Shown here in pieces: positions 1 through 64,000 of a stretch of DNA of 64,000 nt. Made by a program: the position numbers and the translations under genes. Below the pieces are notes generated by a model. It did not search any database. It worked only from the letters and a program-made list of their open reading frames with translations, and was not told the origin of the DNA. Source of the DNA: Siphonodentalium dalli (taxonomy: Eukaryota; Mollusca; Scaphopoda; Gadilida; Siphonodentaliidae); assembly GCA_032622095.1 (NCBI GenBank), contig CP136062.1, positions 156,296,875 through 156,360,874 on the forward strand, in the 5' to 3' direction. Each line of letters starts with the position of its first letter. Within the stretch, counting starts at the first letter, position 1.

Positions 1-20
1 CTAGTAGTTTCCGAATGAAA

Positions 21-70
21 TGTTCAGATAAGTTCTACAACCGGCCAGTGTAGAACCTATTGTCTGAACA
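21..70. repeat. Intronic hairpin, copy A
   Basis: An inverted repeat starts TGTTCAGATAAGTTCTAC and ends GTAGAACCTATTGTCTGAACA-like. It can fold into a stem with a short loop. Equivalent hairpins lie at 14532-14581, just downstream of the RGK G4 exon, and in diverged form at 63814-63871, in the first intron of RGK gene C. Confidence 0.7.
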
Positions 71-1386
71 TTATATATAGGTATGTCTCATCTGCACTTG
101 TATTATCTGTTCGTCTGTCGTCTGCTAATAATATGTCATTCCAATATATACTGTTATACCTGATGGGAGAAACTATTTTGTGATGACATGGTTAACATCT
201 TCATGGACAGTTTATTACATATATTATTGCAAATGTTCTAGCAATGGGTCAATATCTTCAAAAGTTTAAATATGTTCACTAGACGCACAAAACACTTAAA
301 TATACTTTACCTAGATCCAGCTATGTATGGCCCATCTCCAACTCTCTTCAATAGAATATATGCAATAAATTAATGAATTTGAGTCGTCGTGCATGAGTGA
401 AAAAAACAGTAAGTTAGTCTATTACATCGCCCATGAAGAGTATGTACTGTTGCAAAGGGAGATAAATCATGAGTCAGAAATAAGCTAAATGTTTTTGAGC
501 AGAAATAACAAATCTAAATTAAATTGAACGTGAGTTGAATCATTGTGAACATCTACAGTACACCGGTTTATCACATAATTAACCGTTAAACCCGTCCCAA
601 TGTTTTAGTAAGACTCACGTGCATTATCGCTGCGCGCAGTGACGTACGGGCTTAGATCAATGGTGTCGAAGCCAATTCGGGGACTTTATTATTATGTTAA
701 ACATAATGTAATTACGATATTCGATTTGTGTTGCGTTATTTAGTGTTGGGTGTAAGATAACATGGTTGATACGGGTTGTTGACAAAATTGTTCAACATGA
801 AAAGACACATTTGAAATTAAATATATTCGCTCTTGAATGTGCCTTTACATCATATTTGGTTGTGATAAGGAACCCAATATTAATTTTGTTAACCCCAGCC
901 TTTTCGATGTCGTTTTTCCTCGCTTATGTGTGACTGTGATAAAATGGATCTTAAATTCGTCGCATTTCTATGCGAATTGTATTATCATCTTCCAATAAAT
1001 TAGATTCTAGCCTCACAAAAGCTCGGCTCGAATATAATTTAGTGCACTCGGTTGATTAATTTCGTATAAATGTGCGACTCATTATATATCCTCTATGTTT
1101 CAAGTTGTTCTTTTGTAGGAAAATTGTTTTGACTTGAAACCCAGGAAGTGGTGCTTTGGAAGAAAGAGTGCTAAATTGCAAAATGGTATCCTCTCTGACA
1201 AATGCACAATTGTTTGCGCTCTATAATTACACTAGAGTTGCAGTGAATCCACAATTGTTATGATGCTGCTTTCTTTATGAAATATTTACTTTGTGAATTT
1301 GTTTCCATGGCCTCCGATGTTGAAACAAGCTACCTCTGCCCCTCCTTGACATACATTTTAACTTTCGAATGTCTCTTTTTTTACAG

Positions 1387-1595
1387 AAGGGAAAAAAGTC
1401 GCCCTGTCATACAACTGCAAATTTGTGGAGACATCGACACTCTTCAATCACAACGTGGATCAGTTGTTGGTCGGTATTCATAAACAAAACTCTCTGCACA
1501 ACAACGCGCGAACAGGCTCAGGGAGGAATATGAAGGCACTTTTACCACGCATTTTCAAGAGTAAAGCATCATGTGAAAATTTGATGAAATTATAA
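1387..1595 (+). CDS. RGK-family small GTPase, last coding exon (gene A, partial)
   Basis: This exon follows a pyrimidine tract ending in TTACAG. Read in phase 1 it encodes about 69 residues before TAA. It starts with an (E)GKK stretch, then NCKFVETS (the G5 region, family consensus DCKFIETSA), then NHNVDQLLVGI. It ends with a basic segment and KSKASCENLMKL, matching the conserved RGK carboxyl-terminal motif. RGK proteins lack a CAAX prenylation box, and so does this one. The exon encoding G4 should lie just left of the window, because copy B has its G4 exon 34 bases before the position matching base 1. Against the copy B exon there are five substitutions: three change residues (His to Asn, Glu to Gln, Lys to Asn, all away from consensus in A) and two are silent. 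Family assignment is strong, but whether A is functional is unknown. Confidence 0.9.
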
Positions 1596-1942
1596 TTTAT
1601 CAGTCACCTGTTCAGCAACATTCAGAGTATGATATGATGTTAATATAACAATTGTTATATATTTATCATCGGTTATGTGAGATCATGTAGCACGAGTGCT
1701 GTGTGGTAATGTGTTATCTTTGTCAGTGTTGAGAAGGAAACATGTATACCATTTTAAACAGAGAATACTTGAAGCTAATAACCATATCCTGTCATCCATT
1801 TGTAACTCAGATATATTCAAATCGAAATTATTCAAAATCATGGAATCATATGTTGTACACTTAGCTGCATATTTATATTACATAAATGTAGCATATAACG
1901 TATGATTATTTTGTAAGTTATGGATAATTATGTATGGTCTGA

Positions 1943-1948
1943 AATAAA
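1943..1948 (+). promoter_or_regulatory. Poly(A) signal AATAAA, RGK gene A
   Basis: A canonical AATAAA lies about 350 bases after the stop codon of the RGK last exon. It is conserved at 17813-17818 in copy B. It probably ends the 3' UTR; the region between stop and signal has no conserved protein. Confidence 0.55.
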
Positions 1949-1965
1949 ACTATATATGCATGTAT

Positions 1966-2100
1966 AGCATTATCATCATCACCATTATCACCGTTGTCAT
2001 CATCATGGTCATTATCGTAATCATCATAACTGCTATCTGTTATCACAATCAACATCATCATCGCCGGCATCATCATATTCATCGCCGTCGTCTTAAGTAA
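1966..2100. repeat. Imperfect ATC trinucleotide repeat, copy A
   Basis: An interrupted run of ATC/GTC/ATT triplets lies just beyond the poly(A) signal. Copy B carries the same array at about 17837-17968. Confidence 0.85.
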
Positions 2101-2286
2101 TCACCACCAATTGTTTGGATTATATGAGCATTGGTGGTTAACTATTTCGGTCGTAAATATATCTACACGCGCTTCCATTCATCAAACGACGTGATTTCCG
2201 TTACTAATTCCTTATTGATCATTCGGCAAAATCCGAGAACGGTGGGAAATTACCTCTCATTCGTAAGCGGCCAACGGGGTCGAACA

Positions 2287-2346
2287 CAATTAGGATCAGC
2301 TTTCAAAAAGTGGCCTGAAAATGAGTTACCTCTCTGGTCTGTCAGG
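2287..2346 (+). repeat. Left inverted repeat flanking satellite, copy A
   Basis: This 60-bp stretch contains TTTCAAAAAGTGGCCTGAAA and is the imperfect inverse of 5259-5317 on the far side of the satellite array. The pairing includes TTTCAAAAAGTG, ATGAGTT and GGTCTG blocks. Confidence 0.7.
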
Positions 2347-2369
2347 AAAATTTCGGGACCGTATGAACT

Positions 2370-5110
2370 TTAACCAGGACGGGCGTGTTGGGACCCTAAA
2401 GGGACGGGACAGTAATTCTAGCTGGACCCGGGCCGTGGCTATTAATCTAACCGCGGGCGGGACAAATCGGTACCCTAACCCTAACCGGGGTGGGACGCGA
2501 CTCTAACATTAACTGGGACGGGACCTTAGGCCTAACCCTAACCGGGACGGCAGCTTAACCCTAACACTGAACAGGACGACGCGGTATCCTAACCCTGACC
2601 GGACGGGACCATAAGTTGTATGTGGGTGTTCGGAACGGATTGTAACTTAACCATAACCGGACCAGGGCCCTACACCGGAGCGAAACGGTGCGGGACCCCA
2701 ACCTTAACCCAGACTGGACGTGACCGTAATTCTAGCTGGACCGTGACTCATAGTTCTAACCGCGGACGGAACAATTCGAGATCATAACCGGGGCGGGACG
2801 AACCCCTAACTCTAACCGGGACGGGAAATAAAGCATAAACATAACCCTAACGGCAGCTTAACTCTAAGACTGAACAGGCCTAGTCCGGCCGGACGGGACC
2901 ATAACCTTTATGTTGGGGTAGGAGGGACTGTAACTTTAACCCTAACCGGATCGGGGCCCTATCCAGGAACTGAACGGGGCGGGGCCCTAAGCCAGGCAGG
3001 ACGGGACCTTGACCCAACCCTGACGGGACATTAACACTGGCTACACCAATAACCCTAAACCTAAACGGCACTGGAAGGCTCTGAACGGGAATTTAACCCT
3101 AGCCCTAACCGAGACGGGACCATAACGCTAACCGTTAGGGGAACCCAACACTAACCGGGACGGGACCCCTGACCCTAACCTATTCGGGACGGGAGCTTAA
3201 CCCTAACTCTAACCGGGACGGTTGGAACCTAACACTAACAATACTCGTAACCTGATGGTGGATCCGGATGGTCCGTACATCGGACGGGACGAGCCGGGAC
3301 CATAACAAGGAAGAGACGGGACCACAGGACGGTACCCTAACTCTAACCGGAACCCTAACCCTACCCCGGGGCGGAAGTCAGGGGAAGGACGTTAATACAA
3401 ATCATAAGTTCATAACCATAATGGGGACGGGACCAGTCGGGGCAATAACAATAACTGAAACGAGGCCTTAAGCCTAACCACAAAGGGGACGGGACCTAAA
3501 CCATAATACGGACCAGAACGGGAGGTTAACATAACTACAACCGGGACTGGTGCTAAATCCTAACCCGTACCGGACGGGCGGGATTCTAATTTGGATGTGG
3601 TGGTTCGGAACGGTACTGTAACTTTAAACATACTCATGTCGGGGGTCTAACACGGAAATGAAGTGGGCGGGACCCAAACACTAACAGGACGGGACCTATG
3701 CCCCAACCGTGACCGTGACGGGACCCCAACCCTTGGCACAACTATAACCCAAACCCTAAAGGGACTGGACGGTTCGGGCGGGAACTTAAACACAACACAA
3801 CTAACCTGGACAGGGCTCTATCACTAACCGGTACGGAGCCTTAAACATAACCTTGGCGGGAGTTTAACCCTATCTGGGACGGGAAGTTACTACAATAATA
3901 ACTTACAACAATCGTTACCTGGCGGGTAATCCCGACCGCGGACGGGACGAGTCGGGACCCTAACCAGGACGGCACCCTAACCTTTAACTGAACGTAACTG
4001 GTTGGAACGGGACCTTAACACTAACCGTAACCATAAAACGGGACGCGGCCAGGGGACCTGACGTTTACACTAGCCATAACCGGGACTGTGCGGCTCTGGA
4101 CCGGAATATCACAATAACCATAACTGGGACGGGACCAGTCGGGACCCTAACACTAACCGGGACTGGACCTTTGCCCGATTCCTAACTCGAACTTGGACGG
4201 GACCTTGAGCCTAACCCATAACCGGGAAGGGACGGGACCACAACAAGGGCGGTATCCTAACAGTAGCCAGAACTGGACGGATTGGAACGGGACCTTAACC
4301 CTAACACATTACCCTAAACCGTGACCAGTGTCATGGGACGTTAACACTAACCATAACGACAACCCTAACCGGTACTGGACGGCTCTGAACGTGAAATTCA
4401 CCGTGGCGGGATGGGACTGGACCTTAAGCCTAACCTAATTGTGAGTGGACCCTGACCCGAACCGAGACAGGGTCTTAGCCTTAGCTCTAACCGAGAGGGG
4501 ACCGTAACACTATCCGAGATTTGACGGGAGCGTAAACCGAGCCCTAACTCTAAGCGGGACTCGACATTAAAACTAACTCTAGCTAATCCGGGGAGGAAGG
4601 GACCTAACCCTAATCTGGACGGAACCGTAACCCTAATTATAACAGGTACGGGACTCAAACCCTAACAGGACGGGATGTAAACCTTAACCCTAACTGGTAC
4701 TGGACCTTAAACCTAACTCTAAGCCGAACCGGGTATGGACGGGCCCTTAACCATCACTCTAACCGGGACGGGACCTTTAGGTTCCCCTACCCAACCGCGG
4801 CGGGTGTGTGCCGGCCCTCAATCCTACTCTAATCCGAATGCCAGCGGGAGGACATTAAACCTATCTCTAATCCGAATCGGGGCGGGATGGGACCTTAACA
4901 CTACCCATAACCGGGACGGGACTGGACCCACACACTGACCGTAATCGGCACGGGACGATAAGGGCCGTGACCGGACCCTAGTATAACAGGGATAGATCGA
5001 GATGGGACCTTTACACTATAGCACTAATCCTAAACGGGGCAGGACGGGGCTGGATCCTAACCCTAACTGGGACGGGACCCTAACCATAACCGGGATGGGA
5101 CAGCGGGGGC
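2370..5110. repeat. Degenerate CCCTAA/GGGACGGGAC satellite, copy A
   Basis: About 2.7 kb of highly degenerate short tandem repeats alternate CCCTAACC-type and GGGACGGGAC-type blocks. CCCTAA is the animal telomere hexamer on one strand, but runs of more than two exact hexamers are rare, so this is a telomere-like interstitial satellite and not a telomere. The open frames within it encode low-complexity peptides and are not genes. Relative to copy B, A lacks about 380 bp (B 20273-20655), with a short shared ACC at the break. Confidence 0.9.
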
Positions 5111-5258
5111 GGGTAGTGACGGTAACGGGGCGCGCGGGCGAAGCAAATCGTAGTTGTGTGGTTGGGGCGTCACTGTACGTCTGTTTTCGACCAATTGGCA
5201 CTGATGTTCTAATTTTTTCGGTCCAAATTATCGCCCCATGCACTTTCACTTCAACGTT

Positions 5259-5317
5259 CCAGACCGAGCATAGCGGCAACTCATATTCGGACACTTTTTG
5301 AAACTCGACCCAAATTT
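5259..5317 (-). repeat. Right inverted repeat flanking satellite, copy A
   Basis: Inverse partner of 2287-2346. Its reverse complement contains TTTCAAAAAGTGTCCGAATA followed by a GAGTTGCCGCT-like block. The roughly 150 bp just inside it (5110-5258) are non-repetitive and well conserved between copies. Confidence 0.7.
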
Positions 5318-5329
5318 ACTTCGGCTAAA

Positions 5330-6838
5330 TCGAATTATATCCAGCTATTATTTACATATACTTCTGAACACCTGATATATACATATTTTTTTATTTTGAA
5401 CTATCAACGTTAGCGTTGTTAAAGTAATGAGAGCGGATCTCAAGTTACAAAGTACACATACTAATAGCGCTGTCAATGGCTACCGTTTAAAACCTGTTTA
5501 CCCTGGAAGCCTATGACATTGTAGAGGTCGGTTGTGTATTATGACATCAAATTGAACATATCCATACTGCACATGGCGTCACTTTATATTGCAACCAGTA
5601 TTTTCGCATACGTCTTGAATTAACGAACAGCAGAGGAATATCTGCAGGTTGCTTTCATGTTTTCATTTCAATTCAATATATTGGGACGTTTGTACATCCG
5701 CAATCCGATAATTGACTAAGAGATGATTATAATTTTGCGTAGAAGTACAATTTAGTTTTATCTTATCGAATATGCCATTTCATTTTATGGCATTGTCCGA
5801 TTTATTTGATTTATATTCGTGAATAATCCTGTGTCTTTCAATTGTTCTTGGCTGACTCGCGATAGCTATTCACGTGATTAGATTCATATATCTGTATGTG
5901 GCTCATGTTTTCGTTTTTACATTGTGTATCATGGTTTTGCATGCTTCCATATCTACTGGTTAATTTATTTTGGCTTTTATGTGTTAATTTCATTTCATTC
6001 GAGTCTTTGGTAACGTACATAAATTGCCCAAAACCCGATATTTGGCCAAGCGATTATTCAACTTTTGCATAGAAGTAAACTTTATTTTTTGAAAATATCA
6101 TTTTATCATGACATTCACTGATTTGTATGATTGTTATTCATGCGCTCTGAATAATCCTGTCACTTTCAATTGTTGATTCGTGATCTTGAATCACGTGATC
6201 ATATTCATATATTTGGCGATTGCTCAAGCCGATGTTCTATGTTTTCACGTTTACTACACATAGCGATTACGCAGACCAATGTTCTACATGTACGTTGTAA
6301 TGTTTATTACATTACGTTGATTGTGTTCATGGTATACATTGTCCCGAATGTCCTTAACCAGACACCACATGTAAGCGAAAAATAAATTTGTCGGATCGGA
6401 ATAATGGACTTTGTCTCACTTACTCCCTATGCATGGAAATTGCTTTAATGGGCATCAAACCAGTTACATTACATAACTACGGTCTTTACTTATTGTATAC
6501 AAATTAATAGAAGTTCAGTAAAAATAACTATAATTTGATTAAGTCTCTTTAATCCGTTTTATCGAAGAAAATATATCGTCAAATGTATAGCGTATTGGGG
6601 TACTATTACTTGTACAACCACTTATCTCATATCTCCTAGATTCGTTTCGTTTGCAACTGATGGTAAATTGTGTTCTTAGTATTTGGTTGAAAGGTAACTG
6701 ATATGTATACTGTTGATACGTGCGGTTCCAGCTGGAATATACGCACCCCTGATCAAGACTTTATGGTCCTGCTAATGTGATGTGATGCTGGTGGTCTCTG
6801 CTGAATTTCTATAACGCGATTGGGGCGAACTGATGCTG
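5330..6838. other. Duplicated AT-rich spacer without recognised gene
   Basis: AT-rich sequence is conserved with copy B (about 21590-23099). Two stretches near 5690-5850 and 6045-6170 resemble each other (similar wording around TTGCATAGAAGT and ATCATTTTAT), suggesting an old internal duplication. No coding signal or RNA gene is seen. Confidence 0.5.
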
Positions 6839-6842
6839 TTAA

Positions 6843-7336
6843 AGGCACGTGAGGCCTTAGTTGTCGAAAATATTCATATTTGTTCCAATCACCGTAAACA
6901 GAAAAACATTAAAACGCATACAGTTTCGTTCATATATACCATGACCATCGCGTAAACAGCATGTTATCATACAGATTTACTATATTTTACCTAAGCAAGA
7001 GCAAGATTGTGTTACAGAAGACAGCACAGTGCTGCTGGCTAATCACACACAAATGGCATAAACGCTCTTTATTCGTTCCATTTCAGGAATTCACCAACAA
7101 AGAACGCTCTTTATTTTTAACATCATAATATAAACAAACACCAGAAAAGTAACTTTTTATGCTTTTGTTTACATAACAATGGTCAAAGATATGACAATAA
7201 CATACTGTTTATGCGATATTTCTTATTTGTATACGGACAAAGTCTGTCTACATTTTGTTGTTCTTTCTGTTTGTGGCGTTATTTGACGGGTGGAAATATT
7301 TTCACAGGATACCCACCGCCAAGGCCAACCGTACCT
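6843..7336 (+). mobile_element. TTAA-site MITE (only in copy A)
   Basis: The 494-bp element is flanked by TTAA (6839-6842 and 7337-7340). Its ends are AGGCACGTGAGGCCTT and the inverse of AGGTACGGTTGGCCTT. Copy B has the empty site with a single TTAA at 23100-23103 between the same flanks. A second member with better-matched ends lies at 34930-35421. TTAA targets are typical of piggyBac and Kolobok superfamilies, and no transposase is present. The superfamily is not decided. Confidence 0.9.
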
Positions 7337-8425
7337 TTAAGACAAAGTACCGTTATTTTTCAAATGTTGTCATTTTCTGGGTATATGGCTAATACGAGCG
7401 GTTTGGAATAAAACCAGTGCATGTTTGGAACATAACAAAACATAGACATTTTGAATAAATATAATAATGGCTGCTCTGGTGTTTGCAAAACTATGTGAAT
7501 TGCCATCTTTCTATAGTCGATTTGCCACAACTAACACAACCAATATAAACATATCTCGCAATATATATATGTGTTGGAATGTTTGATACACACAATGGCT
7601 TTTCATATTGCAGATTTTCCGAACGCCGCACAAATGACAATTTCAGAACAAATAACGTACATTTTCTTAACAGCGTAAATTTACCATGACAGCATCTTAG
7701 CAATTCAACAGGGCCCACCAGCATCGCATCACATTGACGGGTCCAGTTGACCAGTTGTGAAACTGTAATAGGATGAAACTTTAATGGCCTGACTGTATTT
7801 GTGTTCGAGGGTACGCCAATACATGGGATTCGTTAATCCAATAATTTATTATTGCGACAGTTCTTTAATCTTAGTGTTCGATATTCCGAGAGTTCGATAC
7901 TTAAGAATTTACAGCGACGTGGACATGAATAAAAGTCGGGCCTCATCAACATAAAATAAATGTTCCCTGAGGCATCACCACGCGCAAAAGAATCCCACCG
8001 GTATCAAATTTAAGCACCATACACACATTTGGGAACAGACAATTAACGCACCCGTATATCTAATTGCGTAAATGATACACAAATATCCAAATGTTCGTCT
8101 TTGTCGTGTCTTATACATGTATGTTACAACATATGTGACTTATTGGTGCTCTATATAAAGATTCTCGTACATGCACGTGCGTGAGCTACACATACACGTG
8201 TAATAATTTAACGCGATGCTGGAACGGATGTCAGCTTCTGTATGTGAGGAAACTACATGATATTCTGAAAGCTAGCGCGACCTACATGTATATTTACATA
8301 TTCGCGACTTTCGGACTATCGAATAATCGTAATATCTAACTATCTGACAAACGAACTGCCCTAATTTTTTCGTCGTCTGACAAATATACAACATTCATAT
8401 TTGAGAATATGTGGGACAGTTGAAG

Positions 8426-9494
8426 CACAGGTCCCCAGATCAAAAATTTACCCCACCCTCAATAATACTTAATCCCATAGAAATGTATTCAACTTGGCGG
8501 GGCCTAATTTTTTAAATTTTTTTCAGTCAAAAAACAAGTTAAAAATAGAAGAATTTTTTTTTTTGTTACATAAAGGCCTCATATATACGTAGAAATGTAT
8601 TTTCTTACTCTTCAATTTCATGTATCCCGCGTAAAAAATGGTTAAAAAAACTCCTGTTATGAGCACAGGTCTGACAGAAACCGGCTGTTGAAATCCCTCG
8701 TTCGAGATGGTGTCCGCTCAACTCGGTCAAAAAGCCGGATTTTTACACTGACTAGTGCTTCAAAAACGCCCTAACCGGTAAGTAGAAAAATATAGTATAC
8801 ATCATTAGAAGCGGAATCACGGCATCATATCTCTCGTATTTATTGAAAAATCAGTTTCATAAAACCGGAAGAAAATTTAAATTGTCCAAAACAAGCCATT
8901 TTGTAAGTAAGCTGAAATGACGTAATACTAATTGGCATTGGCCCAATATAAATCAAATATATAACGAAGAAGTAATGTACATACGATCTAAATGTTTACG
9001 AAGTTATATTCTTGTCCATGTGTATGTTTTCAAATCGGCATTCGTGTTAATTCAATCTTTATCTATTCTTTTAATTTTTTATAAATACATATTGTGTTGC
9101 ATAGAACTATAAATAGTACTCACGGCAAACTCGCAAAAAATGGCTGGTTTTTGGAAAATTTTAATTTGCTTCCGAATTCATGAATCTGATTTTTTCAATA
9201 AATACGAGAGATACGATGCCGTGATGTGGCCAGATTGGTTTGGGTGTGTCAGTAAATAATTCCGCTTCTAATGATGTATAATATATATATTGTACTTACC
9301 GTTGAGAGTTTTTGAAGCGCAAGTCGGTGTAAAAATCCGACTCGCTGACCCAGTTTAGCGGACACCATCTAGAACGAGTGATTTTAGCAGTCGGTTTGCG
9401 CCAGACCTGTGCTCATATCCGGAGTTTTTCTGAACCAATTTTACACGGCATACTTAAAATTGAAGAGTAATAAAATATCTTTCTACATATATAT
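8426..9494. mobile_element. Foldback element, copy A (right end truncated)
   Basis: Two long arms (about 8426-8900 and 9130-9494) are imperfect inverted copies separated by a spacer. Paired blocks include CTCCTGTTATGAGCACAGGTCT-type sequence, the AATAAATACGAGAGATA region and the AAGTCGGTGTAAAAATCCG region. Copy B keeps the full right end to 26707 with a near-perfect 8-bp target-site duplication. In A the last 150-200 bp are missing, so the A/B homology ends inside this element. Confidence 0.8.
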
Positions 9495-9999
9495 TTAAGA
9501 TATTACGGAAGTAGTGGCACGGGTTACTGTTTATTTAGCAAGTGTCTAAACTCGAGGGAAATGTGCGGCCCAAGCAGCCCAACATATTTATTGATTTATT
9601 TTAATTGTGATTTTGCGAAATAGTGAATTGGCATATACTAATAAATGACGCTTCCGCGTGCATCGTCTTGGTCGCTGCGGGACTTTCAACTCTTCCAAAA
9701 ACCAGGATCTTTGTTTGTAATGTATGTCAGTAAGTGCCTATTCGGGGTACCAGTTACAACAACAACAAGAACAACATCCAGCCTATGATTCATGGAACAA
9801 TGTTATTAAAAAGTTGATGTACATGATACAATCTAAACGCACAAATACGAAAAAAAAGTTGTTTAAATGAGAACTTTACAAGAAATATTGTTGTCGCTCT
9901 GAAACTTCGAAACTATGAAATAACTGGATACACAATTAATTATCAAACAAGAGTATTTCATGTGTCACGTCTCGTTCCGAAAATATCATTATACACACC

Positions 10000-10390
10000 A
10001 TCTGATAACGCAGTTTATTCAGGGACGGGTGTGTAAATAAGGGGCACAGTTATTTGAAAGATGACTGAAAGTTGAACCCACAACACTTACACAATGTACG
10101 TATGCCTGGGTTGGGCACAGGCTAGAATTTCATATTTGACACATAAATCATTTTAATGTGGGCCGGTATCAAGGTTAAAAATGGTCACCACTCGGATTTC
10201 GAAAACAAATTTATTTCATGCAGATGACAAATTTTGATAAGTGAGACCAGTATATGTAGCCACTGTTTCGCAGACATCGCTGCTACCTGATACGGGTGTG
10301 GTAAAAGTAAAATGAAACATTATTTTCAAAACTAACAAAACATGCTCTAATTATAACCAACCTTTTCTCAATACACACACCACATCCCTT
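10000..10390. repeat. Diverged direct repeat, unit 1
   Basis: This resembles 11335-11830 in the same orientation. Shared features include GGGTGTAAA, CCTGGTT/CCTGGGTT near GGCACAGG, TTTCAAAAACAAATTTGTTT-like text, a GCCACTGTTT(C/T)GCAGA block, and a CTCAATACAC end. Identity looks moderate with indels. This is probably an old repeat family or local duplication. Confidence 0.6.
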
Positions 10391-10904
10391 TTACCCCTAC
10401 TGAACATTTGAAACCAGACTGTCACCTTAATGGACGTGTCATTTCGTTTGTTTGCGATGGAGACCATATCTACACATGCTATGTATGATAATATGTATAA
10501 TGATCGTTGACACGCCATGTATATTTTCAACCGCAATAAGCAATATTGGTTGCGGTTTAACGCCACGTGGATATTTTCCCCCATCATATTTTGTTTGAAA
10601 AGGTCTAAAAGGCTATTACTATAAATTATTTAAGCTCACACTTCTTGAATGAAATTTTAATGAAATTTCAGTCGTCCACTGTACCTTGCAGTGTGAATGT
10701 TAGCATTTCAGTTAAGATTAAAAGAGAATGATACCTTGAAGAAGTACATATCATTTGAAGAAACATCAATGACGACATATACACATTGATGTGGACAAAG
10801 GCGACATATGCCAATGTGTACACAAGCAGAGTGGTATATATAACATGAAATGTTCCTTCTAAGTCGGTAGATTTGCCGAAACATTGTTAGTGAGAATATT
10901 GTCA

Positions 10905-11225
10905 AATTGATGCGATGCCAAACACTCCTGCACGGTGATAAAATAAATTGGAGAATAATCTTTCTCACAGTATTTATAATTAACAGATAATATATCAAAA
11001 CACATCATCATTATTATATATTAAATAAATGCAGTGAATATGGCGAAATAGTTTTCATTAGTTTATCGCCGATTGTTGCGTCCAGAATCGAGAAGTAAAT
11101 ATCTACATTTGAGCGAAGTTCAGATATTTTCTATGGAGTACTCACTATTTGCTTGACATTTTCGGCGTTGTTAGTAGAATGACACATTCACCAAATTGGC
11201 ATAGCACAGGATACTAATGGTGATA
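10905..11225 (+). repeat. Dispersed repeat, copy near 11 kb
   Basis: About 320 bp match 37305-37630 in the same orientation. Shared blocks include GGTGATAAAATA, TGGAGAATAATCTT, ATCGCCGAT, TTTTCTATGGAGTA, and GTTAGTAGAATG. No coding potential is shared. The second copy lies within the large inverted-repeat transposon at 34271-47203. Confidence 0.7.
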
Positions 11226-11334
11226 TTTGCTGGTCTTGCAATGACTTGCATGTGACATTCCAGTTTCTGCAGGCGTGGGTGCAGACATAAGACAGGGTGC
11301 ATATCGAATCAACTTAACAAATAATAATTGTGAT

Positions 11335-11830
11335 ATTTAGAGAAGGGACACTCCAGTTTCAGCAGGGCCGGGTGTAAAATGATGGGATCATCAAACCAGT
11401 GCACACTAACTATAATATGAACCCTCAACACAATGCCTGGTTAGAGCACAGGTTTATGCTTTAAGATTTGGTTGCAGCATTATTATTTTAATGGGGATAT
11501 AAATAGACAGAGTGGCATAGACCCCTTGATATTATGTGACACAAACGACATTTTCGAGCATAACTGGAAGAACGCTATTTCCTAACTCCAACATCAAAAC
11601 TGTTCTAAATACTCACCATTGGGATTTTCAAAAACAAATTTGTTTTAATGCAGATGATAAATGTAGGTGGTAAAACGGCATCAGCGTCGGTGGCCACTGT
11701 TTTGCAGAAATCGGTACTACTGCGGGTGGGAGGCAACGTAGTCTGAAACAATATTTTTTCAAAACTCAAAGAAACCCGATAAAGCTCACAAATTAATAAC
11801 TAACATTCTCTCAATACACGTGGCATATCG
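11335..11830. repeat. Diverged direct repeat, unit 2
   Basis: Partner of 10000-10390. It is longer because of inserted sequence in its middle (about 11490-11620). No gene is visible. Confidence 0.6.
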
Positions 11831-13185
11831 AAGGTGCCAGCAAACACTGGTACACTATTTTAAGAAATTTATCCCTATTGATAATTGGAAAATGTTGAGT
11901 GTCGCACCATTATCTAAATGAAAATCGTTCAAGGATTTGTAGAAATTGGCTGGAATCCTGAAAACATATTATAGTTTATTGATATTTAAAGTGACTTAAA
12001 TGCGAGGGTTTATTACGCTGTGATATTTTTGTCTTTTTTGGAGATAATGTTTTAGTTTTGCCACTTTCCTTCAATATCACGTTAAAATATGTCTCTTGTG
12101 CCTAAAACGACAGTAATCCGTAACCTCACTAAGGGCGTCTCATTCTGTACAAGCTGGCGGTGTATGTCTTGGTCAAAAGCCATGACTAGTGCTTGATCAA
12201 TCAATTGAACATAATGCTCGATTATTCCTGGATGATAATTTACAAGATGCTGATGTTGAGTGGGGGTTCATCGGTCTTTGTCTTGAATACATTTGTTCTG
12301 GATATTCCTCTCGTTATAACTATTAAAGTCGGCATTTCTACGTTGGCCTTAAGTTTTGTTATATGATGAGTCAGTCGTTTCCTATGATTGCCAATACTGG
12401 AAATGACACTGAGACACTGTTTTTTTGTATATATGTAAATGTTTAGACAATATGTAGTCGGTACGGGTGGGGCATGGAAAGTGTTTTGGACGTGTGCATA
12501 TTATATCCACTGCCCCAGCTGCGTGGCGCTATTTGGTTATATTTAAAAAATGCCCGTTGCGAGGTGTGAATTGGGAGTCTGGCGGTGTAGAACCTTCACA
12601 AATGGCGGGGCAACATGTGTTGTATATACTGATTTGTAATTGGTGGAATAAATTAATCTATTTGCCCGCATGCTGAAAAAACAAATTCTTTAAATACAAA
12701 TTTGTTGAAAATAATCAAGGATTTTGATTTGAGTTGCCTGCTCCTATAAATTTTTATCTAGACTAATGGCATTGAAATATTATATTGTACGAAATTTACC
12801 AACACTGACTGATATGCCAAGCACCAGAACAACATGTATGGCATTGTTGATTAGACACCATCAATTGAACAGGGATTAAACAAAGATGGTGGAAAAAGAG
12901 TCATGAGCTATTTTAGAATCTGGATATCCAGCATTTCTCTACGATGTACAACTCAACTTGAGCAACCTGGGTATATGCTGCTCAACTTTAAACAACTAGG
13001 ATATCTACCGTATACTATATGCACCGTTTGGTGGAAATCGACTCGTCCGACGACAAGTAAAACCAATTTAATTAAACAGTGGTGGTGTAGAAAGTGGGGG
13101 TGACTGAACATAGCTGCTGTTATGACAAATTCATATTAACATACGAACATGTCACTGAATATAGTTGGGTGTCACGACCTTAGGA

Positions 13186-13493
13186 AAACATCAAATTTGA
13201 ATCTCTGAAAGATGACAATAACTCTAACCATAACTCTAACCGGAACGCGACCTCAATCCTAACCCGAACCGGTATGGGACGGTACCCTAACACTAACGAG
13301 GACGGAACCGTACCATAACACAAACCGAGACGGGACCATAAACTGATCCGTAACTCTAACAGGGATACGACGGGACCTTAAGCATAATCCTAACCGGGAC
13401 GGGACCTTCGTCCGGGGCGGAACAATCGGAACCGAACCATAACTCTAACCATAACTCGGGGCAAACATCAAATTTGAATCCCTGGAAGATGAC
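13186..13493. repeat. Satellite fragment between 31-bp direct repeats
   Basis: About 246 bp of the same CCCTAA/GGGACGGGAC-type satellite (13217-13462) lie between near-identical 31-bp direct repeats at 13186-13216 and 13463-13493 (AAACATCAAATTTGAATC core, two mismatches). The repeats would be one copy if the satellite were removed, so this looks like an insertion with duplication of its flank, independent of the two large arrays. Confidence 0.8.
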
Positions 13494-14294
13494 GTGGGGC
13501 AGAAACAAAATACTGATTTCCAAACATGACAATAAAGAGACAGTTTCAACATATGTTTATATTACATGAGTTTAATCCGTAACATGATACGGACATATAC
13601 GTTCAGAAGAGATATCCGTCATGGCTACTGGTTGAGGTGGTTACTTCAAATAAACGAGATAAATCACTACCATGACTAATCTACGATATGAGCATCACAT
13701 TGAATCCTGATAATAAAGGAATATGAGAACGGTAACATGGGAATATGGACATCGAGGTGTTATCATGTAATCAGGTAAGATTTAATCTAGTAATTAATGA
13801 GGACCTATGTTGACATTTCTGCTCAAATTTTATTTCAATGAATTATGTTTAAGGAGACTAATTACCACCACCCAACTACCACATACAAGTTCGAACTGAT
13901 TTATGATAATATATTCCACGCACAGGAACAATTATTCAAAACATTACTATTTATGGTTTTGCGCAATCATTCCGAAACTCGTTCTGTATGTGACTAGTTC
14001 GTATCTATAGTAAAATATATAAGTTTACTGAACCAATTCGATAGTGTTTCGTGTAATGTTGTCGTTGGTAGCTATATAATATTATACAGATACATACCAT
14101 TGTTGGAAGGTTATACTATACAGTTCTAGTTTGATGTAAGCAGATCACTCAACAAAAATATTTCCATGATGTTGAGTTGTTAACTTATTACACACTATAA
14201 CAATAATTTAAGTTCGCTGGAAAATCAGGTTACTCAATGAGGAAGCCTACAACTGTAAGAGTTTACGCTTACCTGGTTGTTCTCCCTTTTACAG

Positions 14295-14478
14295 AATATG
14301 GTTCCAACTCATGACTGCGAAATCTACGTAGTTGTCTACTCGCGAGGAGACCGGAAGTCCTTTCGCCACGCAATTGACATCCTGTTCCATTTGCGCCGAG
14401 TGAGCAAAGTCACCAAGCCCATCATTTTGGTGGAGAACAAGTGCGATCTTGTCCGGACAAAGGTCATCGCCGCCGGAG
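14295..14478 (+). CDS. RGK-family small GTPase, internal exon with G4 motif (gene B)
   Basis: The exon is bounded by CTCCCTTTTACAG and GTGAGT, both strong splice sites. It is open for 61 codons plus one base (phase 0 in, phase 1 out). The protein has EIYVVVYS (the beta-strand before G4; RGK proteins show AYVIVYS-type sequence), a DRKSF segment, LRRVSK, then PIILVENKCDL, where NKCD is the G4 guanine-specificity motif, and LVRTKVI. The phase-1 exit fits exactly with the last exon at 17255, which completes a Glu codon to give the family's EGK junction. The usual VGNKxDL is VENKCDL here. No preceding RGK exon is visible in the window. Confidence 0.9.
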
Positions 14479-14531
14479 GTGAGTACCGTGTCTTTGCCAA
14501 ACACTGAATTACTAGTAGTTTCCGAATGAAA

Positions 14532-14581
14532 TGTTCAGATAAGTTCTACAACCGGCCAGTGTAGAACCTATTTTCTGAACA
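14532..14581. repeat. Intronic hairpin, copy B
   Basis: Same hairpin as 21-70, differing by one base in the right arm. It begins 54 bases after the splice donor of the G4 exon. Confidence 0.7.
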
Positions 14582-14688
14582 TTATATATAGGTATGACTC
14601 ATCTGCACTTGTATTATATGTTCGTCTGTCGTCTGCTAATAATATGTCATTCCAATATATACTGTTATACCTGATGGGAGAAACTATT

Positions 14689-16039
14689 GGGTGTGTCTTT
14701 TTACCGGATTCCGGATTTCGATCCGGATTTAGGTGTCTTTTTACCGGATTTCGACCCGGATTCGGGTATGAATTTCATGCTTGTTTTATCACACATTTAA
14801 CCCATTAAAAGCCGTTTCTGACACGCGGAAACTGGTTAGGAGGTGAGATTAAACCAATATAGGGCTGTCGTGCTCATTCAACCCGATTAATCGTATTTAA
14901 AGGTACATATCGTGCCCGGATCAGCATACTTCTTATTTTTTCATATAGACACGGCGGTTGGATTGATTTTACGTGATCATGGCGGCATTTAAGGGAACAC
15001 ACCATGTCCGGATCCGAATTAATTATCTCGTAATTATCTCGTAATCTCCGGTTTTTTTCTCTCTTTTTTTTCCATATAAATTATCGTCTTTTTGATATAT
15101 TAAATGTCACGTGGAACAAAGTTATAAGTTGATTTTGAGACGTTATACTAGGCTGTTGGATTGATTTCACGGAATGATTATCGCATTTAAAGGTACACAC
15201 CATGTGCGGAACCGAATTAATTTCCACGTATTTACTGATAATATTTAAAGGTACAAATTATTCCCGGATCCGGATTTTTCTCCTTATAAAGTAATGCTTA
15301 TTTAATAAAATACACGACTAAACATCAACATCTATAACCTGGTTCCACGCGACTCAGCTGACATTTAATGTATTAAATAGGCATTAATTTATGAGAAATA
15401 AATCCGGATCCGGGCATAATCTGTACCTTTAATTATTATCAGTAAATACGTGGAAATTAATTCGGTTCCGCACATGGTGTGTACCTTTAAATGCGATAAT
15501 CATTCCGCGAAATCAATCCAACAGCCTAGTTTAACGTCTCAAAATCAACTTATAACTTTGTTCCACGTGACATTTAATATATCAAAAAGACGATAATTTA
15601 TATGGAAAAAAAGAGAGAGAAAAAAACCGGATCCGGAAATGATATCTACCTTTAAATATGATCAATAATTACGAGATAATTAATTCGGATCCGGACATGG
15701 TGTGTTCCCTTAAATGCCATCATGATCACGTAAAATCAATCCAACCGCCGTGTCTATATGAAAAAATAAGAAGTATGCTCATTCGGGCACGATATGTACC
15801 TTTAAATACGATTAATCGGGTTGAATGAGCACGACAGCCCTATATTGGTTTAATCTCACCTCCAAACCAGTTTCCGCGTGTCAGAAACGGCTTTTAATGG
15901 GTTAAATGTGAGATAAAACAATCATGAAATTCATACCCGAATCCGGGTCGAAATCCGGTAAAAAGACACCTAAATCCGGGTCGAAATCCGTGTCGAAATC
16001 CGGGATCCGGAATCCGGAATCCGGTAAAAAGACACACCC
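14689..16039. mobile_element. Foldback Mutator-like element with 9-bp target duplication
   Basis: The 1351-bp insertion is flanked by GAAACTATT (14680-14688 and 16040-16048), present once at the equivalent site in copy A near 170. Its ends are exact inverse copies (GGGTGTGTCTTTTTACCGG). Almost the whole element is one inverted repeat: arms of roughly 14689-15315 and 15378-16039 around a loop of about 60 bp. Repeated CCGGATCCGG and AAAGGTAC motifs run along the arms. Long inverted repeats with 9-bp duplications are typical of Mutator-like and foldback elements. No transposase is encoded. It sits in the last intron of RGK gene B. Confidence 0.92.
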
Positions 16040-17254
16040 GAAACTATTTTGTGATGACATGGTTAACATCTCCATGGACAGTTTATTACATATATTATTT
16101 CAGATGTTCTAGCAATGGGTCAATATCTTCAAAAGTTTAAATATGTTCACTAGACGCACAAAACACTTAAATATACTTTACCTAGATCCAGCTATGTATG
16201 GGGCCATCTCCAACTCTCTTCAATAGAATATATGCAATAAATTAATGAATTTGAGTCGTCGTGCATGAGTGAAAAAAACAGTAATTTAGTCTATTACATC
16301 GCCCATGAAGAGTATGTACTGTCGCAAAGGGAGATAAATCATGAGTCAGAAATAAGCTAAATGTTTTTGAGCAGAAATAACAATTCTAAATTAAATTGAA
16401 CGTGAGTTGAATCCTTGTGAACATCTGCAGTACACCGGTTTATCACATAATTAACCGTTAACCCCGTCCCAATGTTTTAGTAAGACACACGTGTAGTATC
16501 GCTGCGCGCAGTGACGTAAGGGCTTATATCAATGGTGTCGAAGCCAATTCGGGGACTTTATTATTATGTTAAACATAATGTAATTACGATATTCGATTTT
16601 TGTTGCGTTATTTAGTGTTGGGTGTGAGATAACATGGTTGATACGGGTTGTTGACAAAATTGTTCAACATGAAAAGACACATTTGAAATTAAATATATTC
16701 GCTCTTGAATGTGCATTTACATCATATTTGGTTGTGATAAGGAACCCAATATTAATTTTGTTTAATCCCAGCCTTTTCGATGTCGTTTTTCCTCGCTTAT
16801 GTGTGACTGTGATAAAATGGATCTTAAATTCGTCGCATTTCTATGCGAATTGTATTATTCCAATAAATTCGATTCTAGCCTCACAAAAGCTCGGTTGGAA
16901 TATAATTTAGTGCACTCGGTTGATTACTTTCGTATACATGTGCGACTCATTAGATATCCTCTATGTTTCAAGTTGTTCTTTTGTAGGAAAATTGTTTTGA
17001 CTTGAAAATCAGGAAGTGGTGTTTTGGAAGAAAGAGTGCCTAATTGCAAAATGGTATCCTCTCTGACAAATGAACAATTGTTTGCGCTCTATAATTACAC
17101 TAGAGTTGCAGTGAATCCACAATTGTTATGATGCTGCTTTCTTTATGAAATATTTACTTTGTGAATTTGTTTCCATGGCATCCGATGTTGAAACAAGCTA
17201 CCTCTGCCCCTCCTTGACATTCATTTTAACTTTCGAATGTCTCTTTTTTTACAG

Positions 17255-17463
17255 AAGGGAAAAAAGTCGCCCTGTCATACAACTGCAAATTTGTGGAGAC
17301 ATCGACACTCTTCCATCACAACGTGGATGAGTTGTTGGTCGGTATTCATAAACAAAACTCTTTGCACAACAACGCGCGAACAGGCTCAGGGAGGAAGATG
17401 AAGGCACTTTTACCACGCATTTTCAAGAGTAAAGCATCCTGTGAAAATTTGATGAAATTATAA
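17255..17463 (+). CDS. RGK-family small GTPase, last coding exon (gene B)
   Basis: The acceptor TTTTTTTACAG precedes the exon, which is read in phase 1 to TAA. It completes the Glu codon left by 14295-14478 and continues GKK, then NCKFVETS (G5 region), HHNVDELLVGI, a basic tail, and KSKASCENLMKL, the RGK carboxyl-terminal motif without CAAX box. It is closer to the family consensus than gene A's exon (HHNVDE here against NHNVDQ there). The last intron is 2776 bp, of which 1351 bp is the foldback insertion. RGK proteins bind GTP, calmodulin and calcium-channel beta subunits; this is family knowledge, not shown here. Confidence 0.93.
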
Positions 17464-17812
17464 TTTATCAGTCACCTGTTCAGCAACATTCAGAGTATGA
17501 AATGATGTTATTATAACAATTGTTATATATTTATCATCGGTTATGTGAGATCGTGTAGCACGAGTGCTGTGTGGTAATGTGTTATCTTTGTCAGTGCTGA
17601 GAAGGAAACATGTATACCATTTTAAACAGAGAATACTTGAAGCTAATAACCATATCCTGTCATCCATTTGTAACTCAGATATATTCAAATCGAAATTATT
17701 CAAAATCATGGAATCATATGTTGTCCACTTAGCTGCATATATATATATAACATAAACGTAGCATATAACGTATGATTATTTTGTAAGTTATGGATAATTA
17801 TGTATAGTCTGA

Positions 17813-17818
17813 AATAAA
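17813..17818 (+). promoter_or_regulatory. Poly(A) signal AATAAA, RGK gene B
   Basis: Matches the signal at 1943-1948 and lies about 350 bases after the gene B stop codon. Confidence 0.55.
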
Positions 17819-17836
17819 ACTATATATCCATGTAGA

Positions 17837-17968
17837 GCATTATCATCATCACCATTATCACCGTTGTCATCATCATGGTCATTATCGTAATCATCATAAC
17901 TGCTATCTGTTATCACAATCAACATCAACATCATCGCCGGCATCATCATATTCATCGCCGTCGTCTTA
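17837..17968. repeat. Imperfect ATC trinucleotide repeat, copy B
   Basis: Same interrupted ATC/GTC array as in copy A, with one or two extra triplets near CAACATCAACATC. Confidence 0.85.
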
Positions 17969-18159
17969 AGTAATCACCACCAATTGTTTGGATTATATGA
18001 GCATTGACGGTTAACTATTTCGGTCGTAAATATATCTACACGCGCTTCCATTCATCAAACGACGTGAATTCCGTTACTAATTCCTTATTGATCATTCGGC
18101 AAAATCCGAGAACGGTGGGAAATTACCTCCCATTCGTAAGCGGCCAACGGGGCCGAACA

Positions 18160-21100
18160 CAATTAGGATCAGCTTTCAAAAAGTGGCCTGAAAATGAGTT
18201 ACCGCTCTGGTCTGTCAGGAAAATTTCGGGACCGGATGACTCGGAACTTTAACCAGGACAGGCGTGTTGGGACCCTAAAGGGACGGGACAGTAATTCTAG
18301 CTGGACCCGGGCCGTGGCTATTAATCTAACCGCGGGCGGGACAAATCGGTACCCTAACCCTAACCGGGGGGGGACGCGACTCTAACATTAACTGGGACGG
18401 GACCTTAGGCCTAACCCTAACCGGGACGGCATCTTAACCCTAACACTGAACAGGACGACGCGGTATCCTAACCCTGACCGGACGGGACCATAAGTTGTAT
18501 GTGGGTGTTCGGAACGGATTGTAACTTAACCATAACCGAACCTGGGCCCTACCCCGGAGCGAAACGGTGCGGGACCCCAACCTTAACCCAGACTGGACGA
18601 GACCGTAATTCTAGCTGGACCGTGACTCATAGTTCTAACCGCGGACGGAACAAGTCGGGATCCTAACCGGGGCGGGACGAAACCCTAACTCTAACCGGGA
18701 CGGGAAATAAAGCATAAACATAACCCTAACGGCAGCTTAACTCTAAGACTGAACAGGCCTAGTCCGACCGGACGGGACCATAACCTTTATGTTGGGGTCG
18801 GAGTGACTGTAACTTTAACCCTAACCGGATCGGGGCCCTATCCAGGAACTGAACGGTGCGGGGCCCTAAGCCAGGCAGGACGGGATCTTGACCCAACCCT
18901 GACGGGACATTAACACTGGCTACACCAATAACCCTAAACCTAAACGGCACTGGACGGCTCTGAACGGGAATTTAACCCTAGCCCTAACCGAGACGGGACC
19001 ATCACGCTAACCGTGGGGAACCCAATACTAACCGGGACGTGACCCCTGACCCTAACCTATTCGGGACGGGAGCTTAACCCTAACTCTAACCGGGACGGTT
19101 AGAACCTAACACTAACAATACTCGTAACCTGATGGTGGATCCGGATGGTCCGTACATCGGACGGGACGAGCCGGGACCATAACAAGGAAGAGACGGGACC
19201 ATAGGACGGTACCCTATCTCTAACCGGAACCCTAACCCTACCCCGGGGCGGAAGTCAGGGGAGGGACGTTAAAACTAATCATAACCATAACCGGGACGGC
19301 ACCAGTCGGGGGCAATAACAATAACTGAAAAGAGGCCTTAAGCCTAACCACAAAGGGGACGGGACCTAAACCTTAATACGGACCAGAACGGGAGGTTAAC
19401 ATAACTACAACCGGGACTGGTGCTAAACCCTAACCCGTACCGGACGGGCGGGATTCTAATTTGGATGTGGTGGTTCGGAACGGTACTGTAACATAATCAT
19501 GTCGGGGTCTGACACGGAAATTAATTGGGCGGGACCCAAACACTAACAGGACGGGGCCTATGCCCCAACCCTGACCGTGACGGGACCTCAACCCTTGGCA
19601 AAACTATAACCCAAACCCTAAAGGGACTGGACGGTTCGGGCGGGAACTTAAACACAACACAACTAACCTGGTCAGGGCCCTATCACTAACCGGTACGGAG
19701 CCTTAAACATAACCTTGGCGGGAGTTTAACCCTATCTGGTACGGGATGTTACTACAGTACTAACTGACAACAATCGTTACCTGGCGGGTAAACCCGACCG
19801 CGGACGGGACGAATCGGGACCCTAACCAGGACGGCACCCTAACCTTTAACTGAACGTAACTGGTTGGAACGGGACCTTAACACTAAACGTAACCATAAAA
19901 CTGGACGGGGCCAGAGGACCTGCCGTTAACACTAACCATAACCGGGACTGTACGGCTCTGGGCTGGAATTTCACAATAACCATAACTGGGACGGGACCAG
20001 TCGGGACCCTAACACTAACCTGGACTGGACCTTTGTCCGATTCCTAACTCGAACTTGGACGGGACCTTGAGCCTAACCCATAACCGGGAAGGGACGGGAC
20101 CACAACAAGGGCGGTATCCTAACAGTAGCAAGAACTGGACGGATTGGAACGGGACCTTAACCCTAACCATTACCCTAAACCGGGACCAGTGTCATGGGAC
20201 GTCCGGGACGTTAACACTAACCTTAACGATAACCCTAACCGGGACTGGACGGCTCTGAACTGGAAATTCACCAGAACCTGACTGCGACGAGACCAGTCGG
20301 ATTCCTAACACTAACCGGGACTCGACCTTAGAGCCATATCCCTAACTCTAACTTGGACGAAACATTGAACCTAACCTTAACCGGGACGGGAGCTTAACCC
20401 TGACAATAACCGGGGAGGTACCCCAAGCTGGACGTGGCGGGATGGGACCATAACTCTAACCCTAACCGGACGGGACGAGTCGGGAAACTAACCCGGGATG
20501 GAGAGAGACACTAACCCTACCAGAGTATGACCCTAACCATAACTGTGACTGGACGGCTTGGGAATGTAATTTAGGCCTAACACTAACCCTAACTGGGACG
20601 GACCCTACCACTAACCGAAACGTTACGGTACCTTAAACCAACACCCAACTCAAACCGTGGCGGGATGGGGCTGGACCTTAAGCCTAACCTAATTATGAGT
20701 GGACCCTGACTCGAAACGCGACATGGTCTTAACCTTAGCTCTAACCGGGAGGGGACCGTAACACTATCCGAGATGTGAGGGGACCGTAAACCGAGCCCTA
20801 ACTCTAAGCGGGACTCGACATTAAAACTAACTCTAGCTAATCCGGGGAGGATGGGACCTAACCCTAATCGGGACGGAACCGTAACCCTAATTCTAACAGG
20901 TACGGGACTCTAACCCTTACAGGACGGGATGTAAACCTTAACCCTAACTGGTACTTGACCTTAAACCTAACTCTAAGCCGAACCGTGTGGGGACGGCCCC
21001 TTAACCATAACTCTAACCGGGACGGGACCTTTAGGTTCCCCTACCCAATCGCGGCGGTGTGTGCCGGCCCTTAATCCTACACTAATCCGAATGCCAGCGG

Positions 21101-21578
21101 GAGGACATTAAACCTATCTCTAATCCGAATCGGGGCGGGACGGGACCTTAACACTACCCATAACCGGGACGGGACTGGACCCACACACTGACCGTAATCG
21201 GCACGGGACGATAAGGGCCGTGACGGGACCCTAGTATAACAGGGATAGATCGAGATGGGACCTTTACACTATAGCACTAATCCTAAACGGGACAGGACGG
21301 GGCGGATCCTAACCCTAACTGGGACGGGACCCTAACCATAACCGGGATGGACGGGATGGGACAGCGGGCGCGGGTAGTGACGGTAACGGGGCGCGCGGGC
21401 GGAGCAACTCGTAGTTGTGTTGGTTGGGGCGTCACTGTACGTCTGTTTTCGACCAATTGGCACTGATGTTCTAATTTTTTCGGTCCAAATTATCGCCCCA
21501 TGCACTTTCACTTCAATGTTCCAGACCGAGCATAGCAGCAACTCATATTCGGACACTTTTTGAAACTCGATCCAAATT
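18160..21578. repeat. Degenerate CCCTAA/GGGACGGGAC satellite with flanking inverted repeats, copy B
   Basis: A satellite of about 3.1 kb (18240-21400) is enclosed by imperfect inverted repeats at 18160-18219 and 21521-21578, as in copy A. It contains about 380 bp (20273-20655) missing from A. Open frames here are low-complexity and not genes. G-rich and C-rich strands alternate, so G-quadruplexes are possible. Confidence 0.85.
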
Positions 21579-23099
21579 TACTTCGGCTAAATCGAATTCT
21601 ATCCAGCTATTATTTACATATACTTCTGAACACCTGATATATACATATTTTTTGTTTTGAACTATCAACGTTAGCGTTGTTAAAGTAATGAGAGCGGGTC
21701 TCAAGTTACAAAGAGGACATACTAATAACGCTGTCAATGGCTACCGTGTTAAACCTGTTTACCCTGGAAGCCTATAACATTGTAGAGGTCGGTTGTTTAT
21801 TATGACATCAAGGTGAACATATCCATACTGCACATGGCGTCACTTTATATTGCAACCAGTCTTTTCGCTTGCTTCTTGAATTAACGAACAGCAGAGGAAT
21901 ATCTGCTGGTTGCTTTCATGTTTTCATTTCAATTCAATATGTTGGGACGTTTGTGCACCCGCAATCCGATATTTGACTAAGAGATGATTATAATTTTGCG
22001 TAGAAGTACAATTTAGTTTTATCTTATCGAATATGCCATTTCATTTTATGCCATTGTCTGATTTATTTGATTTATATTCGTGAATAATCCTGTGTCTTTC
22101 AATTGTTCTTGGCTGATAGCGATTCACGTGATTAGATTCATATATCTGTATGTGGCTCATGTTATCGTTTCTACATTGTGTATCATGGTTTTGCATGCTT
22201 CAATATATACTGGTTAATTTATTTTGGCTTTTATGTGTTAATTTCATTTCATTCGAGTCTTTTGTAACGTACATAAATTGCCCACAACTCGATATTTGGC
22301 CAAGCGATTATTCAACTTTTGCATAGAAGTAAACTTTATTTTTTGAAAATATCATTTTATCATGACATTCACTGATTTGTATGATTGTTATTCATGCGCT
22401 CTAAATAATCCTGTCACTTCCAATTGTCGATTCGTGATCTTGAATCACGTGATCATATTCATATATTTGGCGATTGCTCAAGCCGATGTTCTATGTTTTC
22501 ACGTTTACTACACATAGCGATTACGCAGACCAATGTTCTACATGTACGTTGTAATGTGTATTACGTTATGTTGATTGTGTTCATGGTATACATTGTCCCG
22601 AATGTCCTTAACCAGACACCACATGTAAGCGAAAAATAAATTTGTCGGATCGGAATAATGGACTTTGTCTCACTTACTCCCTATGCATGGAAATTGCTTT
22701 AATAGGCATCAAACCAGTGACATTACATAACTACGGTCTTTACTTATTGTATACAAATTAATAGAAGTTCAGTAAAAATAACTATAATTTGATTAAGTCT
22801 CTTTAATCCGTGTTATCGAAGAAAATATATCGTCAAATGTATAGCGTATTGGGGTACTATTACTTGTACAACCACTTATCTCACATATATCCTAGATTCG
22901 TTTCGTTTGCAACTGATGGTAAATTGTGTTCTTAGTATTTTGTTGAAAGGTAACTGATATGTATACTGTTGATACGTGCGGTTCCAGCTGGAATATACGC
23001 ACCCCTGATCAAGACTTAGTGGTCCTGCTAATGTGATGTGATGTGATGCTGGTGGTCTCTGCTGAATTGCTATAATGCGATTCGGGCGAACTGATGCTG

Positions 23100-23103
23100 T
23101 TAA
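23100..23103. other. Empty TTAA target site
   Basis: The single TTAA here joins exactly the flanks that surround the MITE at 6843-7336 in copy A. It shows the unoccupied ancestral state or a precise excision. Confidence 0.85.
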
Positions 23104-24854
23104 GACAAAGTACCGTTATTTTTCAAATGTTGTCATTTTATGGGTGTATGGCTAATACGAGCGGTTTGGAATAAGACCAGTGCATGTTTGGAACATAACA
23201 AAACATAGACATTTTGAACAAATATAATAATGGCTGCTCTGGTGTTTGCAAAACGATGTGAATTGCCATCTTGCTATAGTCGATTTGCCACAACTAGTAC
23301 AACCAATATAAACATATCTCGCAATATATATGTGTTGGAATGTTTGATACACACAATGGCTTTTCATATTGCAGATTTTCCGAACGCCGCACAAACGACA
23401 ATTTTAGAACAAATAACGTACATGTTCTTAACAGCGTAAATTTGCCATGACAGCATCTTAGCAATTCAACAGGGCCCACCAGCATCGCATCACATTGGCG
23501 GGACCAGTTGACCAGTTGTGATACTGTAATAGGATGAAACTTTAATGGTCTGACTGTATTTGTGTTCGAGGGTACGCCAATACATGGGATTCGTTAATCA
23601 AATAATTTATTATTGCGACAGTTCTTTAATCTTAGTGTTCGATATTCCGAGAGTTCGATACTTAAGAATTTACAGCGACGTGGACATGAATAACAGTCGG
23701 GCCTCATCAACATAAAATAAATGTTCCCTGAGGCATCACCATGCGCAAAAGAATCCCACCGGTATCAAATTTAAACACCATACATACATTTGGGAACAGA
23801 CAATTAACACACGCGTATATATAATTGCGTAAATGATACACAAATATCCAAATGTTTGTCTTTGTCGTGTCTTATACATGTATGTTACAACATATGTGAC
23901 TTATTGGTGCTCTATATAAAGATTCACGTACATGCACGTGCGTGAGCGACACATACAAGTGTAATAATTTAACGCGATGCTGAAACGGATGCCAGCTTCT
24001 GTATGTGAGGAAACTACATGCTATTCTGAAAGCTAGCGCGACCTACATGTATATTTACATATTCGCGACTTTCGGACTATCGAATAATCGTAATATCTAA
24101 CTATCTGACAAACGAACTGCCTAATTTTTTCGTCATTTGACAAATATACAACATTCATATTTGAGAATAAGTGGGACAGTTGAAGCACAGGTCCCCAGAT
24201 CAAAGATTTACTCCACCCCCAATAATACTTAATCCCATAGAAATGTATTCAACTTGGCGGGGCCTAATTTTTATTTATTTTTTTCAGTAAAAAAACAGGT
24301 TCAAAATAGAAAACAAATATTTTTGTTACATAAAGGCCTCATATATACGTAGACATATATTTTCTTACCCATCAATTTGATGTATCCCGTGTAAAAACAT
24401 GGTCCAGAAAAACTCCTGTTATGAGCACAGGTCTGACGGAAACCGGCTGTTGAAATCCCTCGATCGAGATGGAGTCCGCTCAACTCGGTCAAAGAGCCGG
24501 ATTTTGACCACACCGACTTGTGCTTCAAAAACGCACTAAACGGTAAGTAGAATATATATATTATACATAATTAGAAGCGGAATCACGGCATCATATCTCT
24601 CGTATTTATTGAAATAATCAGTTTCATAAAACCGGAAGCAAATTTAAATTGTCCAAAACAAGCCATTTTGTAAGTAAGCTGATATGACGTAACACTAATT
24701 TGTCATTGGCCCAATATAAATCAAATATATAACGAAGAAGTAATGTACATACGCTCTAAATATTTACGAAGTTATATTCTTGTCCATGTGTATGTTTTCA
24801 AATCGGCATTCGTGTTAATTCAATCTTTATCTATTCTTTTCATTTGTTATAAAT

Positions 24855-26133
24855 CAGCGTTCACGCTGTCGGTAGCCAAATTAGCCAATGGCTAATCTTT
24901 TTCGAATTTGGCTAATAAAAATTTCATTTGGCTAAACTTTTTTTTACCGCAAATGGAGACTGAAAGCATGGAGTCAGAAAGCTAATTCATAAAAGCGCTC
25001 AATAGATCGACATTCAAGACGAAGGTAGGTGACGAACGTATTTCATTAATTTCGTTCCGTAACAGCAAAAGGTAAGCTCTAACATTTAGTGTACAGTAAA
25101 CATATTTTTATTTCCAAATCTAACATAAATTTTGGCAAGTGGGTTTTCAATTCTGTGATGTGAACGTTCTAGTCCGAAAATATCGAAAGTGGGAATATAT
25201 TGCCGACTGTACAAAGGGAAACCCGATCGCGGACAGTACAAAGGGAAACCCGATCGACAACTCTATCAACCAAGCGATCACACAGTGATATGCAATCATC
25301 TTCAGTTTTCACAAGACGGACATTCAAAGACGCATGGGCCGTGGTTGAATCATGACAATGTGAAGAAAGCAATATTTTGTAGAGTGTGCATTGATGCTGG
25401 TATATAAGCAATTTGTTCGTAACAGGCTGTTTTAATCTGGAGAAAAATTACGTCATTCTGCACGAAACAGCAAAAGGTTATTATTTTACATTTAATCCCC
25501 TAATCCCCCATTGTCTGTCTGGTCACTCACGGGACTCCCGCACAATGCATGTTTATGATGACATTGTATTTATGTCGGTCGAGGTTTATGAGCACCAAGT
25601 GTAAGACAATAGCTTAATCAGCCAAATGTGAATCACGACAGATATTTTGTGGCTATTTGTCGTCAATACCGATACGGACAAAATAATATGAATGCTTTTA
25701 TGACGGATTGTAATTTGATAATGGCGTAACAATATTAAGTTATTAGTTTCCAGATGTCACTTAGATATTTTCGCAAGGATAAATATTTAATGATTTAAAA
25801 AAAGATATTGATATAAAACAAAAAAATAATGACATTAAGAAGGACAATCCCGGGTTACGCCCCCCCCCCAATCACTCTTTCACATAATGATTAATAAATT
25901 TTTAATAAATGATATATATAAAAATACTTCTAGTTCATAAAAATTATTTAAATTATTGTGTATTTTACCTGTGTCTGTTAGATTTCCGACCAGAAAAAAA
26001 TGATTTAATTTGGCCAAAGTTTTTTTTAATTTGGCCAAAAAACATTTGGCTAAAGTTTTTTTCATTTGGCTAATAAAATTTTCATTTGGCTAAACTTTTG
26101 GCTAAAGATTTTTTCGGTCCAGCGTGAACACTG
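24855..26133 (+). mobile_element. hAT-like DNA transposon relic (only in copy B)
   Basis: Ends are CAGCGTTCACGCTG and the inverse of CAGTGTTCACGCTG, flanked by an exact 8-bp duplication TTATAAAT (24847-24854, 26134-26141). Copy A has the uninterrupted site near 9080. CAG-beginning ends plus 8-bp duplications are the hAT signature. Both subterminal regions contain several TTTGGCTAA-type repeats. The interior includes a duplicated 27-bp motif near 25208-25255 and a C9 run at 25861. Confidence 0.9.
25300..25407 (+). pseudogene. Possible zinc-finger remnant of a hAT transposase
   Basis: A short + frame inside the hAT-like element reads PWLNHDNVKKAIFCRVCIDA. This resembles the TTF-type zinc finger (PWL..D....FC..C) at the amino end of several hAT-related transposases. 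The frame closes soon after, and no DDE catalytic domain follows. The match is by eye and short. Confidence 0.4.
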
Positions 26134-26989
26134 TTATAAATACATATTGTGTTGCATAGAATTATAAATAGTACTCACGGCAGACTCGCATAAAATGGCT
26201 GGTTTTGGAAAATTTATATTTGCTTCCGAATTCATGAATCTGATTTTTTTCAATAAATACGAGAGATACGATGACGTGATGTGGCCAGATTGGTTTGGGT
26301 GTGTCAGTAATTAATTCCGCTTCTAATGATGTATAATATATATATTTTACTTAACGTTGAGAGTTTTTGAAGCGCAAGTCGGTGTAAAAATCCGACTCGC
26401 TGACCCAGTTTAGCGGGCACCATCTAGAACGAGTGATTTTAGCAGTCGGTTTGCTCCAGACCTGTGCTCATATCCGGAGTTTTTCTGAACCAATTTTACA
26501 CGGCATACTTAAAATTGAAGAGTAATAAAATATCTTTCTACCTATATATGAAGCATTTATGTTGCTAACATTATTTTTGTGTGTTTTGAACCTGTTTGTG
26601 GACTTTGAAAAAGTTATAACAAATTAGGGCCGTCCGCGTTCGATACCTTTCTATTATAGGAAGAATATAGGGGCGGGGCATTTTTGTTTTTGTTCTGGCG
26701 ACCTGTGAGTTAAAGATGCCCAAATTTTATAAAATACAAAATACACCTAATGTGACAAAATACACAAAATACACAAAATAACCCTGTCTTCTATATCTAT
26801 TAATGCGACAATGAAGACCTCATCACTGTAGGCACTTTCCATTTCCGGGTATCTTAATTGAACCTGGTGTTTAAAATCTTCAGAAAAATCATCCCGTTAT
26901 TGGTATAGTATTAAAGGATCACAAACTTCACATGTTTTGAGGATAATTGCAGAGAATTCGGAGGCTTGTTGCTGAATGCGATGCCGAAG

Positions 26990-29110
26990 CTTTCATTAAA
27001 GTTGCATCCCATTTGGTATCGTCTTCGAGCAGTTCGCGCTTAACGCATGCTTCTCGGTAAGTAGCGCATACGTCGCCATCCTCAATCCGGAGATCTGCAA
27101 ACGAAGTTGGACAACTGACTTCACGTAGGAGTAGTCTTTAAAAAAAACATGAATGTTGGTTGGGATGGACGGTGTGTACTCCATAAAGCAGTATCAAGTC
27201 TAATATCAGCATGATTGTCTAGAGCACCTCAGTTTCTTCAAGTTCATCTGTTGTTACACCACGTGTAGTTGGGTGGTATTGGGTTATAAAACAACGTTTG
27301 TGCAAAGGAATCTTCTTGACACAGTTGAAAGAAACCCGTCAGTATAGTATCTCACGGTGATATTGCTGCGTTATCGGTGGGTAGAATAAACCCGCTGACC
27401 ATTTTCCAACTGGACAGCAAGTTGTTGGATGGCAGGATGTCGTTCGTGGATTGGAAATCCAGATATCCTCCACAAAGCTTCATTGCTGCTTATATATCGG
27501 CCCATCGGGTATTGGGTAACTTCATCGTGGACATCTTGCTGAAGTGCATGCATAGCAGCATCCGATGTTTTGTTGTCGCCTTCGAGCAATTCGCGCTTAA
27601 CACATGTTTCTCGATAAGTAACACAGACGATGCCATCCACAGTCCGGTGATCTGCAAAAACGTGGGAGGTGGGACCCTTGACTTCATGTAGTAGTCTTAA
27701 AAGGAAACATTCATGTTGGCTGGAATGGACGGTGTATAATCTCCCTATAGCAGTGTCGTGTCTAATTAGAGCATTGTATTCTACAACAGAACCTCGTTTT
27801 CTTCTATTCCATCTGTTGTTAAGCTACGTGCAATAGGATTGTACCTGGTGATAAAACAACGTTTGTGCCAAGGAATCTTCCTGACACAGTGCTATTGCCT
27901 GATTTGCAGCATTATCGGCGGTAAAATAAACCCGCTGACCATTTTCCAAATGGACAGCAAACTGTTAGATGCCATGATGTTGTTAGTGGACTAAAATTTC
28001 AAATATCCCATAAAACCTTCATTGTTGTGTATATATCTGATTGCTTTTAAACCACCGTCTCCAGGTCTCCTTCGCATGTAAGAAGGATACTCATCCTCGG
28101 CTGTTTTAGTCTCCAGAATAAACGATTCGCGGTACCGTTTCTTGCACTTATTGTCTTTCATGCACGGTGATTTGTGTTTATTGGAATTGAATGGACCGTG
28201 TACCATTATTTTGTGTCTCGACAATGTCGAAGAGCCATCTGTCTGTTGCAGGATATGGAAGCTCTGCCGATATGATGGTTTCAAGCTGGTTGGATTGAAT
28301 TTTGGTGATGAGCCAAATCAAAATATGCGCATGCGGCAACGAATTATATGGTGGACTTTTGGCACCGCACTGGTCCGGCAATTTGGGACTTTGTCATGAG
28401 GTCCATTACTTTCAGTACTAGGTGGAATGTCAGTGAGATAATGTCTGTGGACGTAAGTTTGACCAAGAAGAAGCTCACATTGTGTTTCCTTCCATTTTGA
28501 ATTACATGTGATTGTTATAAGTAGATCGGATCGGTCGTAATGCCGAACAAAGGTCATGGCATGAAATGACAGGCATAAAAGTCCATACAAGAGACGGTCT
28601 TTCTATAGTTTCACCTGCCTGTGGAATTCCAAAGTGATAACCCTCTTCCCCATTCACAAACAACAGAGGTTACAATAGGACATCATGCTATCTGTGTTTC
28701 GATGTTGCGTCTGAGATTATTATATCTGCATTTTAAAACAATATCCCTGGTTTCATATACCCAACTAGTCACGATCACAGCTACTTCGTTGCATTACGGT
28801 GCATTAAAACGGCGAGCATGCTCTCCAGATTGAACATTGTCAGCATCAATGACGACTTCTTGTTCTTGTCTATGTGCACATTCCAAGGTGTACTTAGACC
28901 TTTGAACGCTATTGGTTGAATGTAGCATGTTCTGTAATTTCACAATGATATCAAATCGTGTTCCTTGGTTTCCGTTGTATCTACTCTGCGTCTGGCTCTG
29001 AGGATCTCGCACAAAGTAAAGTTGTAGATATCGAGGTTGTTCGTCAGGCAGCGGCTGGAGGGATCCGAATATGTGGTAAACCTGCCCTTGGACTTTATAT
29101 ATAGGCATAC
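26990..29110 (-). pseudogene. Decayed Helitron Rep/helicase gene
   Basis: Pieces of the Helitron protein appear in order on the - strand across several frames. They are YKVQGQVYHIFGSL...YLQLYFVRD (28794-29108); MTFVRHYDRSDLLITITCN (28318-28590); SLPHAHILIWL, whose H-x-H is the HUH motif of the Rep nuclease, then ISAELP (28178-28381); HGPF...SPCMKDNKCKKRY and RRPGDGG (27991-28284); and RYISSNEALWRI, FPIHERHPA and LENGQRVY (27371-27500). TYRETCVKRELLEGDN lies at about 27570-27640 and a second version of it at 27000-27080. There are many frameshifts and stops, and the Rep Tyr pair and helicase core are not seen. No Helitron termini were identified. Decayed and non-autonomous. Confidence 0.88.
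27025..28095. repeat. Tandem duplication of about 553 bp inside the Helitron relic
   Basis: 27027-27500 matches 27580-28035 in the same orientation, starting at CTTCGAGCA(G/A)TTCGCGCTTAA and ending after AAACCCGCTGACCATTTTCC. It explains why the late motif TYRETC appears before the earlier motif RYISSNE in one frame. Confidence 0.85.
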
Positions 29111-29800
29111 ACCCTCCTTCCCCGTTGATATTGGGTCCTATCGATGTTATCTGAACTGCGATATTATAGTTGAATGTTATTCAGAAAATGTTTCGATTCG
29201 GGCGTGGTGCCCACCAGAAGACAAATCAAAGGCTCCGGTGGTTCTAGACGCATGGTTATTCTCATCGTTCAGATATGTACCCCACATAATATATAATATA
29301 AAAAAAACTGCTGTGTTGAGAGCCCCATGCTATTATAATTAAACTGTATAATTGAATAATGCGCATATCGTTCTACAGAGGTACATATACGCGGTTCGTT
29401 CTAGATGAAACTTCCGAGCCGAACACTGAAACAAACGCAAAAAAATGTATTGATGTCAATTTTGCCCATTTGTGGCCAAATTATCCACCACATAATTAAT
29501 TATGTTGTGCATCAGCGACACTTTTTAGAAACGTTTGTCTTATCTATTATGGTCTTAATCCAATTAACCGACACCAATTCCCGTTCAGTATATCATGTAG
29601 ACGTCTACATATCAGTTTCTATGAAAATCGTTGAATTAGTTTTATCAATTGTGTTGCTCCTCGTCCGTGATATCAATTCCTGACCCAAAATGGAAGCCAT
29701 CCGGAACATTTATGCTACGTCATTAGTGTTCGTATAGCACATATATCTACATATACGTTTGGGGACATCCAGGATACAAATGTGTTGTCAATCTTGGTGG
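29110..29800. other. AT-rich spacer, nothing recognised
   Basis: A few short open frames lie on the + strand (29405-29683 is hydrophobic), without family resemblance or flanking splice sites that I trust. Confidence 0.4.
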
Positions 29801-30190
29801 TTCGCCCCATCATTGACTTCGGCGGTGGAACTTTTGCAACTTTAAATCATACCTTAAATTCCATGTACAATGGACATGACTATATATAGGTTTGGTGGAA
29901 ATCTAAATTGACATCAGCAAAGCGTGTATCATGTTTGAGCTCTTTCACTGATGCACAACTGTGACATCGACTTTATTATCCTTAAACCAAACCATTAGAC
30001 TCCCTATAATCGATTACAGAATATTTTTTTTTATAAATGTGTGGTCTGTGTCATTTGGGGACCTTTAAACTACACCATTAATGCCACTATGATGGAGCTG
30101 GCTAACGACTCGTCAAATTAGCATTTCAATAACCCCCAAGGCAAGTATGCAAGGATGACTCGCATTTAATGTCCACAAATTTGAAGGACA
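29800..30190 (-). repeat. Dispersed repeat, inverted relative to 59605
   Basis: The reverse complement matches 59605-59990. Shared blocks include TTGCCTTG(A/G)GGG followed by TTGAAATGCTA, ATAGGGAGTCTAATGGTTT, GTCGATGTCA, and the inverse of TTTAAATCATACC. A partial copy also lies at 58685-58760. Confidence 0.75.
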
Positions 30191-30869
30191 GCGAACGAAA
30201 GAAATGATTTATTCCACCGAGCCCGTTTCTTATACCATTGAATTGTATGATAAATGTGTTTTGGGAGGTCTATTTTACTTTAAACAGTTAACCATATATA
30301 CCGCGTTCATATATCTAATGGTGGTATCTTAATAACAGGGTCGTTTGATTCTATATTTTATGGAAATACTAATAATGCAACACGTTCGAAAGAGATTCAT
30401 AGAATTGTGGGTTGTTGTTGCTGCTGAAAATGTTCATGGGGAGTGATAGACCATCAGTAATGATAACGATATGGTACAAGTCTGAGTTAAGAATAAGATT
30501 GGAATGGGCTTAGAGTAGTCATATCGGTTATCACAGGTAGAGTTTATAGTTTTGTTAAGAATGAGCTGTTAGTACTTTGAATGACTCGGTGTACTCGCAC
30601 CAACGGACTGAAGGCCGTTGGTACTTGCGCGAGTTATTGCTATATATCCATTGCTCTTGTTAGTCTGATAACATTGGATCATTCAACGTGGCAATTTACA
30701 AACTTAGTTGGCGAAATGCTTTGTCCTAGATATGTATATATGTACTTCTGCAACTTTGTACAGTGGGTTCGGGTGTTATATCAGGGGATCCACAAAGACA
30801 CTTGTGGGTTGTCAAGTTGCAGGTATCATTTAATGACTGGAGAGGCGAATTCCTTTCGGATGTCGCTGA

Positions 30870-31341
30870 TCATGAGGTAATGGTCGTTGTCCTCTATGTG
30901 TCCATATAATCAGTACGGGTGGTGGTCGGCGATGAAATGTGTGTATGTGTGATCATTTAAATCACTGCAGTTGAGTCTGGGGCGGGTGTGGTTAATATGT
31001 GTTTGCCTGGTATTAGCTTCATAATAATGTTGGTTAACTCCCTGGTCCCCATTTAGGAACTCTGTAAATTATGCCAGGGATGCATAACTTGTTTCGTTGT
31101 GGTCGATATTATTCCATGTATTGACAGCCATAGTTTGTACGTTTCGGATGACATAACATATTGTTTGTGTCGCCGGCGTCATCCCGGATTTGTGAACATC
31201 TGGCCACTTCCATAGCCGTCGATCGCACATGAGTAGTAGGTCCTCGGTCGATCGAGATTTGGGAGGCCGTCTGACCAAGTCAAGTAACGAAATGTCCTTT
31301 CTTTTTGTTGTAATTGAACTGTATATCATATTATTACTCAT
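30870..31341 (-). pseudogene. Possible decayed receptor cytoplasmic tail
   Basis: On the - strand a 90-residue frame (31341-31069) ending ETSYASLA runs into TGA/TAA-interrupted frames that still look protein-like: NQHYYEAN, NHTRPRLN, DHTYTHFIAD, LYGHIEDNDHYLMISD. The composition is rich in Asn, Asp, His and Tyr with spaced tyrosines, like cytoplasmic tails of invertebrate scavenger or EGF-repeat receptors. A hydrophobic stretch, VVLWTIFLASV, lies upstream near 31410-31445. No start or good homologue is identifiable by eye. It may be a chance resemblance. Confidence 0.3.
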
Positions 31342-31599
31342 TTTACCTTGTGGATCTGCAGTTGTATTCCGTTTTTCCGGATACTTAGTTTATATACTGT
31401 CTATTGCACGGAAGCGAGGAATATCGTCCAGAGAACTACGATGTTAGGTATCAGTAAAATTTGGCGGATGGTCAATCTTTCGTTTTTTTAGTTGCCAAAT
31501 GAAAATAAAAGCAGATGATCGATAACTATCCCAGCAGACACCTCGGACTACCCATCGAATTTTGGTCGGGCCAAAGACTGGTACATAGCCGGAGCGGTG

Positions 31600-33125
31600 A
31601 CCCCTTAGTCACTGCTTATACCAGCCTCTTGGTACATCACCACAATGAAACAGGCGTTAGCAGTACACTATTGAAACATTTATAAGTCATGGAGACGAAA
31701 TTAACGGCACAACATATATGATAAACAGAACACACAACTAGATACCAGAAACAAAATAACAGGTGGCAGAAATTTAATCTGAAACACTGTGAGTATCGTG
31801 ACTAGCCGATTGATTGAGCCGGGTCAACTCAACCACCCGTATTGAAGAGATGTAGAACCAAAGAGGACCATGAGCTAAGCCATTACCACAGGTCGATGTC
31901 TCACTTGACACGGCTGCCCTAGTATCCCCAGAACTCCTGCACCACACATCAAGGGATGCACCCCTCGACAAAAGTGGACCACTTTAGGGTAAATATTTGG
32001 GGGATTCTTAATAAGTGAACCTATTCTACCCGGGTCCATACGGGGATGATTTCTTTATTATGATCAATGGGCAGCAAGCAAAACAAAAATAGTGGTATAT
32101 GTGGAGACAAATAAGTGTTGATAGAGAACGCATGGTGAATATCCATGCACTCCCAATGGCGATTCGTCAATAAATCACCCGAATAGCCTAAAGTGAAATG
32201 GGTTTTGTATCAGATGCTGAAATGCGTCTACGATTATGTTAACTTGACGGATTGCAATAGCTGTTCAACATAATTATAACAAGGCAATTTTGAAAGTCAC
32301 ATGTGAAACTAAAGACAAACTATGCATAGATGTCTGAAATATCAGAGCTCATGGAACTATGTATGATATGACACTGATATGGACAGGAATGTCACCCCAA
32401 TAGCCTCGGGTGGCATTCCGTTCTCGATCGGGCGATACACATCCGCGTTGCACTCAAGCACCAGCGACAACTGTATACTGTACTTTCATATTTGCCCAAA
32501 CACGTCTCGTGTTGCCCTCGTTTCCATCGATCACACCTACGCAACTATAGATATAAAGAACCATATTCGACATTGGTATGCGACTTATGCATGATGGCAT
32601 ATTAGCGAACTATCCATCGGCGGCATGAATGTGGCAATAATTTTTCCTCCAATACCCATCTTACAATTGGGTATACATAAGGACTTGATAAAGCATACTG
32701 AGGTGTGAGATGATAACATAAGAGAGGATAGCACAAGTCTGAGTATTTTAAGTCCTCTCCTCTAAGTTTTTCAGTCTTCTAGAACCAAGAGCGTTTGGTG
32801 GGAAGATTCCATTGCACGATATTTGAAAGTAGAAATAATTCATCACATTGCTCTTTTAAATTTTACAATTATTTTGTCCTTTAACGTATATATATAATGA
32901 ACTAACTTGTGTCCCTTCCCTGGTATGCAGTCAGCAACAACCTGCTAAACCGAGGGGTGATATACATGTGACATTGTCATCCGGTGTATGATGTACAGCT
33001 GAAATGCGGGCATATAACTATACTTCAGTAATGCAGAATATTAACTCACCAGTACAAGGTTACAGTCCGTTACACCCTATTTCCCAGAACAAATTACCAG
33101 TGGTGTACGCTTGAGGATGTTCTTG
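31600..33125 (+). repeat. Dispersed 1.5-kb repeat, copy 1
   Basis: Collinear with 56370-58020 in the same orientation: blocks around GGTCGATGTCTCACTTGA, AAGGGATGCACCCCTCG, CTATTCTACCCGGG, TTCTCGATCGGGCGATACA, GGTATGCAGTCAGCAACAA and GCTGAAATGCGGGCATATAA. It lacks the 145-bp duplication seen in copy 2. Frames are interrupted, so I treat it as a mobile-element-like repeat of unknown class. Confidence 0.85.
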
Positions 33126-33402
33126 GGACGGAGACTCGTGATACGAGAATACCGATTTCTGGTTTCGCAGTAACGATACAGGTTATTTCTTTGATTGTTC
33201 ATCATTCGCACGTTAGGTTGATTTTACAACTATTTATTTATATTATTCTCACATTGTTTGATATCACACTGCCGTTATGGTACATTCATACGCTTGCAAT
33301 ATTGCACTGAAAACTGCAGAAATGCCAGCTGTAAAATAGTCAAAAACGGATAAGCTTTAACAATGATCATGTAGAACTGCGATTGTTTGCATGATTGCTG
33401 AT

Positions 33403-33690
33403 TGATTGGTTTGGGTTTAAGGTCACTTTCAGCAGCCAAGACCATAATACGACATTGACAGTTTTAGTGGTGGATGAAATCCGCACATTTACGGCTAATC
33501 TAAACTCTCGTCGGCCATGTGCGGCAAACCACTGGCCATCGGCGAGTGATTGGCAACTCCACCAGATAACGATTTCAAGTTAGAATGTCCATGATGGAAA
33601 TATCTGGATTTGAACCCTCATCGCCAGCGCTGGAGGGCGAGTCGGCTTTGAGGTGTACCCCTATCCGACTGAGCCATCGATACACCCGCG
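33403..33690 (-). mobile_element. tRNA-derived SINE
   Basis: On the - strand the head has an A box (TGGCTCAGTCGG, + coordinates 33665-33676) and a B box (GGTTCAAATCC, 33606-33616), the internal RNA polymerase III promoter of a tRNA. The body follows, then a 3' end with AAACCCAAACCAATCA. Direct repeats TGATTGCTGAT at 33392-33402 and 33691-33701 are an 11-bp target-site duplication. Length is 288 bp. The A-to-B spacing and body show it is a SINE and not a tRNA gene. Confidence 0.85.
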
Positions 33691-33709
33691 TGATTGCTGA
33701 TATCGCTGA

Positions 33710-34270
33710 GCTATTTACAATTATATTAAGAACACAGTGCGTGTTGGTATTCTTATGCCGGTCAAAATAATGTCACTTGATATGTTGGAATGTGAGATCG
33801 ACACGGCCAGCGCCATCGATGGGATGCGGCTGATATATATATACGAGTACCATAAATGTATGATTTCGATTATTTCCATATTTATATATAGTTTGAAAAT
33901 GCACGCACGGGAGACACACACAACAAGAAGCTTATTGAACAATATACCCAAAATTGTTTATAATATATCTCGAATTGCCGTCTTGTTCAGATATATATGT
34001 TTTTATGATCGTCACAGATAGAATGCTTTCGTAGAGCAATTAAGGTTTAATGTAAATATAAATGTGATCAATCAATTAATTCATTAATCTCTGAATCAAT
34101 ATCAATACGGCGAAATTGCGAGGTATTTTTCGGGATTTGGTTGGGGACCTGTCTTGTTGCCATTCATCGGAAAGCTCTCGGCGAGAGCTTACCAATGAAT
34201 GGCGGCGGGTCGTGTTTCCTGCTGACTCCTGAGACGTGTTTCGTAGTTTTTCTGTGGTTGTGGGAGACTA
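33710..34270. other. Spacer left of the large inverted-repeat transposon
   Basis: No gene was recognised. It includes a small inverted repeat (GCCATTCATCGGAAAGCTCTC and its near-inverse, 34158-34203) related to the palindrome at 36094-36309. CTTTCGTAGAGCAAT (34027-34041) occurs inverted at about 47278-47292 beyond the other end of the transposon. Confidence 0.45.
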
Positions 34271-34929
34271 CACTGCCAAAAATATTTTCTCAATTCAGGA
34301 AAAAAAATATCTTGAAATGAGATATTATCTTGGGAGAATAGCTAGAAAAATAAGAAAAACATATTTTCTAGGTCAAGAAATGAAAGGGTGGGATAATTTC
34401 TTGTCTGAGAAAATTTCTTTAAGAAAACACAGTAATCTTAGTAAGAAAATCCTAGTAAAAAAATCTTAGTATAGATTTTTTTTTCTTAATGTAGGAAAGA
34501 TTGTTTTTCTCACATAAGTTTATTTTTCTTGAAATAAGATAAGTTTAAGATACTGCGATTATCTTGGGAGAATAGCTAGAAATTTAAGAAAGCTATACAA
34601 TTAATCTAGAACAAGAAATTATATTTTCTATAGTAAGAAATATCGTCAAGATATTTTTTCTTAAGTGATGCCAATTTTTTCTAGAATGAGATTTTCTCAA
34701 GCAGGAAAATAAATCTAAGTGAGGAAAACAAATTTTCTTAACTAGGAATATTTTCCCCAATTAGGAAAGATATATTAGAAAACAATTCTTAATTAAGAAA
34801 AAACATTTAATTTTAAATTAATATATAATTTCAATTGTGTTTTAAAATATACAATTGACATTTATTCTGAATATAAAAACTTGTAAATATCATTGTTAAA
34901 TGTATAATAGAGACAATAAGGGGGCTTAA

Positions 34930-35421
34930 AGGCACGGGAGGCCTTAGTTGTCGAAAATATTCATATTTGTTTCAATCACCGTAAACAGAAAAACATTAAA
35001 ACGCATACAGTTTTGTTCATATAAACATGACCATCGCGTAAACAGCATGCTATCATAAAGACCTACTATATTTTACCTAAGCAGGAGCCTGATTGTGTTA
35101 CAGAAGGCAGCACAGTGTTACTGGCTAATCACTCACAAATGATATAAATGCTCTTTATTCGTTCCACATCAAAATTCAGCAACAATGAACGCTCTTTATG
35201 TTTACCATCATAATATAAACAAACACCAGGAAAGTACCTTTTTATGCTTTTGTTTACATAAGAATGGTCAAACATATGACAATAACATACTGTTTATGCG
35301 ATATTTCTTATTTGTATACGGACAAAGTCTGTCTGCATTTTAATATTCTTTCTGTTTGTGGCGGTTTTTGACCGGTGGAAATATTTTCACAGCATACCCA
35401 CCGCCAAGGCCTCCCGTACCT
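34930..35421 (+). mobile_element. TTAA-site MITE, second copy
   Basis: The 492-bp element is flanked by TTAA (34926-34929 and 35422-35425). Ends AGGCACGGGAGGCCTT and the inverse of AGGTACGGGAGGCCTT differ at one position. It is the same family as 6843-7336, nested in the large transposon. Confidence 0.9.
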
Positions 35422-36093
35422 TTAAACTTTAAATATACAGTCAACAATTTATCGTTACAGTTATGGGTTTCTAAAATTGCAAGTGGCCAAACAAGATACT
35501 GTGTACATTCGCGAAATGAAACTATACAAAGTACCTGTATCTTGTTCTGCCTCTTAAAATTGTATAAACCTATATACGCAACAAAAAATATATTGATTGC
35601 TAATATTACATCCCGACACATGATTTTCAATATATTTATAGAAAGAGTTACCTCAAATCTGTCGGTTGCAAAAATAATATATAACAATTTCTGTTATTTG
35701 AGTATCCAGTTCAAACGATAGGATAAAAAATCATCACACATGACAAAACAAGCACTGTATGTGCCTTAATAAACATCGTAACCCTGTATTTTTAAATGCA
35801 CATATTCTAGGACGGGTGATGTGTAATAAACACAGAAAGACACTTGTATTAATGGATTTGTTGATACAGCACTTGTGCCATTGAGGAAAGATAGAACTCT
35901 AGGGTGTGCTGTTCATTCCGTCATTGTGCGCTAGCACTCGTGTCATATCAACAAACCCATAAACAAAATTGTGTAATTCTAAGTATATACAGCATGGTTT
36001 CAATAGCTGTTTCATGAATCATGCAGATTGCAGGTTTACTGTTCAGGTACTAGCCCAAGTCTTTTCGGTATGCAACAGCTTGAGATATCGAAT

Positions 36094-36309
36094 ACAGTAA
36101 TGCCCAGAGTATAATCGACTCCTTAAACACAGTAGAATTATGGGTAACTTTTCAGGATTTAGTCGGAAATATGGCTTGTTGCCATTCATCAGAAAGCTCT
36201 CTGAGAGCTTTCCGATGAATGGCAACAAGCCATATTTCCAACTAAATCCTGAAAAGTTACCCATAATTCTGCTGTGGTTAAGGAGTTGATTACTTAGAGC
36301 ATTACTGCA
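36094..36309. repeat. 216-bp near-perfect palindrome (MITE)
   Basis: Arms meet near 36201 at AGCTCTCTGAGAGCT. Matching blocks include GGGTAACTTTTCAGGATTTA and GGCTTGTTGCCATTCATC. Half-copies occur at 39329-39410 and, more diverged, at 34135-34210. This indicates a palindromic MITE family. Confidence 0.85.
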
Positions 36310-37304
36310 GTTGAAACTGTTTTGGATCGAGTCCTGTCCGGCTACTCTTCTATAACCTCTCAAGATTTTGAAGTGTTGAATGGGTCACCATGAATCGCTC
36401 AATTAAACAATCGCAACGGTGTTGAGTGTTTTGCTTATCGCTCACTATTTACTGCTGTATATAAACAAACGATTGACTCACACAAAGTGTGTTTTGTGGA
36501 TAATAACGCATTCATATGAACATTATCCTATACTATTAGTATATTCTTGGGAAACTTTTTGTAAATGTTATTTATAAATTATAACCTATAACGAAGGCCA
36601 TCCATTCCTTTAAGTTCCAAAGATATAAGGAGAATCACTGCATTTTAATTGCATACCGCATCCATCGTGGTGCTGTTTTGTGTTCAAGTGACAACCTTAC
36701 CATGGTGTTGGAAATTACTGCAGTGTAATACCACAGCATTACCTGGGTAACACCACGTTAGAGATGGTCAATTACTTTAAGTATATGCAGGTTTGAAATC
36801 ATCACGCTTGGGAAAGGCTGCCCTCTATGTTCTTATAAAAAAGCGTCACTTTGACCTAATCCGACGAAATACTGGTAGTGCTACAATCAAGATAACTTCA
36901 ACCCACAATTCTGGGCGTAAAGTCCATTATAGAAGAGTATCGGGATGGGACTCGGTCCAAAACAGCATCAACCCAACCGATACCACAAGTTGTGGACAGG
37001 GAAAACTTGGTCTAAACAGGTACTAGTACATGCATGTATTACAAGCATTAAAGGGTACACTAAATCCGGCCATTTATGAGACCATCTCCTTGTATACTCA
37101 ACAGAATATATGCAACAAATGAATGTGCTCTATGTCTAAGCCACATTAAGCTCCTTGTACAGATTACTTGGTGATACAGCAGGTTGACAAAGATAAAGGA
37201 ACATCAGAATATTTTTATTCTGTGATGGATTTTAAGGCCTGTATGTGTGTACATGTACATGAATCTGATTATATTGACATGCTGCAATAATGTGTCACTT
37301 GAAG

Positions 37305-37630
37305 TGATGTGAAACACTCCAATAGGGTGATAAAATATAAATGGAGAATAATCTTGTTAAAAGTAGTACTTTTTACAAACATTATATCCAAATTAACAAC
37401 ACACACCATCATTCGTATACATAATTAAATGCAGTAACTATCAAAGGCGAACTCGTTTTCGTTATATTATCGCCGATAGATGCGCCCCGAATCGAGTAGT
37501 AAATATTCACAATTGAGCGTAGTTCAGACAATGTTTTCTATGGAGTATTACGGTTGATTTGCTTTCGATTTTCGGCTATGTTAGTAGAATGCTACCTTAT
37601 TCCAGTTGGCATATCGCCTTGGTACTAACT
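37305..37630 (+). repeat. Dispersed repeat, copy inside the large transposon
   Basis: Partner of 10905-11225 in the same orientation. Confidence 0.7.
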
Positions 37631-37639
37631 GATCAGTTT

Positions 37640-38920
37640 CACGCACCAGAACAAGTGCATAATATATCTTTAAAAGTTCATATCCTTCAGACAAGCTCAG
37701 AAACAAGGCTTGAGACTGATCCATGGGTACTGTTGTGCTTTGTGTAGAGATATGAAACTGGTACACCTCCAAATTCTGGTCAATGTAGTATGAAGTACGG
37801 TATAACAAAGGTTATGCATACACTGGATGCCATAGTGCACATTTTCTGAGACTCATACAGGTACATACAGAAGCATACAGGTACAAGTATGTTGTAGAAT
37901 TGAATTCACTAACTTCACTTGCCAAGATTTTCACCACTAAGTCTGATAAAATGTAGACGTCACTGATCGGTCTCCATCAAGGAAGGAATTGATGTGTCAT
38001 TTTTGCCTTTGATGAAGACATTGGTCATCATTTGGTTATATATTAAAGTCTCCCCTTCGCTGCACAGTACTGGATTCAGTGCATACCGTCCATTGGCATA
38101 CATATGGTACATGTATATAGCCAGGACTGTCACAAAGCAACAACTCACATTATGTCATGCATGGACGAATACCGATAACATCTAGATTACATGTATCCGT
38201 TACATGTACACCGAATAACATTTGAAATCCTTCCTCATCCAGTCCTGGACAGAATTAATAATATTGGTATCAAGGGTAATCATTATCTGCAAGAAACACT
38301 CAGGAAACATGATTCTATGATTGGTTGTCAGATATCATGCCTTGAATGAAATGTGTATGTCTCAATCCAGTCAGGCAGCTCCTCCTGTCTGAAAAATAAG
38401 ATTTGAATGCTTGTAATGACATCAGAAAAGCGGAATGACTAATCATGTACATATTATTAAGATGTACGGTCCAAATTAATCACCCGGGGGGGGGGGGGGA
38501 GGGGCAGTTATAACAGTAATGTTATCCATTCAAACGCTGCATGTTGGTCAGAATCAGCTACAAATACATATATTTACATACTAAGTGTTGTCATCACTAA
38601 ATCCAGCATACTGATTGGTCGGCGCCCACGTGGCTAGTTGCAGTTATTTCTCGGTGAATGCGCAACGGCTCATAACACCAAGCTCACAACACCATACATA
38701 CGTCATTGGGTTTGGAAAGACGAACGCGTAATGTTTTGGGAGCATTTGGACTCGCGCAGGATTGACTTAATACATCATCTGGTTGCAATATGAAGAGAAA
38801 TTGTTCCTATTAACTTTTGCCAAGGGTGCTATTGGGTACTTTGGGCTGTTTTTTGTCACGATACACTATTCAATTTAAATACATTTACAAAAGTGGCTTT
38901 TTCGCTAAATGTATATAAAT
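37640..38920. other. Interior of large transposon, nothing recognised
   Basis: AT-rich sequence with a G-run at about 38486-38498. Open frames are short and without family resemblance. Confidence 0.4.
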
Positions 38921-38925
38921 ATAAG

Positions 38926-39075
38926 GATTAACTGTCATGTGGACTATTTTAATGGAGATGTAACCGTGAGGAAAGTGGTCATAACTTGTATGTAAAACCC
39001 TTTGGGTTTTACACAAGTTATGTCCACTTACCTCACGGTTACATCTCCATAAAAACAGTCCACATGACAGTTAAT
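38926..39075. repeat. 150-bp near-perfect palindrome
   Basis: Arms meet at AAAACCCTTTGGGTTTT near 39002. Long exact pairs include GGAGATGTAACCGTGAGG and TTAACTGTCATGTGGACT. No target duplication is obvious. Likely a MITE or a cruciform-forming repeat. Confidence 0.85.
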
Positions 39076-39328
39076 ACTTATGTACATATACTAGTAGCAT
39101 ATACCGTTGTAACAGGATACCTCCCCTTAAATATCTCCCCACAAACAATACCCACATGAATGACTAAAATAAAATTTCACTCATTTGATATGTTACTTGA
39201 ACAAACAAAATTAAATAAAAAACAAACGTAAATCTCATAAAACATCTTTTTCGGGCCATTTCATGGTCAAATGATATCAAAAGGGTGAATTTTCTTTTAG
39301 TCAAAGATTGGGGGAATGTCAGGGAATT

Positions 39329-39410
39329 ACAGTAATGCCCAAAGTAAGTGACCACTTAACTTCAGGATTGTGGGTAATTTTTCAGGATTTATTCAGAAAT
39401 ATGGCTTGTG
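39329..39410. repeat. Half-copy of the 36-kb palindromic MITE
   Basis: Shares CAGTAATGCCCA, GGGTAA, TTTTCAGGATTTA and AAATATGGCTTGT with one arm of 36094-36309. The other arm is absent. Confidence 0.7.
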
Positions 39411-39737
39411 TGGTCTCACACCAGAAACTTCTAACACAGCAGTACTAGAAAGGTTACCGCTTCAACACTGCACCAAATCGGTTGATATTTATGTAAAATA
39501 TACGAAGCAGACTAGGTGTTATGTATTGCTCTGCGTACCTATTTTTCCATGTACCTAAAAATAAGTCAAGCCCTGTTCCATGTGTGAGGTATGGCTACAT
39601 GTATACTCAAAGTAATTGGCACCTCTTAGTATAGTGCCCCCGTTAATACTGCAGTATTAAAGATATATAAAGCACAGTAACCTCCAGCACCTCATTATGG
39701 TTACTAGTACAGTTTCAACGTTGCATATACCACAGTT

Positions 39738-39892
39738 ACACCCCATATGCATGTTGTCATGTCACACCCCATATGCATGTTGTCATGTTACACCCCATAT
39801 GCATGTTGTCATGTTACACCCCATATGCATGTTACACCCCATATGGCATATGCATGTTGTCATGTTACACCCCATATGCATGTTGTCATGTT
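39738..39892 (+). repeat. 26-bp minisatellite, about 6 copies
   Basis: The unit begins ACACCCCATATGCATG and ends TTGTCATGTT. Copies are nearly exact, except one shortened and one with an extra CATATGGCATATG. Open frames across it are repeat artefacts. Confidence 0.9.
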
Positions 39893-40339
39893 TCGCATGC
39901 ATGAAAATAAAATGCAGTGTTTTTCCTCCTATCTGTGGAACGGATGGCCTTCGTTACATGTACATGTATATATTATTCCAAATATAGGACATGGGCACGC
40001 TGATAGAAAAATTGTATTGTATATACGGGAGTTAAATGTAGCACATAATGAACTTTTAAGTTGCCAACATTGTTTAGGCTGTCAATTTATAAACTCCACC
40101 CATCCATGTTGTCAGGCTGCATTGATTGGCATTACACAAACAAGCATGAAAAGATAATTTAGTGATTCATCTTATTCATGCATATATAAGTTCATTGAAC
40201 AAGATCCATGTGGCTGTTTTAATTTTCAACTTTTGGTGTGATATTTGTTGGTGTATCATAACTGCATGGTGCTCCACAACAGTAATCGACTTGATACCGT
40301 GGTGGATATCATATACTGCCCGTATATACTGCGATCATT

Positions 40340-41220
40340 ACCAGGTATCCCCCCCCGGAAAACAACTGCGGGACACAACGTACCGGGGGGTGGGGTGGTA
40401 CTTAGGCGTAAAAAATTTACACGTAAATTTTTTCCTTATTCATTTAGGGGGGGGGGGGTTGTCGGAAAAAATTTGCATGTAATATTTTTCCAAATATGTA
40501 TTTTCAGACTCACAACTTCAATTTTCTCTCATTTTATAGAATATGGATTAACCTTAATATCCAAATCATATATACATGAGTAATACAATCCACATAAAAC
40601 AATTTTGGATAACCACTGTCTTGGTGTACATGTGATATTGACCCCATTAACCCTCTTAATAATGCCAACTATGTCAGTGTCTACCAGTCGATTGCAGAAT
40701 TCTACCCTGCGATCGCTTATCTGGCAAATTTTTACTGCAGAACTATCCCATGTATTAAACAATTTCTCCTCCAATGGTATCAGAAAACAGTTATATGCTG
40801 GTATCTCACTCATCTCATTTGCATCTTTTTCAAAGTCGAGGTAATGACTAGTTGTCATTTTTTAAAGTGCATACATAGCGTTGCGATCACCAATATACAT
40901 GTTTGTACATGTCATGACATCACGAGGTACAAATCTGCGTTCTACTGGTAGACAATGACCATCTTAGTCACAATAATCTAAACTAAGTTAACAAGCACCT
41001 TCTCGTGAATTGTATGCTCCGGTGTTTTTTTCGCTTTCCGGTCAAACCGAGTTGTTGTCCGGCTGCGGTAGATTTGATTTGGGGGGGGCGGGCAAATGGT
41101 CAGTGGAAAAAAACTGCAGTTTTTGCTGTTTTGGGGGGGGGGGATACCCAAACCGAAGAAAACAGTTTTTTCCACCCTGTGTCTGCAGTTTTTTTCCGCC
41201 CCCCCCCCCTGCCCCCCCCA
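40340..41220. repeat. Homopolymer G/C runs within inverted sequence
   Basis: Runs of 8-12 G or C occur near 40348, 40448, 41080, 41136 and 41200. The last set lies in a partly self-complementary stretch (GGGGGG...AAAACTGCAGTTTTT...CCCCCC). The sequence could form G-quadruplex or hairpin structures, and assembly accuracy here may be low. Confidence 0.6.
40529..40858 (-). pseudogene. Unrecognised coding-like frame in the large transposon
   Basis: A 109-residue - strand frame has a balanced, protein-like composition (DFEKDANEMSEIPAYNCFLI near the start; later KRVNGVNITCTPRQWLSKIV). It starts after an AT-rich stretch with no clear splice acceptor. I do not recognise a family. It may be a fragment of a transposon-encoded or captured host protein, or chance. 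Confidence 0.3.
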
Positions 41221-41674
41221 TTTTTAAGGGCCATAATTTTGAGGATAGCAGTATATACATGTATTGGTGACAATGTACAAATATTCATCTGCATGGTAGC
41301 TATACATGTAGATTATAAACTCACCACTGGTATTTTGGCGAACAGACTTCCAGTAATATTTCACCTGTCATTTGTTCATTGCCACGTGTCTAGCTAGACA
41401 GGACCGACGCTTAGACTAATCATGGGCGAAATCAATCTTCATATGTTGAAGATGAGAGGGCATGATGCCGCATCCACCATGGCTAATGAATCTGGTATTT
41501 CTGTAATTGAAGAAAAAATACATGTACATGTATGCTGCATATATATATGTATGTGATATGGATGCATGTATTTTCATAATTTGCAAACATATTCAAAAAC
41601 CAAGTGTAAAGTTCATTCTTCCAACAATATTAGCATTTTCGGCGATTCAGATGTCAGAAGACCATAATTCAATC

Positions 41675-42225
41675 GTAAGTGGAGGAATCGGGCCTGACAA
41701 AACCATGGATAGTTTGTTACGATGTCATCGCAGATGAGAATATTTAATATCGGTGGTTAACCACGTGATTAACTATCCTATGATATTTCTATTTACTTTG
41801 TACGATTTTTACGTACACGCAAATTTCACCAAGTGGAGGTAACCAAGGATACGTCACAATTTTTGCAAATCTGCATTGATATAACTCGTGATCATGTCGT
41901 GAGCATGCGCAGTCCAACTATCGGTTATTACCCAAGATGGGAATCTGTCCACTTACAATTGAATCGTAGTCATATGAATCATGAATGTTCACTCAGTGAA
42001 CGTACAGATGAAAGATATAATCTTAAGTGGAGGAACCGGGATCGACGAGATCGTGGATGGTTTGTTCACACGATTACGATGTCGTACATGATGAAATCAC
42101 AGTTTTTTTGTAAAGCATGTGATTGACTATCATGCGATCCTTCAGGCCACACTTTTTACATACACATGACTGATTAGTGATTACGTCGCAAATGGGGATA
42201 ACCAAGGATACGCCACAATTTCGCT
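41675..42225. repeat. Diverged tandem duplication of about 340 bp
   Basis: 41675-41875 and about 42020-42225 share AGTGGAGGAA(T/C)CGGG, ATGGATAGTTTGTT/GTGGATGGTTTGTT, GATTGACTATC-type and AACCAAGGATACG(T/C)CACAATTT blocks in order. Confidence 0.65.
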
Positions 42226-42354
42226 TTTAAATAAAACAGTGCATGATATTATTTTTTACCTACTTACAATTGTATCGTGGTAATCTGAACGTTCACTTAG
42301 TGTTAAATTGGCCATGGCATGACAATATTAAAGAGATTGTGGGAATTCTATCAG

Positions 42355-42768
42355 ATTGACTATCTATCTATCTACTCGATACTCCATCGCCCTCAATGTG
42401 CTGAGGATTATGTGGAGGTCCAGGTGCTACCACGGCCGAGTAACTTTATAACCCTGTGGTGACTCCAGTAGCGTTCTTTAACGTGCACACACTGAGGCGT
42501 GTACACGGGTCAGCCATTAATGTCCGCGTCCGATCGGACAGCGTACTGAACCCACGACAACATACCTGGACAAGTGTTGTAATGGGGGGGAAGTCGGCAT
42601 TTTTGCATTCGGATCTTTATTCAGTGATCTCGAATGAGACTTTTCAGCCTGACAAACTTGTATCTGACCGAGTTCTGATTTTTGTCAGAATACCCTGACC
42701 ACGTTACGATCCCCGGTCCGATAGCACGAGAGACCAGTACGCTACCTGTCGGCCACCGACTTCCCTTG
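42355..42768 (-). mobile_element. Probable tRNA-derived SINE
   Basis: Read on the - strand it has a tRNA-like head near 42768 with an A-box-like TGGCCGACAGG, a body of about 300 bp, and an (ATAG)n tail at 42356-42375. The B box is poor (GGGGATCGTAACG), and I could not find a clean target duplication. Confidence 0.5.
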
Positions 42769-42779
42769 ACATTTGTTAG

Positions 42780-44085
42780 AATAATGGTATGAAGTATAAC
42801 TGATCATAACTGACAATTTCCTTATAAGCTACATGTATATTTTCAATAAATGGGACCTTTTTATTTTCCAACTATTGTCATATTAATGTCGACCGATAAT
42901 ACACTGCATTTATGGCAGAATTTGATTTTGCAGACGAAAATAGCCATTCCCGGATAGTTTTTTCTTTTTATGTAGCATAAAATTTAGGCCAATTTATAAT
43001 TCATTAAAAATCGTTTTTGCAGTTGGGAACGCAGTTGGGAATATTGTGTAGGGCTACCTTTATATATGAATCATAAATGCCATATAATCATAGTCCGTCA
43101 GAAGTTACTATTTTGACCAAAAAAATGTTCATTTATCAATGACGGATTCCATTTTCTGAAATATTACACGGAAACAAAATTAGGCCGATTTACTATCAAA
43201 TTTCATTTGAATAAAATGGATAATTCGTGCCCTTTTAATTGTAGTTCGATTAAATATTTTACTAGTAACAGTCTGTTCATAATGAGAAATCACTTCAATT
43301 GATTACTAATTAGTTTCACTTACCTAAAATCCGATCAATTTGTATCCTATGAAAACGTAAGATGGACGTAGTTTTTTATCCACGAAGCCTCGATCTGAGC
43401 CGGTAGGTAAAACAATAGGAATGCTTTTGCCCCTGTTGTAAAGTGGAACGAAATTACACGCTCAAATTTGTAATAATAAAAGTTCAACGAAGCAATAGAT
43501 TGATAAGGCCACCACCAACAGGAACGTGGAGACAGGGTGATTGGGGTGTATATATCCCAAACAGTTCTAATAATTAAAAATTTCATGACTGCCACATTAG
43601 TTGTAAACTTCACACCATATAAGAGGACCCCCACCCCCTGGAATACGGAATAATACCACTTAACACAGAGGGTGGAATACGAAATACCAGTTAACAGCCA
43701 TATGGATAAATTCTCTATTGTCGTACGAACGCAGGTCATAATGTCCATGTCTAAAATGATATAAATTGATGATCGACGATCTGTATGTCAAACCGTGCAT
43801 TTATTGTGACAAACATCGCATTTATATTATTCTTATGCTCATTTTTTTTGGAAGGTTGGAATACGAATACCGGTATTTTTGGAATACCGAATACCTCCTA
43901 ACAGAGGGGCCGGCATATGTCGTACCTCGTAACAGGGCATGGAATACGGCGTACGAAATGGGGGGGGGGGCTATTATACCGGGTATGACATACATAAAAA
44001 ACACACTCACCGCGCTGTTGAAGGGGGGGGGGGGGTGTCTGTGCAACCTTTGTTTATTAATTTAACCCTTTCATAACGGGATTTA
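42780..44085. other. Interior of large transposon, AT-rich with G runs
   Basis: No gene was recognised. Runs of 8-12 G occur near 43961-43970 and 44024-44035. The 133-residue - strand frame at 43347-43748 has no family resemblance, and nothing around it supports a gene. Confidence 0.4.
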
Positions 44086-44089
44086 GGCT

Positions 44090-46350
44090 GGTGCAGCATT
44101 AAGGACGCTGTTTGTATTAAACATTTATCATGGTCAGTGTATGCATTTTAAAACACAGGGCAAGTTAGGTTACATCATTTAATTGATATTCTAGTTAAAA
44201 TAGTCTGTGAAACTACTTTAAAACCACATGTTATGCACCCTGTTTTGCCAACCAAACTATGAAATATAGATATGTTATTTGTTTTATTATCAGAGAAAAG
44301 CATTCTGCAAAGATATGGCCTTATACATGTTATAAACATGCAAATAGTGGCTTCATTTGGCCTTTCTACCATCATTTAGAGAGTCAAATCTGAAGAAATT
44401 CCCTTAGTTTGATATTTATGATTCCATAATCCCATGAAATGGTATTTAAAACCTCAAATGTCAGTATTTCCTATCAGATGGACATATCAACTAATAAATT
44501 AAACATTTCCCATGGTCATTACATGCATTTTTAATATACAAGGCAATGTAGAAAACATCATTTGATGGATATTTTACTTAAAATAGTCAGTGGAAACTAC
44601 ATAAAAGCAATATTGTATGCATCCCTGTATAGCCAAATCAAATTAAACTATGGATATTGTATTATTTATTTCATCTGAGACATGTATTCTGTTCAGATAT
44701 AGCCTTATATATGTTATAAAGATGCCAATAATGGCATAATTTAGGCTTTTTTTCCATAATTTAGAGGGTCAAAGCTGAATAAATTCCCTTATTTCAAATT
44801 TGTAAGATGCCAAGCCAGCTGAAATGGTATATCAAACCTCAAATGGCAGTATTTCTTATCAGATGGACATCTCTACCAATAAATTAAACATTTTTCATGG
44901 TCATTGCATGCATTTTAATATACAGGACAAGGCAGAAAACATCATTTGATGGATATTTTACTTAAAATAGTCTGTGGAAACAACATAAAAGCCATGTTGT
45001 ATGCATCCCTGTATAGCCAAAACAAATTAAACTATGGATATTTTATTGTTGATTTCATCAGAGACATGTATTCTGTTCAGATATAGCCTTATATATGTTA
45101 TAAAGATGCCAATAATGGCATAATTTAGGTTTTTTTTTCCATAATTTAGAGGGTCAAAGCTGAATAAATTCCCTTATTTTAAATTTGTAAGATGCCAAGC
45201 CAGCTGAAATGGTGTATCAAACCTCAAATGGCAGTATTTCTTATCAGATGGACATCTCTACCAATAAATTAAACATTTTTCATGGTCATTGCATGCATTT
45301 TAATATACAGGACAAGGCAGAAAACATCATTTGATGGATATTTTACTTAAAATAGTCTGTGGAAACAACCTAAAAGCCATGTTGTATGCATCCCTGAATA
45401 GCCAAAACAAATTAAACTATGGATATTTTATTGTTGATTTCATCAGAGACATGTATTCTGTTGAGATATAGCCTTATACATGTCATTAACATGCAAATAG
45501 TGGCTTCATTTTGGCTTTCTTCCATTATTTAGAGAGTCAAATCTGAAGGAATTCCCTTAGTTTGATATTTATGATCCCATAATCCCATGAAATGGTATTT
45601 TAAACCTCAATTGTCAGTATTTCTTATCAGATGGACATATCAACTAATGAATTAAACATTTCCCATGATCATTACAAGCATTTTAATATACAAGGCTATG
45701 TAGAAAACATCATTTGATGGATATTTTACTTAAAATGGTCTATGGAAACTACATAAAACAAATATTGTATGCATCCCTCTACAGCCAAATGCAATTGAAC
45801 TATGGATATTTTATTGTGCATTTTATCAGAGACATGTATTCTGTTGAGATATAGCCTTATACATGTTACTAACATGCAAATAGTGGCTTCATTTGGGCTT
45901 TCTTCCATAATTTAGAGGGTCAAAGCTGAATAAATTTCCTTAGGTTTCAAATTTAAAAGATGCCAAGCCAGCTGAAATGGTGTATCAAACCTAAAATGTC
46001 AGTATTTCTTATCAGATTGACATCTCTACCTATAAATTAAGCATTTATCATGGCCATTGCATGCATTTTAATATATAGGACAAGGCAGAACACATCACTT
46101 GATGGATATTTTACTTAAAATACTTTGTGGAAACTACATAAAAGCCACATTGTATGCTTTCCTATATAGCCAAATGAAATTCAACTATGGATAAATTGGA
46201 TATTTTATTGTTTGTATCATCAGAGACATGCATTCTGCTAAGATATAGTCTTTTGTGTATTATAAACATACAATAGGTGCATGGCCTCATTGGGCTTGCT
46301 TTCATAATACAAGAGAGTCAACTCTGAAGAAATACCATCGGTTTGAAATT
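44090..46350 (+). repeat. 384-bp tandem satellite, about 5.8 units
   Basis: The marker CATGGTCATT-like occurs at 44129, 44511, 44896, 45281, 45664 and 46049: spacings of 382, 385, 385, 383 and 385 bp. Units 3 and 4 are nearly identical and outer units more diverged, as expected for unequal-exchange homogenisation. It lies near the right end of the large inverted-repeat transposon. No coding function. Confidence 0.93.
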
Positions 46351-46558
46351 GGTAGCATCTTCCATCCTTATATAAGAGGGGTATATACCAGCTTGAAGTA
46401 CCTGTTTAATTAATAGGTTCAATGCAAGGGGCCACCAGAGAGGTTTGTCTAGTTCGGGATGGTGTTTATTAAAATTGTATAAAGGTCAGCAATCCCTAAG
46501 AGCATTGAGAAATAGATAAAAACACTTACTGACAGATTGCCAATAACAAAATTACAGC

Positions 46559-46822
46559 TGTTACAGTGATTTGTCAACAAATATATAATTCTAGCTGTAT
46601 TATTAGTTCAAATATTTAACTATGAATAACATTTTCAGAATATTTAATCAACAGGTTGGACCTTTTCCAATGTTATGTAAACAAAACTGTTACAGTGAGT
46701 GACTTGTCAACAATTATATAATCCTATAGCTGTAGTATTACATGTAGTTCAAATATTTAAGAATGAATATGAATTTCAGAATATTTAATCAACAGGTTGG
46801 ACCTTTTTCAATGTTTACCATA
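46559..46822 (+). repeat. Two tandem copies of a roughly 130-bp unit
   Basis: 46559-46674 and 46689-46822 share TGTTACAGTGA, ACTTGTCAACAA-like, AGTTCAAATATTTAA and AGAATATTTAATCAACAGGT blocks. Confidence 0.85.
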
Positions 46823-47528
46823 ACATTTTTATCACAATTTTGCTATCGTTGGACTTTTACAGTTATTCCATTACAGCAGTAATTTGTACATAACAATTAA
46901 TTCTTGGTTTAGAAATATTTTCTTTAAGTATTTCTTAACTTAGAAAAAAAATCTTTAAACAAGAAATATATATTTAATTTTTGAAGCCATTTTCTTAGTA
47001 AGGAAATTGTTTCTTGTTTCAAGACTAAAATCTATCTTATTTGAGAAAACTATCTCTTGACTGGTGGGAGTTTCTTAAATTTTCTTGATGTAGCAGACTT
47101 GGGGGGTATATTTCCCAAAATAAGATTTATTTTCCTGTTTCAGGAAATAGTTTTTCTTGTTTCAAGATATTTTATCTTATTAAGAAATTATTTTTGGCAG
47201 TGTAGCTTTGAGAATCATTGTAAGTTCCACCAAAGGTATAAATAAATGCTCCACGCTTCGGACAAATTAGTACCATCCGATTGCTCTACGAAAGGTTTCT
47301 GTCTGATAATCTGTGTGAAACATCAGATCCACCTCGACCAAGATCGAACAGTTTACTCTATATGATTCCTGTTATTCAATATGTATTATTTTGTGTTATC
47401 CGTTCATGATCCTCGGTTGGTACCAAAAATATGTTACGATGCGAAATCCAAAATACCAGACATCCGCAAGCAACTACTATTGAATTCAATAGTTCGTCCG
47501 AGTATGATATGTAAACAAAATAAATCGA

Positions 47529-50500
47529 ATGATATCGATGACTACGGATAAAATCCGATTGAGTGAGATTGAGAGAGATGATTCATATAATTTTGTTGCA
47601 AAATACGCTACATTTGATAATGACGATATCGATCGCGTATGCAGTCCATTTGACCTAACAGACCACTCTTGTAGTTACCATGCCCCATCAGACCTAAAAT
47701 ATAACCTCGATGTATCAAAATGTACTTTATCCCTACTAGGCCTCAATTGTCGTAGCCTTAACGCAAATTGGGACTCGTTTGTTGCATTAATGACTCAGAT
47801 CCAGCAACCAGGAAAAATGTTTGATATATTGGCTCTCACCGAAATTTTCAAAATACGGGAAAATTATAGTCTACCGGGTTACCATAAACTAGAGTATAGG
47901 ACACGGCCCGAATTCGATGACGGCAGAGGGGGTATAGGATTATTTGTCAAGAATACCCATTCTTATAAAATACGTGATGACTTATCAATATTTATCCCAC
48001 ATGTTATCGAGACATTATTCATCGAAGTAAATGTAAGTTCTAAATCAAGTCACATAGTAGGTACTATTTATAGGCCAAATTCAGCCCCTCTGGCAGACCT
48101 GGACACTTTTGTCTCTGAACTTACCACAATAATGGAATCAATTAAGAAAACAAACAAGCGTGCTTATCTGATTGGTGATTATAATATTGATCTTCTCGGC
48201 TTTGAAACTCACACAAAAACGAGTAATTTCATTGACACTATTTTCGAAAACGGGTTCATGCCGGTAATTACTAAACCAACAAGAGTAACCGACTATTCAG
48301 CTACACTAATAGACAATATTTTTACAAATAGTGTGGTGAAAAAAAATAAATCAGGAATTATACTTACCGATGTTTCGGATCATTTCGCCACATTTTATGC
48401 GGAAATGTTCACAAATCGCGATGATACCGAAACTATAACTCAGCAGAAACCGATCAGAATATTCAGCGAAAACAATATCTCAACCTTTAAAAGTATTCTA
48501 CAAACCGACTCATTTGAGAGTGTATATAACAGTTCATCGGCCAATCTAGCATATGATAACTTCATGAAGGTATATCTCGATGCATATAACAAAGCGTTCC
48601 CATTAGTCGTCTCCAAACCATCAAAGAAATACGTCAAGAAACAACCATGGATGACGGCAGGTCTCCTAAATTCCTCTCTACATAAAAATAAACTATACGT
48701 AAAAAAATTGAAAAACCCAACGGATTTTAATTCTAAAAATTACAAGGAATACTGCAAATTATTCAATACGATGAAAAGAAAAAGCAAAAATTATTACTAC
48801 ACTGATGTGTTACAAGCAAATAAATTCAACAAGAGACAAACGTGGGCGATATTGAAAGATGCATTGAATTTGACCAACAATAGACCCAAAATTCCATCGA
48901 AATTACGTCACGGAAACTGCGATATATCAAATCAGACGGATATTGCCAAATCATTCAATGACTATTTCTCCCTAATCGGATATAAAACAAGCACCGAAGT
49001 TCCAGTTAAACCTGGCCATGACTTCTCACAGTACCTAAAAGAAACTCACGCTGATAATTTCTTCATTCGCCCAACCGACATGGACGAAATAGTATCAACC
49101 TGTTCATTATTACTTGGAAAAGGAAGCACCGATGTAAATGATATATCAACCAAACTAATGAAAAAAACAATATCCGAAACTGCAAGCGCGCTAACGTATA
49201 TATTCAATATGTCATTTGAAGAAGGAAAGTTTCCCACAAACATGAAGGTTGCAAAAGTTATACCCGTACATAAAGGAGGATCGCACAACTTGATTGAAAA
49301 CTACAGGCCGATAAGTATACCCTTTGCTACACCTCTTACACTCTGTTGTAGAAAATAATGATAAGCCAACGAAAGATTCAACACTTGCGATTTTTATAGA
49401 CTTATCAAAAGCATTCGACACCATCAATCATGATCTATTACTTAGAAAACTTGAATACTACGGTATTAGGGGGGTTTCTAACAACTGGTTCAAAAGCTAT
49501 TTAAATGAACGGCAACAGTACGTAGAAATAATGGGTGAAAAATCAAATATACAAAACATTTTATGTGGTGTACCTCAGGGATCTATACTCGGACCCATGC
49601 TCTTTTTACTATATGTTAATGACATGCCCAACTGTACGTCACTCAACATGTTGTCATTCGCGGATGACACAACTCTATATATTTCTGGCAATGATGGTAA
49701 TACCATACAAAAAGCAGTGAACATCGAGTTAGAAAAATTATCAACTTGGTGCTGCTGTAACAGACTTTCGATCAACACATCAAAAAGCAAATATATGCTA
49801 CTTCACCCACCAATGAATGACAATAAGTGGTCGCGATTGAAGGTAAAATTAAACAATAAGCAACTCATTAGAGTTGGTAATAGGTGTCACGAAACTTCTT
49901 TAAAATTCCTGGGCATTTACATAGATGAAAACCTTACTTTTAAAACTCATATCTCAATGCTTAACAAACGAATAAAACATGCATTGTTTGCTCTAAACAA
50001 GGTCAAACGTATTCTTCCCAAAACTGCAAAAAAAACTCTCTACTACGCATTAATTCACAGCTATCTAACATACGGACTTCCGGTATGGGGTCATTCGGTT
50101 GCTGCAAATTCAATGACAACTCTCCAAAAAAGATCAATTCGCATATTATGCAACAAAAATTATAGAAGTCATACAGAACCGTTATTTAAAAAAGAAAAAA
50201 TATTGAAGTTTAGCGACCTCTATCGTATGCACTGTGCCCAATTTATGTATGACTGGACAAAACTTGTACTACCCAGATCATTTTCCACTTGCTTTGAATA
50301 CTCTCGTGGAATAACTACGAGACAAGCCAAAAACATTAGAGTAATAAAACCGAGAATAAAATTTACGGCATACCTCCCAAAACACTCATTCCCAGATATA
50401 TGGAATTCAATCAATGCACAAATTAGAAATTCAAAGAACAGATTCATATTTAAAAGATGTTTAATAAAAAATATGTTGTCAAAATATGCTGAAGTTATTA

Positions 50501-50547
50501 ACTGTGGAGACGCGTATTGTTTTGATTGTAACAACACGTTAACATAG
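47529..50547 (+). pseudogene. Non-LTR retrotransposon ORF2 (endonuclease plus reverse transcriptase), frameshifted
   Basis: The first frame (47529-49358, 609 codons) has an AP-like endonuclease: NCRSLN, ALTE with the catalytic Glu, GGIGLFVKN, TIYRPN, GDYNIDLL, LIDNIFTN, and SDHFATF. It then reads into the start of the reverse transcriptase at NYRPISI. The second frame (49324-50547, +1 relative) holds the rest of the RT: FIDLSKAFDTINHDLL (motif A), GVPQGSILGPMLF (motif B), FADDTTLY (motif C), and LKFLGIYID. Catalytic Asp residues are intact. Roughly 40-50 residues between NYRPIS and the LLHLLHS segment are missing at about 49315-49330, so an internal deletion caused the frame change. Domains fit the Jockey/CR1/L2 group. 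No ORF1 is visible upstream. Confidence 0.93.
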
Positions 50548-51064
50548 TAACTCTCACAAGTCTCACCTAACCTGGTCGAAGATTTACCCTTTTACCTACC
50601 TATTTACTTATCATTATTTGAAGAATGTCAGACTATTATCTCATATAAAAAAATCACTAAAAACCCGTCGAAGAAAAAGGGTATGAGATATACAAAACAT
50701 ACTTTGATCAACGCTTATAGAGCGACCAGTAAACCAAACTCATAAATACATTACTATATACATACTCGGACACACCATCATACATGTGTGTTTTCCACTC
50801 TTCTCCGACTTAATTCTTGCTTCGATGATAACACGATTGCACTAGACAAGCGAATTAATAGGTGGCACCAACCGAGGTGCGTGAACCAATACGGATAACC
50901 GCTATATACAATACAATATATTCATCTATGAACTCAGGGGACAACAGGAAGACGGCCTATATTGGCCATGTCGCCCCCTGTGCAATAATAATTTATGTTA
51001 TTTGTGATTATTTGTATATTGACATGATTTATTGCACAAATAAAATATTCATTCATTCATTCAA
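50548..51064 (+). mobile_element. 3' UTR and (ATTC)n tail of the non-LTR retrotransposon
   Basis: After the ORF2 stop comes about 490 bp of UTR with AATAAA at 51039-51044, ending in ATTCATTCATTCATTC at 51046-51064. A short tandem-repeat tail is typical of CR1/L2/Jockey-type elements. The 5' end is not defined; it starts somewhere after 47204. Confidence 0.75.
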
Positions 51065-52530
51065 TGTTACATAGAGATGAGATGGTGCGCCCGCACTTGG
51101 CTCAACGAAGAAATGCGGCGACTTTCTGACCTTCGATAAATCGCAGTGTAAGTCACCCTTGTAACATACATACACTATTTAATCTGAATCTGTATTATCA
51201 AACTTTCCAACTATTGGACATTCCCATCGTAACACAACCAATGGTTGATAAGTCTCAACTGATTGCTGCATTTCAGTCAAAAATTCGGTCCTTCAGTCTA
51301 AACACACAATAATACTCTTTGTTATATCAAATTATCAGCACAAAATTCAAAATAGTTTCGTCGGAAATTTCCAATTAATGTTGTGTCAGGCATTAAATGT
51401 CAAACTGTTGTACTCTTGGAAATCCACCCTGACACACGTCCCTGGTGGTAAGTATTGCATTGATTGAAATATAGGTTTATACAAATACTTGAGTATGTTC
51501 ATATATAGTAACTAATGGGGCTATCCGGCGTTGTCCATGCGAGTTAGAATGTATTTTTGATATGCTTTATTTGAGTACTAAATTTACATAATCATAGCCT
51601 ACACACAATAATTTACTGCATAGTTCTATATATGTATACATATGTATATATGATTGATGTATCAATGTCAACGAATAACCATTGCCACTGCTGTCAAGAC
51701 CCCCACCATGACAAAAGCAATTTTCAACACAACTTTATTACACCAATGCAGTGTTTAAGATAATCGCTAGACTATGTTCGCCCGGGTTCTAACCCAAACA
51801 TATTCGAAAATCTGCACCTCTCAATGTGCCATTCCGATCGATACATTGCCATTTCGATAATAAATGAGAAACTGTTCAAGCTCATTGAATTAAGCACATT
51901 TGAAACAACGAATACCCATACTGAGTTATTGCCTCCATAAATCTTACGATTGGTGAAGTTGGCGACAATGTTAGTGTCCATTCTGCCAGCCCCCGTCACC
52001 CTAGCTCACAATTTTCTGATTTGAGAAGTACCACTATTATGCCACGTCATGAGAGTGCTCGCGTATAACGGAGAAGCGTATACATGCATAATTAAGTACG
52101 ACAATCGCCGATACCAAAATGTTATATCAACGCCCCTCCCCGATACACAATTCGTATCAAGGACAACCACTAATTCATCATTTGGGAATAAATTATTTGA
52201 TAAAATACTAATTTAAAAAAAAAAAAAAAATACTAAAACAAAATACAGAACAAAAAAAGAGAATAATAATATGCATAAGAAAGAGGATAACAGCAAAATC
52301 ACTCAACATTATATTAAGACAAAACAAAACAATTGTGGTGCAAAATAAGGAAATGTCCGATAAAAATGACTGGACAATTTCTTAAATGAGACCATTAAAT
52401 TGGGTGGATAATAATTGAATTAACTTACTGGAAATTCCCAACTTATCCCAAGTCCGCTAAGTTAGATATATTGTAGGCCCATGTACCTATCATCGCCACT
52501 CTCCAATGGATTAAAATTTTCAAACTAGTA
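51065..52530. other. AT-rich spacer, nothing recognised
   Basis: Contains an A run at 52216-52229 and no supported gene or repeat unit. Confidence 0.4.
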
Positions 52531-52770
52531 CTTCATTCCGTCCAGCTGATGGAAACTCCCAAATTGACACCCCTATAATAAAGGTTCGAATGGTTTCCAA
52601 ATGATGACCTTTCTGTCCAGATGTTGGAAACCTCAACAAATACCCCTATAATAAAGGTTCGAATGGTTTCCAGCTGATGACCATTCTGTCCAGATGTTGA
52701 AAACTCCCCAACTGACACCCCTATAATAAAGGTTCGAAAGGTTTTCAGCTGATGACAATTCAATCCAAAC
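52530..52770. repeat. 74-bp minisatellite, about 3 copies
   Basis: The marker CCCCTATAATAAAGGTTCGA starts at 52570, 52643 and 52718 (spacing 73 and 75). The units also share TTCTGTCCAGATGTTG and TTTCCAGCTGATGACC. Confidence 0.88.
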
Positions 52771-53304
52771 AGTTGAACGAAATTAGGACATCATTCCAAT
52801 TTTGGTCCAAAAATAGAAGAATTAAAACAATTTCAACCATTTTTAGTTTAAACATATTTATTTGTCTAATCTATATAACCCATCACATATAGCACATATA
52901 TTGTGGAATTGGAGGACAGGTGCTAAATCACTTATGGGTACCCATCTCCCATATCACTGATAAATAAATAATTAGTAATAGCAAACCAACTTGACTACAA
53001 AACAAGTTGAACATATCATCGGTCACCCCCACCATTTTTGTCATGTTCCTCCAACTAACTTACCAGGCATGGATGACATTTCCAACTGCTAAACGTTTTA
53101 CCAAGGTTGCAGGTGAGACACCAAATACAAGTTTGTGAAACCCGAGTTCCAACTTTAAAACAACCCGTTTGTTTTAAACTTGATATCCAGTCTAAATATA
53201 ACGGTGAATGCTCAGCAATTGACATGGATTTCACAATTTCATTCGTCACCGAACGGTTAATTCCAATCTGCATCCCACCAAATTCCCAACTATAGAGAAA
53301 ACGG

Positions 53305-54950
53305 ACGACACGACGCTCGTACTTGTTGGTTCTGAAAATAGTCTACGTGAATCGTACTTAACACTGGACGAATTTGCTCGGATATCGGGTCTGCGCATAA
53401 ATCCTGAAAAATATCAAGCAGGCATGGATAGGGATAGGGTCACAAAATAAAATACGACAAGCTATTACGGAACTAAACCTGTCTACTGTAAGCATTTAAC
53501 AAAAATTTAGGGATACATTTCGACACTAATTTAATAATCATGAATATAAAATACAATGATAGACTCGAAGATATAGAAAATATCACAAACATTTGGAAAC
53601 ACAGACTCCTGACCCCTTTAGGTAGAATAACATTTGTCAAATCCCTCATCTTACCAAAATCGACCCACTTATTTATAACTCTTCCACGTCCAGATACAGC
53701 TTTTTTGAAAGCCCTAAATACCTGTTTATACAATTTCATTTCGAATTCCAAACGTGATAGAATAAAAAGCAAACAACTATGTGCCGACCATATGCGCGGA
53801 GGTTTGAAGATGATTAATGTTGAAAACTTTGAGAGCGCCATGAAAATTAACTGGATACGACGCTTGATTTGCAAACAATCGAAATGGGCTTCATTGTGCA
53901 ATACCACCCCTTTCTTAAACGACCCACTATCTCTCACTTACCATGCAAATTACATTGTAAAGCAAACAAACAAGTTCGCAAATCCATTCTAGAGAGATGA
54001 TTTCGGCGCATGGTGTAAACTTAAGCGATCAAATAATTCAAATAATAATATTATGGCCTCAAATATCTGGAATAATCCGAATATAAAAATCGGAGGTTCG
54101 TCGATCAACTTTAAATCTTGGAGAGATGCGGGGATATATTTTATAAATGATCTATTCCAACCAGATAGTAAATGCCATACCCCATATACATTATATTCAA
54201 CTTTCAACATCGTGTCGATTTCATAACAATCAGCAACACAATACGTCATATACTGTCATTGGCAAGTTCTCTTAATCAACCCTTAATTCGTGTACCCTGC
54301 ACATGCCCACACAATAATCTTCCTCCGATACTCCGTGACTTAAAAGGCGGACAATTATTTTACACAATTCTAGCAAGTGGGAACACTATGCCGAATGCAT
54401 GCTAAAAATGGGAATCCGAAATAGGCGAATAGATAGAAAATTGGGAAGATTATTTGAGAATTCCCTTTAAAATCGGTACGAAATTACAGTGGCTCCAATT
54501 CAGAATCAATACACGCATTATTAGTACCAATACATTTCTGAAGGTGGCTAACATTCGAGTCGATGTTTTTGTAATCGCTGTCAAAACATACAAGAAACAA
54601 ATACTAATATTTGCTGGGATTGTCCCCATGTCCAAACTTTTATAAACGAAATTTTAACATGGACAAGAAACAACCAATTCCCCGTTGATCTACAAAAAAT
54701 AATATCATTTTCGGTATAGTTCATGAACACAGAAATTAAAAAAGTTATATTTTCCTGCTGGTTTTGAAACAATATATGTATAGAACAAAATTCACGCCCA
54801 TGCAGTTGTCTCGCTTGTTCCTTTGTGATGTCAAATTTAGATATGAATGCGAGAGATACAGCGCAAAATGTAATATGAATCGTGACTTCGATAACCAGTG
54901 GCTGACACTTCGATATGCCTTAAAAATTCTGTGAAATTGTGGATATTGCT
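53305..54950 (+). pseudogene. LINE relic, RT carboxyl half (L1/Tx1-like)
   Basis: The decayed protein starts with the end of an RT (DDTTLVLVGSENSL, FARISGLRINPEK at 53305-53415). It continues WKHRLLTPLGRITFVKSLIL and LPKSTHLFITLPRP (53590-53700) and GGLKMINVENFESAMKINWI (53798-53860). Next come NIKIGGSSINFKSW and GIYFINDLFQP (54078-54170), and a terminal zinc-finger-like C..C....ET...CWDCPH near 54585-54640. Frameshifts and stops are frequent, and the 5' part is missing. The order matches the L1/Tx1 type of LINE found widely in molluscs and fish. Confidence 0.85.
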
Positions 54951-55240
54951 CAATAAACTAGAAACAAAACTGAACTAATGTGGGTATCTAAACGCAGCAA
55001 CTGTGTTTAGACAAAGCCATGAATTATACCAAAATTAAACAAAATACATACAAATAAAAACACAGAAACCAGAGCGAGAGTGCAAACCATTGTGCAAACA
55101 CAGATAACACATAATATCAAAATAGACAACAATACTGCTTTGAGAACAGCCAAGATATAAAACCTGTATAAAATTAGACAGCAAAATTTAATTTAATTTA
55201 ACAAGGCTCCGCATATAACATTTGAAGTAGCTGGCAAATA
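54950..55240. other. Short spacer between LINE relics
   Basis: A-rich sequence. GTGAAATTGTGGATATTGCTC and the following CAATAAACT (54931-54960) have a counterpart at about 58177-58210, which suggests a shared repeat end. Confidence 0.4.
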
Positions 55241-55249
55241 AACCTCATG

Positions 55250-56300
55250 AATGATTGATAATATATTTATAATCTGTTGAATATGGGGTCAATTCAACAA
55301 GTTGATAATTGGGTAGTTGACTTAGTAGTTGATCCCTCGCCCAGATAGCATACATGGTATCCACTTCCCTCCATGTTAACATGTTCTCTCGAAGCATAGC
55401 ATCGAACATTAAAAACTCAAAGATCAAACGCTGTTTCCGAGAGTCAAAGATTTGACAGATTTTGGAGATTTTTGTTTTTGAACAATATGATCAACTTGCA
55501 TAGATTGTTTCGGATGATCTGTCTCGACAGAGGAGACGTAATCCATTACTTGCGCTACTGGTTCTGGAACAGGAATAGTATCACTATTCCTGCACGTGCG
55601 TTGCTAGTGATACACTGACGAGTTTCGTTTGACTCTGTGTTTGAGTGCTGTCGTCAGCACACGTTTTGTAGACCCTATTGTTGAGTACGTAATCTGTGGC
55701 CGAGGACAAACTATTTTCTTAGCATCTATATATGACATATTCGTCTCAGCAATATATCATTGAATCTTGAATTCATACTCCAAATTGGGACATGGACGAT
55801 CCATTGAAGCATGTTAACCTTGAGAGTTTGAACATTTTTTAATACTCGTACAATCCTTATGACCAGGAATGGAAAAGTGTGCGCACCTGGTTTCTTCACT
55901 TTTACAATGTTCATGGTCATAGCCTTGACGGTTAAAACATTGAAATGGGTTTGGAACATATGTGCTTATATCCGTCTTCATATACCGAACCTTCAATGTT
56001 GGTGGATGGTCGCAACGACTGAAGGTCAAAAGATAAATATTCAACGGAACGATTTGACCATCAGCTGTCTTAGTAAATCTACGGACTTCTGGAACTCCCT
56101 GTGGTGTTCTCAGCCAATATCTCTGATTCAAAGGAATCAGATATATCGCGAATTCTCAACACAGCTCTACTACTGTTCAATGACTTGAGAGGTGTGATCA
56201 ATATTGGTGTTTGTGCAATAGATATTAATTGCATAAGAGCGTTTGCTTGAATTTTTCTTGAACATTCGATCAGAAGAGATCCATTTAGTGACCAGTCCTG
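55250..56300 (-). pseudogene. LINE ORF1 (gag-like) relic with zinc knuckle
   Basis: On the - strand, 56131-55814 encodes GVPEVRRFTKTADGQIVPLN, a YLLTF segment, STYVPNPFQCFNRQGYDHEH and a second knuckle-like CAHF...HKDC. This matches ORF1 of Jockey-like LINEs (a PNP..CF.CQ..GH zinc knuckle array). One knuckle cysteine is replaced (CFNRQ instead of CFNCQ). A frame change near 55830 leads into SNCQGQHASMDRPCP-like sequence, then further broken frames to about 55250. No ORF2 follows. Confidence 0.8.
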
Positions 56301-56369
56301 ATCGGTATGACAAATTTTAATTGTTCGGCTATGCTTTGTAGCGTTTTATCAATCACATACTTCACACAT

Positions 56370-58020
56370 CAGCCTCTCGGTAGCTCGCCATAATGAGACA
56401 GGCGTTTACAGTATAGTATTGAAACATTTAAACCACGAAGACGAAATTTATGGCAAAACACACACGAAAAACAACACACAACTAGACACCAGAAACAAAA
56501 TACAGCAGACGGCAGAAATGTAATCTGAAAAACTGTGAGCGACGTGGCTGATTGATTGGACAGGGTCAACTCAACCACCCGTCTTGAAGAGATGTAGGAC
56601 CAAAGAGGACCATGAGCTAAGCCGTTACCACAGGTCGATGTCTCACTTGAGACGGCTGCCCTAGTATCCCCCAGAACTCCTGCTCCACATATCAAGGGAT
56701 GCACCCCTCGGCAAAAGTGGGCCACTTTAGGGGATTCTAACACCTGGCAGTGGGACAGTAAACCTATTCTACCCGGGCCCACACGGGGAAAGATTTCTTT
56801 ATTATGATCAATTGGCAGCAAGCATTAGAAAAACAGTGGTATATATGGAGACAAGTAAGTGTTGATCGAGTTCGCATGGTGAATATCGATGCACTCCCAA
56901 ATCACCCGAATAGGTTAAAGTGAAATGGGTTTTGTATCAGATGCTGAAATGCGTCTACGATTAGGTTAACGTGTCGGATTTCGATAGCTGTTCAACTTAA
57001 TTATAACAAGGCAAGTTTGAAAGTCACATGTGATATTAAAGACACGTCATGGATAGGTGTCTGAAATATCAGAGCTCATGGAAATATGTATGATATGTCA
57101 CTGATATGGACAGTAATGTCACCCCAAGAGCCTCGGGTTGCATTCCGTTCTCGATCGGGCGATACATATCCGCGTTGCTCTCAAGCACCGGCGATAACTG
57201 CATACTGTACTTGCATATTTGCCCAAACACGTCTGGTGTTGCCATCGCTTCCATCGATCACACCTACGCGACTATAGATATAAAGATCCTTATTTGACAT
57301 TGCTATGTGGATTATGCATGGCGGCATGTTAATCGGCGTCATTACTGTGGCATCACTGTAAACAATAATTATTCCTCCAATACCCATCTTATAACCAAGA
57401 GTACACAAGAAATTTACAAAGCATAGTGAATTGTTTGATGATAACATAAGAGAGGATCGCATATCAGGTCTAAGGTTTTGAGTCCTCTCTTAAGTGTTCA
57501 GTCTTTTGGAACCAAGAGCGTATTGGTGAGAAGATTTAATTGCTCTCTTAAGTTTCACAATTAGTGTTTTCCTTTAAATTATATATATATAATGTTCGAA
57601 CTTGTGTCCCTGGTATGCAGTCTTGAGTCCTCTCTTAAGTGTTCAGTCTTTTGGAACCAAGAGCGTATTGGTGAGAAGATTTAATTGCTCTCTTAAGTTT
57701 CACAATTAGTGTTTTCCTTTAAATTATATATATATAATGTTCGAACTTGTGTCCCTGGTATGCAGTCAGCAACAAAACATGCTAAACAGATGGGTGAGGT
57801 ACATGTGGTATTGGAATCCGGTGTATGATTTACAGCTGAAATGCGGGCATATAACGATATGTCAGTACATGTATATTAATAACCTTTATATATTTTCGGC
57901 TTAGACAACGCGTTCGTATTATGTATGTTAGCTGAAATGCAGAATATTAACTTATCAGTACAAGGTTCCACCCCGTTTTTCACAACAAAGTACCAAATTG
58001 TGTACACATGTGGATTGTCT
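56370..58020 (+). repeat. Dispersed 1.6-kb repeat, copy 2
   Basis: Collinear partner of 31600-33125. A 150-residue - strand frame at 56369-56821 is open here but broken in copy 1, so I do not call it a gene. A - strand frame at 57254-57069 is also interrupted in copy 1. Confidence 0.85.
57478..57767 (+). repeat. Recent 145-bp tandem duplication
   Basis: 57478-57622 and 57623-57767 appear identical, from TTGAGTCCTCTCTTAAG to TGGTATGCAGTC. The homologous place in copy 1 (about 32750-32935) has one unit, so the duplication is young. Confidence 0.92.
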
Positions 58021-58474
58021 TGTGACGGTCTTGTATATAATCCACACCAAACTGCTCAGTGCGATAATCATGGGACAAAGTATCTCTGTGCACATATTTG
58101 CTGATGAAAATTAGCTGTACATTTCTGGTGACAACCCCTATTGCTTTACAACCATAATGGCACAGTGCAATTATTTTGTGAAATCGTGGATGGTGGCCAA
58201 TAAACTGAAACTAATTAGTGACACAACTGAAGAAATGTGAGTGTCTAATCTGGCATACGTAAAGAAAGTTAGCATATGTGTTATGACTTTTGATGACACT
58301 CAAGTTCACACTCCTACAAGCCACATATGCAAGGCAATATACACTGAACTTCGGCGACACTGGAAAATGAGAAAATACATTCAAAACGACTCAATTTTTT
58401 AAAAACGTTAGTCATCTCTAAGTATCAGTCGACCTGACTACTACAATTCTATTTTAATTGGTGTACTATATAAT

Positions 58475-58822
58475 CAGGTATCTCAGCGTCTGCAGAAAAC
58501 TGTTGCAATGATAGTTCTATGTCGTAGAAGATCTGACGACAGATGCAATCTGCAAGAATTACATTGGCTACCTGTAGCAGACATAATTCTGTATATACGA
58601 CGGGGAACTATCCTAGCATATATTCAATGGTATGAAACACGCGATCCGTGGAATATATCACTTCATTCTTACACTGCCCTTCAAGTTTGTGGACATTCAA
58701 TGTTAGCCATCCTTGCGTACTTGCCTTGAGGGCTTATTGAAATGCTACTCTAGTGATTAGTTTAAGAATACCAATGCTGATAAATAACTTCAGGAATAGC
58801 CATTAAATAAATAAATAAATAT
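58475..58822 (+). pseudogene. LINE relic, RT carboxyl end with (AAAT)n tail
   Basis: The frame at 58475-58729 reads QRLQKTVAMIVLCRRR, LQELHWLPVADIILYI, then degenerates. LHWLPV after a RLQ..AA-like start is the conserved end of CR1/Jockey-type RTs. It ends in AAATAAATAAATAAAT at 58805-58822, a usual LINE tail. 5' truncated. Confidence 0.75.
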
Positions 58823-58829
58823 TACACAA

Positions 58830-59600
58830 ACATTTCTTGTAAAAAGTTGGCAAGTCTGATTTCAAAAGGTGATCCACACCGAGTGACCAGACATCTTACT
58901 AGCATAGCTGCGCTGAATGTGGGATCCCACATTTCATCAAAACCAAGAGACAGTGAAAATTATAATGCATTCTGGAGGACTATTACCTACATGTCTCTGA
59001 TTGGTGTAGAAACATACCAAATTATAAAAAAATACGTCTCTTGTGAGAGAGTTTCGACAGCCCGTGCACCATGCACGCCCGCATCGCCGAAGTGAATTAA
59101 GTCACATTAACGTAGTAGATAATTATACAAATTATCGCGGTATATTTGCTAAAACATATGGTATATAATACCAATCTCATAATGGAAAGTATCATTTGTT
59201 ACGTCTTGATTATCTAACCGAGGAACGGCAAGAGTTGATGCTTGAAATTAACACATGCTTCCAATAATAATTCATACTGGAATCGCAAAGGGAAATTACT
59301 GTTTAAAGTTAAATAGCCCTAAATAAAACAAGCAAATAAGATACAACTCGACATTCCGATTTGTTAGCACCAAATTGGGCACCACTATTTAGCAAATTCC
59401 CGCCACATTTATAGTTATATCCTTGATATAAGTACTTTAATGGTGTGGTTTATAGATACATGAGTGACGGATAGACGCCGTTGGTGTCAGGGCGGGAGGG
59501 GGGGGCACATAATGAAAACAACTATATTGTAGAATTCCATTAAACTTGTATGATATATTTATAATGTATAATGTATTCAAACGTTTGAGGCGCGGGTCCA
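58830..59600. other. Spacer, nothing recognised
   Basis: An 82-residue + frame at 58847-59095 has no family resemblance or gene context. A G8 run lies near 59502. Confidence 0.35.
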
Positions 59601-59604
59601 GTGG

Positions 59605-59990
59605 AATACATTATGGATATTCAATGTGAGTCATCCGAACTTGCCTTGAGGGCTGATTGAAATGCTACGCGGATGAGTCTTTATTCGTCTCCATGGTATA
59701 CTATGGACTTCTGTCGTACATCTCCATCAACCTTGTATAAAATGTTCTCAACGCCATGCTATAGGGAGTCTAATGGTTTAGTTTAACCATACGTCAGTCG
59801 ATGTCATGGTTGGGGACCAAGGAAGGAACATGATACAAACTTCTTTGTCATCGATTGCCACCAGACGAATACATAATGGAATTTAGATTGTACATGGCAT
59901 TTAGGGTATGATTTAAAGTAGGCAAAGTGCACCGTCGAAGTGAATGATGGACCCGAAGCTCTTTATAATGTGTTTTCACTGGGGCCCGAA
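59605..59990 (+). repeat. Dispersed repeat, partner of 29800
   Basis: Inverse copy of 29800-30190. Its first 70 bp also match 58685-58760 directly. Confidence 0.75.
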
Positions 59991-59999
59991 CCATTCAAT

Positions 60000-62340
60000 T
60001 GTATAAAGGTCACAACCTCACTATTACAGAACCAAATAAGTCCAATATGAACATATGTGGATATTTAAGTCAGACATGAACCTATTTGTACGAGAATATG
60101 CTGGAAATGTATATGTAGGCGTCTATATGATATACTGCACTACATGGTGTACTTTAAAGTCACATGGCTGTATGCGCTCCGAAATACACCTAATAATATT
60201 CGCTGTAGATTTTTCCCGGTATCGAAATAGGTCGAGATATACTTCCATTTTACTGCAGTATAGTCCCAGACAGACGCATTGAACTCATACAAAATATAAC
60301 TTTGAAGACGGTGTTTGGGTGCTAAACAAACAACAGCCATGTCACGGCATGGCACATTAAAGATAATTCTGTGTTACGCTATTCCTGATATTGTAGAAAT
60401 AAAGAGCGTTTGTTTCACTTCTGTGCGAAAAATTGAAAACAGCTGGAAGATGTATGTGACCATGGCAATTATTTATCAGAGCATATATATGATGCCGGAA
60501 TATAAATAGTTCGTGTATCTGTCAACCTATATTATACCTCCTACTAAATTAGGCAGACAAATATTTGGAAGCTCGAATGAGCCATGTCCGTTTAACATAC
60601 TAAACACATGGTGCGTTCTAAATCAGGAATCGAAGTCGGATAAACCATATTGTAATACGACCTTGCCTAAACCTACACACAAGGCTCGTCCTGATTGGTC
60701 AGTATCCTGTATTCCCATGCAGACGCGGACCGTCCTTTTGTAGTACAATTCTAGATATTTTGAATTGTACCACAAACAATGTGGTACAATCAGTGAAATG
60801 CTGCCAACGCCTCGAAATTTCAGAAGTCAAACCATACGGCCATTGGCTAATGTCATGCTAAAGACTGAAGAAAGAGACATATAATGACTAACTACTGTAT
60901 TATACTGATTTTTAGTTAAGTTAGAACAAAAATAAGTCTTAAATGAATTTGTTTGCCACAAAAACAATGGAAAGGGTTCGTCGTTCAAAAGTGACGCTAT
61001 GTTTCACTATCAGGTCTAAGAGAAGAATTGTTTGGTGGAAAATCATACCACGCAGAGCTATAAACTGGGCTATTATATAACAGTTTGAACATATGTCACT
61101 ACAATTTCGACCAAAACATACAGTCGAATTACAAAAGAAATAAATACACTGCGCATCGACGTGTATAGTATAATTTGACCACATAAACTGATTGTACTAC
61201 TCCGCTTCGCGTCGTCCTACAATCAGTTTCTTTGTGGCCGATGCGCAGTGTATTTATGTCTTAAATAGATAAGACCAACATTTCTATAAAGTGTCGCACA
61301 ATTAACTAAACTTATATAGTCATCTCCGTGATATGATGTATTCGTTTTAAAGTATAGTTTTCATACTCATAAGAGTCGCCGATAGATAAAGGAATCGCTA
61401 TATGGCTAGTTAGGTGTTTCAAAGTGGGCAGATAGGCGCCGTTGGGTATGAGGAGCAAGAAAACAACAGCATTTATTATAGGCATCAACATGATACTAAT
61501 CGTGCGGCTTGAAGATAAAGATTGTCTGAATTGGGGTGGAGTTGATGCATTAAATTGATAAAGACGGAGTTACCGATATCAAAATGTTTGGTTAGTTTTT
61601 AAAGATCTACAGTCCGATTTAACACCAGATGACCGAATTATCTGAGATAATGACCAGTTTACCGGGACAATGAAAAAGGAAAACTGAATTCAATTATCAT
61701 CTGTTCTATGGCACGAGCGTCGCGACAATTGACAAAGGCCTACACCAGGTTTACGCGTATACAATATCATAATTGGAAATGCTGTGTACTATATTCCATG
61801 TTTGGGCAACGGAATCATAGCTTCTCTTTATCAGAGACACTCTTTAACAGAGATCGCTGGAATATTGCTCAGTCGACAGAAATTGAAGTCGACATCTGAC
61901 CATCGAAACCTCCCACTAATGGACCCAATCATCTTTATTTTGTGAATCAACGTTATTGCTGAGTACTCAGTTGTGATACAATCTGTAAGATTACTGTGGT
62001 AATAATCTTCTATAACCGATGTCTATTACACGTTCATTTTGTGTTTACTTCTTAACACGGGTCGAATTAATGGTGTTAAACTAACGACAACAATGTGATT
62101 CAGGGTATATGATCCATGTATAAGATTGACGTTGTATTATGCCAATTTGTGGAAAACATTAACTACCTTGACCAAATATATTCCTATCAAATGTCCCCAT
62201 AAAATGTTCACGTCACTTTAACCTGGACAACGCCGGGTCACCATGCTAGTACTATATATAGCATGTAATAAAATGCGTAGGGGCTGTGAGGAACACACTA
62301 CTCACGTGACTATTTCTGGCAAGCAACGTTAGAATGTGAT
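60000..62340. other. Upstream region of RGK gene C
   Basis: No gene or strong repeat apart from the hairpin at 61141-61256 and small inverted GTGGTACAAT blocks near 60740-60790. It may hold regulatory sequence for gene C. Confidence 0.4.
61141..61256. repeat. Nested inverted repeat (two-stem hairpin)
   Basis: The outer arms TAAATACACTGCGCATCG (61141-61158) and its exact inverse (61239-61256) enclose a second exact pair, AAACTGATTGTA (61185-61196) and TACAATCAGTTT (61218-61229). Confidence 0.9.
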
Positions 62341-62372
62341 TATGTATTATAATTAGATGAGGATTCAGCGTC

Positions 62373-62382
62373 CTATATATAG
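62373..62382 (+). promoter_or_regulatory. Putative TATA box of RGK gene C
   Basis: CTATATATAG lies 114 bases before the ATG of the first RGK exon. A start of transcription about 30 bases on would fall near CACTCATAAC (62401-62410). TCAGTT at 62426-62431 is an initiator-like alternative. Confidence 0.45.
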
Positions 62383-62486
62383 AGTCGTAGATAGGGACAC
62401 CACTCATAACGCATTTGCAACTCATCAGTTAATAAACCATCGCTGCACATTTATATCGCACCTTCGATATCCTGTAATTTGTCAAA

Positions 62487-62778
62487 ATGTCTCGTCAAAA
62501 TTATAAAATTAATGCTGAGGATCGTGACATGTACTCCTGTCGTTCGTTCAGCTTCACACCAAAAGGACTGATCAACAAGGGGGATTCGATGCAATCTCTG
62601 AGTGACGTAAGCCTAACATCAAGTAGTGGCTGTTCTGACTTCTTTTACGCAGACGAATCGGTGCTAGACAAAGAATGCTGCCGTGTAGCTATCGTAGGTT
62701 CACATGGCGTTGGGAAGACGGCGCTGATACGACAATTTATGACGTCAGATTACGTTGGTGATGTTGACGATGTGGAAG
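62487..62778 (+). CDS. RGK-family small GTPase, first coding exon (gene C, partial)
   Basis: ATG in a good context (AAA before it) opens 97 codons plus one base before a GTTGGT donor. RSFSFTPKGLINKGDS near residues 17-32 is the conserved RGK amino-terminal motif, followed by a Ser-rich linker. CCRVAIVGSHGVGKTALIRQ (about residues 68-87) is the G1 P-loop, and QFMTSDYV follows as in invertebrate RGKs. The phase-1 exit leaves G for the next codon. The next exon (G2/G3 region) is beyond the window. It is too far away and in the wrong order (5' exon downstream) to belong to genes A or B, so it starts a third gene. The P-loop is intact. Confidence 0.93.
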
Positions 62779-64000
62779 GTTGGTACCGTTAATTTATTTT
62801 GATTGTTTCAAGATTCGAATGGGTACCTAATTAGTACCTAAGGTAATTTCCAGATAATATCAATGTCAAATATAACCAGAACGAGCCACTGGCTTTTTGT
62901 CTCTGGAAGTTACATAATTATAATACATAATACATAACTTTGTTCAGCAAATTGAACGGCACCGATCTCCAGTACCGGGGCTGTATTCAAATCATATATT
63001 CCTTTCTTCAAATCGTCCATTGATGAACTCGCGACTACAAAACCAGGTAAACATGTTAGAAATTACACGTGAAAAACATATTTACGGATATCCTTTTTTA
63101 AGTATGTCCCTTGTAATTTGAGTTCATGTCCTCTGTTCCGTTTGTAATCAGCGAATACAAAATAATAACACCGGTCCGTGTTATACACACCGTTCTGATA
63201 TATAGAAACCTCGATAAAATCGCCCCTAAATCGTATATTATTCATATATTTGAGTTTTACGATGCGTAAACCAGGCATAATAATAAACGCGATGTGTTGC
63301 ATCCCAAAGGGATAATTACACTCACTTCATTTGCTGTAGTATTTTCCCCATCGATATCCAAATATTAAATGCTTTTAAATAGGGTAATTATATTGGTATG
63401 GGAATGGACGTTGCATATTAAATTTCGCCATGACAACGCAAGGCGTCGCGGCAACGTCACTACAAAGTTCCCAATATTTAACAATAGTTCACAGTTAATC
63501 TATGTGTGTATATAAGTGTATTACGGGTTGATAGTTTTCACTAAAATAACTATAATTATTAATCGACGTATCATAACAAAATGACAGATTTAATGGCATT
63601 TATCGTGTCCGACCAAAAACTGTTCGCAATATACAGATATGGTAAATGGACCAATATCATAGCAATTAGCCAGGCTGCTTAACAAGAGGTAAACAAATGT
63701 ACGACATATTATAAGACATCACCATCGCGACGAGCACTGACCGAAATCGTGATTGTATGATGAAACCCTTGCTACACTAAAGCATCATTGAATAGTTGTG
63801 ATCCCAAATGAAATGTTCAGACAATAAGCTCAACAAACGACCATTGTCTTTGTTGAACTTATTATCTAGACGGTTCCCTCAACAAATAGGTCTCCTTCTG
63901 CTATATTATGTATCTGTCGTCTGCTTTTATCACATAACATGCCTCCAAACAAATAATAGACTATTCCAACATACCGTCGTGCGTGCGAGTGGGTTAATTT
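62779..64000 (+). other. First intron of RGK gene C (incomplete)
   Basis: No further exon found. From about 63805 to 63960 it resembles bases 12-160 and 14524-14670, the start of the intron after the G4 exon: GAAATGTTCAGA, then a hairpin, then TCTGTCGTCTGCT and an ATAACATG-like block. Confidence 0.6.
63814..63871. repeat. Intronic hairpin, gene C version
   Basis: GACAATAAGCTCAACAAA (63820-63837) pairs with TTTGTTGAACTTATTATC (63850-63867). Diverged in sequence from 21-70 but keeps the same fold. Confidence 0.7.

Follow-up and report, generated by a model that had tools for sequence, protein, structure and literature searches.

The question raised by this locus is how many RGK genes lie side by side in it. 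In the window, i.e., the whole stretch of 64,000 nucleotides that was analysed, the initial annotation had recognised two last exons, a G4 exon and a P-loop first exon, all on the + strand, and had read them as a local cluster of three RGK GTPase genes in tandem. More than one RGK gene per genome is unsurprising, since several RGK-like proteins per invertebrate have already been published; the part of PMC4081519 available to us lists three potential RGK-like proteins in Drosophila and multiple putative ones in Aplysia, Crassostrea and Capitella. The same part of PMC4081519 contains nothing on clustering of RGK genes, and a description of RGK gene clusters was not found in the literature on RGK and gene duplication, as far as its accessible text goes, and may still exist there. 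The analysis set out below indicates that the four exons exist and that three tandem RGK genes are not proven.

The 3' exons bear the hallmarks of real, spliced coding sequence. The last exon of what we call copy A (1387-1595, +) starts in phase 1 after a pyrimidine tract and an AG acceptor, and it encodes G5 (ETS), the beta6-alpha5 segment and the C-7 tail SCENLMKL followed by a stop codon. In copy B the G4 exon (14295-14478, +), which encodes NKCDLVR, runs from phase 0 to phase 1 and is bordered by TTTTACAG just before it and GTGAGT just after it, while the last exon (17255-17463, +) starts in phase 1 downstream of a T-rich tract and ACAG and also ends in SCENLMKL and a stop. The copy B G4 exon splices to this last exon in phase, joining 130 residues. 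When the joined copy B exons were compared with the PDB, Gem (E = 3.9e-19) and Rad (6.7e-19) were matched, and Gem, Rad, Rem1 and Rem2 took all of the first ten places among the 60 PDB sequences found at E <= 1e-6, ranging from 3.9e-19 to 5.3e-13 against 5.4e-9 for the best non-RGK sequence. The copy B exons are, in other words, closer to Gem, Rad and Rem than to other Ras families; copy A is covered by this PDB comparison through its last exon, in which 66 of 69 residues are as in B. The joined copy B exons scored 52.9 bits with the Pfam Ras model, whose cut-off is 21.6. In tblastn searches with Gem, all three 3' exons were recovered at E values of 1.2e-7 to 9.8e-7 (39.7-42.4 bits), compared with a top Gem score of 24.6 bits in a background of 50 Markov-shuffled windows. 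On the strength of these scores the 3' exons can be taken as real and RGK-like, and their assignment to the RGK type is well supported by sequence comparison; for these three exons, with their AG/GT borders and compatible phases, the initial annotation was thus borne out. No other RGK-like exon scored above the shuffled sequences in tblastn searches of the whole window with Gem and Rad. A pattern scan for AATAAA over 1593-2200 and 17462-18100 gave one match in each interval, a candidate polyadenylation signal at 1943-1948 (+) in copy A and its copy B counterpart starting at 17813. Rfam at gathering scores and ARAGORN returned nothing in the window, and a peptide pattern run against viral contigs matched 9 stretches, none of which was confirmed as a relative.

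The encoded residues point the same way. Both copies carry the C-7 signature, with Cys at -7 and Ser at -8 (where either Ser or Thr fits), and the SCENLMKL tail in addition places Leu at -4 and -1 and Glu at -6, which also agree with the signature as PMC4081519 gives it, and Met at -3. In the accessible portion of PMC4081519, residue -6 is described as acidic in protostomes and His in deuterostomes, and residue -3 as tending to be aromatic in protostome RGK-like proteins. Because the -6 residue is acidic here, the source animal is probably a protostome. The residues of RGK proteins that contact Cav-beta are given in the same source as an Arg after NKxDL, a His after ETS and a Val (PMC4081519, in part). 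The Arg is found after NKCDLV in copy B, the His is found after ETS in both copies (ETSTLFHHN in B, ETSTLFNHN in A), and the third contact residue is changed from Val to Phe; the check on the Arg is a check of copy B, as the NKxD exon of copy A lies to the left of the window.

A blastn comparison of the window with itself showed that the two last exons, at 1387-1595 and 17255-17463, are counterparts within one duplicated tract, so that what had been counted as the ends of two genes is the same exon twice. Copy A (1-9494, +; left end outside the window) and the part of copy B aligning with it (14512-26549, +) belong to a head-to-tail duplication of some 16 kb, and the aligned pieces are 95.0-98.3% identical. 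Substitutions between the copies number 301 in 8957 aligned bases (3.4%); local divergence is 1.7-6.3% with a single 300-base bin at 9%, bins past 9300 having been excluded as lying beyond the end of homology. The copies share intron and flanks, as expected of a direct repeat, and their homology ends abruptly at 9494/26549, this right-hand break alone being in view. A repeat element related to 8426-8590 and 24237-24350 runs on beyond 26549 in copy B but does not pass the break in copy A. At the other end, the left edge of the window cuts copy A just past the expected position of its G4 exon, which, judging from the offset between the copies, should lie about 34-217 bases to the left of the window; if the copies abut, the duplicated unit should begin about 6.4 kb to the left. 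The last exons differ at 5 of 207 bases and their flanks at 55 of 2188 (Fisher p = 1.0); two of the five changes are synonymous and three are non-synonymous (Asn/His, Gln/Glu, Asn/Lys; 3 of 69 residues), giving pS of 0.046 and pN of 0.019 from these five changes only. With exon and flanks diverging at an equal rate, there is no hint that the last exon has been constrained since the copies split, bearing in mind that five changes are few.

Three insertions are private to one copy, each facing a clean empty site in the opposite copy. The first, 498 bp found in copy A only (6843-7340), is flanked by TTAA duplications, has a related copy at 34926-35425, and by its target-site duplication would be a piggyBac-type MITE. 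The second, of 1360 bp, is palindromic and sits in the last intron of copy B (14689-16048), with 9-bp duplications GAAACTATT and an inverted repeat (14712-15990, 90%); its target-site duplication suggests a Mutator-like type. The third, 1287 bp found in copy B only (24855-26141), has an 8-bp duplication TTATAAAT and CAGCGT termini and appears to be of hAT type. A further A/B difference of 384 bp at about 4399/20270 lies in surroundings rich in minisatellite-like repeats. The private insertions with their clean empty sites, together with the repeat that runs beyond the break in copy B only, rule out a simple stutter in the assembly of a single molecule, and A and B are distinct molecules. The tract either arose by local duplication of an ordinary kind or is the product of an assembly that joined the two parental copies; paralogues and end-to-end haplotypes cannot be separated from the window sequence. 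In highly heterozygous invertebrates, alleles can differ by substitutions and insertions on this scale. The 3.4% divergence and the presence or absence of insertions would fit such alleles, as would a last exon that has diverged as much as its flanks, and we regard it as a substantial possibility, short of a probable one, that A and B are haplotypes of a single locus that the assembler set end to end, i.e., a heterotype false duplication of a single 3' half. Allelic copies assembled as paralogues are known, with gaps between copies and half read depth as their marks (PMC9516828, seen in part). The present case resembles the heterotype false duplications of that source in that near-identical, diverged tracts adjoin on one sequence, and differs from them in that there is no gap between the copies (PMC9516828, same portion). 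The window has no N run, the copy junction included, which speaks against a false duplication, yet an N-free contig can carry such an error. The initial annotation had itself named segmental copies of one gene or an assembly expansion as what would overturn its cluster, and this has come about in part, segmental copies being what was found.

The 5' half of copy B was sought between the two sets of 3' exons. On the + strand of 1593-14294 there is no P-loop by either the strict or the relaxed pattern, [GA]x(3,4)[GA]K[STACN], the latter occurring at five places on the + strand of the whole window, 62697 included. Shuffled 12.7-kb stretches contained a mean of 1.68 relaxed P-loops and none at all in 14 of 100, so the motif is absent from this interval while the count of zero is by itself not unusual. 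In tblastn searches with Gem and Rad, nothing in 1593-14294 scored higher than shuffled sequence, and a G3 exon for copy B was not found in 1593-14290, such an exon being short and poorly conserved and thus easily missed. Splice-bounded candidates for exon 2 (60-180 bases of length 3n+2, with 12 or more pyrimidines among the 20 bases before AG and a donor of 6/9 or better) numbered six in 1593-14290 and zero in 62779-64000, and none of the six was RGK-like in a judgement made by eye alone. A P-loop (G1) and a non-DxxG G3 were therefore not found in the same gene as the copy B 3' exons, and with no P-loop in 1593-14294 and no G3 exon found, copy B is shown as an RGK 3' half, not as a whole RGK gene. 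For abutting copies, the most that copy B can own ahead of its G4 exon is 9495-14294, an interval in which a diverged P-loop or a small, weakly conserved exon 2 could be missed. The duplicated unit, the left end of which lies outside the window in copy A, would on this evidence have had no P-loop exon. Both last exons are intact, and copy B could be functional. It is conceivable that a single RGK gene, with its one set of 5' exons to the left of the window, can end in either A or B: each copy retains an intact acceptor along with its candidate polyadenylation signal, the search for a copy B 5' half came up empty, and the same exon 2 could precede either copy if the G4 exon of copy A has the same phase. 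However, last exons that differ at only 3 of 69 residues would offer little gain, and we think this arrangement unlikely.

The remaining exon, exon C (62487-62778, +), is a first coding exon that begins with an ATG at 62487, has an in-frame stop just 5' of the ATG, and ends in phase 1 at a GT donor. Its 97 residues include RVAIVGSHGVGKTALIRQF and the P-loop GSHGVGKT (at 62697), whose first Gly is residue 71, and the N terminus is extended, with about 64 residues ahead of beta1; the rest of its gene would lie to the right of the window. Strict P-loops on both strands number four in the real window, against a mean of 0.88 and a maximum of 4 in shuffled windows, and two of these four lie on the - strand at the same place in copies A and B. 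The tblastn score of exon C to Gem (23.1 bits) was reached by no fewer than 5 of the 50 shuffled windows, and that to Rad (23.9 bits) by 1 of them. The first exon described by the initial annotation stands as to start codon, upstream stop, P-loop and donor, while its RGK label is weak because such scores are reached in shuffled sequence. That exon C comes from a non-RGK gene of the Ras superfamily is somewhat unlikely in our estimate: its best PDB matches are EhRabX3 (0.0014), R-Ras2 (0.012) and Ral-A (0.014), with no RGK protein among the best 60 of 302 matches, and its Pfam Ras score of 18.5 bits falls below the cut-off of 21.6, while the N-terminal extension weighs on the other side. Switch I of Ral carries Pro-Thr. 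Exon C has no switch-I Thr at that position, which fits RGK, in which G2 is poorly conserved (PMC4081519, as far as available). The long N terminus and the missing Pro-Thr favour RGK short of proof; by its sequence a Ras-like first exon is plausible, and RGK identity is only plausible. The intron phases, which had been taken as common to all the exons, agree at the junction from G4 to last exon, the one junction open to a check within the window; exon C, ending in phase 1, has no direct fit to a G4 exon starting in phase 0, and a gene of this layout therefore needs an unseen 3n+2 exon between its first and G4 exons. Three complete, separately expressed RGK genes in a clustered tandem expansion appear improbable at this locus. 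Four exons all on the + strand and two intact last exons would suit them, as would the multiple RGK-like proteins reported for Aplysia, Crassostrea and Capitella (PMC4081519, in part); against them stand the failure to find a P-loop for copy B anywhere in the 12.7 kb that separate its G4 exon from the last exon of copy A, and the scores of exon C, Ras-like with no RGK among those best 60 of 302 PDB matches. What had been read as a three-gene cluster thus reduces to two 3' ends of one duplicated tract plus a lone P-loop exon.

Together, these data make it fairly probable that the window holds one RGK-type gene whose 3' half occurs twice, head-to-tail, and that exon C, 45 kb downstream, opens a separate Ras-like, possibly RGK, gene. 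The RGK-type small-GTPase gene, probably of a protostome, would have its G4 and last exons doubled, and copy B would be a copy truncated at its 5' end, a second possible 3' end for the gene starting to the left, or the other haplotype of the same locus; we infer the expression, the function and the paralogue-or-allele status of the copies. The intact protein would be expected to bind guanine nucleotide via NKxD and ETS and, with the conserved Arg and His, to hold the Cav-beta subunit and so lower voltage-gated calcium current, as expressed Drosophila RGK-like proteins do (PMC4081519, in the portion at hand). We see a slim chance of a partial duplication in which one RGK promoter and P-loop serve two interchangeable 3' halves, from G4 to C-7, with a second RGK-type gene 45 kb on; such a locus would yield two calcium-channel regulators with different residues, Asn in A and His in B, beside the His that contacts Cav-beta. 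A duplication that proved both real and transcribed would offer a minor instance of altered dosage or isoforms in a brake on calcium channels. Speculation that extra RGK dosage is perhaps not tolerated has been offered, with trout as a counter-example (PMC4081519, text seen in part). The locus also cautions against counting genes by single exons, which here turned one duplicated 3' half and a lone P-loop exon into three genes.

Compared with known RGK proteins, the 3' half described here shares with protostome RGK-like proteins (Drosophila RGK1-3 and the homologues in Aplysia, Crassostrea and Capitella) the G4 and G5 motifs, the Cav-beta-facing Arg and His, and a C-terminal Cys at -7 preceded by Ser (-8) and followed by an acidic residue (-6), the set being that of the description in the available part of PMC4081519 and not of a sequence alignment. 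It departs from the protostome proteins of that description in that only a 3' half is seen, in the change from Val to Phe, in having Met and not an aromatic residue at -3, and in the residue before the conserved His, which is Asn in copy A and His in copy B (PMC4081519, same part). The vertebrate proteins Gem, Rad, Rem1 and Rem2 align across the junction of the G4 and last exons, the sole gap being a one-residue deletion before KPIILV. Vertebrate RGK proteins have a longer stretch between alpha5 and C-7, and the tail from alpha5 to C-7 is shorter here. In addition, the present sequence differs from the vertebrate proteins in reading NKCDL, not NKSDL, and in having an acidic residue, not His, at -6 (for the latter, PMC4081519, in part).

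Self-comparison of the window revealed a palindromic insertion of ~1.3 kb (14689-16048; self-complementarity of 90%), with 9-bp duplications and GGGTGTGTC termini, within the last intron of copy B, i.e., between the G4 exon and the last exon of the RGK-type GTPase gene in the second of two head-to-tail copies of a duplicated tract. At the corresponding position copy A, the first of the two, has an empty site. A repeat family present in both orientations lies at the right end of each copy (8426-9494 for copy A and 24237-26707 for copy B), and the copy A element is severed at 9494, the duplication breakpoint. The two copies also carry, at an equivalent site on the minus strand, the P-loop-like strings GCVSCGKS / GCTSCGKS (7541 and 23304); the open frames that contain them span 113 and 83 codons, respectively, and the strings probably reflect chance or a repeat.

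Tandem repeats comprised an array of a 385-bp unit in 5.4 copies (44116-46193) and two copies of a 145-bp unit (57478-57767) at the margin of a repeat, 56370-57883, which is related (81-83% by self-comparison) to 31622-33045. The 145-bp copies are 100% identical, which may indicate either a very recent origin or an assembly effect. On the minus strand, 28321-28602 gave a sub-threshold Pfam match to a Helitron-like N domain (2e-5; 25.3 bits, below the cut-off of 28.9); this fragment adjoins further minus-strand open frames (span 27374-29180), and a Pfam scan of three of these neighbouring frames returned no match. A LINE-type retrotransposon was located on the plus strand at 47508-50547, with endonuclease (Pfam Exo_endo_phos, 7.1e-7) and reverse transcriptase (RVT_1, 8.4e-26) ORFs in different frames.
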